This document shows positions 1 to 64,000 of a stretch of DNA of 64,000 bases, one piece after another. Numbering within the stretch: the first letter of the stretch is position 1; each line of letters opens with the position of its first letter. The DNA is taken from assembly GCF_000374305.1 (NCBI RefSeq), contig NZ_KB894100.1, forward strand, positions 1-64,000, written 5' to 3'. The notes below the pieces were generated by a model. It was not told the DNA's origin. It saw only the letters and a program-made list of their open reading frames with translations, and did no database searches. The translations under genes and the position numbers were made by a program. Source of the stretch: Actinomadura flavalba DSM 45200. Its GTDB lineage: Bacteria; Actinomycetota; Actinomycetes; Streptosporangiales; Streptosporangiaceae.

Positions 1-1456
1 GGTTCGGGGGGTTCGTCCGGTGGTGCCGCCGAGGTCGGGGGTGGGGAGGGCGCGGCGGTCGAGCTTGCCGTTGGCGGTGACGGGGAGGGCGGCGAGGGAG
101 GTGAACGTGGTGGGGACCATGTAGTCCGGGAGGCGCGCCTCGGTGTGGGCGCGCAGTGTCTCCGGCGGTACCGACGCGATCACGTAGGCGGCGAGGTATT
201 TGCCGCCTGCGGGGTGGTCGAGGGCGATGACGGCTGCGGCGGAGACGTCTTCGTGGGGCTCCAGGACGTTGCGGATCTCGTCGAGTTCGATGCGGAATCC
301 GCGGATTTTCACTTGGTCGTCGACGCGGCCGAGGAATTCCAGTTGTCCCCGGTGGTTCCAGGCGGCGAGGTCGCCGGTGCGGTAAAGGCGTTCACCGGAA
401 TCGTCGGCGATGAAGCGTTCCGCTGTCAGGCCGGGGCGCCCCACATAGCCGTCGGCCAATTGCACGCCGCCGAGATACAGCTCTCCCACGACACCGGGCG
501 CGGTCGGACGCAGCCAGGAATCCAGCACGACGGCCCGCACATTGGCGACCGGCCCACCGATCGGCACGACGGGAACGTGCGTCAGGTCCACGTCGGTGAG
601 GTCGATTCCGGTGGCGTCCACGGCGGCCTCGGTGGGGCCATAGGTGTTCCACACGTTCACGCCGGGCACGTCCTGAAGACGACGGCCCAACCCTGTGGGC
701 AGGGCTTCGCCGCCGACCGAAAGGTGCCGCAGCGGCGACGCGACGAGGTCGAACCCGCCGTCCAGCATCGCTTGCAGAACGGTAGGCACCAGCTCGACGA
801 AACCGATCGGCTCGCCGGTCAGGATCGCGGACAGGTACTCAGGGTCCTTTTCGCCTTCGGGCCGGATCAGGCGGACCGCCGCGCCGATCGTCAGCGGCCA
901 GAAGAATTCCGGAACGGCGACGTCGAAGCCCACCGACGTCTTCTGCAAGACGCGTTCCGTGTCCGTGATCGGGAACGTCTCCTGCCGCCACGCGATGAGG
1001 TTCACGATCGCCCGATGCGGGACCGCGACACCCTTGGGACGGCCCGTCGTCCCGGACGTGAAGATGACGTACGCGGTGTCGAGCGGCGACAACCGTCGCG
1101 GCAGCACGGGTTCGCCCGGCACGCCTTCCAGCGGTGCGTCGATCACCAGGGCCGGGGCGGCGTCTTCCAGAATGGTCTGGACACGCCCCGCCGGATAGGA
1201 AGTGTCGATCGGCACGAACGCCGCGCCGACCCGCGCCACGGCCGCGAGCGTCACGACCAGATCCACCGATCGCGGCAGGATCACCGCCACCCGGTCACCG
1301 ATGCCCACGCCCCGGTCCAGCAGGACCCGGGCGACGCCGTTCACCCGCGCGTCGAACTGCGCGTACGTCAGCTCGGCGCCGTCGTCGTCCACCACCGCGA
1401 TGCCCTCGGGCGTCGCGGCGACCTGCCGCCGGATCAGCCCGTCCAGCGTCAGGTCC
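1..1456. repeat. A-domain repeat, copy 2 (period 3,066 bp)
   Basis: This stretch matches 3067-4522 at a constant offset of 3,066 bp with no indel that I can find. For example, position 1 pairs with 3067 and 1202 with 4268. It covers the adenylation domain of the last visible module. 3,066 bp is exactly one C-A-T module length (1,022 codons), while the intervening T and C domains are not duplicated within the window. This indicates recent duplication or gene conversion of the A domain. Confidence 0.85.
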
Positions 1457-4400
1457 GGGACGTCGAGCGCCGCTCCGGCCACCGCGCCGGTCGTGCCGGT
1501 CGGCAGCAACGCCAGGTCCGCGACCGGCAGCGCCGGGGTCGCGGCGATGGCCGCGAGCGCCCGGTCGAACGCCGCGATGAACCGGTCGATCGTGGCGCGG
1601 TCGAGGATGTCGGTGGCGTAGGTGAGGTGGCCGTCGAGGCCGCCGCCGGTCTCCACGAGGTCGAGTTCGAGGTCGGTCTTGGCGGCGGCGAGGGTCGCGT
1701 CGATGTTCTCGACGGTCACGCCGTCCAGGGCGACGTCGTCGGTCTGCGCGTCGGCGTGGTGGGTCAGCATGACCTGGAAGAGGGGGTTGCGGCTCTTGGC
1801 CCGCTCGACCCCGGCGACCCGCGTCACCTCCTCGAACGGCGCGGCCTGGTGGGCGAAGCCGTCCAGAACGGTCTGCCGGGTGCGCAGGAGAAGGTCGGTG
1901 AGGGTGTCGGCGGGCTTGAGCCGGTGCCGCACCGGCAGCGTGTTGACGAAGTAGCCGACGACGCCTTCGAGCTCGTGTTCGGTCCGGCCCGCGACGGGTG
2001 ACCCGATCACCAGGTCGTCGCCGCCGCCGAGCGCCGACACGGTGAGCGCCGTCGCCGCGTGGACGATCATGAACATGGTGACGCCCAGCTCGTCCGCGAC
2101 CCGCCGGAGACCCGTCACGGTGTCCGGGGCGATGGACAGCCGGACGTCGGCGCCCCGGTGCGTCGGCTCGTCCGGGCGGGGCCGGTCCAGCGCGATGGTC
2201 GACTCCGCCGGGGCGTCGTCCAGCACGGCGCCCCAGTGTCCGAGCAGCGCGGCCAGTTCCGATTCCGGGTCGGCGGCGTCGCCCAGCGCCTCGCGCTGCC
2301 AGACGGCGTAGTCGGCGTACTGCACCGGCAGCGGCTCCCAGGCGGGCGCCTCGCCCGCACGCCGGGCCCGGTAGGCGGCCGACAGGTCGCCCAGCAGGAG
2401 AGGGAACGACCACTCGTCCACCGCGTGGTGGTGGATGGCCAGCACGAAGACCCACTCGGCGTCCGTCACGCGGAGCAGCGCGGCGCGGACCGGGAGGTCG
2501 GTCGCCAGCTCGAACGTGCCCTGGAGGACGTCGGTGACCCGCGCTTCGGTGAAGGCGTCCACGGGCAGCGTGACGCGGGAGACCGCGTCGGCGGCGGGAA
2601 CGATCACCTGCCGCAGTTGCCCGTCCCGCTCGGTGATCAGTGTGCGCAGCGCTTCGTGCCGGGCCACGACGTCCCGCAGTGCGTCGCCGAGCGCGGCTTC
2701 GTCCAACGCGCCGGTGAGGCGCAGCACCAGCGGCACGACGTACCGGGAACCCGGGCCGCCGAGCTGCTCGATCAACCAGAGCGACTGCTGCCCGTAGGAG
2801 ACCGGGAGGACGTCGGGGCGCGTGACCCCGGTGAAGCGCGACGCCATCGCCGCCGACGCCTCCGGCAGCGCGGCGAGCTTGGCGATGGTGGGGTGGTCGA
2901 ACAGGTTGCGGAGGGTGAAGGACGCGCCGAGGCGCGCGTTGGCGCGGGTGACGGCGCGGGTGGCCAGGAGTGAGTGCCCGCCGAGGCGGAAGAAGTCGTC
3001 GTCCACCGACACCGAGGGCACCTGGAGGACGTCCGCGAACACCTCGGCGAGGACGTGTTCGGTCGCGGTTCGGGGGGTTCGTCCGGTGGTGTCGCCCAGG
3101 TCGGGGGCCGGGAGGGCGCGGCGGTCGAGCTTGCCGTTCGCGGTGACCGGCAGGGCCTCCAGGCGGGTGAATGTGGTGGGGACCATGTACTCGGGGAGCC
3201 GCGCTTCGGCGTGGGCGCGCAGGGCTTCGGCCGGAGCCGCGCCGATCACATAGGCGGCGAGGAACTTGCCGCCTGCGGGGTGGTCCAGCGCGACGACGGC
3301 TGCGGCGGAGACGTCCGTGTGGTCTTCCAGGACGTTGCGGATCTCATCGAGCTCGATGCGGTAGCCACGGACTTTCACCTGGTCGTCGACGCGGCCGAGG
3401 AATTCCAGTTGTCCCCGGTGATTCCAGGCGGCGAGGTCACCGGTGCGGTAAAGACGCTCACCGGAATCGTCGGCGATGAACCGTTCGGCCGTCAGGCCGG
3501 GACGGCCGATATAGCCATCGGCCAATTGTACGCCGCCCAGATACAGCTCTCCTGCGACGCCGGGCGCGGTCGGTCGCAGCCAGGCGTCGAGAACGACCGC
3601 CCGCACATTCGCGACCGGCCCGCCGATCGGCACGACCGGAACGTGGGTCAGGTCCACGTGGGTGAGGTCGATTCCGGTGGCGTCCACGGCGGCTTCGGTG
3701 GGGCCGTAGGTGTTCCAGACGTTCACGCCGGGCACGTTCTGCAAGCGGCGGCCCAGCCCTGCGGGGAGGGCTTCGCCGCCGACCGACAGATGCCGCAACG
3801 GTGACGCCACGAGGTCGAATCCGCCGTCCAGCATGGCTTGCAACACGGTCGGCACCAGTTCGACAAAGCCGATCGGCTCGTCACGCAGAACTGCGGACAG
3901 GTACTCCGGGTCCTTTTCACCTTCGGGCCGGATCAGGCGGACCGCCGCGCCGATCGTCAGCGGCCAGAAGAACTCCGGAACGGCGACGTCGAAGCCCACC
4001 GACGTCTTCTGCAAGACGCGCTCGGCCGCCGCGATCGGGAACGTCTTCTGCCGCCAGGCGATCAGGTTCACGATCGCCTGATGCGGCACCACCACGCCCT
4101 TGGGGCGCCCGGTCGTCCCGGACGTGAAAATGACATAGGCGGCGTCACGCGACGACAACGCCCGGGACAACATCGGCTTCCCCGCCGCACCCTCCAGCGG
4201 CGCATCGACCACCAGGGCCGGGGAGGCGTCCTCCAGAATGGCTTGAACCCGCCCCGCCGGATAGGCGGTGTCGATGGGCACGAACGCCGCGCCGACCCGC
4301 ACGACGGCGGCCAGGGTCACCACGAGGTCCACCGATCGCGGCAGGATCACCGCCACCCGGTCCCCGATGCCCACACCCCGCTCGATCAACGCCTGCGCCG

Positions 4401-5868
4401 TGGCGTCCACCCGCGCGTCGAACTGCGCATACGTCAGCTCCGCGCCGTCGTCGTCCACCACCGCGACGCCGTCGGGCGTCGCGGCCGCCTGCCGCCGGAT
4501 CAGCCCGTCCAGCGTCAGATCGGATACCGCCAGCTCTGCACCCGCGCCGGAAACGTCCAGCAGTGCCCGTTCGGCGGGCGTCACCCCGGCGGGCAATGCG
4601 ACGAGCGGTGCGGCGGGGTCGGCGTCGAGCGCGGCGGCCACGAAGGCCGCGAAGCGCTCCGCGTGCTCGGCCAGCTCGGCCGCGCCGATCAGGGCTTCGT
4701 GACCGGCGAGTTCGAGCCGGGAGCCGTGCACCGGGTCCGAGTAGACGACCAGTTCCAGCCGTCCCACCGGGCCCGCGTTGACGGTCTCCTGGAGGCCGGT
4801 CACGGCGCCGAACCGGGCCGTGTAGTCGAACGCCTTGATGTTGACGACCGGCAGGCACAGGAAGTCGAACTCGCCGCCCGGCCAGGCGCGGGCCACCTGC
4901 TCCTCGGTCAGGTTCCGGTCGCGGCCCGCCGCGCGCAGCCCCTCCGCCACACCGCGCACGATCTCGTCCAGCGACGACGACGCGGACAGCCGCGCCACGA
5001 CCGGCAGCGAGTTCACCAGCATGCCCGGGGTGCGGAGGGCGGCGGCGCCGTCGCGCATCATGAACGGCACCCGCACGATCAGCTCGCGGCGGTTCGCGCC
5101 GAGCGCCGCGTAGACGCCCCACAGCGCCGTCAGGTAGGCCGCCCAGCTCACCCGCGACCGCCGGGCGCGGTCCTGCATCCGTCCCCACGCGTCGGCCGGC
5201 AGTGACACGGCGACCTGCTGCTGCGACAGCGTGAACAGCTCGTCCACGCCGACGTTCGCCGCGTGCCCTAGGGGTTCGGCCTCCGCGAACAGGGCCGTCC
5301 ACTCGTCGGGCAGCCGGTGGGCGGCGGCCGGTGCGGGCTCGGCCTCGACCACGTCCGGCCAGCTCCCGAACCAGCGGGCCACGGGCGCGGCGCCGTCCAG
5401 CAGGGCCGTGTAGATCTCGGCGACGCGGCGGGTGAACAGCGACAGCCCGTACGCGTCCAGCACGAGATGGTGCGTCGTGAACGCCCACGCCCAGCCGCCG
5501 CCGTCCCGCCGGTACAGGGCGGACTCGGTGCGAGACGGCGCGGTGACGTCCACGACCCGCCGGTAGCGATCCCGGGCGCGGCTCCGGATGGCGGCGTCGT
5601 CGGCCGGTTCGTCCACGACCGTCGTCGCCAGCGTCGCGGCGTCGTCGACGCGCTGGTACGCGATGCCGTCCGCCTCGGTGAACCGCGTGCGCAGCGCCTC
5701 GGACTCCGCGAACGCCCGCTCGACCGCCGCCGCGAGGACCGCGGGCTCGATCGGGCCGTCCAGCCACACGAGCTGGCCGATCCGGAACGCCGTCGCCTCG
5801 GGGACCAGCCGCTGCGCCGCCCACACGCCGTGCTGCGCCCGGGTCAGCGGGACAAGTCGGCCAGACAT
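1..5868 (-). CDS. NRPS, C-A-T-C-A(-T...), partial at left edge
   Basis: Nonribosomal peptide synthetase, 1,956 codons with no stop, so it continues beyond position 1. The ATG at 5868 follows a CTGGAGG ribosome site. Order by residue: C1 about 1-410 (HHLVLDAYG near 135, the HHxxxDG motif with Ala for Gly), A1 about 416-918, T1 (GGHSLL near 962), C2 about 1016-1460 (HHHAVDEWS), A2 about 1446-1941 ending in NGKLDRRAL at the window edge. Both A domains read D-V-P-E-S-G-T-V-D-K at the eight specificity positions by my hand alignment, so both modules should load the same amino acid. I cannot name it; the Asp235 indicates an ordinary alpha-amino acid. The two A domains are nearly identical in DNA. 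It is the last visible gene of the iron-box operon and probably extends the chain made by the preceding NRPS. Release domain not visible. Confidence 0.93.
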   Translation of the reverse strand, partial: MSGRLVPLTRAQHGVWAAQRLVPEATAFRIGQLVWLDGPIEPAVLAAAVERAFAESEALRTRFTEADGIAYQRVDDAATLATTVVDEPADDAAIRSRARDRYRRVVDVTAPSRTESALYRRDGGGWAWAFTTHHLVLDAYGLSLFTRRVAEIYTALLDGAAPVARWFGSWPDVVEAEPAPAAAHRLPDEWTALFAEAEPLGHAANVGVDELFTLSQQQVAVSLPADAWGRMQDRARRSRVSWAAYLTALWGVYAALGANRRELIVRVPFMMRDGAAALRTPGMLVNSLPVVARLSASSSLDEIVRGVAEGLRAAGRDRNLTEEQVARAWPGGEFDFLCLPVVNIKAFDYTARFGAVTGLQETVNAGPVGRLELVVYSDPVHGSRLELAGHEALIGAAELAEHAERFAAFVAAALDADPAAPLVALPAGVTPAERALLDVSGAGAELAVSDLTLDGLIRRQAAATPDGVAVVDDDGAELTYAQFDARVDATAQALIERGVGIGDRVAVILPRSVDLVVTLAAVVRVGAAFVPIDTAYPAGRVQAILEDASPALVVDAPLEGAAGKPMLSRALSSRDAAYVIFTSGTTGRPKGVVVPHQAIVNLIAWRQKTFPIAAAERVLQKTSVGFDVAVPEFFWPLTIGAAVRLIRPEGEKDPEYLSAVLRDEPIGFVELVPTVLQAMLDGGFDLVASPLRHLSVGGEALPAGLGRRLQNVPGVNVWNTYGPTEAAVDATGIDLTHVDLTHVPVVPIGGPVANVRAVVLDAWLRPTAPGVAGELYLGGVQLADGYIGRPGLTAERFIADDSGERLYRTGDLAAWNHRGQLEFLGRVDDQVKVRGYRIELDEIRNVLEDHTDVSAAAVVALDHPAGGKFLAAYVIGAAPAEALRAHAEARLPEYMVPTTFTRLEALPVTANGKLDRRALPAPDLGDTTGRTPRTATEHVLAEVFADVLQVPSVSVDDDFFRLGGHSLLATRAVTRANARLGASFTLRNLFDHPTIAKLAALPEASAAMASRFTGVTRPDVLPVSYGQQSLWLIEQLGGPGSRYVVPLVLRLTGALDEAALGDALRDVVARHEALRTLITERDGQLRQVIVPAADAVSRVTLPVDAFTEARVTDVLQGTFELATDLPVRAALLRVTDAEWVFVLAIHHHAVDEWSFPLLLGDLSAAYRARRAGEAPAWEPLPVQYADYAVWQREALGDAADPESELAALLGHWGAVLDDAPAESTIALDRPRPDEPTHRGADVRLSIAPDTVTGLRRVADELGVTMFMIVHAATALTVSALGGGDDLVIGSPVAGRTEHELEGVVGYFVNTLPVRHRLKPADTLTDLLLRTRQTVLDGFAHQAAPFEEVTRVAGVERAKSRNPLFQVMLTHHADAQTDDVALDGVTVENIDATLAAAKTDLELDLVETGGGLDGHLTYATDILDRATIDRFIAAFDRALAAIAATPALPVADLALLPTGTTGAVAGAALDVPDLTLDGLIRRQVAATPEGIAVVDDDGAELTYAQFDARVNGVARVLLDRGVGIGDRVAVILPRSVDLVVTLAAVARVGAAFVPIDTSYPAGRVQTILEDAAPALVIDAPLEGVPGEPVLPRRLSPLDTAYVIFTSGTTGRPKGVAVPHRAIVNLIAWRQETFPITDTERVLQKTSVGFDVAVPEFFWPLTIGAAVRLIRPEGEKDPEYLSAILTGEPIGFVELVPTVLQAMLDGGFDLVASPLRHLSVGGEALPTGLGRRLQDVPGVNVWNTYGPTEAAVDATGIDLTDVDLTHVPVVPIGGPVANVRAVVLDSWLRPTAPGVVGELYLGGVQLADGYVGRPGLTAERFIADDSGERLYRTGDLAAWNHRGQLEFLGRVDDQVKIRGFRIELDEIRNVLEPHEDVSAAAVIALDHPAGGKYLAAYVIASVPPETLRAHTEARLPDYMVPTTFTSLAALPVTANGKLDRRALPTPDLGGTTGRTPRT
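3067..4522. repeat. A-domain repeat, copy 1
   Basis: Partner of the repeat at the left edge of the window. Identity is high but not complete; scattered third-position differences are visible, and similarity falls off just before the A domain N-terminus, around 4522. The specificity-determining residues are the same in both copies. Confidence 0.85.
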
Positions 5869-5902
5869 GAATCCTCCAGGGTTGAAGCGGTGCCGGGGGC
5901 GC

Positions 5903-8900
5903 TCAGCGCGAGGTCCCGGCGGTTCCGGTCAGCGCGTCGCGCACGGCCGCGCTGACCGGGGCGGCGAAACCGAGCATCGTGATCGTCGTGGCGTCCGGGG
6001 CGAGGTGATAGCGGATCACCGCGCGGTACAGCGTCTCGGGGCCTTCCGGCCGGTCCGGCGCCGGACCGTGGACGCGGGTGACGAGAACGTGCGGGGTCGG
6101 GGCGCGCTTCAGGGCGCGGCGCCCGGCCTTACTGTGGTGGCGCAACAGCGGGAACTCGGCCGTCACCGTCCGGTCCTCGCCGTCCACGGGCACGGGCACG
6201 GTCGCGGTGAACGGCCCCGGCGGCGCGGTCTCGGCCAGTGCGACCTCGGCATCGATGAGGCCGCCGGTTGTGTTCACCGTCAGTGCGCGGCGGAGGGCGT
6301 TCCGGACGGTGTCCTCGGTGCCCGGGCCCGTCAGCGCGAACGTCTCGGCGCGGCCCGGCTCGAAGACGTCCGGGGCGACGTCCGTGCGACGGTTCAGCAG
6401 GGCGGCCCAGTCGTCCAGGCGCGCGGTGTCGGCGGCGGCACCGGCCTGCTCGACGGCTTCGAGGGCGGGCGCCAGGCCGGTGCCCGTCCGCTCCGCCGTC
6501 CCGCCGGACCGCAGGGCGACGGTGAGGCGGTGGATCGAGGCGCGGTCCGCCGCTCCGGCGTGGACGGCGAGGACGGCGACCGTGTGCGTCGGCGTCCGGA
6601 CGAACGCCAGCGCGGACGGCTTCCCCGCCGTGATGTCCACCAGCTCCGTCGCCGCCGCCCGCAGCGCCGCCGGGTCGGCCGCACCGGCCGGTTCGAGTTC
6701 GGTGACCGCCGGCGCCGCCGACGCCACCGGCAGGACGTGGCCGAGCCAGAGCCGCCGGTTCACGCACTGCACGGACAGGCGCAGCGCGTCCGTCCCCGCG
6801 ACGACGGCGGCGTAGGCGGCGCGGAGCGGCGGATGGCCCGGGACGTCGAAGGTCTCGGTGTAGACCCAGGCGTTCGGGTCGGCGCCCGACTCGCGGAGAC
6901 GGTCCAGGGCGGCGGAGGCAGGGGCGGGGACGGGCTCCTGGGCGGCGCGGGCGGGCTCGGCGGCGGGCAGCGCGGCGGCCAGCCCGCCCACGGTCCGGTG
7001 TTCGAACACGTCCTGGAGCGTCAGCGTCAGCTCACGGGCCAGGGCGGCGGACACCAGACGCGCGGCGAGGATGCTGTCACCGCCGAGGCGGAAGAAGTCG
7101 TCGTTCACCGACGGGTCGCGGTCCAGGTGGAGGACGTCGCGGAAGATGTCGGCCAGTGCGTGTTCGGTGGTGGTTTCGGGGGGTCGTCCGTCCGTGGTGG
7201 TGAGTTCGGGTGCGGGGAGGGCTTTGCGGTCGAGCTTGCCGTTGGGGGTGAGGGGGAAGGTGTCGAGCGCCGTGAAGGTCGCCGGGACCATGTAGTCGGG
7301 CAGGAGTGCGGCGGTGTGGGCGCGGAGGTCGTCGGTGGTGCCGGTGACGTAGGCGGCGAGGTAGTGGCCCCCGGCGGGGTGGTCGAGGGCGAGGACGGCG
7401 GCGCCGGTGACGTTGGGGTGCTGTTCGAGGGCGTTGCGGACGTCTTCGAGTTCGATCCGGTACCCGCGGATTTTGATCTGGTCGTCGGTGCGGCCGAGGA
7501 AGTCGAGGGTGCCGTGCGTGGTCCAGCGGGCGAGGTCGCCGGTGCGGTAGAGGCGTTCGCCGGTGTCGCTGAACGGGTCGGCAACGAAGCGGTCGGCGGT
7601 GAGGGCGGCTTGTCCGGCGTAGCCTTCCGCGAGTTGTGTTCCGCCGACGTAGAGTTCGCCGACGACGCCGGTGGGGACGGGCCGCAGCCAGGTGTCCAGC
7701 ACCCGGACCAGCACGCCGGGGACCGGGGTGCCGATGGTGGTTCCGTCGGTGTCGGCGGTGGCGTCGCCCGTGACCTCGGTCGAGCCGTAGAAGTTGCGCA
7801 CCTGCGCGTCGGGCGCTGCTTGGCGGATGGCGTCGAGGGTGGCCGGGGCGAGGATCTCGCCCGAGCAGACCCACTGCCGCAGCGACGCCAGGGCCTTGTC
7901 CGCGTCCGGGATACGGGCCAGGACGTCCGCGAGGCTGGGCACGGTCAGCAGGTGCGTGACCCGGTGACGCTCCACCGCCTCGGCCAGCGCCGCCGGGTCC
8001 GTGGCCGCGTCGTCGTCGGCGGCGACCACGGCCGCGCCCGCGACCAGCGGCGTGAGCAGTTCGGTCACCGCGTCCACGAACGCGACGCTGCTCTTCACCA
8101 GGGCCCGGTCCCCGGGACCGAACCCCAGAAGTTCGGCGCCCCAGACCAGCCGGTTCGCCATCGCCCGGTGCGACAGGACGACGCCCTTGGGACGGCCCGT
8201 GGTCCCGGAGGTGAAGATGACGAAGGCCGCGTCTCCGGACGGCGGCGCAGTCCGGCCGGTCACCCGGAACTCGTCCGGACCGGTGACGACGACGCCCGCG
8301 CCGGAGTCCTCCAAGATCTGCCGGACGCGCTCGGCCGGATACGCAGGATCGACCGGCACGCACACCGCACCGGCCCGCAACACACCAAGCACCGCGACCA
8401 CCCGGTCCACCGAGCGCGGCAGCACCAGCGCCACCCGTCCGCCCCGCACGTCCGGCAACGCTCCGGCGAACGCCCGCACCCGCACGTCCAGCTCCCCGAA
8501 CGACAGCGCGAACCCGTCCCCGATCACGGCCGTGGCATCGGGCGTCTTCGCGCACCGCTCCCGCAGCAGCCCGTCCACGGACGCCTCCGAGGAGACGGCG
8601 GGGGACACGGCGGGGGAGGGCGCGGGCAGCAGGTCCAGGTCCGCGACACGGGTCTGCGGGTCGCTCGCGAGCGCCGTCAGGACTCCGTGGAACACCGTCA
8701 GGAAACGTTCGGCCGTGGCCGCGTCGAACAGGTCGACGGCGTAGGAGAGGAAGCCGGTGAGCGCGTCGGGCGTCTCGGTCAGGTAGAGGTCGAGATCCGT
8801 CTTGACGGCGCCCAGCGACGCCCGCTCCAGCCGCGCCCGCACGCCCGGGAACTCCGGCTCCAGCACGGAACGGTCCGCCAGGTGCCGATACGTCAGCAAC

Positions 8901-11900
8901 ACCTGGAACACGGGGTTCCGGCCCGTCGCGCGTTCGCCGCCCACGGCCGCCGCGATCTGCTCGAAGGGAGCGGCCTGGTGGGCCAGCCCGTCCAGGACGA
9001 GGTCGCGGGTCCGGGCGAGGACGTCGGTCAGCCGGTCGGCGGGCCGGAGGCGGTGCCGGAAGGGCAGGGTGTTGACGAAGTAGCCGACCAGGTCTTCCAG
9101 GCCGTCCTCGGTCCGGCCGCCCACCGGGGAGCCGACCACCACGTCCCGCCCGCCGCCGAGCGCCGAGACCGCCAGCGCCGCCGCGGCCTGCACGACCATG
9201 AACATCGTCACGCCCCGCGTCCGGGCCAGCTCGCGCAACGCGGCGACCCGTACCGGGTCCACCTCGAACTCGATGTCGGCGCCGATGTGGGAGGGTGCGG
9301 CGAGGGGTGTCCGGTCGGGGGTGATGCTCGATTCGGGTGGTGCGTCGGCCAGTGCTCGGCGCCAGTAGCCGAGCAGCCGGTCCAGTTCCGTACCGTCGAG
9401 CACCGCGCGCTGCCACAGTGCGTAGTCCGCGTACTGGACGGGCAGCGGCGCCCACTCCGGCGGGTCGCCGTCGAGCCGCGCCCGGTACGCCGACGACAGA
9501 TCGCCCAGCAACGCGGGGAACGACCACTCGTCCACGGCGGAGTGGTGCACGGCCAGCGCCAGCACCCGTTCGGAGTCGGAGACGCGCAGCAGCGCCGCCC
9601 GGATCGGCAGCTCGGACCCCAGGGCGAACCCGGCCTGCACGATCTGCGTCAGCCGCGCCTCGCTGAAATCCTCCACCGTCACCGGGAGCCGCGCGGCGGC
9701 GTCCTCGGCGGGCACGACGACCTGGCGGAGGTCCCCGTCCCGCTCCAGCAGCAGCGTCCGCAGCGACTCGTGCCGCGACACCACGTCCCGCACCGCTGCC
9801 CGCAGCGCGGCCTCCGCCAGGTTCCCCGAGATGCGCAGCACCAGCGGCACCACGTACCGCGAACCCGGCCCGCCGAGCCGGTCGACCACCCACAGCGCCT
9901 GCTGCCCGTGGGAGAGCGGCAGCGCGTCGGGCCGCGCGATCTCACCCACCCGCACGTCTCCCGGACGGACGGTCCGCCCGGCCTCGACGAGCGGCGCCAG
10001 ACCGGCGATCGTGGGCGCGTCGAACAGGTCCCGCAGCGACAGCCCCGAACCCAGCCGCGCGATCAGCCGGGTCGCGAGGAGCGAGTGCCCGCCGAGGCGG
10101 AAGAAGTCGTCGTCCACGGACGGGTCGCGGTCCAGGTGCAGGACGTCCCGGAACAGCTCCGCCAGCTCGCGTTCGGTCGCGCTCTCGGGCGCGCGCCCGC
10201 CCGCGTCACCGAGCGCGGGAACGGGAAGCGCCCGCCGGTCGAGCTTGCCGTTCGGCGTGAGGGGGAACGCGTCGAGTGCCGTGAAGGTCGTGGGGACCAT
10301 GTAGTCGGGGAGGAACCCGGCGGCATGGGCGCGGAGGTCGTCGGTGGTGCCGGTGACGTAGGCGGCGAGGTAGTGACCCCCGGCCGGGTGGTCGAGCGCG
10401 ACGACCGCTGCGCCGGTGACGGCCGGGTGCCGTTCCAGGACGTTGCGGACCTCTTCGAGTTCGATCCGGTACCCGCGGATCTTCACCTGATCGTCGGTGC
10501 GGCCGAGGAAGTCCAGGGTGCCGTTGCCGTTCCAACGGACCAGATCGCCGGTGCGGTAGAGCCGTTCGCCGGTGTCGCTGAACGGGTCAGCGACGAAGCG
10601 GTCGGCGGTGAGGGCGGCTTGTCCGGCGTAGCCTTCCGCGAGTTGTGTTCCGCCGACGTAGAGTTCGCCGACGACGCCTGTAGGCACGGGCCGCAGCCAG
10701 GTGTCCAGCACCCGGACCAGCACGCCGGGGACCGGGCCGCCGATGGTGGTTCCGTCGGTGTCGGCGGTGGCGTCGCCGGTGACCTCGGTCGAGCCGTAGA
10801 AGTTGCGCACCTGCGCGTCGGGTGCTGCTTGGCGGATCGCGTCGAGGGTGGCCGGGGCCAGGATCTCGCCCGAGCACACCCACTGCCGCAGCGACGCCAG
10901 AGCCTTGTCCGCGTCCGGGATACGGGCCAGGACGTCGGCCAGGCTCGGCACCGTCAGCAGGTGCGTGACCTGATGGCGCTCCACCATCGCGGCCAGTGCC
11001 GCCGGGTCCGCGTCGTCGTCCGCGACGACCACGGCCGCGCCCGCGACCAGCGGCGTGAGCAGTTCGGTCACCGCGTCCACGAAGCCGACGCCGCTCTTCG
11101 CCAGAGCGCGGTCCCCGGGTCCGAGCGGTTCGGCGCCCCAGGCCAGCCGGTTCGTCATGGCCCGGTGCGACAGGACGACGCCCTTGGGACGGCCTGTGGT
11201 CCCGGAGGTGAAGATGACGAAGGCCGCGTCTCCGGACGGCGGCGCAGTCCGGCCGGTCACCCGGAACTCGTCCGGACCGGTCACCACAACCGCCGCGCCG
11301 GAGTCCTCCACAATCTGCCGGATGCGCTCGGCCGGATAGGCCGGATCGACCGGCACGCACACCGCGCCCGCCCGCAGCACGCCGAGCACCGCAACGACCC
11401 GGTGCACTGAGCGCGGCAGCACCAGCGCCACCCGGCCGCCCCGCACGTCCGGCAGCGCCCCGGCGAACGCCCGCACCCGCGCGTCCAACTCCGCGTACGA
11501 CCACGCGGTCCCGTCGTCCGCCAGCACCGCCGTCGCGTCCGGACGCGCCGCGACCTGCCGCCGGAACAGCCCGTCCACCGAGGTCCCGGCGACGTCCGGC
11601 GTCCGTCCGGCACCGGCCGGGACGCTCCGCACGGGAAGGGCCGCGTCGGCGAGGTCGTGCAGCGTCGTGTCCGCGCCCGCGCCGAGCGCCCGGTTGAGGA
11701 ACGCGACGAACGCGGACGCGTGCCGCTCCACGTCCGCCACCGGGATGACCGACTCGTGCCCGGCCAGCTCCAGCCGCAGCCCGGCCTCCGGGTCGCGGTA
11801 GACCGACAGGTCCAGCCGTCCGATCTGGCCGGGGTTGACGGTCTCCACCGGGCAGACCAGCCGGTCGAACCGGGCGACGAACTCGAACAGCTTGACGTTG

Positions 11901-12910
11901 ACGGACGGCAGCGTGAAGAAGGACTCCTCGCTCCCCGGCCAGCTCCGGGCGATGTGGTGGTCCTCCACCGCCGCGTGCGCCTTGGCGTCCCGCATGCCCC
12001 GGCCCACGGCGCCCACCAGCTCCGCGAGCGTGCGGCGCGGATCGAGCGGGACCACCACCGGCAGCACCCGCGACAGCGCGCTGGGCGTCCGCAGCGAGGC
12101 GGGGGTGTCCCGCATCATGAACGGCACCCGCAGCGCGACGTCGTCCCGCCGCTCGGCGAGCGCGGTGTAGAGGCCCCACAGGGCGATCAGCGCGTCGGTC
12201 CAGTTCGTGCGGACGCCCCGCGCGAACGTCCGCACCCGGTCGAACGCGTCCTCGGCCAGCGCGAGCCGGACGGGACGGTAGGAGAACGCGAAGAGATCCG
12301 CGACGCCCGAAGACCGCTCCGGCGCGACGTCCACGTCCAGGACCCGGCGCCAGTACTCCACCGCGCCGGGCTCGGAGTCGTGCGACGGCGGCAGGGCGTC
12401 GACCAGCCGGCCGAACCACGCCTCGGGGACGGGTTCGGCGCGGACGGCCGCCGAGTAGATCTCCGCCACGCGGCGGATGAACATCGTGACGCTGTAGCCG
12501 TCGAGCAGGACGTTGTCCGCCGCGAAGAACCACGCCCACGTCCCGTCCGCGCGCCGCAGCAGCGACGAGACCGTGGACAGCTCCGCGGGCGCGGGCGGGG
12601 CGTCGAACGAGCCGCGCACCAGGGCGCGGATCTCCGCGTCGCCGCGCGGCTCGTCGACCACGGTCGTGCCGAGGCGCCGCGCGGCGTCGACGCGCTGGAA
12701 CGGGGTGCCCTGGTCCTCGTGGAACCGGACGCGCAGCGCGTCGGTCTCCGCGAAGGCGCGGTCGACGGCGGCCGCGAAGGCGGCCGTGTCCACCGGGCCC
12801 GGCAGCCAGGTGATCTCGGCCGCGCGGAACGCCGGTGCGGCGAACAACCTCTGCGCGGCCCAGATGCCACGTTGGCTGGCGGACAGGGCCACCCGCTCGT
12901 CAGCGTCCAC
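5903..12910 (-). CDS. NRPS, C-A-T-C-A-T plus degenerate C-terminal domain; predicted beta-alanine loading
   Basis: Two-module NRPS of 2,335 aa with a GTG start. Domains by residue: C1 about 1-430, A1 440-906, T1 (GGHSLL near 938), C2 988-1430 (HHSAVDEW), A2 1440-1903, T2 (GGDSIL near 1943), then a 350-residue tail. Both A domains have FVDAVTELL where FDxSVxE is usual, so Asp235 is Val. The hand-read code is V-D-T-L-V-S-F-G-D-K, similar to the known beta-alanine code (VDxVISxxDK), and panD lies two genes upstream. Oddities: C1 has DNVLLDG in place of HHxxxDG, losing the catalytic His. The tail resembles a worn epimerization/condensation domain (HAGAADRAS instead of HHxxxDxxS). T2 carries the GGDSI form typical of carriers that precede epimerization domains. 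Inferred product: two successive beta-Ala residues of a siderophore. The gap to the next gene is 34 bp. Confidence 0.92.
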   Translation of the reverse strand: MDADERVALSASQRGIWAAQRLFAAPAFRAAEITWLPGPVDTAAFAAAVDRAFAETDALRVRFHEDQGTPFQRVDAARRLGTTVVDEPRGDAEIRALVRGSFDAPPAPAELSTVSSLLRRADGTWAWFFAADNVLLDGYSVTMFIRRVAEIYSAAVRAEPVPEAWFGRLVDALPPSHDSEPGAVEYWRRVLDVDVAPERSSGVADLFAFSYRPVRLALAEDAFDRVRTFARGVRTNWTDALIALWGLYTALAERRDDVALRVPFMMRDTPASLRTPSALSRVLPVVVPLDPRRTLAELVGAVGRGMRDAKAHAAVEDHHIARSWPGSEESFFTLPSVNVKLFEFVARFDRLVCPVETVNPGQIGRLDLSVYRDPEAGLRLELAGHESVIPVADVERHASAFVAFLNRALGAGADTTLHDLADAALPVRSVPAGAGRTPDVAGTSVDGLFRRQVAARPDATAVLADDGTAWSYAELDARVRAFAGALPDVRGGRVALVLPRSVHRVVAVLGVLRAGAVCVPVDPAYPAERIRQIVEDSGAAVVVTGPDEFRVTGRTAPPSGDAAFVIFTSGTTGRPKGVVLSHRAMTNRLAWGAEPLGPGDRALAKSGVGFVDAVTELLTPLVAGAAVVVADDDADPAALAAMVERHQVTHLLTVPSLADVLARIPDADKALASLRQWVCSGEILAPATLDAIRQAAPDAQVRNFYGSTEVTGDATADTDGTTIGGPVPGVLVRVLDTWLRPVPTGVVGELYVGGTQLAEGYAGQAALTADRFVADPFSDTGERLYRTGDLVRWNGNGTLDFLGRTDDQVKIRGYRIELEEVRNVLERHPAVTGAAVVALDHPAGGHYLAAYVTGTTDDLRAHAAGFLPDYMVPTTFTALDAFPLTPNGKLDRRALPVPALGDAGGRAPESATERELAELFRDVLHLDRDPSVDDDFFRLGGHSLLATRLIARLGSGLSLRDLFDAPTIAGLAPLVEAGRTVRPGDVRVGEIARPDALPLSHGQQALWVVDRLGGPGSRYVVPLVLRISGNLAEAALRAAVRDVVSRHESLRTLLLERDGDLRQVVVPAEDAAARLPVTVEDFSEARLTQIVQAGFALGSELPIRAALLRVSDSERVLALAVHHSAVDEWSFPALLGDLSSAYRARLDGDPPEWAPLPVQYADYALWQRAVLDGTELDRLLGYWRRALADAPPESSITPDRTPLAAPSHIGADIEFEVDPVRVAALRELARTRGVTMFMVVQAAAALAVSALGGGRDVVVGSPVGGRTEDGLEDLVGYFVNTLPFRHRLRPADRLTDVLARTRDLVLDGLAHQAAPFEQIAAAVGGERATGRNPVFQVLLTYRHLADRSVLEPEFPGVRARLERASLGAVKTDLDLYLTETPDALTGFLSYAVDLFDAATAERFLTVFHGVLTALASDPQTRVADLDLLPAPSPAVSPAVSSEASVDGLLRERCAKTPDATAVIGDGFALSFGELDVRVRAFAGALPDVRGGRVALVLPRSVDRVVAVLGVLRAGAVCVPVDPAYPAERVRQILEDSGAGVVVTGPDEFRVTGRTAPPSGDAAFVIFTSGTTGRPKGVVLSHRAMANRLVWGAELLGFGPGDRALVKSSVAFVDAVTELLTPLVAGAAVVAADDDAATDPAALAEAVERHRVTHLLTVPSLADVLARIPDADKALASLRQWVCSGEILAPATLDAIRQAAPDAQVRNFYGSTEVTGDATADTDGTTIGTPVPGVLVRVLDTWLRPVPTGVVGELYVGGTQLAEGYAGQAALTADRFVADPFSDTGERLYRTGDLARWTTHGTLDFLGRTDDQIKIRGYRIELEDVRNALEQHPNVTGAAVLALDHPAGGHYLAAYVTGTTDDLRAHTAALLPDYMVPATFTALDTFPLTPNGKLDRKALPAPELTTTDGRPPETTTEHALADIFRDVLHLDRDPSVNDDFFRLGGDSILAARLVSAALARELTLTLQDVFEHRTVGGLAAALPAAEPARAAQEPVPAPASAALDRLRESGADPNAWVYTETFDVPGHPPLRAAYAAVVAGTDALRLSVQCVNRRLWLGHVLPVASAAPAVTELEPAGAADPAALRAAATELVDITAGKPSALAFVRTPTHTVAVLAVHAGAADRASIHRLTVALRSGGTAERTGTGLAPALEAVEQAGAAADTARLDDWAALLNRRTDVAPDVFEPGRAETFALTGPGTEDTVRNALRRALTVNTTGGLIDAEVALAETAPPGPFTATVPVPVDGEDRTVTAEFPLLRHHSKAGRRALKRAPTPHVLVTRVHGPAPDRPEGPETLYRAVIRYHLAPDATTITMLGFAAPVSAAVRDALTGTAGTSR
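7200..8500. repeat. beta-Ala A-domain repeat, copy 2
   Basis: Near-identical to about 10205-11500. Matching anchors sit 3,010 bp apart at one end (7621 and 10631) and 2,997 bp apart at the other (8331 and 11328), so small indels have accumulated. It encodes the second adenylation domain of the two-module NRPS. Confidence 0.8.
10205..11500. repeat. beta-Ala A-domain repeat, copy 1
   Basis: Encodes the first adenylation domain of the same NRPS and pairs with the copy about 3.0 kb to its left. The A4-A5 segment with the specificity residues is conserved in both copies. The flanking condensation domains are not alike: C1 is degenerate and C2 is intact. Confidence 0.8.
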
Positions 12911-12927
12911 CGGGAATGTTCGTCCTC

Positions 12928-14559
12928 TCAGTTCTGCGGGGCCCGTTGCAGGCGCTTGCTCACCTTGCCGACCGCCGTCTGCGGGAACTCCGCGACGACG
13001 TCCAGCGCGTCCGGCAGCTTGTACGAGGCCAGGCCCCGGTCGCGCAGGAACCTGCGGATCGCCGGGAGTTTGAGCGTGGCCGGGTCGGCGTCCGCGCGCG
13101 GGACCACGAACGCCTTGACGCGCTCGCCCAGCACCGCGTCGGGGATGCCGATGACGGACACGTCGTGCACGTCCGCGTGCCCGAGGATGAGGTTCTCCAC
13201 CTCTTCGGGCGCGATCTTCTCCCCGCCCCGGTTGATCTGGTCCTTCGACCGGCCCACCACGGCCAGGAAACCGTTCTCGTCACGTTCGACGATGTCGCCC
13301 GTGCGGTAGAAGCCGTCGGGGGTGAAGCTCCGGGCGTTCTCCTCCGGATTGCGGAAGTAGCCGCGGATGGTGGACGGGCCGCGCGTCAGCAGGTGCCCCG
13401 GCACGCCGGGCGGCACGGGTTCGCCCTCGTCGTCCAGGATGAGCAGTTCGTCGCCGGGGGAGATGGGGCGGCCCTGGCACCGGACGCTCGTCTCCGCGTC
13501 GACGTCGAACGGGTTGTAGTTGACGAGCCCCTCGGCCATGCCGAAGCCCTGTTGCAGGACGACGTCCAGCTCGGGCCGCACGCGCCGCGCCGCCTCGACG
13601 CTGAGGCGCGCCCCGCCGACGTGCAGGCTCTCCAGGCTCGACAGGTCGTGGCGGTCCCGCAGCGAGGAGTTCAGCCAGGCCAGCAGGAGCGGCGGGACGA
13701 TCGACGACTGGGTGACCCGGTGCCGCTGGATGAGCGGGAACACCGTGTCGGGACTGCCGTCCTGCGCGAGCACCACGGTTCCGCCGACGCTCAGCACGCT
13801 CAGGAAGCCCGGGGACCGGACCGACATGCTGTGGCAGAGCGGCACCGCCGTCAGTTGGACGGACGCCTCGGTGATGCCGCAGAGCGGGATGCTCCGCCGC
13901 ACCGAGTGCAGGTAGGTCTCGTGCGTGTGCGGGATCAGCTTGGGCCGTCCCGTCGTGCCGCCCGACAGTTGCAGCAGGGCGACGTCGGCCGGCAGGGACC
14001 GCCGTTCGTGGGGGAGCGGGTCATGCGCCAGCAGCCGGTCGAGGTCGGCGCCGCCGCCGTCGGCGTCGAGCACCACGGTGTGCTCCAGGCTCGGCCACGC
14101 CGCCTTCAGCTCCGCCGCCAGCGCGGCCAGGTCGGCGCCGTCGTGCTTGGCGACGGTGACGTAGAGGCGGGCGCCGGTCACCTCGACGAAGTGCTCGATC
14201 TCCGTCCGCCGGTGCGCCGCCGGGGCGAAGACGGGGATCGCGCCGATCTCCCAGCACGCGTAGACGAACACGATGAACTCGGGGATGTTCGGCAGGTGTA
14301 CCACCGCCCGGTCGCCGCGGCCGACGCCGAGACGGCGCAGGCCCGCGGCGACCCGGAGGACCCGGTCGCCGAGCTGCCCGTAGGTGAGTTCGGCCTCGCC
14401 CGCGACGAGCGCCGTCTTCCCGGGAATCCGGGCGACGGTGGCGAACAGCGGCTCCGGGAGCGTCTGATCGGTCCAGTACCCGGCGTCGCGGTAGCGGGCG
14501 GCGGTCTCGGCCGGATACGGCACGAAACCGTCGAGGTCGAGCGGTTCGAGGACCGGCAT
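12928..14559 (-). CDS. Aryl-acid AMP ligase (DhbE/YbtE-type stand-alone adenylation enzyme)
   Basis: 543 aa. It should activate an aromatic acid (salicylate or 2,3-dihydroxybenzoate class) as the AMP ester and pass it to an aryl carrier protein. Seen: N-terminal GFVPYPAETAARYRDAGYW, P-loop-like LSGGTTGRPKLIPHTH, QQGFGMAEGLVNY and GRSKDQINRGGEKI, all hallmarks of DhbE/EntE. Family members have a His-Asn pair in the pocket at position 235; here it reads CHSMSVRSPG, Ser for Asn, so the acid may not be plain 2,3-dihydroxybenzoate. ATG at 14559 overlaps the panD stop (TGATG); a TTG one codon earlier is less likely. The gene lies in the iron-box operon. No aryl carrier protein and no salicylate or DHB synthase is visible in this operon. 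Confidence 0.9.
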   Translation of the reverse strand: MPVLEPLDLDGFVPYPAETAARYRDAGYWTDQTLPEPLFATVARIPGKTALVAGEAELTYGQLGDRVLRVAAGLRRLGVGRGDRAVVHLPNIPEFIVFVYACWEIGAIPVFAPAAHRRTEIEHFVEVTGARLYVTVAKHDGADLAALAAELKAAWPSLEHTVVLDADGGGADLDRLLAHDPLPHERRSLPADVALLQLSGGTTGRPKLIPHTHETYLHSVRRSIPLCGITEASVQLTAVPLCHSMSVRSPGFLSVLSVGGTVVLAQDGSPDTVFPLIQRHRVTQSSIVPPLLLAWLNSSLRDRHDLSSLESLHVGGARLSVEAARRVRPELDVVLQQGFGMAEGLVNYNPFDVDAETSVRCQGRPISPGDELLILDDEGEPVPPGVPGHLLTRGPSTIRGYFRNPEENARSFTPDGFYRTGDIVERDENGFLAVVGRSKDQINRGGEKIAPEEVENLILGHADVHDVSVIGIPDAVLGERVKAFVVPRADADPATLKLPAIRRFLRDRGLASYKLPDALDVVAEFPQTAVGKVSKRLQRAPQN

Positions 14560-14972
14560 CAAAGCTGCCTGGACGAGATCTGGTCGACCGCGCCCGGCAC
14601 CGGCTCGGCCGGGTCGTTGCCCAGCGCGACGATCCGGTTGTCGCCGTCGACGTGCACGACGCGCGGCTCGTGCGTGATCAGGTCGGCCTCCTCGGCGATC
14701 ACGTAGGACATGATGATCACCAGGTCGCCGGGGTTCACCAGGTGCGCCGCGGCGCCGTTGATGCAGATCTGCCCCCCGCCCGCCTGCCCGGTGATCACGT
14801 AGGTCTCGATGCGGGCGCCGTTGGTGATGTCGACGACCTGGACCTTCTCGCCTTCGACGACGCCCGCGGCCCGGAGCAGGTCTTCGTCGATCGTGATCGA
14901 ACCGACGTAGTGCAGGTCGGCCTGGGTGACGGTGGCACGGTGGATCTTTCCGCCGAGGACGGTGCGGAACAT
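14559..14972 (-). CDS. panD: Aspartate 1-decarboxylase proenzyme
   Basis: 137 aa, the usual PanD length. Pyruvoyl-dependent enzyme that turns L-aspartate into beta-alanine. The self-cleavage Gly-Ser pair is present in [13 protein letters not shown] near residue 25, and NGARIETY and GDLVIIMSY fit the family. It starts at an ATG behind AGGAG. It is embedded between mbtH and the aryl-AMP ligase, so it probably serves as a dedicated beta-alanine source for the two NRPS modules with a beta-Ala-like code rather than for pantothenate. No panB or panC is nearby. Confidence 0.96.
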
Positions 14973-14994
14973 GGGGTTCTCCTGGTGTGGGGGG

Positions 14995-15255
14995 TCAGTT
15001 GCCGGCGGGGGCCGCGTGCTGCGGCGCACCCTCCTGCTCGGCGATGAAGTCGCGCAGGGACTTGGGGCGCAGGTCGGTCCAGGTCCGGTCGATCCAGTCG
15101 AGGACGTCCTGGCGGGGCGCTCCCTCGGGGCCGCCGAAGGCGATCGTCCAGCCACCGGGCACCGGCTTGAAGGTCGGCCAGAGGGAGTACTGCTCCTCCT
15201 GGTTGACGAGGGCGTAGAAGGTGCCGCTGTCGTCGTCGAAGGGGTTCCGGGACAT
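14995..15255 (-). CDS. MbtH-like protein
   Basis: 86 aa. Small chaperone/partner of NRPS adenylation domains. It starts [18 protein letters not shown] and carries the family core with [12 protein letters not shown] and the C-terminal [12 protein letters not shown] (conserved Trp residues). Good GGAGG ribosome site; 22 bp ahead of panD. First gene of the siderophore operon, directly downstream of the iron box. Confidence 0.97.
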
Positions 15256-15339
15256 GGTTCCTCCCTGTGTACTTGTGCGGGGGGTTCGGTGGCAGCGAGG
15301 AAGACGGTCACAGGACCGGGGCGCCTTGGCTTCCCATAG

Positions 15340-15358
15340 TTAGGTAAGCCTTGCCTAT
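15340..15358. promoter_or_regulatory. Iron box (IdeR/DmdR-type operator)
   Basis: TTAGGTAAGCCTTGCCTAT, an imperfect 19-bp palindrome close to the actinobacterial consensus TTAGGTTAGGCTAACCTAA. It lies about 85 bp upstream of the mbtH start and points to iron-dependent repression of the whole left operon. Its spacing is suited to a promoter reading leftward. Confidence 0.8.
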
Positions 15359-15360
15359 CT

Positions 15361-15836
15361 TGGGATGCCGGTGTCGCACCGTCAAGCCCCGACTTTTCCT
15401 GTGTCGCAGGGGTTACGATCGCGTCAAATGTGGCGCCGAGCTGGCCTTGTACCGCCGTCCGCGCGGACCGTCCGGCCGGGGTGAGACGGAGATCACCGGC
15501 CCTGTGGTGATCTTTTCGGGCCGCTGTGGTTCGGAATGCGTGAACCTCTGCCGCGCCCCGGCGTCCGGCCTTCCGGGATCGGGCGGTGGCCGGGCGCGGT
15601 GGCGCGACGGGCGGCCTCGCTTTGTGGACCGGCGGGCGTCCGCCGGTCGCCGTCGCTCCGCTCTGGGTGCCGGTCCTCGTCGTGCCGACTGGGCCAAGAA
15701 AGACGCGGACAACTGCGAAGACGGAGTTCGCCGGGCGTGGGGGCGGCAGAATTTAGTGCTGTTCGGTAACGCCTATGATGCCTTCGGCGTAGACTCATTC
15801 GGAAGAAGTCGAATGCACCGCTGAGGGAGTCCCCGC
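15361..15836. other. Intergenic region upstream of lsr2
   Basis: About 475 bp between the iron box and lsr2. Open frames on both strands are Arg/Pro/Gly-rich and look like high-GC noise. The last 110 bp (AT-richer, around 15730-15836) probably carry the lsr2 promoter and a GAGGGAG-like ribosome site. Nothing else recognised. Confidence 0.5.
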
Positions 15837-16166
15837 ATGGCACAGAGGGTTGAGGTTCTGCTCGTCGACGACATCGACGGCGGGAAGGCGGACGAGACGG
15901 TCACCTTCTCGCTGGACGGCGTAGCGTACGAAATCGACCTCAATACGAAGAATGCGGCGCAGTTGCGTGCCGACCTGGAGTCGTTCGTCCAGGCCGCCCG
16001 CCGCGCGCGGCCCAGGCCGGGGAGGGGCGCCCGTCTCGCCCGGACCCAGGACACCCGTGAGCGGTCGGCCGAGATCCGCGAGTGGGCGAAGGCGCAGGGC
16101 ATCAGCGTCAACGACCGCGGCCGCATCCCCAGTACCGTCCTTGAGCAGTACGAGTCCGCCCACTAG
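15837..16166 (+). CDS. lsr2: Lsr2-family nucleoid-associated protein, copy 1
   Basis: 109 aa, typical Lsr2 size. H-NS-like xenogeneic silencer that binds AT-rich DNA. The N-terminal dimerization domain starts MAQRVEVLLVDDIDGG with DETVTFSLDGVAYEIDL. The C-terminal DNA-binding domain has IREWAKAQGISVNDRGRIP; the usual AT-hook-like core is RGR, present here as DRGRIP. A second, very similar gene lies 36 kb downstream, so the two copies bracket the zinc-related part of the window. Confidence 0.95.
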   Translation: MAQRVEVLLVDDIDGGKADETVTFSLDGVAYEIDLNTKNAAQLRADLESFVQAARRARPRPGRGARLARTQDTRERSAEIREWAKAQGISVNDRGRIPSTVLEQYESAH

Positions 16167-16185
16167 AACGGCGGCGGAGGCGAAC

Positions 16186-16230
16186 CGGCCCCGCCTTGTC
16201 GCGAGTTCGGAATGCGACGAGGCGGGGCCG
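16186..16230 (+). terminator. Strong hairpin after lsr2
   Basis: CGGCCCCGCCTTGTCGC pairs with GCGACGAGGCGGGGCCG across a short loop, starting 20 bp after the lsr2 stop. GC-rich stem without a clear U tract, as usual in actinomycetes. Confidence 0.75.
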
Positions 16231-16870
16231 CCGCCCCCACCATGTCACCCGCATTTCCCAGCGCCGCGTTCACCGAGTAAGCGGCCCGCCCATCCGGCCG
16301 CCGCCTCCGCCGGCGGCACGACCGAAGGCGCCCGGCGAACACTTCCGGCGCCTCGCCCCCTCGAAGACTTTCTTGTCCCGCCCACCGACGAGCCCGAAAT
16401 GCGGCCCCCGCCCAGACGGCACCGACCCGATGAGGGAATGGCCCACGCACGCGGCGGACCGAGGCAAAAACACCGGCCTCCGCCGCACCAACGACACCTG
16501 ACCCGCGCCCCCGCGCGGGCGTGGCTCGTGCGCGGCCGGGTCGACCAGCGGGGCGTCGATAGCGCGCCCCCGTGTGGGGGTGTGGCTTGCGCGCTCGGCC
16601 GGGTCGATCACTGGGGCGTCGCTAGCGCGTCGCCGTGCGGGGCATGGCTCGCGCGGTCGGGTCGGCCACCGGGGCGTCGATAGCGCGTCGCCGTGCGGGC
16701 GTGGATTGCGCGCTCGGTGACTTGTCGGGCTCGTCGCCGTCGTTCGTGTCCCGTGTGGGTGTGGGGCTGAGCACCGGGGTTGCCGAGGTAGCGGTGCGGC
16801 TGGCCCGCGTGCTCGTGCGGGCGTAGATCACGCACATCCCGCCGTGCTTGCGCGCCCCGTGCCGTCCTCG
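16231..16870. other. Gene-free region with degenerate tandem repeats
   Basis: About 640 bp with no convincing gene. Between about 16508 and 16728 a unit of roughly 58-63 bp recurs, with starts of GGGGCGTCG(A/C)TAGCGCG at 16550, 16613 and 16671 and a partial unit before. Copies are imperfect. Role unknown; open frames here look spurious. Confidence 0.6.
16508..16728. repeat. Imperfect tandem repeat, about 60-bp unit, 3-4 copies
   Basis: Units share GGGGCGTCGATAGCGCG, then CCGTGCGGG-like and GCGCGCTCGG-like segments. Spacing is 63 and 58 bp, so it is an old or slipping array. Not a CRISPR array: there are no constant repeats separated by unique spacers. Confidence 0.65.
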
Positions 16871-16876
16871 TGGCTA

Positions 16877-16897
16877 TAATGATAACCGTTCCCATTA
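16877..16897. promoter_or_regulatory. Zur box upstream of rpmG operon
   Basis: TAATGATAACCGTTCCCATT followed by A, a near-palindrome with TAATG/CATTA ends, as in actinobacterial Zur operators. It lies 22 bp upstream of the rpmG start and would repress the zinc-free ribosomal protein operon when zinc is plentiful. Confidence 0.8.
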
Positions 16898-16918
16898 TGG
16901 ATGGAGTGAGGAGGGCGG

Positions 16919-17083
16919 ATGGCGCGTAACGAGTTGCGGCCGGTGATCAAGCTGCGGTCGACGGCGGGGACCGGGCACGTGTACGTGACGCGGAAGAACC
17001 GGCGCAACGATCCGGACCGGCTGACGTTGCGGAAGTACGACCCGGTCGTGCGCAGGCACGTCCTGTACCGAGAGGAGCGGTGA
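16919..17083 (+). CDS. rpmG: 50S ribosomal protein L33, zinc-free (C-) form
   Basis: 54 aa. Large-subunit protein L33. [19 protein letters not shown] and the [14 protein letters not shown] core are diagnostic. It contains no cysteine, so it cannot bind the zinc that standard L33 holds with two CxxC pairs. First gene of a four-gene operon with a GAGGAGGG ribosome site and a Zur box just upstream. Known role of such paralogs: replace zinc-binding L33 under zinc starvation. Confidence 0.95.
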
Positions 17084-17319
17084 TGGCGCGGCGATGCCAG
17101 TTGACCGGGGCCGCGCCCGCGTTCGGCAGGCGGGTCTCGCACTCGCACCGGCGCACGTCGCGCCGGTTCGATCCCAACATCCAGACCAAGCGGTACTTCC
17201 TGCCCAGCGAGGGCCGGACCGTGCGGCTCACGCTGTCGGCACGGGCGATCAAGACGATCGACAAGATCGGGATCGAGGCGGCGGTGGCGCGCGTCCGTGC
17301 CCGTGGAGAGAAGGTCTGA
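17083..17319 (+). CDS. rpmB: 50S ribosomal protein L28, zinc-free form
   Basis: 78 aa, beginning [15 protein letters not shown], with [20 protein letters not shown] typical of L28. Only one Cys remains, against the CxxC pairs of zinc-binding L28. The ATG overlaps the rpmG stop (TGATG), indicating translational coupling. Part of the Zur-controlled C- ribosomal operon. Confidence 0.95.
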
Positions 17320-17624
17320 TGGCCAAGAAGAGCAAGATCGCGGCGAACGAGCGACGCAAGGCGGTCGTCGCGCGGTACGCGCGGCGGCGCGCCGAGCTGA
17401 AGGCCGTCATCGCCGCGCCGGACACCGGCGCGGAGGCGCGCGAGGCGGCCGTCCGGGAGCTGCGGCGGCAGCCGCGGGACGCCAGCGCGACCCGGGTCCG
17501 CAACCGGGACGCCGTCGACGGGCGCGCTCGCGGGCATCTGCGGAAGTTCGGGCTCTCGCGCGTCCGGTTCCGGGAGATGGCGCACCGCGGCGAGCTGCCC
17601 GGCGTCACCAAGTCGAGCTGGTAG
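17319..17624 (+). CDS. rpsN: 30S ribosomal protein S14, zinc-free form
   Basis: 101 aa, the long cysteine-free S14 class (the zinc-binding class is about 61 aa with CxxC motifs). Seen: [40 protein letters not shown] and the C-terminal [15 protein letters not shown]. Start overlaps the rpmB stop. Third gene of the operon; expected to substitute in the small subunit during zinc limitation. Confidence 0.96.
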
Positions 17625-17633
17625 GAGGTTCCG

Positions 17634-17798
17634 GTGGCCGTTCCGAAACGGAAGATGTCGCGCAGCAACACGCGCAAGCGGCGTGCGCAGTGGAAGGCGT
17701 CCGCGCCCGGCCTCGTGCCCGTCGTGGTCGACGGCCGCGAGCGCCGGGTGCCGCGCCGCCTGGTCCGCGCGTACGAGCGGGGCCTGATCCGCGACTAG
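17634..17798 (+). CDS. rpmF: 50S ribosomal protein L32
   Basis: 54 aa starting at GTG behind [27 protein letters not shown] is the standard L32 N-terminus. The C-terminal half lacks the cysteines of zinc-binding L32, so it is probably the C- paralog. Last gene of the operon, followed closely by a hairpin. Confidence 0.93.
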
Positions 17799-17816
17799 CC
17801 CTCCCGGCCCGGCGTG

Positions 17817-17854
17817 CGGGCGGCCCGGCTTCGACGGCGAGGCCGGGCCGCCCG
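17817..17854 (+). terminator. Terminator of the C- ribosomal protein operon
   Basis: CGGGCGGCCCGGC pairs perfectly with GCCGGGCCGCCCG around a 12-base loop, 19 bp after the rpmF stop. Confidence 0.8.
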
Positions 17855-18015
17855 TCGGCCCCTGCGCGCGCGTTCACGCGGTGTGCGTCAGAATGGACGC
17901 GGCTCATCTCGAGGCGCGCGGGCCGGTGGGCGGGCGATTCCCCACGCCGGGAAGTCCCGCCGGGTCCGCGCTGTTCCAGAGAGGACAGGGCGACGGCGGA
18001 TCAGGAGGAGAGACG

Positions 18016-18417
18016 TTGAGCGGCACCCAGGTGAGGACCACCAAGCAGCGCCTGGCGGTGCAGCGGCTTCTCGCCGAGACGCCGGAGTTCCAGAGCGCCC
18101 AGACGCTGCACCACCGGCTGCGCACGCAGGGCTCGTCGGTCGGCCTGAGCACCATGTACCGGACGTTGCAGTCCCTGGCCGCCGCGGGCGAGATCGACAT
18201 GACGTACCTGCCGGGCGGCGAGGCCGTCTTCCGCAAGTGCCGCCCCGGCCATCACCACCACCTGGTCTGCCGCTCCTGCGGCACGACGGTCGAGGTCGAG
18301 GGCCCGGAGCTGGAGGACTGGGTCGCCCGCGTCGGCACCGGCCACGGCTTCACCGAGACCGAGCACACCGTCGAGATCTTCGGCAAGTGCGCGACCTGCT
18401 CGGCCAAGAAATTGTGA
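18016..18417 (+). CDS. zur: Zinc uptake regulator Zur (Fur family)
   Basis: 133 aa. Zn-dependent repressor. The winged-helix N-terminus has RTTKQRLAVQRLL and VGLSTMYRTLQSLAAAGEID. The dimer/metal domain has CRPGHHHHLVCRSC and a second CxxC near the C-terminus (CATCSAKK), the structural zinc site. TTG start at 18016 behind AGGAGG; an upstream in-frame start would add a poorly conserved extension. It stands alone after the C- ribosomal operon. Four Zur-like operators in this window are its likely targets. Confidence 0.9.
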   Translation: MSGTQVRTTKQRLAVQRLLAETPEFQSAQTLHHRLRTQGSSVGLSTMYRTLQSLAAAGEIDMTYLPGGEAVFRKCRPGHHHHLVCRSCGTTVEVEGPELEDWVARVGTGHGFTETEHTVEIFGKCATCSAKKL

Positions 18418-18492
18418 CCGACACGACCAAGCCCCACCCGCCTCGGCCCTGACACCAGAGACGGCGTGCCCGGCCTGCCCCCCGGAGAAGAC

Positions 18493-18512
18493 GGCGGGCC
18501 GCGCGGCCCGCC
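18493..18512. terminator. Perfect 20-bp palindrome after zur
   Basis: GGCGGGCCGCGCGGCCCGCC is fully self-complementary, 75 bp after the zur stop. Probably a terminator; it sits just before the AztD-like remnant. Confidence 0.5.
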
Positions 18513-18535
18513 GCCGCACGGTCGCGGACGACGTC

Positions 18536-18658
18536 GACGACACCGCCTACGTGACCGACCCGGCGGCCAAGAAGCTGCACGCCGTCGACATCGAGTCCGG
18601 CGAGGTGGAGACGACCGTGGACCTGCCGCAGGCGCCCAACGAGATCGCCGGCGTCTGA
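18536..18658 (+). pseudogene. C-terminal remnant of an AztD-like zinc-binding protein
   Basis: A 40-codon frame ending in a normal TGA reads DDTAYVTDPAAKKLHAVDIE and ends in NEIAGV. It resembles the end of AztD, the secreted beta-propeller zinc chaperone of AztABCD zinc importers (family recognised from memory). There is no start, signal peptide or propeller upstream, so the gene is truncated. Placement beside zur fits a decayed zinc-uptake gene. Confidence 0.6.
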
Positions 18659-18928
18659 GCGGCCCCGCGAGGCGTCCGCGCGGAATCGTCCGCCCGGACG
18701 CCTCGCGTCGTGCGCGGATTCGTAGGAAAGCACAATAAGGACGCTGCGGCATCGCGGTGTTACTTCGGCGACATGCGGACGACTCAATCGAAGGAGCGGA
18801 TAACCGCTGGTGCGGGCGAAGTGAGATCTGCGATTTACTTGGCGGGAACGTGTGTGAAATCCCCTTTATTAGGGTTTTGTGTGGCGCCGAAAAAGGTCTG
18901 CGCCGCTCATCACAAAGGGGAACCCCTC

Positions 18929-19912
18929 ATGTTCTCTCGCATGCGCGCAGGGCGGTGGCGGCCGGCGGTGCTGGTCGCCTGTCTCGTCGCGGCCGGATCG
19001 CTCGCCGGGCTCGTCGCGTCGTCCACCGCGACGGCCACCGACCGCGCACCCGGGCACCGGGCGGTGCAGGTCAAGGTGCTGGTCCTGACGATGTTCGAGG
19101 CCGAGACCCGGCCGTGGCTGGAGCGGCGGAAGCTGCCGCTCACCGTGGAGGTCCCGGGGGCGTACAAGCCGGTCCGCTGTGACCGCAGGGGCCTGTGCGT
19201 CCTGACGACGGGCATGGGCAAGTCGGCCACCGCCGCGACGATGACCGCCGTGCTCAACAGCACCCGGCTCGACCTGCGCCGGGCGTACTTCCTGTCCGCG
19301 GGCATCGCCGGAACGCCGCCCGGCCAGGGCACGCTCGGCTTCGCCGCGTGGGCGCGGTGGGTGGTCGACTACGACCTCGGCCACCACCTGCTCACCGAGG
19401 AGGCGCCCGACGTCCCGTACGGCTACCAGGAGATGGGCGCGGAGAGCGCGGTGTTCCGGCTCGACGACCGGCTCGTGGACCTCGCCTACCGCCTGACGCG
19501 GAACGTCAAGCTCACCGACAGCGAGATCTCGCAGCAGGTCCGCAGCCGGTACACCGAGAAGAACGCCCGCCGCAAGCCTTTCGTCGCCGTGTGCGACACG
19601 GTCACCGGGGACAATTACTGGTCCGGCGCCGGGCAGTCGCGGCGCGCCCAGTACATCACCGATCTGCGCACCAAGGGCAAGGGCACTTACTGCACGACGC
19701 AGATGGAGGACAACGCCACCGCGACGGTCCTCAACCGTTTCGGCCGTCTCGGCCGCTACCTCAACCTGCGCACGGCGAGCAATTTCGACCAGCCCTATCC
19801 GGGGCAGACGGTCGCCCAGCATCTCAGTTCCAACTCGGGCGGCTTCGCCACGTCGGTCACCAACGCCTACCTCGTCGGCTCCCCGGTGGTCGACCACCTG
19901 CTGCGCCGCTGA
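18929..19912 (+). CDS. Secreted purine nucleoside permease-like (NUP family) protein
   Basis: 327 aa. N-terminal signal peptide: MFSRMRAGRWRPAVLVACLV followed by Ala/Ser-rich residues to about 37. The mature part matches the NUP family: VKVLVLTMFEAETRPWLE, LTTGMGKSATAATMTAVL, YFLSAGIAGTPP, WARWVVDYDLGHH, CDTVTGDNYW, YCTTQMEDNATATVL and LRTASNFDQP. The fold is related to nucleoside phosphorylases; fungal members take part in purine nucleoside uptake, but the bacterial role is uncertain. Own transcription unit, no Zur box seen; preceded by 270 bp without a gene. Confidence 0.88.
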   Translation: MFSRMRAGRWRPAVLVACLVAAGSLAGLVASSTATATDRAPGHRAVQVKVLVLTMFEAETRPWLERRKLPLTVEVPGAYKPVRCDRRGLCVLTTGMGKSATAATMTAVLNSTRLDLRRAYFLSAGIAGTPPGQGTLGFAAWARWVVDYDLGHHLLTEEAPDVPYGYQEMGAESAVFRLDDRLVDLAYRLTRNVKLTDSEISQQVRSRYTEKNARRKPFVAVCDTVTGDNYWSGAGQSRRAQYITDLRTKGKGTYCTTQMEDNATATVLNRFGRLGRYLNLRTASNFDQPYPGQTVAQHLSSNSGGFATSVTNAYLVGSPVVDHLLRR

Positions 19913-19917
19913 ACCGC

Positions 19918-19949
19918 GTGACGGGGCGCCACGCGCGGCGCCCCGTCAC
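19918..19949 (+). terminator. Hairpin after NUP-like gene
   Basis: GTGACGGGGCGCC and GGCGCCCCGTCAC form a perfect 13-bp stem with a six-base loop, six bases past the stop codon. Confidence 0.85.
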
Positions 19950-20000
19950 CGCCGGGCGCGGCCGGTTCGACGTCGGCGCGTCCGGCGTGGTATCCATGTT

Positions 20001-20018
20001 GGGAATGATTTTCATTTC
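20001..20018. promoter_or_regulatory. Zur box upstream of mrf-rpsR-zincophore operon
   Basis: GGGAATGATTTTCATTTC; read in reverse it contains TGAAAATCATT, the core of the Streptomyces-type Zur site. It lies 16 bp before the mrf ATG, so bound Zur would block the promoter or initiation of the whole seven-gene operon. Confidence 0.8.
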
Positions 20019-20033
20019 TACATGGAGGTGGGG

Positions 20034-21176
20034 ATGTCCGTCCCCGTGGTTCTGGTCGCCGGGTTCCATGGACCGGCGCGCGGCGTCGTGGTCGACCGGC
20101 TGCTGCGCGAACATCCCGGCGCGCTGGCCGTGCACCACGACCTGCGCGCGGTGGCGGGCGGCGCGGTCGTGCGGGTGGTGCGCGACGCCGAGGCGGTCCG
20201 CGACCGCGCGGTGGTCCGGCTGGAGCACGGCTGCGTGACGTGCACCGTCCGCTACGACCTGCTGCCGCAGCTCCTGCGGCACGCGCCCAGGGCCGAACTG
20301 CTGATCGTCGAGCTGTGGGACACCGTCGAGCCGCAGTCGGTGGCCGAGGTGCTGGCGCACGAGTCCGGCGGGGAACTGCGGCTCGCGGGCGTGTTCACCG
20401 CCCTGGACGCCGAACTGACGCCGCTCGACCTGTGCCGGGGCGAACCGCTCGCCGATATCGGCAAGCCGGGCGCCGCCGGGGACGAGCGGTACCTCGCCGA
20501 GGTGCTGGCCCGTCAGATCGAGTACGCCACCGCGCTGGTGGTGCCCGATCTGCTGCCCGCCCCGCTGCCGCCGGTCGATCCCGACGACGTGGAGCTGTGC
20601 CGGGAGCTGATGGGCCACCTGGCGCCGATGACGCCCGTGCATCTGCCCGGCGACCCCCTTCCCGTCCTGGCCGGTGCGGCGATCTGCCCGCACGACCTGG
20701 CGGCGCGGGTCGATCCGGCCACCGCCCAGTTGCCGCCCGAGGCCAGCACCCCGGCGGCCGACACCGTGGTGTGGCGGCGGACGGCGCCGCTGCACCCGGC
20801 GCGCTTCTTCGACGTCGTGGACGCGCTGGCGTCCGAGTCGGTGCGCAGCCGGGGCCGTTTCTGGCTCGGCAACCGGCCCGACCGGATGCTGGTGTGGGAC
20901 GCGGCGGCCGGGGTCGTGACCGTCGAGGACGCCGGTCCGTGGCTGGTGTCCCTGCCGTCGGCGGCCTGGGAGATGATCTCCCCGCTGCGCCGGGCCGCCG
21001 CCGCGCTGGACTGGCACGCCGAGCACGGCGACCGCGTCCAGCACCTGGTCTTCACCGGCTCCGAACTCGACCGCGCCCGCATCCACGCGCTGCTGGACGG
21101 CTGCCTGCTCGACGACGGCGAGGCCATCGCCGACGACCCGTTCGCGCCGCTCCTGGACGCCAAGGAGGCCGCGTGA
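20034..21176 (+). CDS. mrf: MRF-like COG0523 protein (ribosome hibernation factor recruitment)
   Basis: 380 aa. COG0523/CobW-type protein of the Zur-regulated branch that includes mycobacterial Mrf, which brings hibernation factor to zinc-starved C- ribosomes. Seen: [20 protein letters not shown] at the N-terminus without the canonical GxxxxGKT P-loop; GCVTCTVR as the metal-site motif (CxxC instead of the usual CxCC); C-terminal [20 protein letters not shown], matching my memory of Rv0106. ATG at 20034 is chosen because GGAGGTGGGG precedes it; an ATG 12 bp upstream lacks a site. Followed with overlap by rpsR. Whether it still binds GTP is unclear from sequence. Confidence 0.85.
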
Positions 21177-21430
21177 CCTCGCCGCGTCCGCGCCCGGACC
21201 GCCGTCGCAGGCCGAACCCGCTCCAGGGCGTCACCTATGTCGACTACAAGGACACCGACCTGCTGCGCCGCTTCCTCTCCGACCGCGGCAAGATCCGCAG
21301 CCGCCGCGTCACCGGCGTCACCGTCCAGCAGCAGAAGCTGCTCGCCCGCGCGATCAAGAACGCCCGCGAGATGGCCCTGCTGCCGTACACCTCCCGCGCG
21401 GCCGAGCAGCCGAGGAGGCGCGCGCAGTGA
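21173..21430 (+). CDS. rpsR: 30S ribosomal protein S18, zinc-free form
   Basis: 85 aa, GTG start overlapping the mrf stop. Core [20 protein letters not shown] and the [20 protein letters not shown] segment identify S18. There is no cysteine, so it is the C- paralog that replaces zinc-binding S18. It also overlaps the next gene (GTGA), which ties the ribosomal genes to zincophore biosynthesis in one mRNA. Confidence 0.96.
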
Positions 21431-22761
21431 CGGACCTGGAAGCTCGACGGCACGCCGTCGTCATCGGCGCCGGAATGGCCGGGCTGACCGCCGCCGTCGC
21501 GCTCGCGGGTCACTTCGACCGCGTGACCGTGCTGGAACGGGACGCGCTCCCGGACGAACCGGTCTTCCGGCCCGGCGTCCCGCAGAGCAGGCACCTGCAC
21601 TCCCTCATGGGCGCCGGTCAGCGCGCGCTGGACGAGCTGGTCCCCGGCTTCACCGGGCGGCTGTACGACGCGGGCGCGATCCCGCTGCGCACGCCCTACG
21701 ACCACCTGTGGTTCAGCCCCGCCGGATGGTGCCACCGCTTCCCGCCCTCGCACACCGTGCCGTCGGCGTCGCGCGAGCTGATCGAGGCCGTCGTGCGGCG
21801 CGCGGCGGTCGAGCGGCACGGCGTCGCGGTCCGGCACCGGACCGAGGTCACCGGGCTGGACGGCGAGCCCGGCGGCGCCGTCACCGGCGTCCACGCGGCA
21901 CCGCGCGACGGCGGCGCCCCCGAGCGGCTGCCCGCCGACCTGGTGGTGGACGCGTCCGGCCGCCGGTCGCGCGTCCCGGCGTGGCTCACCGAGCGCGGCC
22001 ACGGCACGGCCGAGACCACGGTGGTGGACTCCCGCGCGGGCTACAGCAGCCGCCTCTACGAGATCCCCGGCGGGTCCGCCGACGAGTGGCGGGTGATCTC
22101 GATCCAGCCGGGTCCGGGGCAGCCGACGCGCGGCGGCGCGCTCGTCCCGGTGGAGGGCGGCCGCCGGCTCGTCTCGCTGTACGGCTACCTGGACGACCAC
22201 CCGCCGACCGACGAGGACGGCTTCCTCGCCTTCGCGGCGAGCCTGCGGCATCCCGTGCTGCACGACGTCCTGCGGTCGGCCGAGCCCGCCGGGCCGATCC
22301 ACGGCTTCCGGAACATGGCCAACCGCCGCTGGCACGGCGAGGACCTGCCCGCGTGGCCGGACGGGCTGCTCGTGGCGGGCGACGCGCTGTGCGCCGTCAA
22401 CCCCGTGTACGCGCAGGGCATGTCGATGGCCGCGATGACCGCCGTCCTGCTGGACCGCCTCCTGGCCGAGGGCGGCGCGGACGGCCGCACGCTCCAGAAG
22501 CGGCTGGCGGCCGGGAACGAGCGCGCCTGGCAGGTCGCCACCGGCGCCGACCTGGCCCACCTCGGCACCGGGGCGGCGGACGAGGCGGCGGCGGAGACGG
22601 CCGCGTACATGCAGCGGCTCCTAGAACTGGCCCTGGTCGATGCCGACGTCAACCGGACGTTCTTCGACGTGATGATGATGCTGGACGAGCCCGGCGCGCT
22701 GTTCGCGCCCGAGCTGACCGCGCGGGTCGCGCGCGGCCCGGCCCGCCCGGCCGCCGGATGA
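21427..22761 (+). CDS. FAD-dependent monooxygenase-like oxidoreductase
   Basis: 444 aa. Flavin-binding N-terminus [18 protein letters not shown] (GxGxxG), [17 protein letters not shown] in the middle and the GD motif [20 protein letters not shown]. This is the two-motif pattern of the PHBH/geranylgeranyl-reductase/halogenase superfamily. No tryptophan-halogenase WxWxIP motif seen. Third gene of the Zur-controlled operon with a GTG overlapping rpsR. Likely hydroxylates or oxidises the zincophore or its precursor; substrate unknown. Confidence 0.85.
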
Positions 22762-23858
22762 CCGCCGCGCACCGCGCGGGCCTGGCCGCACTCGGCGACG
22801 CGCCACTCGACGCGGTCCCCGCCGCCGTCCACACCCTGGACCTGGCAGTCCTCAACGGCATCGCCGCCCACCTCGCTGACGCGCTCGCGAGCCCGGGCAC
22901 CGCCGCCGAGTTCGCTGCCGAGCTGGGTGCGGTGCCGCGTCACCGGTGGATCGTGGGGCGCTGGCTCGCCGCGATGGAGGGCGAGGGTCTGACGGCCCGC
23001 CGTCCGGACGGGCGGTATGAGCGGCCCGTCCGTCGGCGGCGCGGCGAGCTGATCGCGCTGCGCCGCGACCTGGACGCCGCTCGCGCGCGCCTCGGCTACC
23101 CCGACGCGCTGACCCGCTACCTCCTCGGCTCGCTGCGCGAGCTGCCCGGCCTGCTCACCGACCGGGTGAGCGCGCAGGCGCTGCTGTTCCCCGGCGGCGA
23201 CTTCGCCACGGCGGACGCCGCCTACCGGGACAATCTCGTCAACCGGTACCTGAACGCGGCGGCGGTGGAGGTCGTCTGCGCGCTGCCGCGCAAGCGCCGC
23301 GTGCTGGAGCTGGGGGCGGGCACCGGGTCGCTGACCGCCGCGCTGCTGCCCGTCCTGCACGGGCACACCGACGCGTACCTGTTCACCGACCTGTCGCCGT
23401 TCTTCCTCGACGCGGCGCGGCGCCGCTTCACCGCGCACCCGTTCCTGCGCACCGCCGTCGCGGACCTCGACGCGCCGCTCGCCGCGTCCTGCGGCGCCGA
23501 GCCGTTCGACCTCGTCGTCGCCGTGAACGCCGCGCACAACGCCCGGGACACCGGCGCGCTGCTCGCCGGGGTCCGCGCGGCGCTGCGTCCCGGCGGGACG
23601 CTGCTGCTCGTCGAGACCTGCCACGAGCACCACCAGTCGCTCGCCTCGATGCCGTTCCTGCTGTCGGCGCCGCCCGGCGGGCAGCGGACGGTCCGCACCG
23701 ACGTGCGCGCCGGTACCGGCCGCACCTACCTGACCCGCGCCGAGTGGACGGCCGCGCTCGGCCGCGCCGGATTCGCCGTCGCCCACGACCTCCCCGACCC
23801 CGGCCACCCCCTCGCCGCCTTCTCGCAGCGCCTGCTGGCCGCCGTCCGGACGACCTAG
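22758..23858 (+). CDS. SAM-dependent methyltransferase, zincophore type
   Basis: 366 aa. The N-terminal 160 residues are helical and winged-helix-like. The class I methyltransferase domain follows with [17 protein letters not shown] near residue 180, AVADLDAP, and VVAVNAAHNARDTGALL, LRPGGTLLLVE. It closely parallels the C-terminal half of the tandem methyltransferase made from the opposite operon, including [16 protein letters not shown] and [22 protein letters not shown]. Similar domains act as C-methyltransferases in yersiniabactin and pyochelin synthetases, so it probably methylates a thiazoline or malonyl-derived carbon in trans. Overlaps the preceding stop (ATGA). Confidence 0.85.
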   Translation: MTAAHRAGLAALGDAPLDAVPAAVHTLDLAVLNGIAAHLADALASPGTAAEFAAELGAVPRHRWIVGRWLAAMEGEGLTARRPDGRYERPVRRRRGELIALRRDLDAARARLGYPDALTRYLLGSLRELPGLLTDRVSAQALLFPGGDFATADAAYRDNLVNRYLNAAAVEVVCALPRKRRVLELGAGTGSLTAALLPVLHGHTDAYLFTDLSPFFLDAARRRFTAHPFLRTAVADLDAPLAASCGAEPFDLVVAVNAAHNARDTGALLAGVRAALRPGGTLLLVETCHEHHQSLASMPFLLSAPPGGQRTVRTDVRAGTGRTYLTRAEWTAALGRAGFAVAHDLPDPGHPLAAFSQRLLAAVRTT

Positions 23859-23866
23859 GAGAACCG

Positions 23867-25885
23867 TTGACCGTGCCCCCCACCCTGGAGAGCGACCTGG
23901 CCGCGATCTGGGCCGAACTGCTCGACCTCGACCCCGCGTCGATCGCCCCCGACGCGACGTTCCTGCGGCTCGGCGGCGACTCGGTGCTCGCCGTGCGCAT
24001 GTCCGCGCTGGTCCGCCGCCGCCTCGCCGTCGAACTGGCGCTCGCCGACGTCACCGTGGAGATCAGCCTCGCCGCCCTCACCGACCTGGTCCGCGACCGC
24101 GCCTCCGGTGACGGCGCGGGCGCCCGCGCCCTGCCGGTGGAGATCGTCCGCCGCCCCGACCCGTCCGCGCCGTTCCCGCTGATGCCGCTCCAGCAGGGCT
24201 ACTTCGTCGGCCAGCACGACGGCTGGGAGCTGTCCTACGCCTCCGCCCACTTCTACGGCGACCTGGCGCTGTCGCGGATGGACGCCGACGAGGCCGCCGA
24301 GACGCTGGCCGACGCGCTGCACCGCCTCGCCCTGCACCAGCCGACGCTGCGCGCCCGCATCACGCCCGAGGGCGAGCAGTACGTCCTGCCGCCGGACGCG
24401 CCGGGCGCGATCCCCGGGCCGCGCGTCCTCGACCTGCGCGACGCCGCCGACGCCGAGATCGCGGCGGCGCTGGCGGCGACCCGCGCCGAGATGAGCACGT
24501 CCGGCCCGAACCCGCTCACCGGGCCGGGCGTGGACGTCCGCCTGACGCTGCTGCCCGGCGGCCGGGGCCGCCTGCACACCGCGATGAGCCTCATCGCCAT
24601 GGACGGCTGGTCCGCGACGGTGCTCAACCGGGAGCTGCTGACCCTCGCCACCGACTGGAACGCCGTCCCGGCCCCGCTGGAGGTCGACTTCGGTGACTAC
24701 GTGGCCGCGATCGAGCGGCTGCGGCACACCGGCGCGTGGCAGGCCGACCGCGACTGGTGGCACGACCGGCTGGACGCGTTCCCGCCGCCGCCCGCGCTGC
24801 CGCTGCTCGCCGACCCCCGCGACGTGGCGCCCGACCTGATGGACACCCGCGACGCGCGGCTGGCCGCCGACCGCTGGACGGCCCTGAAACGCCGCTGCGC
24901 CGAGCACGACGTCACCCCGTCGGCGGCGATGCTCACCGCGTTCGCCGTCGTCCTCGCGCGCTGGGCCGGGCACCGCGCGATGCTGCTCAACACCCTCCAG
25001 CTCAACCGGCTGCCGCTGCACCCCGACATCCACCGCACGATCGGCGCGTTCGCCGCGACGATGCTGGTGCCGGTGGACCTGGACGGCGCCGCCGCCTTCT
25101 CCGACCTCGTCCGCGCCCAGCAGCGGACGTTCACCGAGCACGCCGCGCACAACCTCGTCACCGGCGTGGAGGTCTCCCGCGAGCTGGCGCGGCGGCGCGG
25201 CACGGTCCGCCCGGTCGCGCCGATCGTCTTCCAGAGCACGCTCGGCATGGACGCCGCGATCGGGCAGCGGCAGGCCACCGCCGCCGGTCCGCTGGGCGAA
25301 CTGGACTTCGGTGACTTCTACCACCAGCTCCGCACGCCGCAGGTCGCGCTGGAGGCGCGGTTCTGGGAGATGAACGACGAGATGGCCGTCGCGTTCTCGC
25401 TGGTGGGGGAGCTGTTCGACCCGAGCGAGGTCGACTACGCCTTCGCGGAGCTGGTCGAGCTGATCGGCGCGCTGGCCGACGGCTACGGGTGGGACCGCGT
25501 CCTGCCGTTGCCGGACGCCGCGCGCCCCGGCCCGGCGGACGGCCACGGACGGGACCGCGCGCTCGCGCTGCCGGACGCCGCGTATCCCGGCCCGGCCGAG
25601 GGCCTGCGCGTCGGTGACGAGCCGCGCGCCGAGGCCGCCGTGGCGCCCGGCCCGCCGCGCGACGAGCTGGAGCAGCGCATCGCGGCGCTGTGGGAGGACC
25701 TGCTCGACGCGCCCGTCCTGGACCGCGCCGAGACGTTCTTCGCCCTCGGCGGCGACTCGCTGCTGGCCGTGCGCGCCGTGGCGCGGCTGGCGAAGGAGAC
25801 CGGCCGGGCGGTCGGGGTCCGCCGCTTCCTGGACGTCCCGACCGTGGCGGGCCTGGCCGACGCCGTCCGGGAAGGGACGGCGTGA
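23867..25885 (+). CDS. NRPS fragment PCP-Cy-PCP without adenylation domain
   Basis: 672 aa, TTG start after TAGGAGAA. Carrier 1 has LRLGGDSVLAVRM near residue 38. The heterocyclization domain spans about 100-545: PFPLMPLQQGYFVGQ, VFQSTLG and RTPQVALEARF match Cy motifs. Carrier 2 has ALGGDSLLAVRA near 629. The Cy core motif is SLIAMDGWS, not DxxxxDxxS, so its first Asp is lost. With no A domain, the carriers must be charged in trans, presumably with Cys by the A domain of the NRPS at 45615-50627, as happens in HMWP2 of yersiniabactin. A Pro/Gly/Asp-rich linker precedes carrier 2. Fifth gene of the plus Zur operon. Confidence 0.9.
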   Translation: MTVPPTLESDLAAIWAELLDLDPASIAPDATFLRLGGDSVLAVRMSALVRRRLAVELALADVTVEISLAALTDLVRDRASGDGAGARALPVEIVRRPDPSAPFPLMPLQQGYFVGQHDGWELSYASAHFYGDLALSRMDADEAAETLADALHRLALHQPTLRARITPEGEQYVLPPDAPGAIPGPRVLDLRDAADAEIAAALAATRAEMSTSGPNPLTGPGVDVRLTLLPGGRGRLHTAMSLIAMDGWSATVLNRELLTLATDWNAVPAPLEVDFGDYVAAIERLRHTGAWQADRDWWHDRLDAFPPPPALPLLADPRDVAPDLMDTRDARLAADRWTALKRRCAEHDVTPSAAMLTAFAVVLARWAGHRAMLLNTLQLNRLPLHPDIHRTIGAFAATMLVPVDLDGAAAFSDLVRAQQRTFTEHAAHNLVTGVEVSRELARRRGTVRPVAPIVFQSTLGMDAAIGQRQATAAGPLGELDFGDFYHQLRTPQVALEARFWEMNDEMAVAFSLVGELFDPSEVDYAFAELVELIGALADGYGWDRVLPLPDAARPGPADGHGRDRALALPDAAYPGPAEGLRVGDEPRAEAAVAPGPPRDELEQRIAALWEDLLDAPVLDRAETFFALGGDSLLAVRAVARLAKETGRAVGVRRFLDVPTVAGLADAVREGTA

Positions 25886-26946
25886 CGCGGTTCGGGGTGC
25901 TGGGCGGCTCGGGCACCGTCGGCCGCGTCGTCGTGGACCGGCTGGCCGGGGCGGGGCCGCTGCGGGTGGGCGGACGCGACGCGGGCCGTGCGGCGGAGGT
26001 CTGCGCGTCGCACCCCGGCGCGGAACCGGTCCGCGCGGACCTGGCCGACGCGGCGGGCCTGGCCGCGTTCTGCGCGGGCTGCGACGTCGTGGTCAACTGC
26101 GCCGGGCCGTCCTACCGGGTGCTCGACCGGGTGGCGCGCGCCGCCCTGGCGGCCGGGGCGCACTACGTGGACGCGGCGGGCGACGTCGTCGCGCTCGACG
26201 CTCTCGCGGACGGCCCGCCCGCGCGCCTGGCCGACCGGGCGGCCGTGTTCTCCGCCGGGCTCATGCCGGGGCTGTCCGGCCTGCTGCCCCGGGTGCTCGC
26301 CGCCGCCGGTCCGCTCGCCCGGCTCGACGTCTACGTCGGGGGAGCGGCGGCGATCGGCCCGCTGTCGGCCGTGGACGCGCTGCTGACGCGCGGCCCCCGC
26401 TTCGGCACCGCGCTCGCCGCCTGGCGCGGCGGCGCGGTCGTGCCGAACGCGCTGCGCCCGCTGCGGTCGGTCGCGCTGCCCGGGTTCCGGGGCCGCGTGC
26501 ACGCGTGGCCGTTCCTGTCGGCGGAGGCGGCCGGGCTCGCCGCCGCCCTCGGCGTGGACGAACTGCGCAACCACACCGTCTACGTCACCGAGGAGATCCC
26601 GCGCGCCCTCGCGGCGGCGTGGGCCGACGAGGAAGGGCCGGTGGACGCGCACGTCCCCGCCGTGGTGGCCGCCGCCGACGCGGACCTGGCCGCCACCGGG
26701 CCGTACTACACGCTGCTGTTCCAGGCCGTCCCGCGCGAGCACGTCCCCGGGCGGCCGCGGCGGCTCGTCCTGCGCACCCCCGACTCCTATGCGCTCAGCG
26801 GCGTCGTCGCGGCGCTCACCGCCCGAGCCCTCGCGGACGGCGCGATCCCGCCCGGCGCGCACCTGGCGGCCGACGTCCTCGACCCCGCCGCCACCCTGGC
26901 CGCGCTGCGCGGCGACCCGCTGGTGACCGGCGTCGAACTGACCTGA
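25882..26946 (+). CDS. Saccharopine dehydrogenase-like NAD(P)-dependent reductase
   Basis: 354 aa. Rossmann N-terminus RFGVLGGSGTVGRVVVDRLA, then VNCAGPSYRVLDRVARAALA and HYVDAAGD, as in the saccharopine dehydrogenase NADP domain. Opine dehydrogenases of staphylopine-type metallophores have a similar role but are not obviously homologous. In this cluster it could reduce a thiazoline to a thiazolidine, the job of PchG/Irp3 in pyochelin and yersiniabactin, which is missing otherwise. GTG overlaps the preceding stop; 17 bp before the next gene. Confidence 0.8.
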   Translation: MTRFGVLGGSGTVGRVVVDRLAGAGPLRVGGRDAGRAAEVCASHPGAEPVRADLADAAGLAAFCAGCDVVVNCAGPSYRVLDRVARAALAAGAHYVDAAGDVVALDALADGPPARLADRAAVFSAGLMPGLSGLLPRVLAAAGPLARLDVYVGGAAAIGPLSAVDALLTRGPRFGTALAAWRGGAVVPNALRPLRSVALPGFRGRVHAWPFLSAEAAGLAAALGVDELRNHTVYVTEEIPRALAAAWADEEGPVDAHVPAVVAAADADLAATGPYYTLLFQAVPREHVPGRPRRLVLRTPDSYALSGVVAALTARALADGAIPPGAHLAADVLDPAATLAALRGDPLVTGVELT

Positions 26947-26963
26947 CCGAGAAGGGCACGACC

Positions 26964-27704
26964 ATGACCGACGAGAGCACGCGGGCCGAGCGGGGCGAGG
27001 GCTACGCCGTCAACGCCCCCTACTACGACCTCATCATCCCCCGCGAGCACTGGGACTCCGTGGCGGACGCCGTGACCGGGTTGCTCAAAGGCGCCCGCCG
27101 GGTCGCGGAGATCGGTGCCGGGACCGGTCACTTCACCGCCGCGCTGCTGCGCGCCCTCGGCCCGGACGCCGAGATCCGCGCGATCGAACCGGCCCGCGTC
27201 ATGCGGGCCGCGCTCGTCACCCGCCTCGCGGCCGACCCCGCCGCCGAGCGCGCCGTGACCGTCCTGCCCGAGGACGCCCTGACCGCCGACCCCGGCACCG
27301 ATCTGGACGCGGTGCTGCTGCTCAACCTCGTCATGCACTTCGGCCCGGACGAGCGCGCCCGCCTGTGGCGCCGGTGGGCGGACGCGCTGCGCCCCGGCGG
27401 CCTGCTGGTCGTCGAGGCGCAGCACCCGCAGACGGCCGAGCCCGTCGCGCCCGTCGTCCTGCCGGGCCGCGCCCTCGGTCGCCACCGCTACGAGACCTTG
27501 TCCCGCGCCGACGTCCTGGACGCCGGCCGGGTCCGCTGGACCAACACCTACCGGACGTTCGAGGGCGACCGGCTGATCCGCGCGGAGACGGCGACGTTCG
27601 ACTGCCACGTCGTCTCCGACGCCGTGCTCGCGCGGGAGCTGACCGCCGCCGGGCTCACCGCCGTCCCGTCCGCCCCGCCCGGTCTGCACGTGTGGCGGCG
27701 GTGA
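26964..27704 (+). CDS. Class I SAM-dependent methyltransferase
   Basis: 246 aa with ATG behind GAGAAGGG. YAVNAPYYDLIIP, RVAEIGAGTGHFTAALL (motif I near residue 47), LLLNLVMHFGPDERARLW and LRPGGLLVVEAQHP. Last gene of the plus Zur operon. Likely N- or O-methylates the zincophore or a precursor. Its last 50 bp overlap the 3' end of the convergent thioesterase gene. Confidence 0.85.
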   Translation: MTDESTRAERGEGYAVNAPYYDLIIPREHWDSVADAVTGLLKGARRVAEIGAGTGHFTAALLRALGPDAEIRAIEPARVMRAALVTRLAADPAAERAVTVLPEDALTADPGTDLDAVLLLNLVMHFGPDERARLWRRWADALRPGGLLVVEAQHPQTAEPVAPVVLPGRALGRHRYETLSRADVLDAGRVRWTNTYRTFEGDRLIRAETATFDCHVVSDAVLARELTAAGLTAVPSAPPGLHVWRR

Positions 27705-28419
27705 GAATCCGGCGCAGGGCGGCGAGGACCGCGGCCCGCTGCGGCACGAGGTAGAAGTGGTCGCCGGGGAACACCCGCGCCTCCACGCGGCCGGTGGTCG
27801 CGTGCCGCCAGCGCAGCGTCTCGGCCGGGGTGAGGTCGGGGTCGCGATCACCGATGAAGGTCGTGACGGGGCAGCGCAGCGGCGGGTGCGGGCCGGGCCG
27901 GTAGGTCTCGATGACGCGGTAGTCGGCCCGCACGTACCGGAGGATCAGCGCGCGCAGGTCCGGGTCGCGCAGGACCTCCGGGTCGGTCCCGCCGAGGCGG
28001 GTCAGCTCGGCGTGCAGCCCGGCGTCGTCGCGGCGGTGCACGTCGCCGCCGCGCTCGTCGTGCGGGGCCTCCCGCGCGGAGGCGATCAGGTGGACGGGCG
28101 GCGCGGCAAGACGCTGGGCGGCCTCGTAGGCGACGGTCGCGCCCATGCTGTGCCCGAACAGCGCGTACGGGCGGGCGGTGAGCGGCGCGAGAGCGGCGGC
28201 CACGGCGTCCGCGAGCGCGTCCATGCTCGCGGGCGGCGGCTCCCCGGCGCGCTCCTCCCGGCCCGGGTACCGCACGGCGACCAGCTCGACGGACGGCGGG
28301 AGCAGCGCCGCCCACGACGCGAAGAACGACGCCCCGCCGCCGCCGTGCGGGAGGCAGACGAGCCGCAGCGCGGCGGCGGGATTCGGGTCCGGACGCCATA
28401 GCCATCCGTTTTCCGGCAT
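27655..28419 (-). CDS. Type II thioesterase (proofreading)
   Basis: 254 aa alpha/beta hydrolase of the YbtT/PchC/GrsT class, which frees stalled carrier proteins. LVCLPHGGGGASFFASWA, VAVRYPGREER, FGHSMGATVAYEAA (Ser near residue 91) and the late GDHFYLVPQ histidine. ATG at 28419 is preceded by AGGA nine bases away; an ATG three codons upstream has no usable site. The Zur box covers this start codon. Convergent with the methyltransferase gene and divergent from the CPFC oxidoreductase. Confidence 0.92.
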   Translation of the reverse strand: MPENGWLWRPDPNPAAALRLVCLPHGGGGASFFASWAALLPPSVELVAVRYPGREERAGEPPPASMDALADAVAAALAPLTARPYALFGHSMGATVAYEAAQRLAAPPVHLIASAREAPHDERGGDVHRRDDAGLHAELTRLGGTDPEVLRDPDLRALILRYVRADYRVIETYRPGPHPPLRCPVTTFIGDRDPDLTPAETLRWRHATTGRVEARVFPGDHFYLVPQRAAVLAALRRILTAATRADRAGRTGRR

Positions 28420-28434
28420 GATAATCATTCCTAT
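28418..28434. promoter_or_regulatory. Zur box between thioesterase and oxidoreductase
   Basis: ATGATAATCATTCCTAT, with the palindromic core ATGATnATCAT-like half sites shared with the other Zur boxes here. It sits 13 bp before the oxidoreductase ATG and overlaps the thioesterase start codon itself. One operator could therefore serve both divergent genes; a leftward transcript would be leaderless or nearly so. Confidence 0.75.
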
Positions 28435-28446
28435 GAGGAGGTCGAC

Positions 28447-29373
28447 ATGTACGACGTGATCGTCATCGGCGGCGGCCCGGCCGGGCTCAGCGCCGCGCTG
28501 GTCTTCGGGCGGCAGCGCCGCCGCGTGCTGCTCGTGGACGGCGGCAGCGTCCGCAACGAGCCCGCCGACGCGATGCACATGTACCTCAGCCGGGACGGCT
28601 TCCCGCCCGCCCGGCTCCTCGCCCTCGGCCGCGACGAGATCGCCGCGTACCCGTCCGTGGAGATCCGCCCCGGCGTGGTCGTCGCCGCGCGCGGGGCCAG
28701 CGAGGACTTCACCGTCGAGCTGGCCGACGGCGCCGTGGAGAAGGCCCGGCGCCTCGTGCTGGCGACCGGGCAGGTCGACGAGCCGTACGCCGACGTCCCC
28801 GGCCTGGCCGAGCGGTTCGGCCGCAGCGTCTTCCACTGCCCGTTCTGCCACGGCTGGGAGACCTCGGGCCAGACGCTCGCCGTCGTCACGACCGTGCCGC
28901 AGGAGGCGATGCTCGCCCTCTACGTCGCTGACCGGTTCAGCGACGACGTCGTCCTGTGCACCCACGGCCCCCGGGAGATCCCGGCGGAGATCGCGGCCAA
29001 GCTCACCGCGCGCGGCGTCGAGGTGCGCTCCGCGCCGATCACCGCCGTCACCGGCGAGGCGGGCGCGCTGCGCCTCGAATTCGCGGACGGCGGCACGCTC
29101 GACCGCGAGGCGATCTACCACCGCGCGCCGACGCGGCAGCACTCCGGCCTCGCCGCGCAGCTCGGCTGCGAGATCCTCGACGACGGCACCGTCCGCGTCA
29201 ACGAACTCCAGGAGACCACCGTGCCCGGTGTGGCCGCCGCGGGCGACACCGCCAAGCTGCCCGCCGTGCCGGACGCGGCGACGCTCGTGTCGCTCGGCGC
29301 CGCCGACGGCGTCCGCGCCGCCCTGTGGATGGAGGGCGACCTGTTCCGGGCGGACCTGGCCGCCGCCCCCTGA
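28447..29373 (+). CDS. Thioredoxin reductase-like dithiol oxidoreductase (CPFC)
   Basis: 308 aa. FAD-binding VIVIGGGPAGLSAALVF, redox pair CPFCHGWE near residues 131-134 and the late AAGDTAKLP FAD motif. It is the size of the GliT/HlmI-like dithiol oxidases rather than of full thioredoxin reductases with a partner. GAGGAGG ribosome site. Monocistronic, under the shared Zur box, ended by a hairpin. Possible roles: handling a thiol of the cysteine-derived zincophore, or protecting cysteines in low zinc. Function is inferred. Confidence 0.82.
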   Translation: MYDVIVIGGGPAGLSAALVFGRQRRRVLLVDGGSVRNEPADAMHMYLSRDGFPPARLLALGRDEIAAYPSVEIRPGVVVAARGASEDFTVELADGAVEKARRLVLATGQVDEPYADVPGLAERFGRSVFHCPFCHGWETSGQTLAVVTTVPQEAMLALYVADRFSDDVVLCTHGPREIPAEIAAKLTARGVEVRSAPITAVTGEAGALRLEFADGGTLDREAIYHRAPTRQHSGLAAQLGCEILDDGTVRVNELQETTVPGVAAAGDTAKLPAVPDAATLVSLGAADGVRAALWMEGDLFRADLAAAP

Positions 29374-29378
29374 ACGCC

Positions 29379-29414
29379 GGTCCGGGGGTCTTCCGAGCAC
29401 CCGGCCCCCGGACC
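29379..29414. terminator. Bidirectional terminator hairpin
   Basis: GGTCCGGGGGTC pairs with GGCCCCCGGACC (one G-T pair). It lies between the convergent ends of the oxidoreductase gene and the 21-kb minus operon. Confidence 0.75.
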
Positions 29415-29432
29415 GGTCCCGTCCGCGCGACG

Positions 29433-32042
29433 TCATCGCGGGCGGCGCGCGACGAACAGGTGCAGGCCCGCCGCGGCGAGCGGGTGGTGCGCGTCGGGCA
29501 GCGTGAACCACGGTTCCAGGCCCGCCGCGCGCAGCCCGTCGTTCCACTCGTCCGGAGTGAGGAAGACGCGGTCGCGCGCCGCGCGCGGGTCGCGCGGGTC
29601 CAGCCGGAGTTCGCCGGGCGGGCCGGACATGAGGAACTGCATCGACGCCAGGATCGACGGCAGTTCGCGCCCGGTCTCCACGAACACCAGCAGCCCGCCC
29701 GGCGCGAGCAGCCGCGCCAGCCGGGCCAGCATGTCGCCGGTGTGCCGGGCGTTGTGCAGGACGTTCGCCGACAGCACGACGTCCATCGAACCGGGCGGCA
29801 CGCCCTGCTCGGCCGGGTCGTTGACGTCGTACGGCGCGAACCGCGTGCCGGGCCGGTCACCGAACCGGGCGCGGCCGAGGGACAGGAAGTAGCGGGAGAC
29901 GTCGGTGAACAGGTAGTTCACCGGGCCCCGGAGCGCGTCCAGCGCGGCGGCCGTCGTCCCGCCGACGCCCGCGCCGAGCTCCAGGACGCGCGGCGGGGCA
30001 CCGGCCTCGGCCCAGCGCAGCACTTCCGCGACCCCGGCGTTCAGCGGCCGGTTGACCGGGTTCTCCCGGTAGGCGCCGTCGGCGGTGGCGGTGTCGTCGA
30101 ACAGCAGGCTCTGCACCGGCAGCTCGTCGCGCAGGATCTCCGGCAGCCGCGCCATCGCGTTCAGCAGGAAGTCGGTGGTCGCGGCGGGGTAGCCGACCGC
30201 CTCGCCCTCGTCGGCCAGGCCCGCGCGGGCGGCCCCGAGCCGCCTGCGGGCGCCCTGGCGCAGGCCCGTGTAGCGGTCGCCGTCCAGGCGCAGCAGCCGG
30301 TCGTGCCGGACCAGCGCGTCGAGCCAGCGGCGCAGGAGCCAGCGGTGCCGGTCCGCGACGCCGAGCGCGTCCGCGAGCGCGGCGGCGTCGAAGCCCCGGT
30401 CGCGGCGGGCGATCTCGGCCGTGCGCAGCGCCGCGCACATCGCGTCCAGCGCGGTCTCGTCCAGGCGGCGCAGGAACGTCAGCAGCGGCGCGGGGTCGGG
30501 AGTCGCCGCCGCCTCGTAGGCGCGGGCCGCGCGCTGCGGGAGGCCCGGTTCCACGGTGACGGCGACGTCGCCGGGGTGCCCGGCACGCCGCAACGTCAGC
30601 CGGGCGATCTCGGTGAGGCGACGTTCCACGAAGGCGGCGAACGGATCGTGGACGGTCCCGGGCGCGCCGGCGATCCGCGCCACGGGCACGGCGGCGGCCC
30701 CGGCGGGCCGCACGACTTCGGCGCGCGCCGGATCGCGCGGATCAGCGACGACGGCGGCATCCGGGGCGATCGCCCGCAGGCGCGCGGCCGTGACGGCACC
30801 GGGGACATCCGACAGCGGCGCGAGCGGGATACCGCACACGCGCACCGGGCCGCTGCCGAGCAACGACGCCAACACGGCGCCCCGGTCGACGGCGAGGCCG
30901 ACGGCCCGGTCGTCGGGCGGGCCGGTGGACGGGCTGGTGGGCTGGTCGGTGGCCCGGGTGGCGGGCGGGTCGTGGGGCAGGTGGGTGGTCCGGGCGGCGG
31001 CCTGGTCGTCGGGCGCGTCGTCGGGCCGGTCGGCGGGCGGGCTGGTGGCCGGGACGGCGGCCTGGTCGGTGGGTAGGTCGGTCCAGGCGATGTTTTCGGG
31101 GGTGGGTGGTTCGGGGGTGTCCACGTACAGGACGGCGTCGAAGCGGTAGCGGGTGAGTTCGGTGTCGGCGCGCATCGTCTTGGGGTGGACGCTCATCCGG
31201 ACGTCGCGGCCGAGGGACGCGCCGATCGCGGCGGCGCGGCGGGCCAGCAGCGGGGGGTCGAACAGGAACTCGGCGTCGCGGGCGGCGCGTTCGGCCGCGC
31301 GGGCGTCGATCCCGGGCCCGGGGGCGGCCGAGCGCTCGATCCAGCGTGCGAAGGCGGGCAGCAGCCGGGCGTCGCGGACGTCCCCGACCAGCACGGTGCC
31401 GCCGGGGGAGACGAGCCCGATCGCGGCCCGCAGCACCGCGTCGAGGTAGGCGACGCCGGGGAAGCACTGCGTGATCGAGTTGAGGACGACGCAGTCGGGC
31501 CGCCCGTCCGGGAACCCGGCCTCGGTCATGGCCGCCCGGACGGGCCCGGACGCCAGCGCGTCGGCGGCGGCGCGGACGAACGCGGTGCCGGGCGCCGCGC
31601 CGTCCGCGAGCCGCCGGACCGCCGTCTCGGCCACGTCGGTGCCGACATAGCCGGACACGCGGCCGCGCAGCCGGTGCGCGAGCAGGCCCGTCCCGCAGCC
31701 GGGTTCGAGGACGTAGGACGGCTCGGCCGCGAGGATGAGTGCGACGGTGTGGTCGGCCCACTCCCGCATGTGCTCGGCGGGAAGGGGCCGCCCGGTGTCG
31801 GACGCGCGCCACCCGGACAGGTCGAGGTCGGCGGCGTGGCGGTGCTCGGCCTTGCCGTAGGTCCAGTCGTAGACCTCGCTCCAGCTCTCCAGGAACTCCC
31901 GCACCAGCGCGCCCGGTTCCGGGACCACGGCCGTCGCGGCGGGGGCGGGGGAGATCCGGAGCGTGCGTCCGTCGGGGTCGAGGCGGGCGTCGTCGATGCA
32001 GGGGTGCGCGCGCAGGACGGCGGGGTCAACGGGGACGGACAT
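29433..32042 (-). CDS. Tandem methyltransferase (two fused SAM domains)
   Basis: 869 aa. The N-terminal methyltransferase has [16 protein letters not shown] at about 110-125 and [13 protein letters not shown] Pro/Thr/Asp-rich linker covers roughly 325-385. The C-terminal methyltransferase has [15 protein letters not shown] near 685, [17 protein letters not shown] and [13 protein letters not shown], and is homologous to the protein at 22758-23858. In yersiniabactin synthetase such domains are embedded in the megasynthase; here they are cut out and fused with each other. ATG at 32042 behind GGAGAA, overlapping the transporter gene by 17 bp. Last gene of the minus Zur operon. Confidence 0.88.
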
Positions 32043-35000
32043 GGGACTTCTCCGTTCGAGGCGGGGCCTGGGGGACGAGGGCCTGGTCGTGCAGGTGCAG
32101 GACCCGGTCGGCGGTGGCGGCGACGGCCGGGTCGTGGGTGACGAGCAGCACCGCGAGCCCGGCGGCGCGCAGCTCCGCGAGCAGGTCCAGGACGGACGCG
32201 GCGGACGCGGCGTCCAGCGCGGAGGTGATCTCGTCGGCGAGCAGCAGCACGGGCCCGGCCGCCAGCGCACGCGCCACGGCGACCCGCTGCCGCTGCCCAC
32301 CCGACAGCTCCCCGGGCCACCGCCCCGCCACCCCCGAATCGAGCCCCACCCGCCGCAGAAGCCCGGCCACGTCGGCGTCCACGCGCGCAACACGCCCCCG
32401 CCCGCCCACCGCGCCCAGGGGGCGGAGCACGGCCCGGACGCGGTGGCCTGCGCGCTGACGTTCGGACTCACGGGTGCTTGCTGCGCGGCTGGCACGCAAG
32501 GCGCGGGCGAGGGTGGTCGGGATGCGGCGGATGGGTTTCAAGGCGCCCGCCGGGTCGCGGCCCGGCGGCCGTCGCTTGGGTGCGTCTGCGACGCGGGCGG
32601 CGTGCAGGGCGCGGGTGAGGGTGGTTCGGATGCGGTGGGCGGGGTTCAGCGCGCCCGCCGGGTCCTGGGCGACGAGTTGGACGGCGTGCAGGTCGGCGCG
32701 GGCGCGGTCGCGTAGTGCCCAGGGGAGGGGGCGGCCGTTCAGGTGGGCGCGGCCGGTGGCCGGAGGGTCCAGGCCCGCCAGGGCGCGGAGGAGGGTGGTC
32801 TTTCCGCTGCCGGACATGCCGGTGAGGGCGACGAGTTCGCCGCGCGCGATGGTGAACGAGGCGTCGTCCAGCAGCGTGGCGGTGCCGCGCGCGAGGGTGA
32901 GGCCGGTGACCTCTAGGACCGGTGCGCCGGTCGGCGTGGCGGCGCGGGGCGCGGGCCGGGGGACGGGCTCGGGGCCGACGTCCACGACGCGGTCGGCGAC
33001 GCGCTCCACGAACGCGCGGTCGTGCGAGACGAGCAGTGTGACGCCGGTTCCTCCGCGCCGGGACCGGACCGCCGCCTCGACGTGTTCCAGCGCGCCCGCG
33101 TCCAGGCCGGTGGTCGGCTCGTCCAGGACGAGCAGGTCGGGGTCGTCCAGCAGGGCGCGGGCGACGGCGACGCGCTGCGCCTGGCCGCCGGACAGGCGGC
33201 CCGTCCGGCGCGTCCCCGCGTCGGCGGGCAGGCCGAGCGCCGCCAGCGCCGACCGCGCCCGCTCCACCGGGACGCGGCGGCCGTCGAGCACGGCCCGCTC
33301 GGCGGTGTGCAGCGGGTCGAGGGTGGCGACGGGGTCCTGCTCGACGAGCGCGACGTGCGCCCGCCGCCAGCGCCGCCCCGCCCGTCCGCCCGGAACCGGC
33401 GCACCGTGCCAGCACACCGTCCCGTCCACGGCGAGGTTCGGCGGCAGCAGCCCGAGAACGGTGCGCAACACGGTCGTCTTCCCACCCCCGGACGCCCCGA
33501 CGACCGCGACGACCTCCCCGGGCGCGGCACACAGATCGACCCCGGCGACGAGCACCCGCCCACCCCCGTCCCACACCGTCAACCCGTTCACGACAAGCCC
33601 ACCCCCGAGCCCCGACTCACACCGCACCCGCCCAAGCGACCCCACTCGCGCACCGCGAAGAACGGCCGCGAGCAGCGCGGCGCGGCGGGTGCGCCCCGGT
33701 CTCGTGCCGAGGAGGTCGGCGCGTCGCCTGCGCGTACGGTCGCCGGACGCGGCCCCGGCGGTGCCCGGCCGCGTGCGGCGAAGGACGGCCGCGAGCAGCG
33801 CGCCGCGCCGCTGACGCGCACGGTCGCCGGGTGCGGCCCCAGCGGTGCCTGGTCGCGTGCGGGGGAGGACGGCCGCGAGCAGCGCGGCGCGGCGGGTGCG
33901 CTCCGGTCTCGTGCCGAGGAGGCCGGCGCGCCGCCTGCGCGTGCGGTCGTCGGGTGCGGCCCCGGCGGCGCCGGGTCGCGTGCGGGGGAAGACGGCCGCG
34001 CGGTCGCGGGGCGTGGGTCCCGCAGCGCCCGGTCGCGTGTGCGGGAGGACGGCCGCGAGCAGCGCGGCGCGGCGGGGTGGGCGGTCGCCGGGCGCGCGGT
34101 GGGCGTGGTCCGGTCTCGTGCCGAGGGAGGCGGTGCGCTGCTCGTGCGTGCGGTCGCCGGGTGCGGCGCCTGGTCGCGTGTGGGGGAGGGCGGCTGTGAG
34201 CGGCGGGGCGTGGTGGCGTGGGTCGTTGTCGGGTGGGCGGGGTCGGTTTGTGTTGGGGAGGGTGTGGGCTAGTAGGGCTGCCGTTGCTGCGAGGGTTGCG
34301 AGGGCGGTTGCGGGGGCGGCCATTGCCGCCGGGTTCAGTGGGGTGCCCGGCAGGTTCTGGTGGAGCATCACGCCCCAGTCGGGGGAGTGGGTGTCGGGGC
34401 CGAGGCCGAAGACGGCGAAGGCCGCCGTGAGTTGGAGCGCCATGACGAAGCGCGCCACCAGGTCGGCCGCCGCCGCGCCCGCCAGCGACGGCAGCACCTC
34501 GCGGACCAGGAGCGACGCCGTGGTCTCGCCGCGCCCGCGCGCCGCCTCGACGTACCCGGTGCCGCGCGCCCGACGCGTCAGGTCCCGCGTCAGCCGCAGG
34601 CCGAGCGGCGCGCCCCCGCAGGCCGTCGCGGCGACCACCGCCGCGTCCGCCGGGAGGGACACCGCGAGCACCAGCGCCAGCAGCAGGAACGGCGTGGCGA
34701 GCAGGACGTCGGCGGCACCGGTGAGGACCCGGTCGGTCCGCCCGCCCGCCCAGCCCGCGACGAGCCCGCCAACCGTGCCCAGCACGGCGGCGGCCAGCGC
34801 CGCGACCAGGGCGAGCAGCGTCAGGTCGCGGCCGCCCGCGAGCACCCGGGACAGGACGTCGCGTCCGGCGTCGTCGGTGCCGAGCACCGCCGCGCCGCCG
34901 GGCGGCTCCCAGGGGATGCCGAGCGAGACGCCCGGATCGTGCGGCGCGAACCATCCGCCGAACAGCGCCACCCCGAGCACGGCGAGAGCCACGAGGAACC

Positions 35001-35067
35001 CCGGCCGCCCGCGGAAGGAGCCGCCGAGCCGTCTGGCCGGGACGGCGAGCGCGGGCCGTCTCAGCAC
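32026..35067 (-). CDS. ABC transporter: DppC-type permease fused to two ATPase domains
   Basis: 1,013 aa with GTG overlapping the upstream permease stop. Permease part about 1-290: [40 protein letters not shown] and several membrane segments of the DppC/NikC type. Then an Arg/Ala/Pro-rich repetitive linker to about 470. ATPase 1: [37 protein letters not shown]. ATPase 2: [38 protein letters not shown] second Arg-rich insert splits ATPase 2. In this family permease and ATPases are normally separate proteins. Together with the permease and binding protein upstream it makes a complete peptide/nickel-class importer, as in staphylopine CntABCDF; it probably takes up the zinc-zincophore complex. 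Confidence 0.85.
33650..34260. repeat. Expanded direct repeats in the transporter linker
   Basis: Several imperfect copies of a roughly 90-110 bp segment containing GCGAGCAGCGCGGCGCGGCG and the CGGTCGCCGGGTGCGGCCCC type (for example near 33670, 33790, 33880, 34060). In the coding frame they read as variants of [20 protein letters not shown] and [15 protein letters not shown]. The frame stays open through all copies. Confidence 0.75.
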
Positions 35068-36002
35068 GGGCGCTCCTCGTCGGTCAGGGCCGCCGCCAGG
35101 TCGGCCGCCAGGAACCCGGCCAGAACGACGCCGGTCGCCGCCAGCGCGATCGCCTGCACGACCGGGACGTCGCGGGACGCCACCGCCCCGGCCAGCAGTT
35201 CGCCCAGCCCCGCGTAGCCGAAGAACGTCTCCACCACGGCCGTCGCGGCGAGCGTCCCGCCCGCCAGCAGCGCGAAGATCCGCAGCGCGGGCGCCAGCAG
35301 GAACGGCAGGACGTGCCGCGCCGCGACCTGCCGCGCGGGCACGCCGCGCGCCACGGCGGCGGCGACGTGCGGACGGCGCAGCGTGTCCGCGACCGCGCCG
35401 CCGAGCATCGTCGCGCCGTAGGCGGCGGACGGGATCGCCAGCGTCAGCGCCGGCAGCACGAGCAGCGCCGGATCGTCCAGCGGCGACCCGCCCGCCGGGA
35501 GCAGCGACACCGGCGGCAGCGCCCGCAGCAGGCCCGCGAACACGGTGACGAGCAGCGCGGCCAGCACCACCTGCGGCAGCGCCGCCGCGACGGTGACGAG
35601 CCCGCCGACCGGCCGGGCGGCGCGCGACCGCCGTCCGGCCGTCGCGCCGAGCAGCCACGCCAGCGCCACCGTGAGCGGCACCGTCAGCGCCATCGCGGCT
35701 CCGGCCAGCGTCAGCGTCGCGGGCAGCCGCTCGGCCACCACGTCGCCGACCGGACGGCCGGTGAGCAGCGACCGTCCCGCGTCGCCGCGCGCCAGCCCGG
35801 TCACCCAGTCGGCGTAGCGGCGCCAGACGGGACGGTCCAGGCCCAGTTCGGCGCGGAGCCGGTCCTGCTCGGCGGCGGTGGCGCGCCCGCCGGTGCGGGC
35901 GTCGACCGCGTCGGACGGCAGCAGCGCGGTCGCGCCGAACACCACGACCGACGCGAGCGCCGCCACCGCCGACAGGCGCGCCAGGATGCGCGGAACGGTC
36001 AC
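35061..36002 (-). CDS. ABC transporter permease, DppB/NikB type
   Basis: 313 aa, GTG overlapping the binding-protein stop. N-terminal membrane segment, then [20 protein letters not shown] and [16 protein letters not shown], which are typical DppB family signatures. About six hydrophobic segments and an EAA-like loop near [18 protein letters not shown]. Forms the channel with the fused permease downstream. Confidence 0.92.
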
Positions 36003-37507
36003 GGGAGGAGCCGCGTCCTCTCGATGAAGTTGCTGCCGAACCCGGCCCCGGTGGGCAGGTCCGCGACCTTGGCCGACGTCAGGTCCAGTCCGTCGCCGGC
36101 CGCCCAGACGACGTAGCCGCCCTCGTCGTGGATCTCGCGCTGGAGCGCGCCGAGCGCGGCCCGCCGCTTCGCGGGATCGGCGGTGGCCAGCGCGGCGGCG
36201 AAGCCCTCGTCCCACGCGGGACGCTTCCACGCGGTCTCGTTCGTCGGCGCTGAGCCGAGCAGCGACACCCGGGCGACGTCCAGGAACGGGATGCCGCCGA
36301 AGAACCCGGTGTAGAAGTCCTTCTTGGCGAACACCTCGGTCCAGTAGGTGTCCGGCGGCTCGTTCACGACCTTGACCGTGATGCCCGCTTCGCCGAGCTG
36401 GCGGCCGAACAGGGTCGCGGCGGTGTCCATGCCCGGGTAGGACGTCGTGGTGGACAGCGTGAGGGTCAGCCCGTCGCCGTGCCCGGCCTGGCGGAGCAGG
36501 TCCCTGGCCTGGGCGAGGTCCCGGGTGCGCTGCGGGACGTCGCCGGGGCTGCTCGGGTCCGCCGGGGTGAGCAGGTCGTTGCCGAGCCTCCCGTAGCCGA
36601 GGAAGACCTTGTCCAGCAGTTCCCGCCGGTCGGTGGCCAGTTTGATCGCCTCGCGCACCCGGGGGTCGTCGAACGGCTCGCGGTCCAGCCGCATGACGAA
36701 CGGGTACATCGTCATCGCCGGGCGGTGCACGATCGTGACGTCCTCGTTCCCCTTGACCTGCCGGGCCGTCGCGGGGTTGACGCCGATCGCCACGTCCGCC
36801 TGCCGGGACAGCACCGCCTGAGCGCGGGCCCCCGGGTCGATGACGGCGCGCACCTCGATGCGGCGCGTCGGCGGACGCTCGCCCCACCACGCGTCCTTGC
36901 GTTCCAGGACGGTGTTCTGGAGGTCGCCGCCGGTCATCGCGTACGGCCCCGACCCGGGGGCGGGCCGGTCGAACGTGCGCGTGCCGTCCGGCACCACGAA
37001 GCTGATCGACTCCAGCGCGCGCGGCACCTCGGCGTAGGGCGCGGTGGTGCGCAGTTCGAGGGTGTGGTCGTCCACCGCGCGCGACCGGGCGACGTCGAAC
37101 ATCAGCAGTCGGCCGAAGTTCTCGGCGGCCTTGGCGTGGACGCGGCGCAGCGAGAACAGCGCGTCGGCGGCGCGGACGGGGCGTCCGTCGGAGAACGTCG
37201 CGTCCGTGCGCAGCCTGACGGTCCAGGTGGTGAGCTTCGCGTCCGGCGTGAACGAGGTGGCGAGCCGCATCTCCGTGGTGCCGTCGGGCCGGGGCTTGGT
37301 GAGGACGTCGTAGAGCAGGCCGAACCGGACCAGGTCGGACTGGTTGATGATGCCGCCGTGCGGATCGTGCGTCGCGGTGGCGGGCGCGCCCACGGTGACG
37401 TAGCGCAGGGCGGCGCCGGAGGCGGCGGGCTCGTCGCCGCCGCAGGCGGACAGCGACACGGCCAGGCCGAGCGCGAGCACGCCGGAGGGGGCGTGAAGGA
37501 GTTTCAT
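35999..37507 (-). CDS. Extracellular solute-binding lipoprotein (SBP family 5)
   Basis: 502 aa. Lipoprotein signal [20 protein letters not shown] followed by ACGGD, with the lipobox Cys at 22. Family features: [51 protein letters not shown] and [21 protein letters not shown]. Binds peptides, nickel or opine-type metallophores in relatives; here probably the metal-loaded zincophore. 44 bp downstream of the PKS/NRPS gene with no terminator between, so in the same operon. Confidence 0.92.
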
Positions 37508-37551
37508 GATCGGTTTTCTCTCGGTGCCGGAAGGGATGGGGGTGCCGCGGG

Positions 37552-40500
37552 TCAGGCGAGGCCCGGCGCGCGGTCGATGAGGGCGGCGAGCCGCGCCAGC
37601 GCGGGCGGGCGCAGCAGGCCGTAGTGGTCGGCGTCGACGCCGTGGACGTCCAGCGGCCCGGCCAGGTGGCGGGACCAGCCGAGGTCGGGCAGGCCGGGCG
37701 GGGTGTCGTCCACGCCCATGCCGATGCCGGAGTTGCGGGACGCGGGACGGTCCGCGCGGACCAGCAGCGTCCGCACGCGCGGATCGTCGATCCGCGCCGG
37801 GGTGTGCGCGGCCAGGCCGCGCAGGTGCCGGGCGAAGACGGCGACGCGTTCGCGGACGTCGTCGCGGCGGCCGAGCAGCCGCCGTGCTCTGAGCCGCCGC
37901 GCGACCTCCGCCTCGCGGGCGTCCCGGTCCAGCGCGCGGAGCGCGGCGCGACCGGCCTCGGTGCCGACGCCGAGGTCGACGCCGCCGAACGCCTCGTAGG
38001 CGGCGAGCAGCCGGACGGTCGTCTCCCCGTCGCCGTCGACGGGCGTGATGTACGTCGGGTCGTTGGCGTCGAGCATCACCAGCAGGTCGACGCGGTGCCC
38101 GTCGGCGACGAGCCGCCGGGCGACCTCCTGGCCCAGGCTGCCGCCCATCGACCAGCCGCCGAGCGCGTACGGGCCGGGGGAGCGCCGCGTCAGCGCCGCC
38201 GCGTACCGGGCCGCCAGCTCCGGCAGGCCCTCCGGCGCGGCGGCGCCGAGCAGGCCGGGATCGGTGACGGCGACGACGGACACGGACGCGTCGAGCGCGG
38301 ACGCCAGGTCGGCGTAGCACATCACGTCGCCGCCGGACGGGTGCAGCAGGTAGAGCGTGCGGTCACCGGTGCCGTCGCGCAGGGGGACGAGGACGTCGTC
38401 GTCGCTGGGCGGGTGTGGGGGGTGGGGCTTGTGGTTGTTGGTGCTGTCGTGTCGGAGGGCGAGGGTGTCGTCGTCGCCGGGTGGACTGGGGAGGTGGGGC
38501 GTGTGGTCGTCGGTGTTGTTGTGCGGGGGGATGAGGGCGTCGTTGGGCGGGTGTGCGTGGTGGGGCGTGCCGTTGTCGGTGCTGTCGTGTCGGAGGGCGA
38601 GGGTGTCGTCGTCGCTGGGCGGGCTGGAGAGGTGGGGCGTGTGGTCGTCGGTGGGGATGAGTGCGTCGTCGTTGGGCGGGGGCGTGTGGTCGTCGGTGTT
38701 GTTGTGTTGGGGGGCGAGGGCATCGTCTCCGGGGGGCTGCGCGTCCCAGGTGGTGGGGGTGGTGGCGAGCGTTCGCAGGCGCTCGGCGTACCCGGCGAAC
38801 ACCCGGTCGACCTCGGCGGCGGGGAGCACGCCGTCCACGGCGTCCCACTGCACGAGCAGTTCCCCGCGCTGGACGAGGACCTGGTGGTCGAGCCACACCT
38901 GCGGCGTCTGGCTCAGCGCGTGCGTCTGCTCCCCGATCCACTGGAGGTCGGGGTCGCCGCCGACCAGGTCCTCCAGGCCGAGCGCGCTGGTGAACACGAC
39001 CGGGACGCCGTCCACCCGCCCGGTCCGGGTCGCGCGTTCGGCGAGCAGGTCGAGGGCCGAGTACGCGCGGTGGTCCAGGTCGTCGAAGAGGCGGGTGTGC
39101 GTGGCCCGGACGTGGTCGGCGAACGTGCCCGGCGTCCGCCGGTCCGCCTCGTGCAGCAGGAGGGAGGTGAAGTCGCCGACGACGGCGTCCACGTCGGGGT
39201 GCACGGGAGGACGGTCGAACAGCGTGAGGGTGAGCGTGAAGTGCGGGCTTTCGGACCACCCGGCGAGCGCTTCGGCGTAGGCGGTCAGCAGGACGGCGGT
39301 GGGGGTCGCGCCGCGCCGGGCGGTCTCCGCGCGCAGCGCGTCCCACTCGGGCGCGGTCAGCCGCGCGGTGCGCCGGACGAACACCGGCGGCTCGTGCGGC
39401 TCGGTCACGGCACCGGCACGCACGGCCGCGCCGGTGCCCGGAAGGGCGGGCGGGCCGGGCAGCGTGTCGAGCCGGTCCCGCTCGTGCGGCTCGGTCACGG
39501 CAGGCCCGGCGTCGGCGCGTACGGCCGCCCCGGTGACCGGTAGGGCGGGCGGGCCGGGCAGTGTGTCGAGTCGGTCCCGCTCGTGCGGCTCGGTCGCGGG
39601 AGCCCCGGCGTCGGCGCGTACGGCCGCCCCGGTGACCGGTAGGGCGGGCGGGCCGGGGAGTGTGTCGAGCCGGTCCCGCCAGTAGGCGGCGGCCGAGCGC
39701 CACGCGTCGCCGCCGCGGTCGGGCTCCATGGCGCGGACGCAGGCGGCGAAGTCGATGCCGATCTCCGGCAGCTCCGCGCCGGGGTCCTCGTACAGGCGCC
39801 GGACCTCGCGGTCGATGATCCAGTAGCTTCCGGCGTCGCAGATCAGCACGTCCACGCCGAGGAACAGCCGCGTCCGCCCGCCGGGCAGCCGGGCGGCCTG
39901 GATCTGGACGAGCGGCCAGCGGTCGGACGGTCCCGGGTCGCGGGAGATCCGGTCGCGGAGCCGGGCGAGGCGGCGTTCCCGGGCGTCGCCGGGCATCTCG
40001 GTGAGGTCGTGGACGCGGACGCGGTAGGGCGGGACGTCGGCCAGGGTGCGCAGGCGTCCGTCGGCGGTGGTGACGGTGCGGAGCATGGGGTGCCGGTCGA
40101 TGACCGTGCGCCACGCGCGTTCGTACCGGTACAGGTCCAGGTCGGGGCAGTCGTACTCCAGGTAGAAGTGGCAGGCGACGTCGCCGAGCGCGTAGCCGCC
40201 CCCGCGCCCGACCCAGTAGGCGTGCTGGACGCGCGTCATGGGGAACGAGTCCCCGGCGGCGCCCCCGGCCGGGGTGGCGCCGTCGGTCGGGGCCGGGACG
40301 CCAGTCAGGGCGGTGCCGTCGGCTGGGGTGGTGCCACCGGTCGGGGCCGGGACGCCGGTCGGCGTGGTGCCGTCGGTCGGGGTGGTGTCGCTCGTCGGGG
40401 CGGTGCCTTCGGTCGGGGCGGGGACGTCGGCCTGGTCGGCGCGACCGGTCGGGGTGGCGCTGTCGGTCGGGGCCGGGACGTCAGCCGGGGCGGTGCCGTT

Positions 40501-43500
40501 AGCCGGGGTGGCGCTGTTGGTCGGGGTGCCGCCACCGGTCAGGGTGGTGTCGTTAGTCGGGGCGGGGGCGTCCGGCGGCGCCGGTGTGCCGTGGGTGAGC
40601 AGGGCGGCCAGCCCGGCGAGCGTGGGGGCGGCTAGCAGGTCCCGGAGCCGCAGCTCGACGCCGAAGGCGGCTCGGAGCCGGGTGAGCATGCGCGTGGCGA
40701 GCAGGGAGTGGCCGCCGAGGGCGAAGAAGTCGGCGTCGGGCGAGGTGACGGGGACGCCGAGCAGGTCGCTCCACAGCCGCGCGACGGCGCGCTGGTCGCC
40801 GTCGAGGGCGTCGTCGGCGGCGCCCGGCGCGGTGGGCTCGGTGAACGCCGACGCCGCCGCGCGCTCACGCAGGTCGGTGGTGGAGACGGCGACGACCGGC
40901 GGGGTGCCGGGGCCGTTCGCCGCCAGGACGCGGTCCAGCGCGTCCATTCCGGTGGCGGCGTCGAGCGCGAACGTCAGGCGGACCTGGCGCTCCCCGCCCA
41001 GCGGGCCGACCTTCCACGCGTCCCAGACGGCGCTGACCCAGCGCGTCGTGCCGGTGGACGCCTCGGCGAGCGCGTCCAGGTAGCGGTTGGCGGCGCAGTA
41101 CGGGCCCATGCCGATGCCACCGAGCAGCGTGCCCGCCGACGACATCAGCACGACCGTCGCGGGCTCGCGTCCGGGCGGCAGCGCGGCCAGCGCGTCCCGC
41201 AGCGCGAGCGCCCCGCCGATCTTGGACGCGACGTGCCCGGCGACGTGCTCGGCCGTGACGCGCCGCAGCGGTTGCAGGTCGGCGGACGCCACGACCCCGG
41301 CGGCGTGCACGACCACGGCGATCCGCCCGGCGGCGTCCAGCTCCCGCACGAGCGCGCCGGTCGCCCCGGCGTCGGCGGCGTCGACCCGCCGGACCTCGAC
41401 GTCCAGCCCCTCCGCCCCGAGCCGCCGCAACGCCTCGGCCCGCGCGCCCGCACGCGGCACGCCGCCCCGCGACGTGACCACGACCCGCAACCCCCGCCGC
41501 GCGAGATGCGCGACGACGGTCAGCCCCACGTCCCCGAGCCCACCGGTGACCAACGCGATCTCCCCGGCCCCGCCGCCCCCGGCCGCCGCGCCGTGCCCGG
41601 CTGCTGAGCCGTGCTCCGCTGCCGTGCCGTCCCCGGCCGCCGCGCTGTGCCCGGCTGGCGTGCTGTGCCCGGCCGCCGTACCTTCCCCGGCCGTCGTGTT
41701 GTGCCCGGCTGGCGTGCTGTGCCCGGTTGCCGTGCCTTCCCTGGCCGCTGCGCTGTGGCCGCTTACCATGCTGTGCCCGGTTGCTGCGCCGTGCTCCGCG
41801 CCGGGGTGCCGCTCGTCCGCGACGCGCAGCGCCCGCAGCGCGTCGGGGTCCGGCGCTGCCGCGCCGTGCCCGGCCGTCGTGTTGTGCCCGGCTGCTGAGC
41901 CGTGCTCCGCTGCCGCGCCGTCCCCGACCGCCGCACCGTGCCCGGTTGCCGCGCTGTGCCCGGCCGCCGGGCCGTCCCCGGCTGGCGTGCTGTGCTCGGT
42001 TCCCGCGCCGTGCTCCGCTGCCGTGCCGCCCCCGGCCGCCGCGCTGCGCCCGGCCGTCGTGCTGTGCTCGGTTGCCGCGTCGTGCTCTGCGGTCGCGGCG
42101 TCCCTCATTGCGGCGCCGTCTCCGGGCGCCTCGCGTGCGGGTTGCCAGGCCCGGAGGCCGCGCAACCGGCGGACGCCGCCGCGCAGGGCGACGTCCTGGC
42201 CCGAGCCCGCGCGGTGCAGGTCGGACAGTTCCGTCAGGACGGTCGCCGGGTCGGCGGGGCCGTCCAGGTCGAGGGTGCGCCACCGCAGGCCGGGATGCTC
42301 CTGGGCCAGGACGCGCGGCAGCGCGAGCGCGGCGGCGCGGGCCGGGTCCGGGCGGTCGCCGCTCTCGACCCGCTGCGCCGAACGGGTCACCTGGAGCAGG
42401 ACGTCCGGCGGGACGGTCAGCGCGGCGGCCAGGCGCGCGTGGGCGAGGACGTCCTCGGTCACGTCCGCGTCCTCGCCCATCAGGACGACGACGCCCGTCC
42501 ACTCACCGGGCTCGACGGCCGTCTCGGCCCGCGCCCCGGCGGCGCGCAGCGCGGCGGCGACCGGTTCGGCGCCGGCGCCGGTGACGAGCCAGCGGCCGGT
42601 GAACCGTCCGGGCGCGTCCAGCGGCGGCACCTGCCGCCAGACGGGCACCTGCAACGGCTCGGCGGCGTCGGGCACCGGGCCGCCGGTGTCGGCGGCCGGT
42701 CCGGGCGGGTCGATCCAGAACCGGCGGCGCTGGAACGCGTACCCGGGCGCGGCGATGCGGCGGCGGCCGGGCGCGTGCAGCGCGCCGAACTCGACCGGGA
42801 CGCCGTGCGCCCACAACCGCCCGGCGGCGGCGCGGACGGCCGTGAGGTCGTCGCCGTCGTCCACCGCCAGCGCGGGCACGGTCCCGGCGAGGGCGGGCAG
42901 GCCGTGCGCGCGGGCGAGGGTCGCGAGCGCGGCGCCCGGCCCGACCTGGACGAGCACGGCGGGCGCGTCCCCGACGGCGGCGCGCACGGCGGGGGAGAAC
43001 AGGACGGGGTCGCGGAGTTGCCGCACCCAGTGCTCGCCCGTGCCCGCCTCCGCGCCGATCGGCGCCCCCGTGACCGTGCTGATCATCGGGACGCGGGGCG
43101 CGGCACCGGTCGCCAGCCCGCGCGCCGCCGCCCGCATCGCGGGCAGCGCGCCGTCGATGAGCCGCGAGTGCGCGGCGCCGTCGAACCGCAGCCGGGTCGT
43201 CTCGGCACCGGCCGCGCGGGCGGCGGCGTCCAGCGCGGCGACGGCGGCGCGCGGCCCCGACACCACGCACGACGCGGGCGCGTTCACGGCCGCCAGGTCC
43301 ACGTCCGGGTGCCGGTCCAGGAGGGCGCGGACGTCGTCCTCGGGCAGCGCGACGGCGAGCATCGCGCCGTCCCCGGCGGCGTCCCGCATCGCGGTGGACC
43401 GCGCGGCGATGAGGCGGACCGCGTCGGTGAGCGGCAGCACCCCGGCGACGACCGCCGCCGTGTACTCACCGAGGCTGTGGCCGAGCACGGTGGACGGCGC

Positions 43501-45618
43501 GACGCCCCAGGACTCCAGCAGCCGCGCCGTGCCGAGCGACACCGCGAACAGCGCGGGCAGCCCGTGCACCGGCCCGTGCGCCCGCTCGGGACCGGCGGTG
43601 CCCTGAACGACGTCGCGCAGGTCGAGGCCGAGCAGGTCGTCGAACAGCTTCGCGCACTCGTCCACGACGGCCGCGAACACCGGCTCGGCCGCGTAGAGTC
43701 CCGCGCCCATGCCGGGCCGGGCACTGCCGCCGCCGGGGAACGCGAACACCACGCGCGGCGGGCCGGTCACCGGGCCGGTGACGGACCCCGTCCGCAGCGC
43801 CTCCGCGAGATCGGCGCCCTCAGCGGCCACGACCGCCATCCGATACGGCAACTCCGCGCGCCCTATCTGCGAGGTATACGCCAAATCAGCCAACGCCCCC
43901 GCCGCCGACGGCGGCCCGGTGAAGGGGACGGCGCACTGCGCCTCCGCGAGGCCGCCGCCCTCGATCGCGGCGATCGACGTCGGGTGGACCGGTTCGGCAC
44001 GGCCCGCCCGCGTGCTGCGCGCCGGCTCGGCCGCCACCGATGGCGGCCCGGTGACGCCGGCGGTGCGCTGCGTCTCCGCGAGCCCGCCCCCGGCGGCGAT
44101 CGAGGTCGGGTGGGGTAGTTCCGTCCGGCCCGCCTGCGTCGTGTGCGCCAGGTCGGGTTGCGCGCCGGGCGGCGCGGTGGCGGCGGTCGGCGTCTGGTGG
44201 GGCGCGGTGTCGTGCCAGGCTGCCAGGTCGGCGGCGGCGCGTCGTAGGGCGGCGGCGCTGTGCGCGGACAGCACGACCGGGTGCGGACGCCGGTCCGGTG
44301 GCGACGGCGCTCGCTCCGGCGCGGGCCCGACGACGACGTGCGCGTTGGTGCCGCCGATGCCGAACGAGCTGACGCCCGCCAACGGCGGCCCGTCGAACGG
44401 CCGCGTCTCCGCCACGACCTCGAACGGCGACCCGTCCAGCCCCAGCAGGTCGTTCACCGGGCGGGCGTGCAGGGACGCGGGCAGCGTCGCGTGCCGCACC
44501 GCCAGCACCGTCTTGATGAACGACGCGATCCCGGCGGCGGAGTTGGCGTGGCCGATGTTGCTCTTCACCGACCCCAGCCCGCACCACGCCGGGCCGGTGC
44601 CGCCGAAGACGCGGCGCAGCGCGGCCACCTCGATCGGGTCTCCGATGCGCGTGGCCGTGCCGTGCGCCTCCACGTAGCCGACCTGCCGGGGCTCGACGCC
44701 CGCGACCGCGTGCGCCTCGGCGATCACCCGCGCCTGCCCCGGGAGGGACGGCGCGGTGAAGCCCGCCTTGGCGGCACCGTCGTTGTTGATCGCGGAGCCG
44801 TGGACGACGGCCAGCACGGGGTCGCCGTCGTCCAGCGCGTCGCCCAGGCGGCGCAGCACGACCGCGCCGACGCCCTGCGAGTACACGATGCCGGTGCCGC
44901 GCGCGGAGAACGGCCGGACCGTGCCGTCGGCGGAGTAGATGCCGTCCGGCGTGGACAGGTAGCCGTGCCCCTGCGGGACGATCAGCGAGACGCCGCCCGC
45001 GAGCGCGGTGTCGCACTCGCCCGACAGCAGCGACTGCGCGGCCATGTGCACCGCGACCAGCGACGTCGAGCACGTCGTGTTGACGGCGACGGCCGGGCCG
45101 GTGAGGTCGAGCCGGTACGCGGTCTGCAACGGCAGGTAGTCGGTCTGCGTGGCGATCGCCGTCTGGAGGCTGCCCGCCGGGTCGGCGCCGCCGCCGGTGG
45201 TGTCCCAGCGTCCGGCCAGGTTCGCGGCCAGGTACGCGCTCTGCGACGCGCCCGCGAACACCCCGACCGCCCCGGCGCCGCGCCCGCCGCCGTGCCCCGC
45301 CTGCTCCAGCGCCCGCCAGGCGCACTCCAGGAACAGCCGGTGCTGCGGGTCGAGCAGCGCCGCTTCGGCGTCGGTCAGGCCGAACGGGACGGGGTCGAAC
45401 AGGTCCTGCCCGTCGATCAGCCCGGCGACCGGCACGTACGCGGGGTCGCGGCGCAGGCCCGGCGCGACGCCGCGCGCGGCCAGGTCGTCGTCGGTGAGCC
45501 GGGTGAGGCCGCTGCGGGCCTCGGTCAGCAGGTCCCAGAAGGCTTCGGCGTCCGGCGCGCCGGGGAAACGGCACGCCAGGCCGACGACGGCCACCGCGTT
45601 CTCGTCGGCTCCGCTCAT
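37552..45618 (-). CDS. Hybrid PKS-NRPS: KS-AT-KR-ACP-Cy-TE
   Basis: 2,688 aa. KS: Cys in VNTTCSTSLVAV near 181, VEAHGTATRIGDP near 319, KSNIGH near 354. AT: GHSLGEYTAAVV near 714; its substrate motif AAHS is neither clear malonyl nor methylmalonyl. KR: LVTGGLGDVG near 1357 and MSSAG/GPYCAAN. ACP: LGGHSLLATRM near 1637. Cy: canonical DVLICDAGS near 1922. TE: GGWSMGGSLG near 2486. It parallels HMWP1 of yersiniabactin but lacks the embedded methyltransferases and the final carrier before TE. Long low-complexity linkers lie at about 1169-1343 (His-rich), 1676-1789 (Thr/Pro) and 2293-2411 (His/Asp), and the Cy domain carries a triplicated insert. Start overlaps the upstream NRPS stop (ATGA). Confidence 0.93.
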   Translation of the reverse strand: MSGADENAVAVVGLACRFPGAPDAEAFWDLLTEARSGLTRLTDDDLAARGVAPGLRRDPAYVPVAGLIDGQDLFDPVPFGLTDAEAALLDPQHRLFLECAWRALEQAGHGGGRGAGAVGVFAGASQSAYLAANLAGRWDTTGGGADPAGSLQTAIATQTDYLPLQTAYRLDLTGPAVAVNTTCSTSLVAVHMAAQSLLSGECDTALAGGVSLIVPQGHGYLSTPDGIYSADGTVRPFSARGTGIVYSQGVGAVVLRRLGDALDDGDPVLAVVHGSAINNDGAAKAGFTAPSLPGQARVIAEAHAVAGVEPRQVGYVEAHGTATRIGDPIEVAALRRVFGGTGPAWCGLGSVKSNIGHANSAAGIASFIKTVLAVRHATLPASLHARPVNDLLGLDGSPFEVVAETRPFDGPPLAGVSSFGIGGTNAHVVVGPAPERAPSPPDRRPHPVVLSAHSAAALRRAAADLAAWHDTAPHQTPTAATAPPGAQPDLAHTTQAGRTELPHPTSIAAGGGLAETQRTAGVTGPPSVAAEPARSTRAGRAEPVHPTSIAAIEGGGLAEAQCAVPFTGPPSAAGALADLAYTSQIGRAELPYRMAVVAAEGADLAEALRTGSVTGPVTGPPRVVFAFPGGGSARPGMGAGLYAAEPVFAAVVDECAKLFDDLLGLDLRDVVQGTAGPERAHGPVHGLPALFAVSLGTARLLESWGVAPSTVLGHSLGEYTAAVVAGVLPLTDAVRLIAARSTAMRDAAGDGAMLAVALPEDDVRALLDRHPDVDLAAVNAPASCVVSGPRAAVAALDAAARAAGAETTRLRFDGAAHSRLIDGALPAMRAAARGLATGAAPRVPMISTVTGAPIGAEAGTGEHWVRQLRDPVLFSPAVRAAVGDAPAVLVQVGPGAALATLARAHGLPALAGTVPALAVDDGDDLTAVRAAAGRLWAHGVPVEFGALHAPGRRRIAAPGYAFQRRRFWIDPPGPAADTGGPVPDAAEPLQVPVWRQVPPLDAPGRFTGRWLVTGAGAEPVAAALRAAGARAETAVEPGEWTGVVVLMGEDADVTEDVLAHARLAAALTVPPDVLLQVTRSAQRVESGDRPDPARAAALALPRVLAQEHPGLRWRTLDLDGPADPATVLTELSDLHRAGSGQDVALRGGVRRLRGLRAWQPAREAPGDGAAMRDAATAEHDAATEHSTTAGRSAAAGGGTAAEHGAGTEHSTPAGDGPAAGHSAATGHGAAVGDGAAAEHGSAAGHNTTAGHGAAAPDPDALRALRVADERHPGAEHGAATGHSMVSGHSAAAREGTATGHSTPAGHNTTAGEGTAAGHSTPAGHSAAAGDGTAAEHGSAAGHGAAAGGGGAGEIALVTGGLGDVGLTVVAHLARRGLRVVVTSRGGVPRAGARAEALRRLGAEGLDVEVRRVDAADAGATGALVRELDAAGRIAVVVHAAGVVASADLQPLRRVTAEHVAGHVASKIGGALALRDALAALPPGREPATVVLMSSAGTLLGGIGMGPYCAANRYLDALAEASTGTTRWVSAVWDAWKVGPLGGERQVRLTFALDAATGMDALDRVLAANGPGTPPVVAVSTTDLRERAAASAFTEPTAPGAADDALDGDQRAVARLWSDLLGVPVTSPDADFFALGGHSLLATRMLTRLRAAFGVELRLRDLLAAPTLAGLAALLTHGTPAPPDAPAPTNDTTLTGGGTPTNSATPANGTAPADVPAPTDSATPTGRADQADVPAPTEGTAPTSDTTPTDGTTPTGVPAPTGGTTPADGTALTGVPAPTDGATPAGGAAGDSFPMTRVQHAYWVGRGGGYALGDVACHFYLEYDCPDLDLYRYERAWRTVIDRHPMLRTVTTADGRLRTLADVPPYRVRVHDLTEMPGDARERRLARLRDRISRDPGPSDRWPLVQIQAARLPGGRTRLFLGVDVLICDAGSYWIIDREVRRLYEDPGAELPEIGIDFAACVRAMEPDRGGDAWRSAAAYWRDRLDTLPGPPALPVTGAAVRADAGAPATEPHERDRLDTLPGPPALPVTGAAVRADAGPAVTEPHERDRLDTLPGPPALPGTGAAVRAGAVTEPHEPPVFVRRTARLTAPEWDALRAETARRGATPTAVLLTAYAEALAGWSESPHFTLTLTLFDRPPVHPDVDAVVGDFTSLLLHEADRRTPGTFADHVRATHTRLFDDLDHRAYSALDLLAERATRTGRVDGVPVVFTSALGLEDLVGGDPDLQWIGEQTHALSQTPQVWLDHQVLVQRGELLVQWDAVDGVLPAAEVDRVFAGYAERLRTLATTPTTWDAQPPGDDALAPQHNNTDDHTPPPNDDALIPTDDHTPHLSSPPSDDDTLALRHDSTDNGTPHHAHPPNDALIPPHNNTDDHTPHLPSPPGDDDTLALRHDSTNNHKPHPPHPPSDDDVLVPLRDGTGDRTLYLLHPSGGDVMCYADLASALDASVSVVAVTDPGLLGAAAPEGLPELAARYAAALTRRSPGPYALGGWSMGGSLGQEVARRLVADGHRVDLLVMLDANDPTYITPVDGDGETTVRLLAAYEAFGGVDLGVGTEAGRAALRALDRDAREAEVARRLRARRLLGRRDDVRERVAVFARHLRGLAAHTPARIDDPRVRTLLVRADRPASRNSGIGMGVDDTPPGLPDLGWSRHLAGPLDVHGVDADHYGLLRPPALARLAALIDRAPGLA
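38385..38740. repeat. Repeats encoding His/Asp-rich linker before TE
   Basis: Alternating imperfect units code for HNNTDDHTP, LALRHDSTDN and PPSDDDTL type strings, about 2293-2411 in the protein. Units of roughly 140 bp recur (for example the DDDTLALRHDST coding segment twice). Confidence 0.7.
39391..39678. repeat. Three tandem units (90, 99 and 99 bp) inside the Cy coding region
   Basis: Units begin CTCGTGCGGCTCGGTC at 39391, 39481 and 39580. In frame they read DRLDTLPGPPALPVTGAAVR followed by ADAG and TEPHER-like ends. All lengths are multiples of three. The insert lies between the Cy active-site motif and the PEWDALRAETARRG helix, so it is probably a surface loop. Confidence 0.85.
40250..40590. 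repeat. Repeats encoding Thr/Pro-rich linker between ACP and Cy
   Basis: Imperfect units of roughly 30-60 bp encode strings such as VPAPTDSATPTG, TTPTDGTTPTG and TALTGVPAPTDG. A flexible linker that has grown by repeat expansion. Confidence 0.75.
41590..42110. repeat. Repeats encoding His-rich linker before KR
   Basis: About 15-bp and longer units such as GTGCCCGGCTGGCGTGCTGT recur many times and encode AGHSTPAGHNTTAGEG, AAEHGSAAGHGAA and similar. About one residue in five or six is His over roughly 170 residues. It sits between AT and KR. Confidence 0.8.
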
Positions 45619-48600
45619 CGGGCGACCTCCTCGGCACGCCGGCGCGCACGACGCCGCGCGTCGGCACGGCGGGCGGAGCCGTCCTCGACGGGTTCGGGTT
45701 CGGGCGCGGCGTCGACGGGCGGCGCGGCGCCGTGGACGAGCCCGGTCAGGAACTCCGCCAGTTGCCGCACGGTGGGCCGCGTGAACAACTCGACGACCGA
45801 AAGCTCGACCCCGAGCGCCGCGACAATCCGCGCGTGAGCCCGCACCAGAGTCAACGAGGTCGCACCGAGCCGCAGAAAAGGCGTGCTGACATCGACAGGC
45901 GCACCCCCGAGCAACTCACTCAACGTACGCACGACCAACCTTTCGATCGCCACATCAACCCCACCCCCGCCCACCCCGGCCCCGACTCCGACTCCGGCCC
46001 CGACTCCGGCCCCGACTCCGGCCCCGACTCCGGCCCCGACTCCGGCCAGTCCACCCCCCAGCGCGCCACCCTCACCCGAATCCATCCCGACCGACCCGAC
46101 ACCGCCCACCACACCCGCCGCGAACATCGAGCCCGCCCCGGCCGCGCTCGTCGCCCCTGTACCGGCGGCGTCCACTGCACCCGGCTCGGACATCGAGCCC
46201 GCCCCGGCCGCGCTCGTCGCCCCTGTACCGGCGGCGTCCACTGCACCCGGCTCGGACATCGAGCCCGCCCCGGCCGTGCCCATCGAGCCCGGCCCGGCGA
46301 CGTGCACCGCGCCCGGCGCGGAAGTCGAGCCCGCCCCGCCCGCGTCCGTCGAGCCGGGCCTGGCGGCGTCCGTCGCGCCCGGCCCGGCGGCGTGCACCGC
46401 GCCCGGCCTGGCGGTGCCCACCGCGCCCGGCCTGGCGGTGTCCACTGCGCCCGGCCCGGTGGTGTTCATCGCGCCCGGCGCGGATATCGGGCCCAGCCCG
46501 GTCAGGTGCTTCGCGTCCGGCCCGGTGGTGTTCACCGCGCCCGGCGCGGACGTGGGGCCCGCTCCGGCCGTGTCCATCGCGCCCGGGCCAGCGGGATGCG
46601 CCGCGCGCGGTCCGGGCATCGCGCGCGATCCGCTCGTGTTCATCGCGTCCGAGCCGGTGGTGTTCACCGTGCCTGGTGTCGGCGCGGGCATCGCGCCTGA
46701 CCCGGGCGTGCTCATCGCGTCCGGCCCGGGTATCGCGTCCGAGCCGGGGACGTTCGTCGCGCTCGGGCCGAACGTGTCCGGCGCGGGCGTAGCCGCCGAT
46801 AGCGGGCGTGGGTGGGGGGTCACGCCTGGGCTCGGGTCGGGGAGCACGGTGAATTCCACGAGCGCGTCGGCCGGGAGCAGTGGCTGAACGGCGAGGCCCT
46901 GCCGTTCCGCGAACCTCGTGAGTCGGGACGCCCACGTCCCGGCCGCGTCCAGCGCCTCGACCGCCGCCAGCGCGCCGCCCGACAGCCGCAGCGAGACGTC
47001 CAGTCCCTCGGCCGCCGCCGCGCGCAACAGGTCGGTCAGATCCTCGTCCGCCACCGCGTGCGACGGGTCGGTCAGGTCTCCGGCCGCCGTCGCGGGGAGC
47101 GCGGCGTTCAGGTCCGTGGCCGCCGTTGCGGGCAGCGGGTCGGCCAGATCCTCGGCCGAGGTCGCGGGCAGCATGTCGGATACGCCGTTGGCCGCCGCCG
47201 CGCGCAGCGGGTCGGTCAGGTTCCTGGTCCCCACCGGGTGCGACGGGTCGGTCAGGTTCCCGGTCGCCGTCGCGGGGAGCGCGGCGTTCAGGTCCGTGGC
47301 CGCCGTTGCGGGAGGCGGGCCGGTCAGGTTCCCGGCCGAGGTCGCGGGGAGCGGGTCGGTCAGGTCCTTGGTCGCCGCCGCGCGTGACGGGCCGGTCGAG
47401 TCCGTGGCCGCCGTCGCGCGCCGTGGCTCGGTCAGAGTCGCGGGCGCTGTCGGGGCGGGCTGCGCGGTCGTCGGGTCGTTCGCGCGTCGGAACGGGTTGC
47501 CGAGTGCCCTGTAGTCGATCTTGCCGTTGTCGGTCACCGGGAACTCCGGCAGCCACACCAGGCGGGTCGGCACCATGTAGTCCGGCAGGCGCTCGCGCAG
47601 GTGCCCGATCAGCTCGTCGTCCGACGGCGGCCGACCGGCGTCGGACGCGACCAGGTGCGCCACCAGGCGCGGTCGGTCGTCCGGCCCCCGCACCGACGAC
47701 GCCACCGACTGCCGCACGCGCGGCGCCCGGTTCAGCGCCGACTCGACCTCCCCCAGCTCGATCCGGTGCCCACGGATCTTCACCTGGCGGTCCAGCCGCC
47801 CCAGGAACTCGATGGTGCCGTCCGTCCGCCACCGGCCCAGGTCGCCGGTCCGGTAGACGCGGCGGCCCAGCAGCGGGTCGTGCACGAACCGCTCCCGCGT
47901 CTGCGTCTCGTCACCGATGTAGCCGCGCGCCAGCCCGGCCCCGCCGATGTGCAGCTCACCGGGCACGCCCGCCGGGACGGGCCGCCCGGCCGCGTCGAGG
48001 ATGTGGAACGACTGCCCGCGCAGCGCCCGCCCGTACGGGATGCTCGCCCAGTCCGGCGACACGTCACCGATGGGGTGGCAGATCGACCAGATCGACGCCT
48101 CGGTCGCGCCGCCCAGGCTGACGAGCGTCGCCTCGGGCGCCAGCGCGCGGACCCGGTCGGGCAGCGTCACCGGAATCCAGTCCGCCGACAGGAACACCAC
48201 CCGCAGCGGCGCCAGCACCGCGCGCGCCCGCTCGGGCTCGATCTCGGCGTACTCGACGAGCATCTCCATCAGCGCGGGCGCGGTGTTCCAGACGGTGACA
48301 CGGTGCCGTTCCATCAGGTCGAGCCAGTGCCCGGGGTCGCGCTGCCGGTCCGCGTCCGGCAGGACGAGCGCGGCGCCCGTGGCCATGACGCCGAAGACGT
48401 CGTGCACGGACAGGTCGAAGCTGAACGCGGACAGGCCGAGCACCCGGTCGTCCAGGCCGACCGGGAAGCGGTCGACGAGGTCGTCGATCGTGGTCCGGAC
48501 GGCGCGGTGCTCGATGGCCACGCCCTTCGGGCGGCCGGTCGAGCCGGACGTGAAGATGACGTAGGCGAGGTCGTCCGGCGCCGCGCTCTGCGGCTCGCGC

Positions 48601-50627
48601 TCGTCGTCCGCGCCGTCGAGCGCGCCGGACGGGTCCACGGCGTGGACGGTCACGCCGTCCGGCCAGGCAACGGCCGAGCCCGCCGGGACGAGCGCCCGCG
48701 CGACGCCCGCCTGCTCGCACACCGACGCGATCCGCTCGGCGGGCCAGGACGGCTCGACCGGCACGTATCCGGCGCCGCTCGCGGCCACGCCCACCAGCGC
48801 GGTGACCTGCTCGACGCCCTTCTCGAACGCCACCGCCACCAGGTCGCCCGGGCCGGTGCCGAGCCCGGACAGCAGCCGCCCGATGCGGCGGGCGCGCTCG
48901 TCGAGTTCGGCGTGGGTCAGGGCGGTGGCGGCGTCCAGGAGGGCCGGGGCGTCGGGGTGCTCGCGGGCGGCGGCGCGCAGCGGCGCGTCCATCAGCGGGC
49001 CGACGTCGCCGAACGGGCGGGCGGTGAGGGGCTCGTCCGGCAGGAAGGCGGGGTCGGCCCCGAACGCCGGATCGGTCCAGGCGTCCGGGTCGGCGGCGAG
49101 GCGGCGCAGCAGCCGCAGGTGCGCGTCGCGCAGCGCGTCCACGTAGTCGCCGGGCAGGGCGCCGTCGGCGGTGTCCCAGGCGACGCGCAGCCGCCCGCCC
49201 TCGTCGTGCACGATGTGGTCCAGCGCGACCTGCGGTGTCTGCGAGACGCCGAACACCTCCTCTCCGAGCCAGGCGGCGGGCGCCGACCCCGGCTCGGAGA
49301 GCCCGAGGCCGCTGGTGAACACGACCGGATGCGTCGGGACGAGCCCGCCGTCGCCGTGCTCGCGCAGCACCTCGACGCCGGACACGGTGCGGTGGTCCAT
49401 GTCGGTCCAGAACCGCCGGTTCACCCGCGCCGCGTAGGCGGCGAAACCGGCCGCCGGATCGGCGTCGGGGATCTCCACGAGGATCGTGGACGTGAAGTCA
49501 CCGACCAGGTGGGCCAGGTCCGGGTCGTCCGGACGGTCGAACAGCGTCGTGTTGAGCGCGAACGGCGCGTCCGCGCCCCACCGCGCCAGGACCAGGGCGA
49601 ACGCCGCCAGCAGCACGCCGGTGGCGCTCAGCCCGTGCTCGGCGGCCCGTTCCCGCAGCGCGCGCCAGCTCTCGGCGTCCAGCTCGGACGAGCGGCGCGT
49701 GAACCGGTGGGAGCGCAGTCCGGCCAGGTCGGCGGCCCACGGGAGCGCGGGTCCGGCGGGCAGGTCCGGGCCGATCCGGTCCCAGTAGGCGCGGTCGCGC
49801 TCGCGGCGCTTCGCCTCCTCGGGGTCGGCGGCGCGGCGCTCCACCACCTCGGCGAACGTCAGCGGCGCGGCCGGGAGCGCGGTGCCGGGATCGGCGACGA
49901 GCGCGCCCCACTCCGCGAGGACCTGCATCCATCCGGCGAGGTCCAGCGCGAGCACGTCGATGCCGAGGAAGAGCCGGGTGCGCCCGTCGGGCAGGAACGC
50001 GGCGCGGATGTCGAACAGCGGCCATCGCGACGCGTCGCGGACCTGGTGCGAGCAGACGCGGCGCATCTCGTCCAGCCGCGCGGCGGCCGCATCGTCGCCC
50101 GCTTCGCGCAGGTCCGTCACGTCGATGACGTAGGGCTCCACCGACGGCAGGACGTGCTGCCTCCCGTCGCCGTCGACGACCATCCGCAGCATGGCGTGAT
50201 GCGCCACGAGCCGGTTCCACGCGTCGGCCAGACGGGCGAGGTCGCCGGACGGCTCGCCCTCCGGCACCCGGTCGTACTCCCGGTAGTAGAACGTCGCGAC
50301 GCCACCGAGCGGGAACGCCGCGTCGCGCCCGATCCAGTAGGCGGTCTGGAGCGGCGTCAACGCGAACCCGTCGTCACCCCCGGCCCCGGCCCCGGACACC
50401 CCGGCCTCGACGACGCTGCGCACGGTCGCCGCACCGAGGAACTCCGAGATCGGCAGGTCGACCCCGAGCTCCAGCAACCGCCGCCGCAACCGCACGGCGG
50501 TGAACGACTCCAGCCCGAGCACGGTGAGCGTCGCGTCGGCGTCGGGCACGGACGGCAGCCCCAGCACCTCGGCCACCACCTTGCCCACGTCATCGACCGT
50601 CAGGGGCGTGGACGGCACGTCACGCAT
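45615..50627 (-). CDS. NRPS: ArCP-Cy-A(Cys)-long linker-PCP
   Basis: 1,670 aa. The N-terminal carrier has VLGLESFTAVRL near 40, an aryl-carrier-like form. Cy about 85-520 with DVLALDLAGW (DxxxxDxx then Gly for Ser), HPVVFTSGLGL and SQTPQVALDH. A about 540-1050: VIFTSGSTGRPKG, FDLSVHDVF and DNGKIDYRAL; my reading of the code is D-L-H-N-F-S-L-I-W-K, close to the cysteine code DLYNLSLIWK. Then a 500-residue Ala/Gly/Pro/Thr-rich linker and a carrier with LGATSLTLVR near 1589. This is the only A domain in the zincophore operons, so it probably charges all cysteine carriers. No enzyme to load the aryl carrier is encoded nearby. ATG behind GAGGAG, with a Zur box 36 bp upstream. Confidence 0.93.
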   Translation of the reverse strand: MRDVPSTPLTVDDVGKVVAEVLGLPSVPDADATLTVLGLESFTAVRLRRRLLELGVDLPISEFLGAATVRSVVEAGVSGAGAGGDDGFALTPLQTAYWIGRDAAFPLGGVATFYYREYDRVPEGEPSGDLARLADAWNRLVAHHAMLRMVVDGDGRQHVLPSVEPYVIDVTDLREAGDDAAAARLDEMRRVCSHQVRDASRWPLFDIRAAFLPDGRTRLFLGIDVLALDLAGWMQVLAEWGALVADPGTALPAAPLTFAEVVERRAADPEEAKRRERDRAYWDRIGPDLPAGPALPWAADLAGLRSHRFTRRSSELDAESWRALRERAAEHGLSATGVLLAAFALVLARWGADAPFALNTTLFDRPDDPDLAHLVGDFTSTILVEIPDADPAAGFAAYAARVNRRFWTDMDHRTVSGVEVLREHGDGGLVPTHPVVFTSGLGLSEPGSAPAAWLGEEVFGVSQTPQVALDHIVHDEGGRLRVAWDTADGALPGDYVDALRDAHLRLLRRLAADPDAWTDPAFGADPAFLPDEPLTARPFGDVGPLMDAPLRAAAREHPDAPALLDAATALTHAELDERARRIGRLLSGLGTGPGDLVAVAFEKGVEQVTALVGVAASGAGYVPVEPSWPAERIASVCEQAGVARALVPAGSAVAWPDGVTVHAVDPSGALDGADDEREPQSAAPDDLAYVIFTSGSTGRPKGVAIEHRAVRTTIDDLVDRFPVGLDDRVLGLSAFSFDLSVHDVFGVMATGAALVLPDADRQRDPGHWLDLMERHRVTVWNTAPALMEMLVEYAEIEPERARAVLAPLRVVFLSADWIPVTLPDRVRALAPEATLVSLGGATEASIWSICHPIGDVSPDWASIPYGRALRGQSFHILDAAGRPVPAGVPGELHIGGAGLARGYIGDETQTRERFVHDPLLGRRVYRTGDLGRWRTDGTIEFLGRLDRQVKIRGHRIELGEVESALNRAPRVRQSVASSVRGPDDRPRLVAHLVASDAGRPPSDDELIGHLRERLPDYMVPTRLVWLPEFPVTDNGKIDYRALGNPFRRANDPTTAQPAPTAPATLTEPRRATAATDSTGPSRAAATKDLTDPLPATSAGNLTGPPPATAATDLNAALPATATGNLTDPSHPVGTRNLTDPLRAAAANGVSDMLPATSAEDLADPLPATAATDLNAALPATAAGDLTDPSHAVADEDLTDLLRAAAAEGLDVSLRLSGGALAAVEALDAAGTWASRLTRFAERQGLAVQPLLPADALVEFTVLPDPSPGVTPHPRPLSAATPAPDTFGPSATNVPGSDAIPGPDAMSTPGSGAMPAPTPGTVNTTGSDAMNTSGSRAMPGPRAAHPAGPGAMDTAGAGPTSAPGAVNTTGPDAKHLTGLGPISAPGAMNTTGPGAVDTARPGAVGTARPGAVHAAGPGATDAARPGSTDAGGAGSTSAPGAVHVAGPGSMGTAGAGSMSEPGAVDAAGTGATSAAGAGSMSEPGAVDAAGTGATSAAGAGSMFAAGVVGGVGSVGMDSGEGGALGGGLAGVGAGVGAGVGAGVGAGVGVGAGVGGGGVDVAIERLVVRTLSELLGGAPVDVSTPFLRLGATSLTLVRAHARIVAALGVELSVVELFTRPTVRQLAEFLTGLVHGAAPPVDAAPEPEPVEDGSARRADARRRARRRAEEVAR
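45975..46045. repeat. 12-bp tandem repeat in NRPS linker
   Basis: CCGACTCCGGCC units repeat about five times and encode a Gly-Val-Gly-Ala string in the NRPS linker. Confidence 0.8.
46126..46257. repeat. Perfect 66-bp direct repeat, two copies, in NRPS linker
   Basis: Copies start at 46126 and 46192 (ATCGAGCCCGCCCCGGCC) and appear identical. They encode SMSEPGAVDAAGTGATSAAG-type units. Perfect identity suggests very recent slippage. Confidence 0.85.
47080..47420. repeat. Imperfect repeats encoding LTDPLPAT-type linker units
   Basis: Units such as DLTDPLPATSAGNLTGPPPA and ATDLNAALPATA recur. Segments starting at 47080 and 47260 are alike over about 55 bp. Part of the long linker between A and PCP. 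Confidence 0.7.
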
Positions 50628-50662
50628 GAGTCTCCTCGGAGGGAAGGATCAGGAGTCTCGAA

Positions 50663-50684
50663 GATAACGGTAATCATAATCATT
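50663..50684. promoter_or_regulatory. Zur box upstream of the minus zincophore operon
   Basis: GATAACGGTAATCATAATCA then TT; read in reverse it contains AATGATTATGATTACC, with the ATGATnATnAT pattern of the other sites. It is 36 bp upstream of the NRPS start and would control the 21-kb operon down to the tandem methyltransferase. Confidence 0.78.
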
Positions 50685-50964
50685 TGGAAGAGCGGGGGGC
50701 GGTCCGTGGCGGCGGACGATGGCGGGCCGTGCGGGAGGGGAGGCCGCGAGGTCTGGCTCAGGGCCGGGTCGGCCACGGGCGGCCTCCGGTCGAGAGGCGG
50801 CGGGCGGCAGCACGTCCAGCACCTCGTACGCGGCGGCGAACGGCGTGGGCGGGCTTGACCGGCTCGGCACGAACCGGGACGAAGGGCGGAACGGGCTCCG
50901 CGTCCGGGTCGCGCGCGTCTTCGTCGGGCCTCGGTCCGCGCGGAGTGTGCGGCAGAATGCGGTC

Positions 50965-51462
50965 ATGCGCTCTGACGTCGCGTTGCGCCGACTTGATCAG
51001 GTTTCGCTCACGGAATTGCTGCACACCGCGATCCAGGACGCCGATCCGCCGGAGGTCATGCCGCCCGTCGAGGGGCCCGACGGCTGGACGGCCGACCGTC
51101 AGGCGGCATTCTTGCGGTTCCACCGCTCGCGATCGCTCGCGGCCGACCCGGTGGAGATCACTTTTACGATCGTCGCGGCCGGGAAAGTGGTGGGAGCCGC
51201 GCGCCTGTTTCCGCTGGAGCGTGCGGGTTCGGCCGAAGCGGGAGTGTGGATCGGGCGTTCCCATCGCGGGATCGGCGTCGGCGGCGCGGTGCTGGAACTT
51301 CTCCTGGCCGAAGCCCGCGAAGAAGGGTTCACTTCGCTGTATGTGAGCACCGACCCTCAGAACGCGGCGGTGCGCGCGCTGATGGCCCGCAGGGGCGTGA
51401 GTCTCGTTCGTGATGCGGACGCCCTGACGGCGTACATCGACCTCACGGCAGAGGCCCGGTAG
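50965..51462 (+). CDS. GNAT-family N-acetyltransferase
   Basis: 165 aa. The acetyl-CoA loop is seen as VWIGRSHRGIGVGGAVLELL (R/Q-x-x-G-x-G/A), followed by LYVSTDPQNAAVRALMARRG, which is characteristic of GNAT motifs A and B. Substrate unknown. ATG at 50965 is chosen because homology-like sequence begins there; upstream codons are Arg/Gly noise. No clear ribosome site. Reads away from the zincophore operon; no evidence that it belongs to the cluster. Confidence 0.85.
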   Translation: MRSDVALRRLDQVSLTELLHTAIQDADPPEVMPPVEGPDGWTADRQAAFLRFHRSRSLAADPVEITFTIVAAGKVVGAARLFPLERAGSAEAGVWIGRSHRGIGVGGAVLELLLAEAREEGFTSLYVSTDPQNAAVRALMARRGVSLVRDADALTAYIDLTAEAR

Positions 51463-51878
51463 GCGGCCGGGCGGCGCCGGATCGCGGGCCGGGCGGCGCC
51501 GGGTCGCGGGTCGGGAAGGCGACGGGGCACCGCTGGGAACGGAGATTCGGGCGGGGCCGGGTCGTGCCGGTGGTGGGGCCCATGGTGGTTTGCCGATGGT
51601 GTGCGGGATGCCCGGTGCGACCTGCTTGAGCTACTCGGGCGTCCTCGTCATCTGGTGCCGCTGGGATGGGCGGGTTTGATCACCGTGGGAGTATTAATCG
51701 GGATAATCTGCCCGCAAGAGGGGCTTGTTATCCGGGTCGCGCCGGGGTCGGGGGTGGCGGTGCGGGTGAATTTCGGTGGTGACGCCTCCGGGGGCGGAAA
51801 CCATTGGTAAGGTCGGGAACGCGTTCATCGAAAGCGGATTACGGATCAAGCCGGATACATGACAAAGGGAGCTCCCGC
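51463..51878. other. Intergenic region upstream of second lsr2
   Basis: Contains two near-identical GGCCGGGCGGCGCCGG units just after the acetyltransferase, a weakly supported small frame (listed separately) and an AT-richer stretch, 51680-51870, that probably holds the lsr2 promoter. Confidence 0.5.
51601..51810 (+). CDS. Possible small membrane protein
   Basis: 69 codons from GTG. One hydrophobic segment (GWAGLITVGVLIGIICP) followed by EGLVIRVAPGSGVAVRVNFG. Codon use is less GC-biased at third positions than in neighbours and there is no clear ribosome site, so it may be chance. It lies directly before lsr2. Function unknown. Confidence 0.3.
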   Translation: MRDARCDLLELLGRPRHLVPLGWAGLITVGVLIGIICPQEGLVIRVAPGSGVAVRVNFGGDASGGGNHW

Positions 51879-52208
51879 ATGGTGCAGAGGGTCGAGGTCC
51901 TCCTTGTCGACGACATGGACGGTGGAAAGGCGGACGAGACCGTCACGTTCTCACTGGACGGCGTCTCGTACGAGATCGATCTGAACAAGGAGAACGCGGA
52001 GCGGCTTCGGGCCGGCCTGAAGCCGTTCGTCCGGGCCGGACGCCGCGCCCGGCCCGGTGCGGTGAAGAGCGCGCGAAACGCCCGGACACAGGACAACCGC
52101 GAGCGGTCGGCCGACATCCGCGCGTGGGCCAGACGGCAGGGGATCAACCTCAACGACCGTGGCCGCATCCCCGCGATCGTCATCGAACGGTTCGAGGCGG
52201 CGCACTAG
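51879..52208 (+). CDS. lsr2: Lsr2-family nucleoid-associated protein, copy 2
   Basis: 109 aa, the same length as the copy at 15837. MVQRVEVLLVDDMDGGKADE, then FSLDGVSYEIDLNKENAERL. The C-terminal domain has DIRAWARRQGINLNDRGRIP. ATG at 51879 follows AAAGGGAGC; a longer in-frame start is not needed. The two copies differ mainly in the linker and the extreme C-terminus. Followed by a very strong hairpin. Confidence 0.95.
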   Translation: MVQRVEVLLVDDMDGGKADETVTFSLDGVSYEIDLNKENAERLRAGLKPFVRAGRRARPGAVKSARNARTQDNRERSADIRAWARRQGINLNDRGRIPAIVIERFEAAH

Positions 52209-52239
52209 CCACCCGCGCGACGCGCGGACGGCCTCCAAC

Positions 52240-52271
52240 GGCACGGCACGGCACGGCACGGCACGGCACGG
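52240..52271. repeat. GGCAC pentanucleotide run
   Basis: About six GGCAC units directly preceding and entering the left arm of the lsr2 terminator stem. Typical slippage product. Confidence 0.85.
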
Positions 52272-52322
52272 CTCGGCCGACAGGACACTTCCCCAAAGTG
52301 CCCCGTCGGCCGAGCCGTGCCG
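52264..52322 (+). terminator. Terminator after lsr2 copy 2
   Basis: CGGCACGGCTCGGCCGAC and GTCGGCCGAGCCGTGCCG form a perfect 18-bp stem. The loop contains a second small hairpin, CACTT/AAGTG. Located 56 bp after the stop. Confidence 0.88.
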
Positions 52323-52323
52323 T

Positions 52324-52605
52324 TCACGCCCGAAATCCATCCCGCACAACACCGCGCGGCTCCGCGCCGGGCAGGTCCGCGCCGGGCAGGTCCGCGCCGG
52401 GCAGGTCCGCGCCGGGCAGATCCGCGCCGGGCAGATCCGCGCCGGGCAGGTCCGCGCCGGGCAGGTCCGCGCCGGGCAGGTCCGCGCCGGGCAGATCCGC
52501 GCCGGGCAGGTCCGCGTCACCGCGTGGGTCCACGCCGGATAGGTGCGCGCTGAACAAGGCAGCGACGAGCGGGCGCGGCATGGGCCAGGCCAAGTCGGTT
52601 CCGAC
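52324..52605 (-). pseudogene. Possible pentapeptide-repeat protein, probably degraded
   Basis: A minus-strand frame reads LVAALFSAHLSGVDPRGDAD then about ten ADLPG units and ends GAEPRGVVRDGFRA before a stop at 52324. Real pentapeptide-repeat proteins have varied repeats and form a beta-helix; this array is almost uniform and short. The 5' boundary is unclear: the frame stays open to 52908 but the N-terminal part is unlike the family. It may be a gene remnant whose repeat has re-expanded, or chance. Confidence 0.35.
52361..52515. repeat. 15-bp tandem repeat (about 10 copies)
   Basis: TCCGCGCCGGGCAGG repeated with only G/A variation at one position. On the minus strand each unit encodes the pentapeptide ADLPG, which fits the A(D/N)LxG rule of pentapeptide-repeat proteins. 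Confidence 0.92.
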
Positions 52606-52904
52606 CACCGAAACCAGTCCGCGTCCCTCGGGCACGGCGTGGGCTCCGGGCCGGTGCTCGGATGGGCGGGCACGATGTCGGCGTGAGTCGGATTCGCGGG
52701 TGCTTCGCCGATCGCGGACGAGGAAGTGGACGCTATGCGAACAGCCCGTGAGCAAGGGATCGGCGTGAAGACGCCGGCACGTCAGTTCGGGTTCACCGGG
52801 GCACGGTGTGGGCGATGACGCGGTGACAGCGCCCAACGACGGGATCGGAGGTGAACTGGCCTCGACTCGACAGTGCGATACCTGGACGATCGAGAAGCCC
52901 AGTG

Positions 52905-53528
52905 TCACTTTGCAGGTGGTTCAACGCCTTGATAGTCGGCGAGGGGTGCGGTTCCGGTGACCTCGAATTCAAGGATGGTGATCCCTGATGGTGTTGTCCG
53001 ATGTTCGCTGAGCCGCAGTCCGGCGTCGGCCTGGCCGGTGAGAAGCCGTCTGCCCTGGCCGACGATGACGGGAGCGATGGCGAGCCGGAGTGCGTCGACG
53101 AGGCCCGCGTCGAGGAGTGAAGCGGCAAGGCGGGAGCTGCCATGCACCTGGACTTCTCGCCCCGGCGCTTCTTTGAGCGCCTTGACCGTCTGGGAGATTT
53201 CACCGCGCAACACGGTGGTCGGGTTCCAGTTCCCGTGATCGAGGGTATTGCTCACAACGTACTTCGGCAGCGTGTTCATACGCACCGTGAAGGGATCGGG
53301 TTCGGTGATCCCGGGCCAGTCGCGGGCGAATGCTTCGTAGGTGCGTCGCCCGAGCAGGAGCGCGTCGGCTCGGTCGAGCCAGTCCGATGCCTGCCGCACG
53401 AACGCCTCGTCCAGGTACGGCACGAACCAACCGCCATGGGTGAAGCCGCCGCTCGGGTCTTCCTCGGCCGATCCCGGCCCTTGGGAGACTCCGTCGAGCG
53501 TCACGAACTGCGTGATGACGACCTTCAT
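52905..53528 (-). CDS. Dihydrofolate reductase/RibD C-terminal domain protein
   Basis: 207 aa. KVVITQFVTLDGVSQGPG, DALLLGRRTYEAFARDWPG, YVVSNTLDHGNWNPTTVL, VQVHGSSRLAASLLDAGLVD and APVIVGQGRRLL are typical of the YwjB/YyaP-like RibD-C group. Probably an NAD(P)H-dependent reductase of unknown substrate. Overlaps the stop of the SRPBCC gene (ATGA). Last gene of an ArsR-led operon. Confidence 0.93.
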   Translation of the reverse strand: MKVVITQFVTLDGVSQGPGSAEEDPSGGFTHGGWFVPYLDEAFVRQASDWLDRADALLLGRRTYEAFARDWPGITEPDPFTVRMNTLPKYVVSNTLDHGNWNPTTVLRGEISQTVKALKEAPGREVQVHGSSRLAASLLDAGLVDALRLAIAPVIVGQGRRLLTGQADAGLRLSEHRTTPSGITILEFEVTGTAPLADYQGVEPPAK

Positions 53529-54010
53529 GTCGTCTCCTCTCCCTCAACGAGGGCGGCGAGGGCGGCGGTCACCGAACCCCATCCGTCGAAGAAGCCGAGT
53601 TGTTCGTGACGGTCACGGTTGGCGGGGTCGCCATGTCGTACAACGACCCTGTAGTCGGTGCCCTCGGGGTGATCGGCAAGCGTGATCTCAGCCGTCATCG
53701 CGACAGGGGCGGGAGCAGCGGGCCGCCACGCGCTGTTGATGGCATTGGTGAACACGAGGCGGGTTTCCGGCTCCGTGACGAGGAAGATCGAGTCCGTGTG
53801 AGGGACGAACGCCTGGCCATCATCGCTCATGCTGGAGACGAAACCGCCGCCCGGCCGCACATCGAGCCGGTCGATGCGGGCAACGGTCGGCGCGGGCACC
53901 CACCATTGTTGTAGTTGGGTCGGCTCTGTCCACGCCCGCCAGATCGCGGACCGTGGTGCGCGGATCATCCGTTGGAGCGTGAGGTCGAGCCGGGGGTTGA
54001 TCGAGGTCAT
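53525..54010 (-). CDS. SRPBCC (AHSA1-like) domain protein
   Basis: 161 aa. LTLQRMIRAPRSAIWRAWTE, QQWWVPAP, DVRPGGGF, DHPEGTDYRVVVRHGD and a C-terminal GWGSVTAALAAL helix, as in Activator-of-Hsp90-like START-fold proteins that bind small hydrophobic ligands. Coupled to the ArsR gene upstream and the RibD-C gene downstream by 4-bp overlaps, a common actinobacterial trio. Confidence 0.93.
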   Translation of the reverse strand: MTSINPRLDLTLQRMIRAPRSAIWRAWTEPTQLQQWWVPAPTVARIDRLDVRPGGGFVSSMSDDGQAFVPHTDSIFLVTEPETRLVFTNAINSAWRPAAPAPVAMTAEITLADHPEGTDYRVVVRHGDPANRDRHEQLGFFDGWGSVTAALAALVEGEETT

Positions 54011-54351
54011 TGATCCTCCTGTTGATGGGTGACGAACTGGTCAAGGCGGTCGGTGCGCTCTTCCCAGAGGCGACGTTGCTCGGCGAGCCAGTCGTCCACG
54101 AGCGAGAGACGGTCGCGGTTGAGCACGCAGGTACGCACTCTGCCGGACTTGCTCGTGCGGATCAGGCCGCTCCTCTCCAACATGCGCACGTGTTTCATAA
54201 ACGACGGCAACGTGATCGTGAACGGCTCGGCCAGCTCGCCCACGCTCGCGGCGCCCTCCCCGAGCCGTCGGATCACCGCACGCCGGGTTGGATCAGCGAG
54301 AGCGACGAACACCTCGTCCAATGCACCATACTTTGCCACAAGGCATAGCAT
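54007..54351 (-). CDS. ArsR-family transcriptional regulator
   Basis: 114 aa. Winged helix ALADPTRRAVIRRLGEGAAS, LAEPFTITLPSFMKHVRMLE (recognition helix) and a wing with SGRVRTCVLNRDRLSL. No metal-binding ELCV(C/G)D motif, so it belongs to the SdpR-like non-metal group paired with SRPBCC proteins. ATG at 54351 is preferred; a GTG four codons in (54339) is equally plausible. First gene of the operon, probably autoregulated. Confidence 0.9.
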   Translation of the reverse strand: MLCLVAKYGALDEVFVALADPTRRAVIRRLGEGAASVGELAEPFTITLPSFMKHVRMLERSGLIRTSKSGRVRTCVLNRDRLSLVDDWLAEQRRLWEERTDRLDQFVTHQQEDQ

Positions 54352-54915
54352 CGCACGGCGTAACACTTAGCGCAAGAGGAAAGTGTTGGTCGGCGTCACC
54401 GTCCCGTCCTGGAGTTGCGGTCACCGACCGAAGGCCGGCCCGTCATGGCGACGGCCGCTGTCGCGCGAGCGCGACTCGGAGTGACGTAGGTGAGGTCGTG
54501 CGCTTCGGCGTCCAGGCGGCCTTCGCGACACTGCTGTCCGCGCGCGGCGCGGGCGACGACCTCCCCAGCTTCTTCGAGACCCCCGCCCCCTCGACCTTCT
54601 CCTGGAGTACGCGACACCCCTCATCGACCGGCGTGCGCCGGGAGCGGTGGGTCGGGGGATGGTGGTGACATAAAGGGCTTGGGCTGTCAGTACCTCACCG
54701 CGCCAGGGGCTCTGGCGGCCTCGCTTGGGTGGGCGTGCCATCGGCTCTCGCCGCCTGACGAAAGAGAGTCACCCTCCACGCCAGTGCGCAGGACGCCACA
54801 GGACCGTACCGGTTCGGTCGAAGGGCTGTTTTGACGAGCTATTCAACCGATGATTTTGATTGAGCGTGGCGATGTGGACCGGGTGAGGGCTGTGCTCCCT
54901 TCTCCAGTCGACTCG
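54352..54915. other. Region without an intact gene
   Basis: About 560 bp. Between 54480 and 54660 there is a gene-like stretch (VRFGVQAAFATLLSARGAGD, then LLEYATPLIDRRAPG in another frame) that changes frame. It could be a decayed gene, but I cannot name the family. The rest holds no recognisable feature. Confidence 0.4.
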
Positions 54916-56544
54916 TCATGGAGTTTTCGGGGTCGCTCGCTCAATTACGGAGGAGAGGTCCAAGCCCGTGGGGAGGGTGCCGTAGGCGTGGCCCCAGTCG
55001 CCGGACAGGCGGGTGGTGCAGAAGGCGTCGGCTACGGCGGGGTGGCCGTGTCTGACCAGCAGCGATGCCTGGAGGGTGAGGGCCATGCGTTCGACGACGC
55101 GGCGGGCGCGGACCTCCAGGGTGGTGACGTCGGTGAGGGAGTCCTTTACCTCCTGGACGGCGGCGTCCAAGGCGGGGTTGGCGCCGTGGGCGAGTTCCAC
55201 CTCGGTGAAGAACGCCTCGATCGTCTGAGGTTCGCGTATCATGGCGCGCAGGGAATCGAGGGCGGCGACGTTTCCTGAGCCCTCCCAGATTCCGTTCAGG
55301 GGGCTTTCGCGGAAGAGGCGGGGCATTCCTGATTCTTCGACGTAGCCGTTGCCGCCCAGGCATTCCAGGGATTCTGCCGCGTGGGCGGGCCAGCGCTTGC
55401 AGAGCCAGTACTTGGAGACGGCCAGGGCGAGGCGTTTGAAGGAGTTCTCCTCGGCGTCGCCGTTGACGGCCCGGTCGGTGGCGCCCGCCAGACGGGTCAT
55501 GAGGACGGTGGCGGCCTCGGACTCGATCGCGAGGTCGGCCAGAACGTTGCGCATGAGCGGCTGGTCGATGAGGTACTTGCCGAACGCCTGGCGGTGCGTC
55601 GCGTGGTGGGCGGCGGTCGTGACGCCCTGGCGCATGCCGGCGGCGGCGCCGATGACGCAGTCCAGCCGGGTCATGTTGACCATTTCGATAATGGTGCGGA
55701 CGCCGCGCCCCTCGTCGCCGACGCGCCAGGCCATGGCGTTCTCGTACTCGACCTCCGAGGACGCGTTCGACTTGTTCCCGAGCTTGTCCTTCAACCGCAT
55801 CAACCGCATCGGGTTCAAGGCGCCGTCCGGGAGGACGCGGGGGACGAGAAAACACGTCAGGCCGTCCGGCGCCTGGGCCAGGGTGAGGAACACGTCGCAC
55901 ATCGGCGCGCTGGTGAACCATTTGTGCCCGACGAGGCGGTACGTGCCGTCCGCCTGCGGTGTCGCCTGTGTGGTGTTCGCGCGGACGTCCGAGCCGCCCT
56001 GCTTCTCCGTCATCGACATGCCCGCCAGCAGCGCGGTCTTGCCCAGCGGGGCGCGGAGGCCGAAGTCGTACTCGCGGCGGGTGAGCAGCGGTTCGTACTG
56101 CGCGGCCAGCTCGGGGGAGCGGCGCAGCGCCGGGACGGCCGCGTACGTCATCGAGATCGGGCAGCCGTGGCCCGCGTCCACCCGCCAGGAGTAGAACTTG
56201 GCCGCGCGGGCGACGTGGGCGCCCGGACGGTCGTCGGCCCACGGCGCGCCGTGCAGGCCGTGCGTGACGGCGACGTTCATCAGCTCGTGCCACGCCGGAT
56301 GGAACTCGACCTCGTCGACGCGGCGGCCGACGCGGTCGTGGGTGCGCAGGACGGGCGGGTACTCGTTGGCGAGCCGCCCCCACTCCTGCGCCTGCTCGGT
56401 GCCCGCGAGGCGGCCGAGGGCGTGCACCTCGTCGGCCGCCCAGCCCGCGCCCTCGCGGGCCAGGCCAGCGAGCAGCGCGGGGTCGTCGGCGAGGTCGTGG
56501 CCGACGAGCGGGGGGACCTGGTTGAACACGGTGTGGGTCGTCAT
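54916..56544 (-). CDS. AidB/isovaleryl-CoA dehydrogenase-like acyl-CoA dehydrogenase
   Basis: 542 aa. Flavoprotein of the AidB branch: HTVFNQVPPLVGHDLADDPA at the start, GMSMTEKQGGSDVRANTT, VGHKWFTSAPMCD, LVPRVLPDGALNPM, RLKDKLGNKSNASSEVEY and LECLGGNGYVEESGMPRLFR followed by PLNGIWEGSGNV. Residue order matches E. coli AidB, which is linked to alkylation damage responses. ATG overlaps the stop of the TetR gene, so the regulator probably controls it. Confidence 0.94.
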   Translation of the reverse strand: MTTHTVFNQVPPLVGHDLADDPALLAGLAREGAGWAADEVHALGRLAGTEQAQEWGRLANEYPPVLRTHDRVGRRVDEVEFHPAWHELMNVAVTHGLHGAPWADDRPGAHVARAAKFYSWRVDAGHGCPISMTYAAVPALRRSPELAAQYEPLLTRREYDFGLRAPLGKTALLAGMSMTEKQGGSDVRANTTQATPQADGTYRLVGHKWFTSAPMCDVFLTLAQAPDGLTCFLVPRVLPDGALNPMRLMRLKDKLGNKSNASSEVEYENAMAWRVGDEGRGVRTIIEMVNMTRLDCVIGAAAGMRQGVTTAAHHATHRQAFGKYLIDQPLMRNVLADLAIESEAATVLMTRLAGATDRAVNGDAEENSFKRLALAVSKYWLCKRWPAHAAESLECLGGNGYVEESGMPRLFRESPLNGIWEGSGNVAALDSLRAMIREPQTIEAFFTEVELAHGANPALDAAVQEVKDSLTDVTTLEVRARRVVERMALTLQASLLVRHGHPAVADAFCTTRLSGDWGHAYGTLPTGLDLSSVIERATPKTP

Positions 56545-57140
56545 CGGGGCACTCCCAGCGCGCGGTGGACGAAGGCGATCAGGTCGGGCACGGTGCCGGT
56601 GTCGGCCGTCCCGGCGGCGAGCGGGCCGACGAGGGCCTCACCGATGGCGCCGACGAGCGCGGTCGCGGTGAGCGCCGCGTCCTGCGGGGGCAGCTCGCCG
56701 GAGGCGACGCCGGCGGCGATGAAGGCGGTGAAGACGTCGGCGTAGGCGCGGCGGAACACCAGGCGCTCGGCCTCGACGGCGGGGTCGACGGGCTCGGCCA
56801 GCAGCGCGTACGCCAGGCGCGGCGCCCGCAGGGCGCGGCCCGCGAACGTCTCGACGACGGCGGCGGCGCGCGCTCGCGCGTCGGTCTCCAGGGCGGCGGC
56901 GCGGGCGACGGCGTCGACCTCGCGCCGCGACGCCGTCCGGAACACCTCGGCCATCAGGTCGGCCTTGCCGGGAAAGTGCCGGTAGACGCTGCCGGTCGCC
57001 ATCTCCGCCCGCTCGGCCACCGCGCTCACGACGCACCCCCGGTAGCCGTGCTCGGCGACGAGTTCCAGCGCGGCGCGCACGACGCGGTCGCGCGAGGCGG
57101 TCAGCCGCGCCTCGACGCCGGGGGTCCTCCGGTAGGCCAT
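56541..57140 (-). CDS. TetR-family transcriptional regulator
   Basis: 199 aa. N-terminal HTH: RVVRAALELVAEHGYRG, VSAVAERAEMATGSVYRHFP, GKADLMAEVF. The C-terminal ligand domain is Ala-rich. Likely represses the acyl-CoA dehydrogenase gene with which it overlaps by 4 bp. About 190 bp of intergenic DNA precede it, shared with the divergent DUF1707 gene. Confidence 0.93.
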   Translation of the reverse strand: MAYRRTPGVEARLTASRDRVVRAALELVAEHGYRGCVVSAVAERAEMATGSVYRHFPGKADLMAEVFRTASRREVDAVARAAALETDARARAAAVVETFAGRALRAPRLAYALLAEPVDPAVEAERLVFRRAYADVFTAFIAAGVASGELPPQDAALTATALVGAIGEALVGPLAAGTADTGTVPDLIAFVHRALGVPR

Positions 57141-57329
57141 GCAAGGATTGAATCCCGGTTCACTCCTTGCGCGCAACCCCCGGACCGCCCGGCGGCGGGC
57201 ACGCGGGCGCCGGTCGTTTCGGCATTCTCCGGGAAGGACGGGAACGCCCGCGCGACGCGTCCTGCGGAGGATGCTCATCTCATCCGGAGGGCGGATTGTT
57301 GTGGACGGCGGCGGGCATACCTTTGAATC

Positions 57330-57989
57330 ATGAACCAACCCACCCCGCAGCAGGAGCCGAGGCCGTCGGCTCCGCATCTGGACGAGTCGTCCGTGCGCGT
57401 GTCGGACGCCGAACGCGAAGCGGTGGTGGAGCGGCTTCGCGTCGCGTCGGTCGAGGGACGGCTCACGTTCGAGGAGCTGAGCGAGCGCACCGACGCCGCC
57501 TACGCCGCTCGCACCCGCGCCGAACTCGACCGGGTCACCCAGGATCTGCCCGCCATGGGCGCCCCCTCGGCGGGCCCGGCGCCCTCGCAGTCGGCCCAGC
57601 GGTTCACCGCCATCCTCGGTGACTGCCGCGAGCGCGTGTCCGGCCGCGTCGACCGCAAGCTGGAAGCGCTGTCGGTCCTCGGTGACGTCGTCCTCGACCT
57701 GCGCGGCGCGCAGGTGCCCGGGTGCGAGGTCGCCATCACCGCGACCGCCGTCCTCGGTGACGTGAAGATCATCGTGCCGGACGGCGTCCGCGTCGAGATG
57801 ACCGGTTACGCCGTCCTCGGTGACCGCAGGGTCAAGGTCCGCCAGCCCGACCACGACGGCCCCGCGCCCGTCGTGCGCATCCGGGCGCAGGCCGTCCTCG
57901 GTGACATCAAGATCCTCGACGACGAGCACCACGGCTCCAGGCGCAAGTCGGCGCACACCTGGTGGGACCGGCACGAGGACCGCGACTGA
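57330..57989 (+). CDS. DUF1707 protein with LiaF-like C-terminal domain
   Basis: 219 aa. The DUF1707 module (VRVSDAEREAVVERLRVASV then GRLTFEELSERTDAAYAART) is at about 20-70. The C-terminal half has repeated AVLGDVK/LSVLGDVVLDLRGA segments, the beta-helical pattern of cell-wall-active-antibiotic response (LiaF-like) proteins. No membrane segment. Four-base overlap with the MBL hydrolase downstream. Confidence 0.9.
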   Translation: MNQPTPQQEPRPSAPHLDESSVRVSDAEREAVVERLRVASVEGRLTFEELSERTDAAYAARTRAELDRVTQDLPAMGAPSAGPAPSQSAQRFTAILGDCRERVSGRVDRKLEALSVLGDVVLDLRGAQVPGCEVAITATAVLGDVKIIVPDGVRVEMTGYAVLGDRRVKVRQPDHDGPAPVVRIRAQAVLGDIKILDDEHHGSRRKSAHTWWDRHEDRD

Positions 57990-58747
57990 TGCGGCTGGCC
58001 GTCCTCGGCAGCGCGACGCCCTATCCGAGCCCCGACAATCCCTGCTCGGGCTATCTGGTCTCGTCCGGCGCGACCACCGTCTGGACGGACGCGGGCACCG
58101 GCACCCTCGGCCCGCTACAATGGCACGTCCCGCTGGCCGAGCTGTCGGCCGTGTGGATCTCGCACCTGCACGCCGATCACTGCGCCGACCTGTTGACGGC
58201 GTATTACGCGCTTCTGTATGCGGACGTCCGTCGTGAGGCGCCGCTACCTCTCTATGCGCCTCCCGGGGTTGCCGACCGTCTTGCAGCTTTTCTCACCAAC
58301 ACGTCCGTTCGTAGCCCGGTCGAGGACGCTTTCGACATCCATGAGCTGTATGAAGGTCATCGAGCGGAAATCGGTGATCTGACGTTGACGTCGCGCGAAG
58401 TCCAGCACGGAATGCCCGCCTTCGCCGTCCGTTTCGAGGACGGTTCGGGCACGCTGACCTATTCGGGGGACACCGCCCCCTGCGCGAACCTCGTGGAGCT
58501 GGCCAAGGGCACCGACCTGCTGCTGTGCGAGGCCGACGGCCCGTCCGGCGGCGCCCGCGTCCACCACACCCCCGAGGACGCGGGCTCCACCGCGCACGCC
58601 GCCGGCGCGGCCCGTCTCGTCGTGACGCACGTGTCCCGCGCGCTGCCGCCGGAACGGGCCGTCGCCCTCGCCGCGTCCCGCTACGCGGGCGAGGTGACGC
58701 ACGCCGACCCCGGCCGCGTCATGGCGGTCACTTCTTCCGCTGGTTGA
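57989..58747 (+). CDS. MBL-fold metallohydrolase (RNase Z-like)
   Basis: 252 aa. MRLAVLGSATPYPSPDNPCS at the start, the metal-binding WISHLHADHCADL (HxHxDH), TYSGDTAPC and LVVTHVSRALPP. Two-metal (zinc) hydrolase fold; substrate unknown. ATG overlaps the DUF1707 stop. The 3' end overlaps the convergent VOC gene by 20 bp. Confidence 0.92.
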   Translation: MRLAVLGSATPYPSPDNPCSGYLVSSGATTVWTDAGTGTLGPLQWHVPLAELSAVWISHLHADHCADLLTAYYALLYADVRREAPLPLYAPPGVADRLAAFLTNTSVRSPVEDAFDIHELYEGHRAEIGDLTLTSREVQHGMPAFAVRFEDGSGTLTYSGDTAPCANLVELAKGTDLLLCEADGPSGGARVHHTPEDAGSTAHAAGAARLVVTHVSRALPPERAVALAASRYAGEVTHADPGRVMAVTSSAG

Positions 58748-59141
58748 AGCGCAGCATGTTGCCGGCCGGGTCGCGGAAGGCGCAGTCGCGGACGCCGTAG
58801 GGCTGGTCGGTCGGCTCCTGGACGACGTCGGCGCCCGCCGCGCTGATGCGCTCGAACGTGGCGTCGCAGTCGTCGGTGGCGAAGAGGATGCCGCGCAGCA
58901 GGCCCTTGGCGAGAAGTTCCGCCATGGTCTGCTTGTCGGCCTCCGACGCGTTCGGGTCGGCCAGCGGCGGTTCGAGCACGATGTTCACGTCGGGCTGCGC
59001 GGGCGAGCCGACGGTCACCCAGCGCATCCCCTCGAAGCCGACGTCGTTGCGGACCTCCAGCCCGAGCACGTCCCGGTAGAACGCGAGGGCCTTGTCGTGG
59101 TCGTCGACGGCGATGAAGCAATCTGAGAGTTTGATGTCCAT
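58728..59141 (-). CDS. VOC-family (glyoxalase-like) protein
   Basis: 137 aa. KLSDCFIAVDDHDKALAFYR, VLGLEVRNDVGFEGMRWVTV and the C-terminal DCAFRDPAGNMLRFNQ pattern show the paired beta-alpha-beta-beta-beta modules of the vicinal oxygen chelate fold. Substrate unknown; could be a dioxygenase or resistance-type binder. Probably transcribed with the AraC gene just upstream (11 bp). Confidence 0.92.
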   Translation of the reverse strand: MDIKLSDCFIAVDDHDKALAFYRDVLGLEVRNDVGFEGMRWVTVGSPAQPDVNIVLEPPLADPNASEADKQTMAELLAKGLLRGILFATDDCDATFERISAAGADVVQEPTDQPYGVRDCAFRDPAGNMLRFNQRKK

Positions 59142-59151
59142 GCAGGTCACG

Positions 59152-59592
59152 CTACGCGCGCCGGTCGGGCTTCGCTTCTCCGTTCCTGATCGGCCGGGTG
59201 AAGACCTTGGCAACACACGCCGGGATCGCCGCGCCGTCGCCGTGGTCGCGAGCCCGGTAGGCGCTGGGCGTCTCACCGACCAGTTCGGTGAACCGTGAGC
59301 TGAACGAGCCGAGCGACGTACAGCCCACCTCGAAGCAGACGTCGGTGACGGACAGGTCGCCGCGCCGCAGCAGCGCCTTGGCGCGTTCGATGCGGCGCGT
59401 CATCAGGTAGCTGTAGGGCGTCTCGCCGTAGGCGGCCCGGAAGCTGCGCGAGAAGTGACCCGACGACATGAACGCGACGCGCGCCAGCGCCTCGACGTCG
59501 AGGGGCTCGGCGTAGTCGCGGTCCATCGCGTCCTTCGCTCGCCGCAGGCGGGCGAGATCTTCCAGATCCACCCCTCCACCCTGCCACAGCAC
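59152..59592 (-). CDS. AraC-family transcriptional regulator
   Basis: 146 aa. Two HTHs only: VEALARVAFMSSGHFSRSFR with AYGETPYSYLMTRRIERAKA, then VTDVCFEVGCTSLGSFSSRF and GETPSAYR. There is no separate ligand domain apart from a 40-residue tail. Start uncertain: GTG at 59592 or GTG at 59571 (VDLEDLARLRRAKD). Likely regulates the VOC gene next to it. Confidence 0.88.
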   Translation of the reverse strand: MLWQGGGVDLEDLARLRRAKDAMDRDYAEPLDVEALARVAFMSSGHFSRSFRAAYGETPYSYLMTRRIERAKALLRRGDLSVTDVCFEVGCTSLGSFSSRFTELVGETPSAYRARDHGDGAAIPACVAKVFTRPIRNGEAKPDRRA

Positions 59593-59625
59593 ACCGACAC
59601 GCAGGCCAGCGGCGGTGGCCGGGGG

Positions 59626-60144
59626 TCAGCGTCGGGCGTGGCGGATTCTGAGGCGGCCGAAGCCGAGCGTCCCCGAGACGCGGATGGTCGGCCCGCCGGA
59701 CGCGGGGCGGCGCGGAGGCGTGTAGATCGTGGGCTTCCACGGGGTCTGGAGGTCGTCGAACTCGACGGTGGCGTCCCGGGGCAGGATGATCGTGCCGCCG
59801 CCGGTGCCGAGCGCGAGGCGGACGTCCACCTCGGGATGCTCGATCACCGCCCGCGCGAAGTTCAGGCGCACCGACCCGAGCGCCGACTCGACCGCGAGAA
59901 TCCGGGGCACCCGCCACGCGCCGCGCCGTCTGATCCGTCCGCTCACGGCGGCGATCGTCGCGGTCGCGGGCTCGTCCTCGGCGGGCAGCGCGGCCAGCAC
60001 CGGTTCGAGCTCGCCGGGCGTCCCGGCCGCGAACACCTGCCCCAGCCGCGCGTCCATCTCCTCATGCGAGATGGCTCCCGCCGCGTACGCCTCCTGCACC
60101 CGGCGCACGACCCGATCCCGCTCAACGTCCGACACGGCGCTCAC
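59626..60144 (-). CDS. DUF1707 domain protein
   Basis: 172 aa, GTG start. VSDVERDRVVRRVQEAYAAG followed by EEMDARLGQVFAA is the DUF1707 module, then a 100-residue beta-rich part (ALGSVRLNFARAVIEHPEV, GTIILPRDATVEFDD). Second DUF1707 protein within 3 kb. Function unknown. Confidence 0.88.
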   Translation of the reverse strand: MSAVSDVERDRVVRRVQEAYAAGAISHEEMDARLGQVFAAGTPGELEPVLAALPAEDEPATATIAAVSGRIRRRGAWRVPRILAVESALGSVRLNFARAVIEHPEVDVRLALGTGGGTIILPRDATVEFDDLQTPWKPTIYTPPRRPASGGPTIRVSGTLGFGRLRIRHARR

Positions 60145-60192
60145 GCGCTCACCCTAACTCCTACCGCCACCCACGACCAGGCGGTTGCCCCG

Positions 60193-60645
60193 TCAGGCGT
60201 TCCGCGCGTGCGGCCCCTTCTCCATCGGAGCGAGAACGCTCAACGGAACGGCGACGAGCACCGCCACGAGCGCCATCCGGTTGACGTAGGGCGGCACGGC
60301 GACGTCCGCACCGCCGCCGACGGTGTGGCAGGTGAACCGCAACGGCACAAAAGAGGACGAATAGGCCGTCACCTGCGCGGCGCCGACGGCCGCTCCACAC
60401 GTCTCGGCGGCGGCGGTCTCGTCCATCATCAGATGCAGCAGCCCCCATCCGTACACGCAGACGGCGGCCGACCACGCGAGCACCGCCAACGCCCACAACC
60501 CGTCCCCCGGCCGCTGCCGCTTCCGCAGGCGCCGCACCCCCAGCCAGAAAAGGCACCCGGCGAAGAAAGCCAGCGACCCCAAACCGATCACGATAAGGAT
60601 CAACCAGACCACGGGATTGGGCAGGCTGTACGAATCAACCGACAT
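60193..60645 (-). CDS. Small membrane protein, unknown function
   Basis: 150 aa. Three hydrophobic stretches: PVVWLILIVIGLGSLAFFAG, WALAVLAWSAAVCVYGWGLL and MALVAVLVAVPLSVLAPM, with an Arg/Lys-rich cytosolic loop and a Cys-containing segment between helices 2 and 3. ATG at 60645 is preferred over a GTG two codons earlier; neither has a clear ribosome site. No family recognised. Confidence 0.7.
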   Translation of the reverse strand: MSVDSYSLPNPVVWLILIVIGLGSLAFFAGCLFWLGVRRLRKRQRPGDGLWALAVLAWSAAVCVYGWGLLHLMMDETAAAETCGAAVGAAQVTAYSSSFVPLRFTCHTVGGGADVAVPPYVNRMALVAVLVAVPLSVLAPMEKGPHARNA

Positions 60646-60944
60646 CGCCACAAACTACAAGATCGCGCAACGATCGTCTTCTCACCACCCATGTGCTCAG
60701 GGAAGATCCACAGTCAGCGTCACCGCTCGGCGTCACCTTCATCGGCTCGGTCGGCCGGTGCGCCCCAGGCCACACGGAACAGTCGGCACGTGGCGCCTTC
60801 TGCCTGGGGCCTTTCGCGCCACCGAGACCGTCACGGGCCACCCGGTTCGGTCGGACGTCATCAACGGGCGGGCGGCCCGAGCCGTCGAGACACCGAGGTT
60901 GCCGGACTTCGCCCCGGTCCCGCCCACAGTCGACGTCACCAGCG

Positions 60945-61168
60945 GTGAACAGGCGGCCAACGCCCGACACCTCGAACGGCTCGGCGCCGCCGTCGCGCTC
61001 ACCGGAGACATCACCCCTGACCACCTCGGCTCGGCGCTCGGCCCGCTGCTCGCCGACGCCGCCCACCGCGCCCAGATGGCCCACCGCGCCCGCGAACACG
61101 GCCGTCCCGACGCCGGTACCCGCCTGGCGGAACTACTCCTGAACACCGCCGCGTCCGCGCAGCGCTGA
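60945..61168 (+). pseudogene. Possible C-terminal remnant of a glycosyltransferase
   Basis: The frame ending at 61168 reads GEQAANARHLERLGAAVALT and LGPLLADAAHRAQMAHRARE, like the end of MurG-like or GT-B glycosyltransferases (the EQ..NA segment of the donor-binding site). No catalytic N-terminal part is upstream and the preceding 300 bp have no gene. Assigned by pattern only. Confidence 0.4.
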
Positions 61169-61299
61169 TGCCTTGTACGGGAGGCGGCGTTCCAGCGAAC
61201 GCCGATAGCGGCTTGTCGCTGACCGGTACGAGGAGCCCGCTGGGGTAAGGCTCCTCAGATCATGTGGGAATCTGGCCAGCCCCGCTGGACCCCTTGGCT

Positions 61300-61605
61300 A
61301 TGAGCGCCGTTCGCGCGAAGGTGAAGAGTGTAGGTACGTACACGTCTTCTTGGCGGGGAGTCTTCGTGGCGCTACGGTTTCACGGCAAAGGCGGAAGTCA
61401 GACCGGGAGTTGCCCGTCGGTGTCGGTGGATGAGGCTGACGGCAGTTTCGTCTTCGTGGGGTACCCCGAGGACGATCCGAGCGTGATCGCTGAAATCGAG
61501 CAGTACAGCCACATCGACCCCGGGGAGCGGGTGTTCCGGGTGCCGGGTGAGCTGCGGAAGGCGATCTGGGAGGCGTGCGGGGGTCATGATCCAGATTTTG
61601 AGTGA
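61300..61605 (+). CDS. Hypothetical protein next to DUF6879 gene
   Basis: 101 aa from ATG at 61300; an upstream GTG/ATG at 61264 is possible but less likely. SWRGVFVALRFHGKGGSQTG, a Cys (TGSCPSV), DGSFVFVGYPEDDPSVIAEI and GERVFRVPGELRKAIWEA. Not a clear DUF397 member though it occupies the place where DUF397 genes are common. Overlaps the next gene by 20 bp. Confidence 0.7.
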   Translation: MSAVRAKVKSVGTYTSSWRGVFVALRFHGKGGSQTGSCPSVSVDEADGSFVFVGYPEDDPSVIAEIEQYSHIDPGERVFRVPGELRKAIWEACGGHDPDFE

Positions 61606-62101
61606 GCTGTTCGCCAGGGCGGAGCGCTCGGTGACCCATCTGGAGATGCGGGACGGGTACGGCGTGAGCGAGCCCGATTACCGGGCGTGGTGCGAGGGCG
61701 CGAGTGTTGATCAGCTAGCTCGTTCAGGGTCGGTCGTGCCCTGGGTGGAACTGGTCGGGAGCGTCGTTGCGCGCGGCGTGACCTTCCGCCGAGCGCGGGT
61801 CGTTTCCGAGCCCGTCAGTGACTACATTCGCTTCGAGCACGCCGTGACCGGCTACTCCAATCTCGCGGCAGGTGAGCAGGTCCGCTGGCTTTCTCGGCGG
61901 CAGGCAGCCGATCTGGCGTTGCCCGGTGCGGATTTCTGGCAGATCGATGACGGCACGGTCTGCTTCGTCTTCCAGAGTGGTGACGGTGAACCAGCGGGCT
62001 ACGAACTGACCGAGAATCTTTCCGTGGTGAAACTGTGCAGCATGGCGTTCGAAGCGGTGTGGGATCGCGGGATCGAGCACGCGGAGTACCGGCCCGCCTA
62101 G
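61586..62101 (+). CDS. DUF6879 family protein
   Basis: 171 aa. SELFARAERSVTHLEMRDGY, WVELVGSVVARGVTFRRARV, SEPVSDYIRFEHAVTGYSNL, GEQVRWLSRRQAADLALPGA and DFWQIDDGTVCFVFQSGDGE. These fit the actinobacterial DUF6879 family often encoded beside XRE/DUF5753 regulators. Function unknown. 16 bp before the broken regulator gene. Confidence 0.85.
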   Translation: MIQILSELFARAERSVTHLEMRDGYGVSEPDYRAWCEGASVDQLARSGSVVPWVELVGSVVARGVTFRRARVVSEPVSDYIRFEHAVTGYSNLAAGEQVRWLSRRQAADLALPGADFWQIDDGTVCFVFQSGDGEPAGYELTENLSVVKLCSMAFEAVWDRGIEHAEYRPA

Positions 62102-62117
62102 AACAGCGCTCAGTGTC

Positions 62118-62887
62118 ATGGCCACGCATCCATCGTCGTCTGTAGCGGCGGCTCGCCAGGTCATCGCCGATCGTCTCCGGGAGATCCTGCGGGACTCCGG
62201 GCTGACCTCGCGGGCCGTCGCGCGTCAAGCGGGTTGGGACGAGTCGAAGTGCTCGCGCCTGATCCATGGCCGGACCCCGCCCTCGGACGATGACATTCGC
62301 ACGTGGTGCACGGTCTGCGGAGTGCCTGATGAGATCCCGAACCTGATCGCCGCGAGCCGTAACGCCGAGAACGCCTACGTCGAGTGGCGGCGTCCGTTCT
62401 ATGGCCTCTTCAAACGCCGGATTACATGCGGGCCGTCATCACCCGGTTCGATGCGTTCCGTTCGGCCGGGGCGCCCGATATCGACGCTGCGGTCGCGGCT
62501 CGGGTCGACCGGCTCCGGCTTCTCAACGACCCGGCCCGGCGCTGCGCGCTGATCATGGAAGAGGCGGTGATGCGCGGTCGCGTCTTCGATGACGAGATCA
62601 TCGCGGGACAGCTCCACCATCTGCTGTCGATGATGGATCGGCCGAACGTCTCCCTGGGGGTGATCCCGCTCGGGGCGCGGCGGGAGCAAGAACCCACTGA
62701 GACGTTTCACATCTACGACGAACACAACGTCTCGATAGAGCTTGTCTCCGCTCTTGTCAGCGTTACCCAGCCGCGTGAGATCGCCTTGTACGCGAAGTGT
62801 TTCGACGATCTCGCCCGTTCGGCGGTCTACGGAAGGGCCGCCCGGGGTCTCGTCACCGGAGCGATCTCGGCGCTGGGTCAGGACTGA
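62118..62887 (+). pseudogene. XRE/DUF5753 regulator broken by deletion and frameshift
   Basis: The 5' part encodes an XRE helix-turn-helix (RLREILRDSGLTSRAVARQA, WDESKCSRLIHGRTPPSDDD) up to AENAYVEWRR near 62393. The 3' part, in another frame from about 62400, encodes the DUF5753 domain (LQTPDYMRAVITRF, RRCALIMEEAVMRGRVFDDE, MMDRPNVSLGVIPLG, HIYDEHNVSIELVSA). The usual 25-30 residues between WRR and GLFQTPDY are missing, and VLWPLQTPDYM follows directly in the other frame. So a small deletion caused the shift. The 5' frame runs on to 62552. Confidence 0.85.
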
Positions 62888-62989
62888 CGTACAAGTTCGT
62901 GCACACCTGTGGGACTTGAGGGCGCCGTGAACCTAGCGTGTCGGGTAACGCAGTGCGCGGAAGCGGTAGACCAGGGAGGGGAGTCCGGA

Positions 62990-63097
62990 GTGGGTAAGCA
63001 CGATGACGACGACAAGAAGGAAGGCGACGGCAAGTGGGACAAGCCGATCCCTCCTGCTAATCCGCCGGGCGGCGGTAAGCACGAGAAGGGTAAGTAG
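62990..63097 (+). CDS. Short Asp/Lys-rich peptide (possible RiPP precursor)
   Basis: 35 aa from GTG, behind a good AGGGAGGGGA ribosome site: GKHDDDDKKEGDGKWDKPIP, then PANPPGGGKHEKGK. The next gene, a PCMT-like methyltransferase, starts 3 bp after its stop, so the two are translationally linked. Related methyltransferases modify Asp in ribosomal peptides; the run of four Asp would be a natural target. Not a member of a precursor family that I recognise. Confidence 0.6.
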   Translation: MGKHDDDDKKEGDGKWDKPIPPANPPGGGKHEKGK

Positions 63098-63099
63098 CG

Positions 63100-64000
63100 G
63101 TGGCCGGTCCTGGTGAGTTGTCGGCTCGGATGGTCGCTGAGTTGGTCGGCGCGGGGGAACTTCGGTCGGAGTGGCGCGGGGCGTTCGAGAGGGTGGCACG
63201 GCACCGCTTCATTCCCCGCACGGTGTGGGTCGAGGACGGCGGACGGCTCGTTCCCCTGGACCGCGACGACGACGAGGGGGCGTGGCTGGAGAGGTGCTAC
63301 GCCAACGACTTCGTCATCACGCAGGTTGACGACGGTGCTCCTGTCGGGCCGGGGCGGGTTGGGCGTCAGATCACCAGTTCGGCCAGTCGTCCCGATGTCG
63401 TGGCGATGATGCTGGCGGCGTTGGAGGTCGAGGCCGGGATGAACGTGCTGGAGATCGGCACGGGGACGGGGTGGAACGCGGCCCTGCTCGCCGAACGGCT
63501 CGGCGCCGGGCGGGTGACGTCGGTGGAGGTCGACCCGGACGTGGCCGGCCGTGCTCGCCGGACGCTGCTGGGTGAAGGGCATGCCGTCACCGTCTTGGAC
63601 GGGGACGGGGTGCTCGGGTGCCCGTCGCGCGCGCCGTTCGACCGGGTCATCGCCACGGTCGCCGCGGATCGGGTGCCGTATGCGTGGGCTGAGCAGACGC
63701 GGCCCGGGGGTCGGGTGCTGGTGCCGTGGACGACCGACTTTCACAACGGTGCGCTGGTCGCGTTCGTCGTGGAGAGGGAAGGCGGCGTTCCCATGATGAG
63801 AGGGCGGGTCGTGGGGAACGTGGCTTTCATGCCGTTGCGTGCGCAGCGGGGTAGGCGGGCTTCGCTGGGCCGTCACGTTCAGGGGGTCGATCAGGCCCGC
63901 CTGTCGTCCACCGATCTGCATCCCTCCCAGGCGATCGGGGAGTACGACGCCTCGTTGGCGGTCGGGCTCCGGGTGCCGCGGTGCAAGCTGATCGTCAGCC
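63100..64000 (+). CDS. PCMT-like O-methyltransferase, partial at right edge
   Basis: At least 300 codons from GTG; open at the window end. N-terminus has LSARMVAELVGAGELRSEWR and ARHRFIPRTVW; then ITSSASRPDVVAMMLAALEV and MNVLEIGTGTGWNAALLAER (motif I), and FDRVIATVAADRVPYAWAEQ, LVPWTTDFHN. This is the protein-L-isoaspartate methyltransferase fold in the larger form found in actinobacterial peptide clusters, where it methylates Asp side chains and can give aspartimide. Downstream genes that would settle this lie outside the window. Confidence 0.85.
   Translation, partial: MAGPGELSARMVAELVGAGELRSEWRGAFERVARHRFIPRTVWVEDGGRLVPLDRDDDEGAWLERCYANDFVITQVDDGAPVGPGRVGRQITSSASRPDVVAMMLAALEVEAGMNVLEIGTGTGWNAALLAERLGAGRVTSVEVDPDVAGRARRTLLGEGHAVTVLDGDGVLGCPSRAPFDRVIATVAADRVPYAWAEQTRPGGRVLVPWTTDFHNGALVAFVVEREGGVPMMRGRVVGNVAFMPLRAQRGRRASLGRHVQGVDQARLSSTDLHPSQAIGEYDASLAVGLRVPRCKLIVS

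Follow-up and report, generated by a model that had tools for sequence, protein, structure and literature searches.

A putative Zur-controlled zincophore gene cluster of the hybrid NRPS-PKS type in Actinomadura flavalba, with relatives in several actinobacterial genera

The locus described here, from Actinomadura flavalba DSM 45200, is probably a metallophore gene cluster that is switched on by zinc starvation and whose product would be made, exported, bound to Zn(II) and re-imported. In our best reading, based on sequence comparison, the product would be a Zur-controlled, yersiniabactin-related zincophore, possibly bearing a thiol. Zinc-loaded Zur would repress both operons of the cluster, and zinc starvation would lift the repression. 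The synthetases would then assemble a thiazoline-containing chelator from cysteines and one malonate-type unit, and methyltransferases and a reductase would tailor it. The chelator would leave the cell by an exporter and bind Zn(II), and the zinc complex would be taken back by an ABC importer of the SBP5 type; a dithiol-oxidase-like enzyme may handle thiols left by an open cysteine.

We know of few zincophores made by NRPS-PKS enzymes. The family to which the cluster belongs combines a clear zinc-type control signal, a gene kit that is largely fixed across genera and, as a contrast, an adjacent iron-type cluster. The new points suggested by the comparisons are a heterocyclization domain lacking the ring-closing dyad (here called Cy*), the lack of a PCP between Cy and TE, a conserved dithiol-oxidase-like enzyme and the improbability of a salicylate cap in five of seven genomes from other genera; the conserved non-canonical Cy domain and the dithiol-oxidase-like enzyme pose direct enzymology questions. 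According to a 2026 survey, which detects clusters by chelator genes, telling zincophores and siderophores apart will likely require regulatory elements (PMC12971057). No such chelator genes were recognised among the cluster genes scanned here.

Organization of the locus

The window, i.e. the whole stretch of 64,000 nucleotides analysed, comprises positions 1–64000 of contig C8 in a genome of 6.17 Mb. Gene models combine evidence from reading frames, family scans and codon-position G+C. Long overlapping entries of the open reading frame list (e.g. those starting at 21237 and 25614) were discarded as high-G+C artefacts, and shorter models were used instead. The features are as follows (coordinates, strand, description, basis).

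16880..16894, +, Zur-like box before the rpmG2-rpmB2-rpsN2-rpmF2 operon, sequence TGATAACCGTTCCCA (matrix and pattern search)
16919..17798, +, rpmG2, rpmB2, rpsN2 and rpmF2, i.e. bL33, bL28, uS14 and bL32 paralogs (Pfam, cysteine counts)
18031..18417, +, Zur-like regulator, the genome's second Zur-like gene (matches to 3mwm and 2o03)
20000..20014, −, Zur-like box before the cobW operon, sequence TGAAAATCATTCCCA (matrix, pattern, shuffles)
20022..21176, +, CobW-family GTPase, start likely 20034 by reading (PF02492/PF07683; best NCBIfam models below cut-off)
21173..21430, +, rpsR2, bS18 paralog (PF01084)
21427..22761, +, FAD monooxygenase related to the epoxidases MonCI and Lsd18, an accessory gene (302 and 253 bits)
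22758..23858, +, MT1, stand-alone methyltransferase like PKS C-methyltransferases (CurJ 90 bits, DisA 63 bits)
23873..25885, +, PCP-Cy*-PCP protein, its Cy-like domain with S/Q/E replacing D/T/D (domain scans, aligned columns)
25882..26946, +, saccharopine-dehydrogenase-like reductase, core in related clusters (PF03435)
26964..27704, +, methyltransferase, last gene of the cobW operon (family scan)
27655..28419, −, type II thioesterase (PF00975, 186 bits)
28419..28433, +, Zur-like box between the thioesterase (TE) and thioredoxin-reductase-like (TrxR) genes, sequence TGATAATCATTCCTA, weakest of four
28447..29373, +, thioredoxin-reductase-like flavoenzyme of the HlmI/DepH/GliT type with CPFC (PDB similarity, motif reading)
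29433..32036, −, tandem methyltransferase, NRPS-type MT plus PKS C-MT type (family scan, PDB similarity)
32026..35064, −, importer permease fused to two ABC ATPases in one reading frame (Pfam)
35061..36002, −, importer permease, 57–68% identical in related clusters (PF00528/PF19300)
35999..37504, −, solute-binding protein SBP_bac_5, peptide/nickel class (Pfam, genus search)
37552..45618, −, PKS-NRPS, KS-AT-KR-CP-Cy-TE (Pfam)
45615..50627, −, NRPS, CP-Cy-A-PCP, with a cysteine-type A domain (Pfam, BmdB alignment)
50662..50682, −, Zur-like box in two overlapping registers before the NRPS-PKS-importer operon (matrix, shuffles)

Most of these genes fall into two long operons. From cobW and rpsR2 the first continues into the genes for the monooxygenase, a methyltransferase, PCP-Cy*-PCP, the reductase and another methyltransferase (20022–27704). 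The second runs on the minus strand from 50627 to 29433 and encodes the NRPS, the PKS-NRPS, the binding protein, a permease, the permease-ATPase-ATPase fusion and the tandem methyltransferase. No exporter was recognised among the cluster genes, and an Rfam scan of the whole window at the gathering threshold gave no match.

Tandem repeats are numerous inside the synthetase and transporter genes (30287–47435). The window's NRPS and PKS (1670 and 2688 aa) are longer than five orthologs (1284–1315 and 2171–2236 aa), the excess being low-complexity linkers. The epoxidase-type flavoenzyme at 21427–22761, which is akin to those of polyether pathways, lies inside a probable metallophore cluster.

Related clusters

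Related loci were collected in two ways. A search of 65 genomes of the genus with the solute-binding protein gave five same-genus loci (G002, G018, G026, G045 and G052) with binding proteins 72–79% identical to that of the window, the next best among the matches listed being 40% identical. An NRPS-alignment scan of named genomes with two short peptide patterns, a limited sample of 12 loci, includes Actinocorallia, Nonomuraea, Halostreptopolyspora, Nocardiopsis, Actinorugispora, Pseudonocardia and Saccharomonospora. The set of 13 genomes considered below comprises the window, five same-genus genomes and seven from other genera.

Gene order in the same-genus loci is as in the window, with differences: G002 has no monooxygenase, MT1 or thioesterase, and the G018 locus ends at a contig end. 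Across the set, the NRPS occurs in 13 of 13 genomes (interrupted by a contig end in N. aridisoli) and the PKS in 12, none being seen in N. aridisoli, where contigs end. PCP-Cy*-PCP, the TrxR-like enzyme, the reductase and the tandem methyltransferase are likewise found in 12 of 13, the G018 contig stopping before them. The binding protein and first permease are present in 12 of 13, with neither in the Halostreptopolyspora stretches read. The monooxygenase is present in the window, G045, G052 and Nocardiopsis and shortened in G026, and MT1, MT2 and the type II thioesterase vary in their presence across the 13 genomes. From these comparisons, a core kit of NRPS, PKS-NRPS, PCP-Cy*-PCP, tandem methyltransferase, reductase, flavoenzyme and importer is largely fixed in several genera. 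The G026 matches to the monooxygenase and MT1 are both shortened (L057, 15268–16721).

Zur-like boxes and zinc-type control

The sequence-only reading had placed Zur-like palindromes before both operons and at a divergent gene pair, and had proposed that the four sites be scored with a Zur position matrix. We used a palindromic matrix of 19 sites, all outside the window and hand-picked as the best matches in upstream regions. When every 15-mer of the window was scanned, the eight best (12.1 to 21.4 bits) all lay in the four claimed places, against 7.8 bits for the best unrelated 15-mer, so that a matrix made from outside sites puts the window's sites first. The boxes at 16880–16894 and 50662–50682 stand ~25 nt before rpmG2 and ~35 nt before the NRPS gene, respectively.

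The 250-bp upstream regions were also compared with 400 dinucleotide shuffles each, using the 11-position Zur consensus of Streptomyces coelicolor (PMC5472717). By this published consensus, the observed score was matched by 0/400 shuffles for cobW, 1/400 for the NRPS, 2/400 for TE/TrxR and 33/400 for rpmG2. A pattern chosen after the window's sites had been seen, TGANAANNNTTNNCA, matches without mismatch at four places in the genome, namely the znuA operon, 16880, 20000 and one other; if one mismatch is allowed, it gives 65 rows genome-wide, compared with 23 for the reversed control pattern. The fourth exact match (C2:747441) lies near a gene for a CooC-like ATPase beside CbiQ/CbiO-like genes, all named by eye.

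Zur and zinc-free ribosomal genes had been noted as neighbours of the boxes. They are there, and the paralogs of bL33, bL28, uS14, bL32 and bS18 are cysteine-free except for one Cys in bL28; the zur gene, however, is the genome's second Zur-like gene, another belonging to the znuACB operon. Four Fur-family genes are present in the genome, of which at least two are Zur-like. The Zur-like gene that ends the znuACB operon, on contig C2, scores 167.7 bits to 3mwm and the window copy 148.2 bits, the latter matching both S. coelicolor 3mwm and Mycobacterium tuberculosis FurB (2o03) at 148 bits, and the two proteins are 52% identical to each other. Upstream of the window's own zur gene the Zur score is 7/11, no better than shuffles (154/400).

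In the related clusters, the best Zur consensus score in 15 NRPS upstream regions, the window's included, is 8–11 of 11, and 12 of the 15 are equalled by at most 2/400 shuffles. The NRPS upstream regions of Actinocorallia, Actinorugispora and Saccharomonospora reach only 8/11, a score attained by 83, 67 and 87 of 400 shuffles, respectively. Upstream of the other long operon, boxes are likewise present in G045, G052, G026 and G002 (1, 2, 5 and 42 of 400 shuffles as good). A box filter applied with no shuffle control also placed boxes near operon starts in Actinocorallia, Nocardiopsis, Actinorugispora and Saccharomonospora and none in the Halostreptopolyspora stretch; it further matched three places away from cluster gene starts (L111x 26027, L116 11218 and L118 14969). 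In 5 of 13 genomes, as judged from the stretches read, zinc-sparing rpmG2/rpmB2/rpsN2/rpmF2 and/or cobW adjoin the cluster; these are the window, G052, Actinocorallia and two Nonomuraea, one of the latter with a distance of ~8 kb to the nearest cluster gene.

The box at the divergent TE/TrxR pair fared less well. It stands out in the window by the shuffle count given above but is the weakest of the four, and there is none at that place in G045, G052, G026 or G002; in G002 the TrxR gene follows directly after the methyltransferase gene MT2. We therefore dropped it as a conserved feature. Three background positions equal the score at 28419; they lie in loci of the same genome that were chosen for Zur-like matches and are no fair control. 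In Saccharomonospora, a box lies between the TrxR and reductase genes.

For comparison, the same upstream regions were scored with an IdeR consensus. None of the 15 NRPS upstream regions has a prominent IdeR-like signal (58 to 398 of 400 shuffles as good), and the consensus has no match with up to three mismatches in the whole window. Upstream of mbtH in the siderophore cluster at the window's left end, the less strict best-score test found an IdeR-like box at 15340–15358, sequence TTAGGTAAGCCTTGCCTAT, which scores 15/19 (0/400 shuffles as good; for Zur, 47/400). Zur control of both long operons, as claimed in the sequence-only reading, is thus well supported by the outside-site matrix, the conserved boxes, the zinc-sparing linkage and the lack of an IdeR-like box. 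Yersiniabactin-like metallophores do bind several metals (PMC9396620), and the locus might accordingly make an iron or copper metallophore that merely neighbours Zur genes; the Zur-like boxes with no standout IdeR-like box across the 15 synthetase upstream regions, and the linkage to zinc-sparing genes in three genera, make this very unlikely.

The assembly line

Family scans recovered the KS-AT-KR-ACP, reductase, methyltransferases and two thioesterases that had been read from the open reading frames. The NRPS A domain, previously called as cysteine-type, aligns with the bacillamide synthetase BmdB, and the code read against BmdB, D-L-H-N-F-S-L-I-W-K, is invariant in 6 of 6 sequences; at the usual pocket positions it is close to the code for cysteine. 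The PKS-NRPS has a single carrier and none between Cy and TE (Pfam, window copy and four orthologs), and five orthologs examined by reading likewise have no PCP before TE.

Three Cy domains had been counted. All three are present, but only two have the full catalytic residues, i.e. DxxxxD and the Thr/Asp dyad positions. The third, in PCP-Cy*-PCP, is closest in the PDB to the Cy domain of HMWP2. Among the best 120 of 254 relatives, the window's included, the first Asp of its DxxxxD motif is replaced by Ser (111), Asn (8) or Ala (1); Gln takes the place of the dyad Thr in 117 and Glu that of the dyad Asp in 119, while the two carrier serines are conserved in 118 and 119, respectively. According to a structural study, cyclodehydration suffers severely when the Asp-Thr dyad is mutated, and the DxxxxD aspartates have a structural role (PMC9547227; its residues were matched to the Cy* columns by motif). 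In photoxenobactin biosynthesis, some Cy domains stop at the amide or thioester, and an Ala mutant at the first Asp lowered one product only twofold (PMC9396620). Because of that mutant, Ser at the first Asp says little alone, and the dyad change weighs more. With the third Cy lacking the cyclodehydration dyad, at least one cysteine is therefore probably left open or otherwise handled.

The methyltransferases resemble PKS C-methyltransferases (CurJ, DisA) and the NRPS-internal 5wmm; in the yersiniabactin synthetase such methyltransferases are built in. The reductase is saccharopine-dehydrogenase-like (PF03435); an Irp3/PchG-type reductase was considered and set aside, no such name occurring among three PDB matches.

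Comparison with known systems

Yersiniabactin synthesis, by HMWP2 and HMWP1, ends with a KS-AT-KR-CP-Cy-PCP-TE build. The cluster resembles it and the piscibactin/photoxenobactin systems in its CP-Cy-A-PCP start, its KS-AT-KR-CP-Cy and TE, its one Cys-type A domain and its methyltransferases. Unlike the yersiniabactin system, it is split over three proteins, its methyltransferases and reductase act in trans, Cy and TE have no PCP between them, the third Cy is non-canonical, there are no in-cluster salicylate genes, a Zur-like box is present, and the importer is of a different class. For Escherichia coli Nissle, yersiniabactin serves as a zincophore (PMC8636617).

Coelibactin, of S. coelicolor, has been called the first proposed bacterial zincophore and had not been isolated according to papers of 2012 and 2023. 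The coelibactin type is not known to include a PKS module. Zur control of the coelibactin cluster has been reported (PMC5472717; PMC6103462). Compared by description with coelibactin and with sorangibactin, the window cluster shares Zur control (reported for coelibactin, predicted here), NRPS heterocyclization, a saccharopine-dehydrogenase-like enzyme and trans methyltransferases (SrbE-G, PMC10127202), SrbE, of the saccharopine dehydrogenase kind, being required for sorangibactin (PMC10127202). Sorangibactin requires salicylate loading, and both systems have a P450, whereas no P450, CYP105N1-like or other, was found among the window cluster genes scanned. Relative to both systems, the window cluster has a KS-AT-KR module, PCP-Cy*-PCP, a dithiol-oxidase-like enzyme and an SBP5-type importer.

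The analogy with coelibactin and yersiniabactin drawn earlier is loose, given that no salicylate genes were recognised in the cluster, and given Cy*, the absence of a PCP before TE and the dithiol-oxidase-like enzyme. Among the titles and abstract openings searched, which lie mostly outside subscription journals, no described system of this build was recognised.

The starter unit

Neither an aryl-AMP ligase nor a salicylate synthase was found among the cluster genes scanned. The nearest ligase (12928–14562, 580 bits to TIGR02275) lies ~6 kb from the cobW operon in the left siderophore cluster (5903–15358), which encodes MbtH, an aspartate decarboxylase, the ligase and an NRPS with two condensation domains and within or near which the contig starts; as far as the source describes them, madurastatin clusters are similar (PMC10951976). 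This ligase might load the first carrier in trans, giving a salicylate-capped yersiniabactin analogue, a reading that we consider rather doubtful. The short distance, a domain inventory near that of HMWP2/HMWP1 and the presence of a ligase in all six cluster-bearing genomes of the genus speak for it; 60 of the 65 genus genomes, however, carry such a ligase anyway, and the left cluster has an iron-type box. In the seven other-genus cluster genomes, which are drafts and in two of which not every first-look candidate was scored, the ligase is strong in only two, weak in two (220–225 bits) and absent at E 1e-60 in three. Salicylate synthase is above cut-off in only 4 of 13 genomes, the window's left cluster running off the contig. 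Ligase co-occurrence was consequently rejected as support for a salicylate starter, being uninformative within the genus and mostly missing outside it. Because five of seven other-genus genomes have no strong ligase and salicylate synthase passes its cut-off in 4 of 13, a salicylate cap appears unlikely as a rule for the family. As a guess, priming of the first carrier with cysteine by the single A domain would fit.

The dithiol-oxidase-like flavoenzyme

The best PDB matches of the TrxR-like protein are, in order, 4ntd (165 bits), 3fbs (156), DepH (148), 4fk1 (143) and GliT (107); 4ntd we take to be HlmI. The likeness to the dithiol oxidases HlmI, DepH and GliT is not exclusive, 3fbs (an oxidoreductase) and 4fk1 (a putative thioredoxin reductase) scoring alike. 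All 12 cluster copies carry CxxC (CPFC in 11, CPYC in one), and in the seven other-genus genomes an ortholog (67–79%) lies within ~3 kb of the PCP-Cy*-PCP gene, the next paralogs reaching at most 46%. The enzyme may manage thiols of the product.

Two elaborations follow from this possibility. One is a cysteine-primed, thiol-bearing zincophore, for which two Cy domains would close thiazolines, Cy* would join a cysteine ring-free and the HlmI/DepH-like enzyme would make a disulfide, switching zinc binding by redox state. We regard this full scheme as unlikely; if true, it would define a redox-gated zincophore class common to several actinobacterial genera. The other is a zinc-withholding weapon: a chelator of the dithiol type would poison neighbouring cells, and the HlmI/DepH-like enzyme would protect the producer. 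The conservation of that enzyme would suit such a role, as would reports that gliotoxin disturbs zinc homeostasis and that Pseudomonas aeruginosa responds to zinc starvation by inducing a dithiol oxidase (PMC11317636). It is nevertheless decidedly unlikely, since the solute-binding protein accompanies the cluster in 12 of 13 genomes, and Zur-type control beside zinc-sparing ribosomal genes fits acquisition.

The importer

The zincophore reading, to which we return, draws on the importer as well: a thiazoline-type NRPS-PKS product together with a co-conserved importer would fit a zincophore. All parts of the complete peptide/nickel-class importer that had been described were found by Pfam (SBP_bac_5, two permeases and two ATPases, of the peptide/nickel SBP5 class), the second permease and both ATPases being fused in one frame. 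The binding protein has low similarity to PDB entries, and SBP5 proteins carry many ligands; given the breadth of the SBP_bac_5 family, an importer for peptides or nickel, unrelated to the product, might be considered. That seems highly improbable to us with the binding-protein gene found alongside PKS or NRPS genes in all but one of the 13 genomes and, in the window, in one operon with them behind a Zur box. In the Saccharomonospora draft, the binding-protein match is split over two overlapping frames (L088, 20699–22170), which may be a sequencing error.
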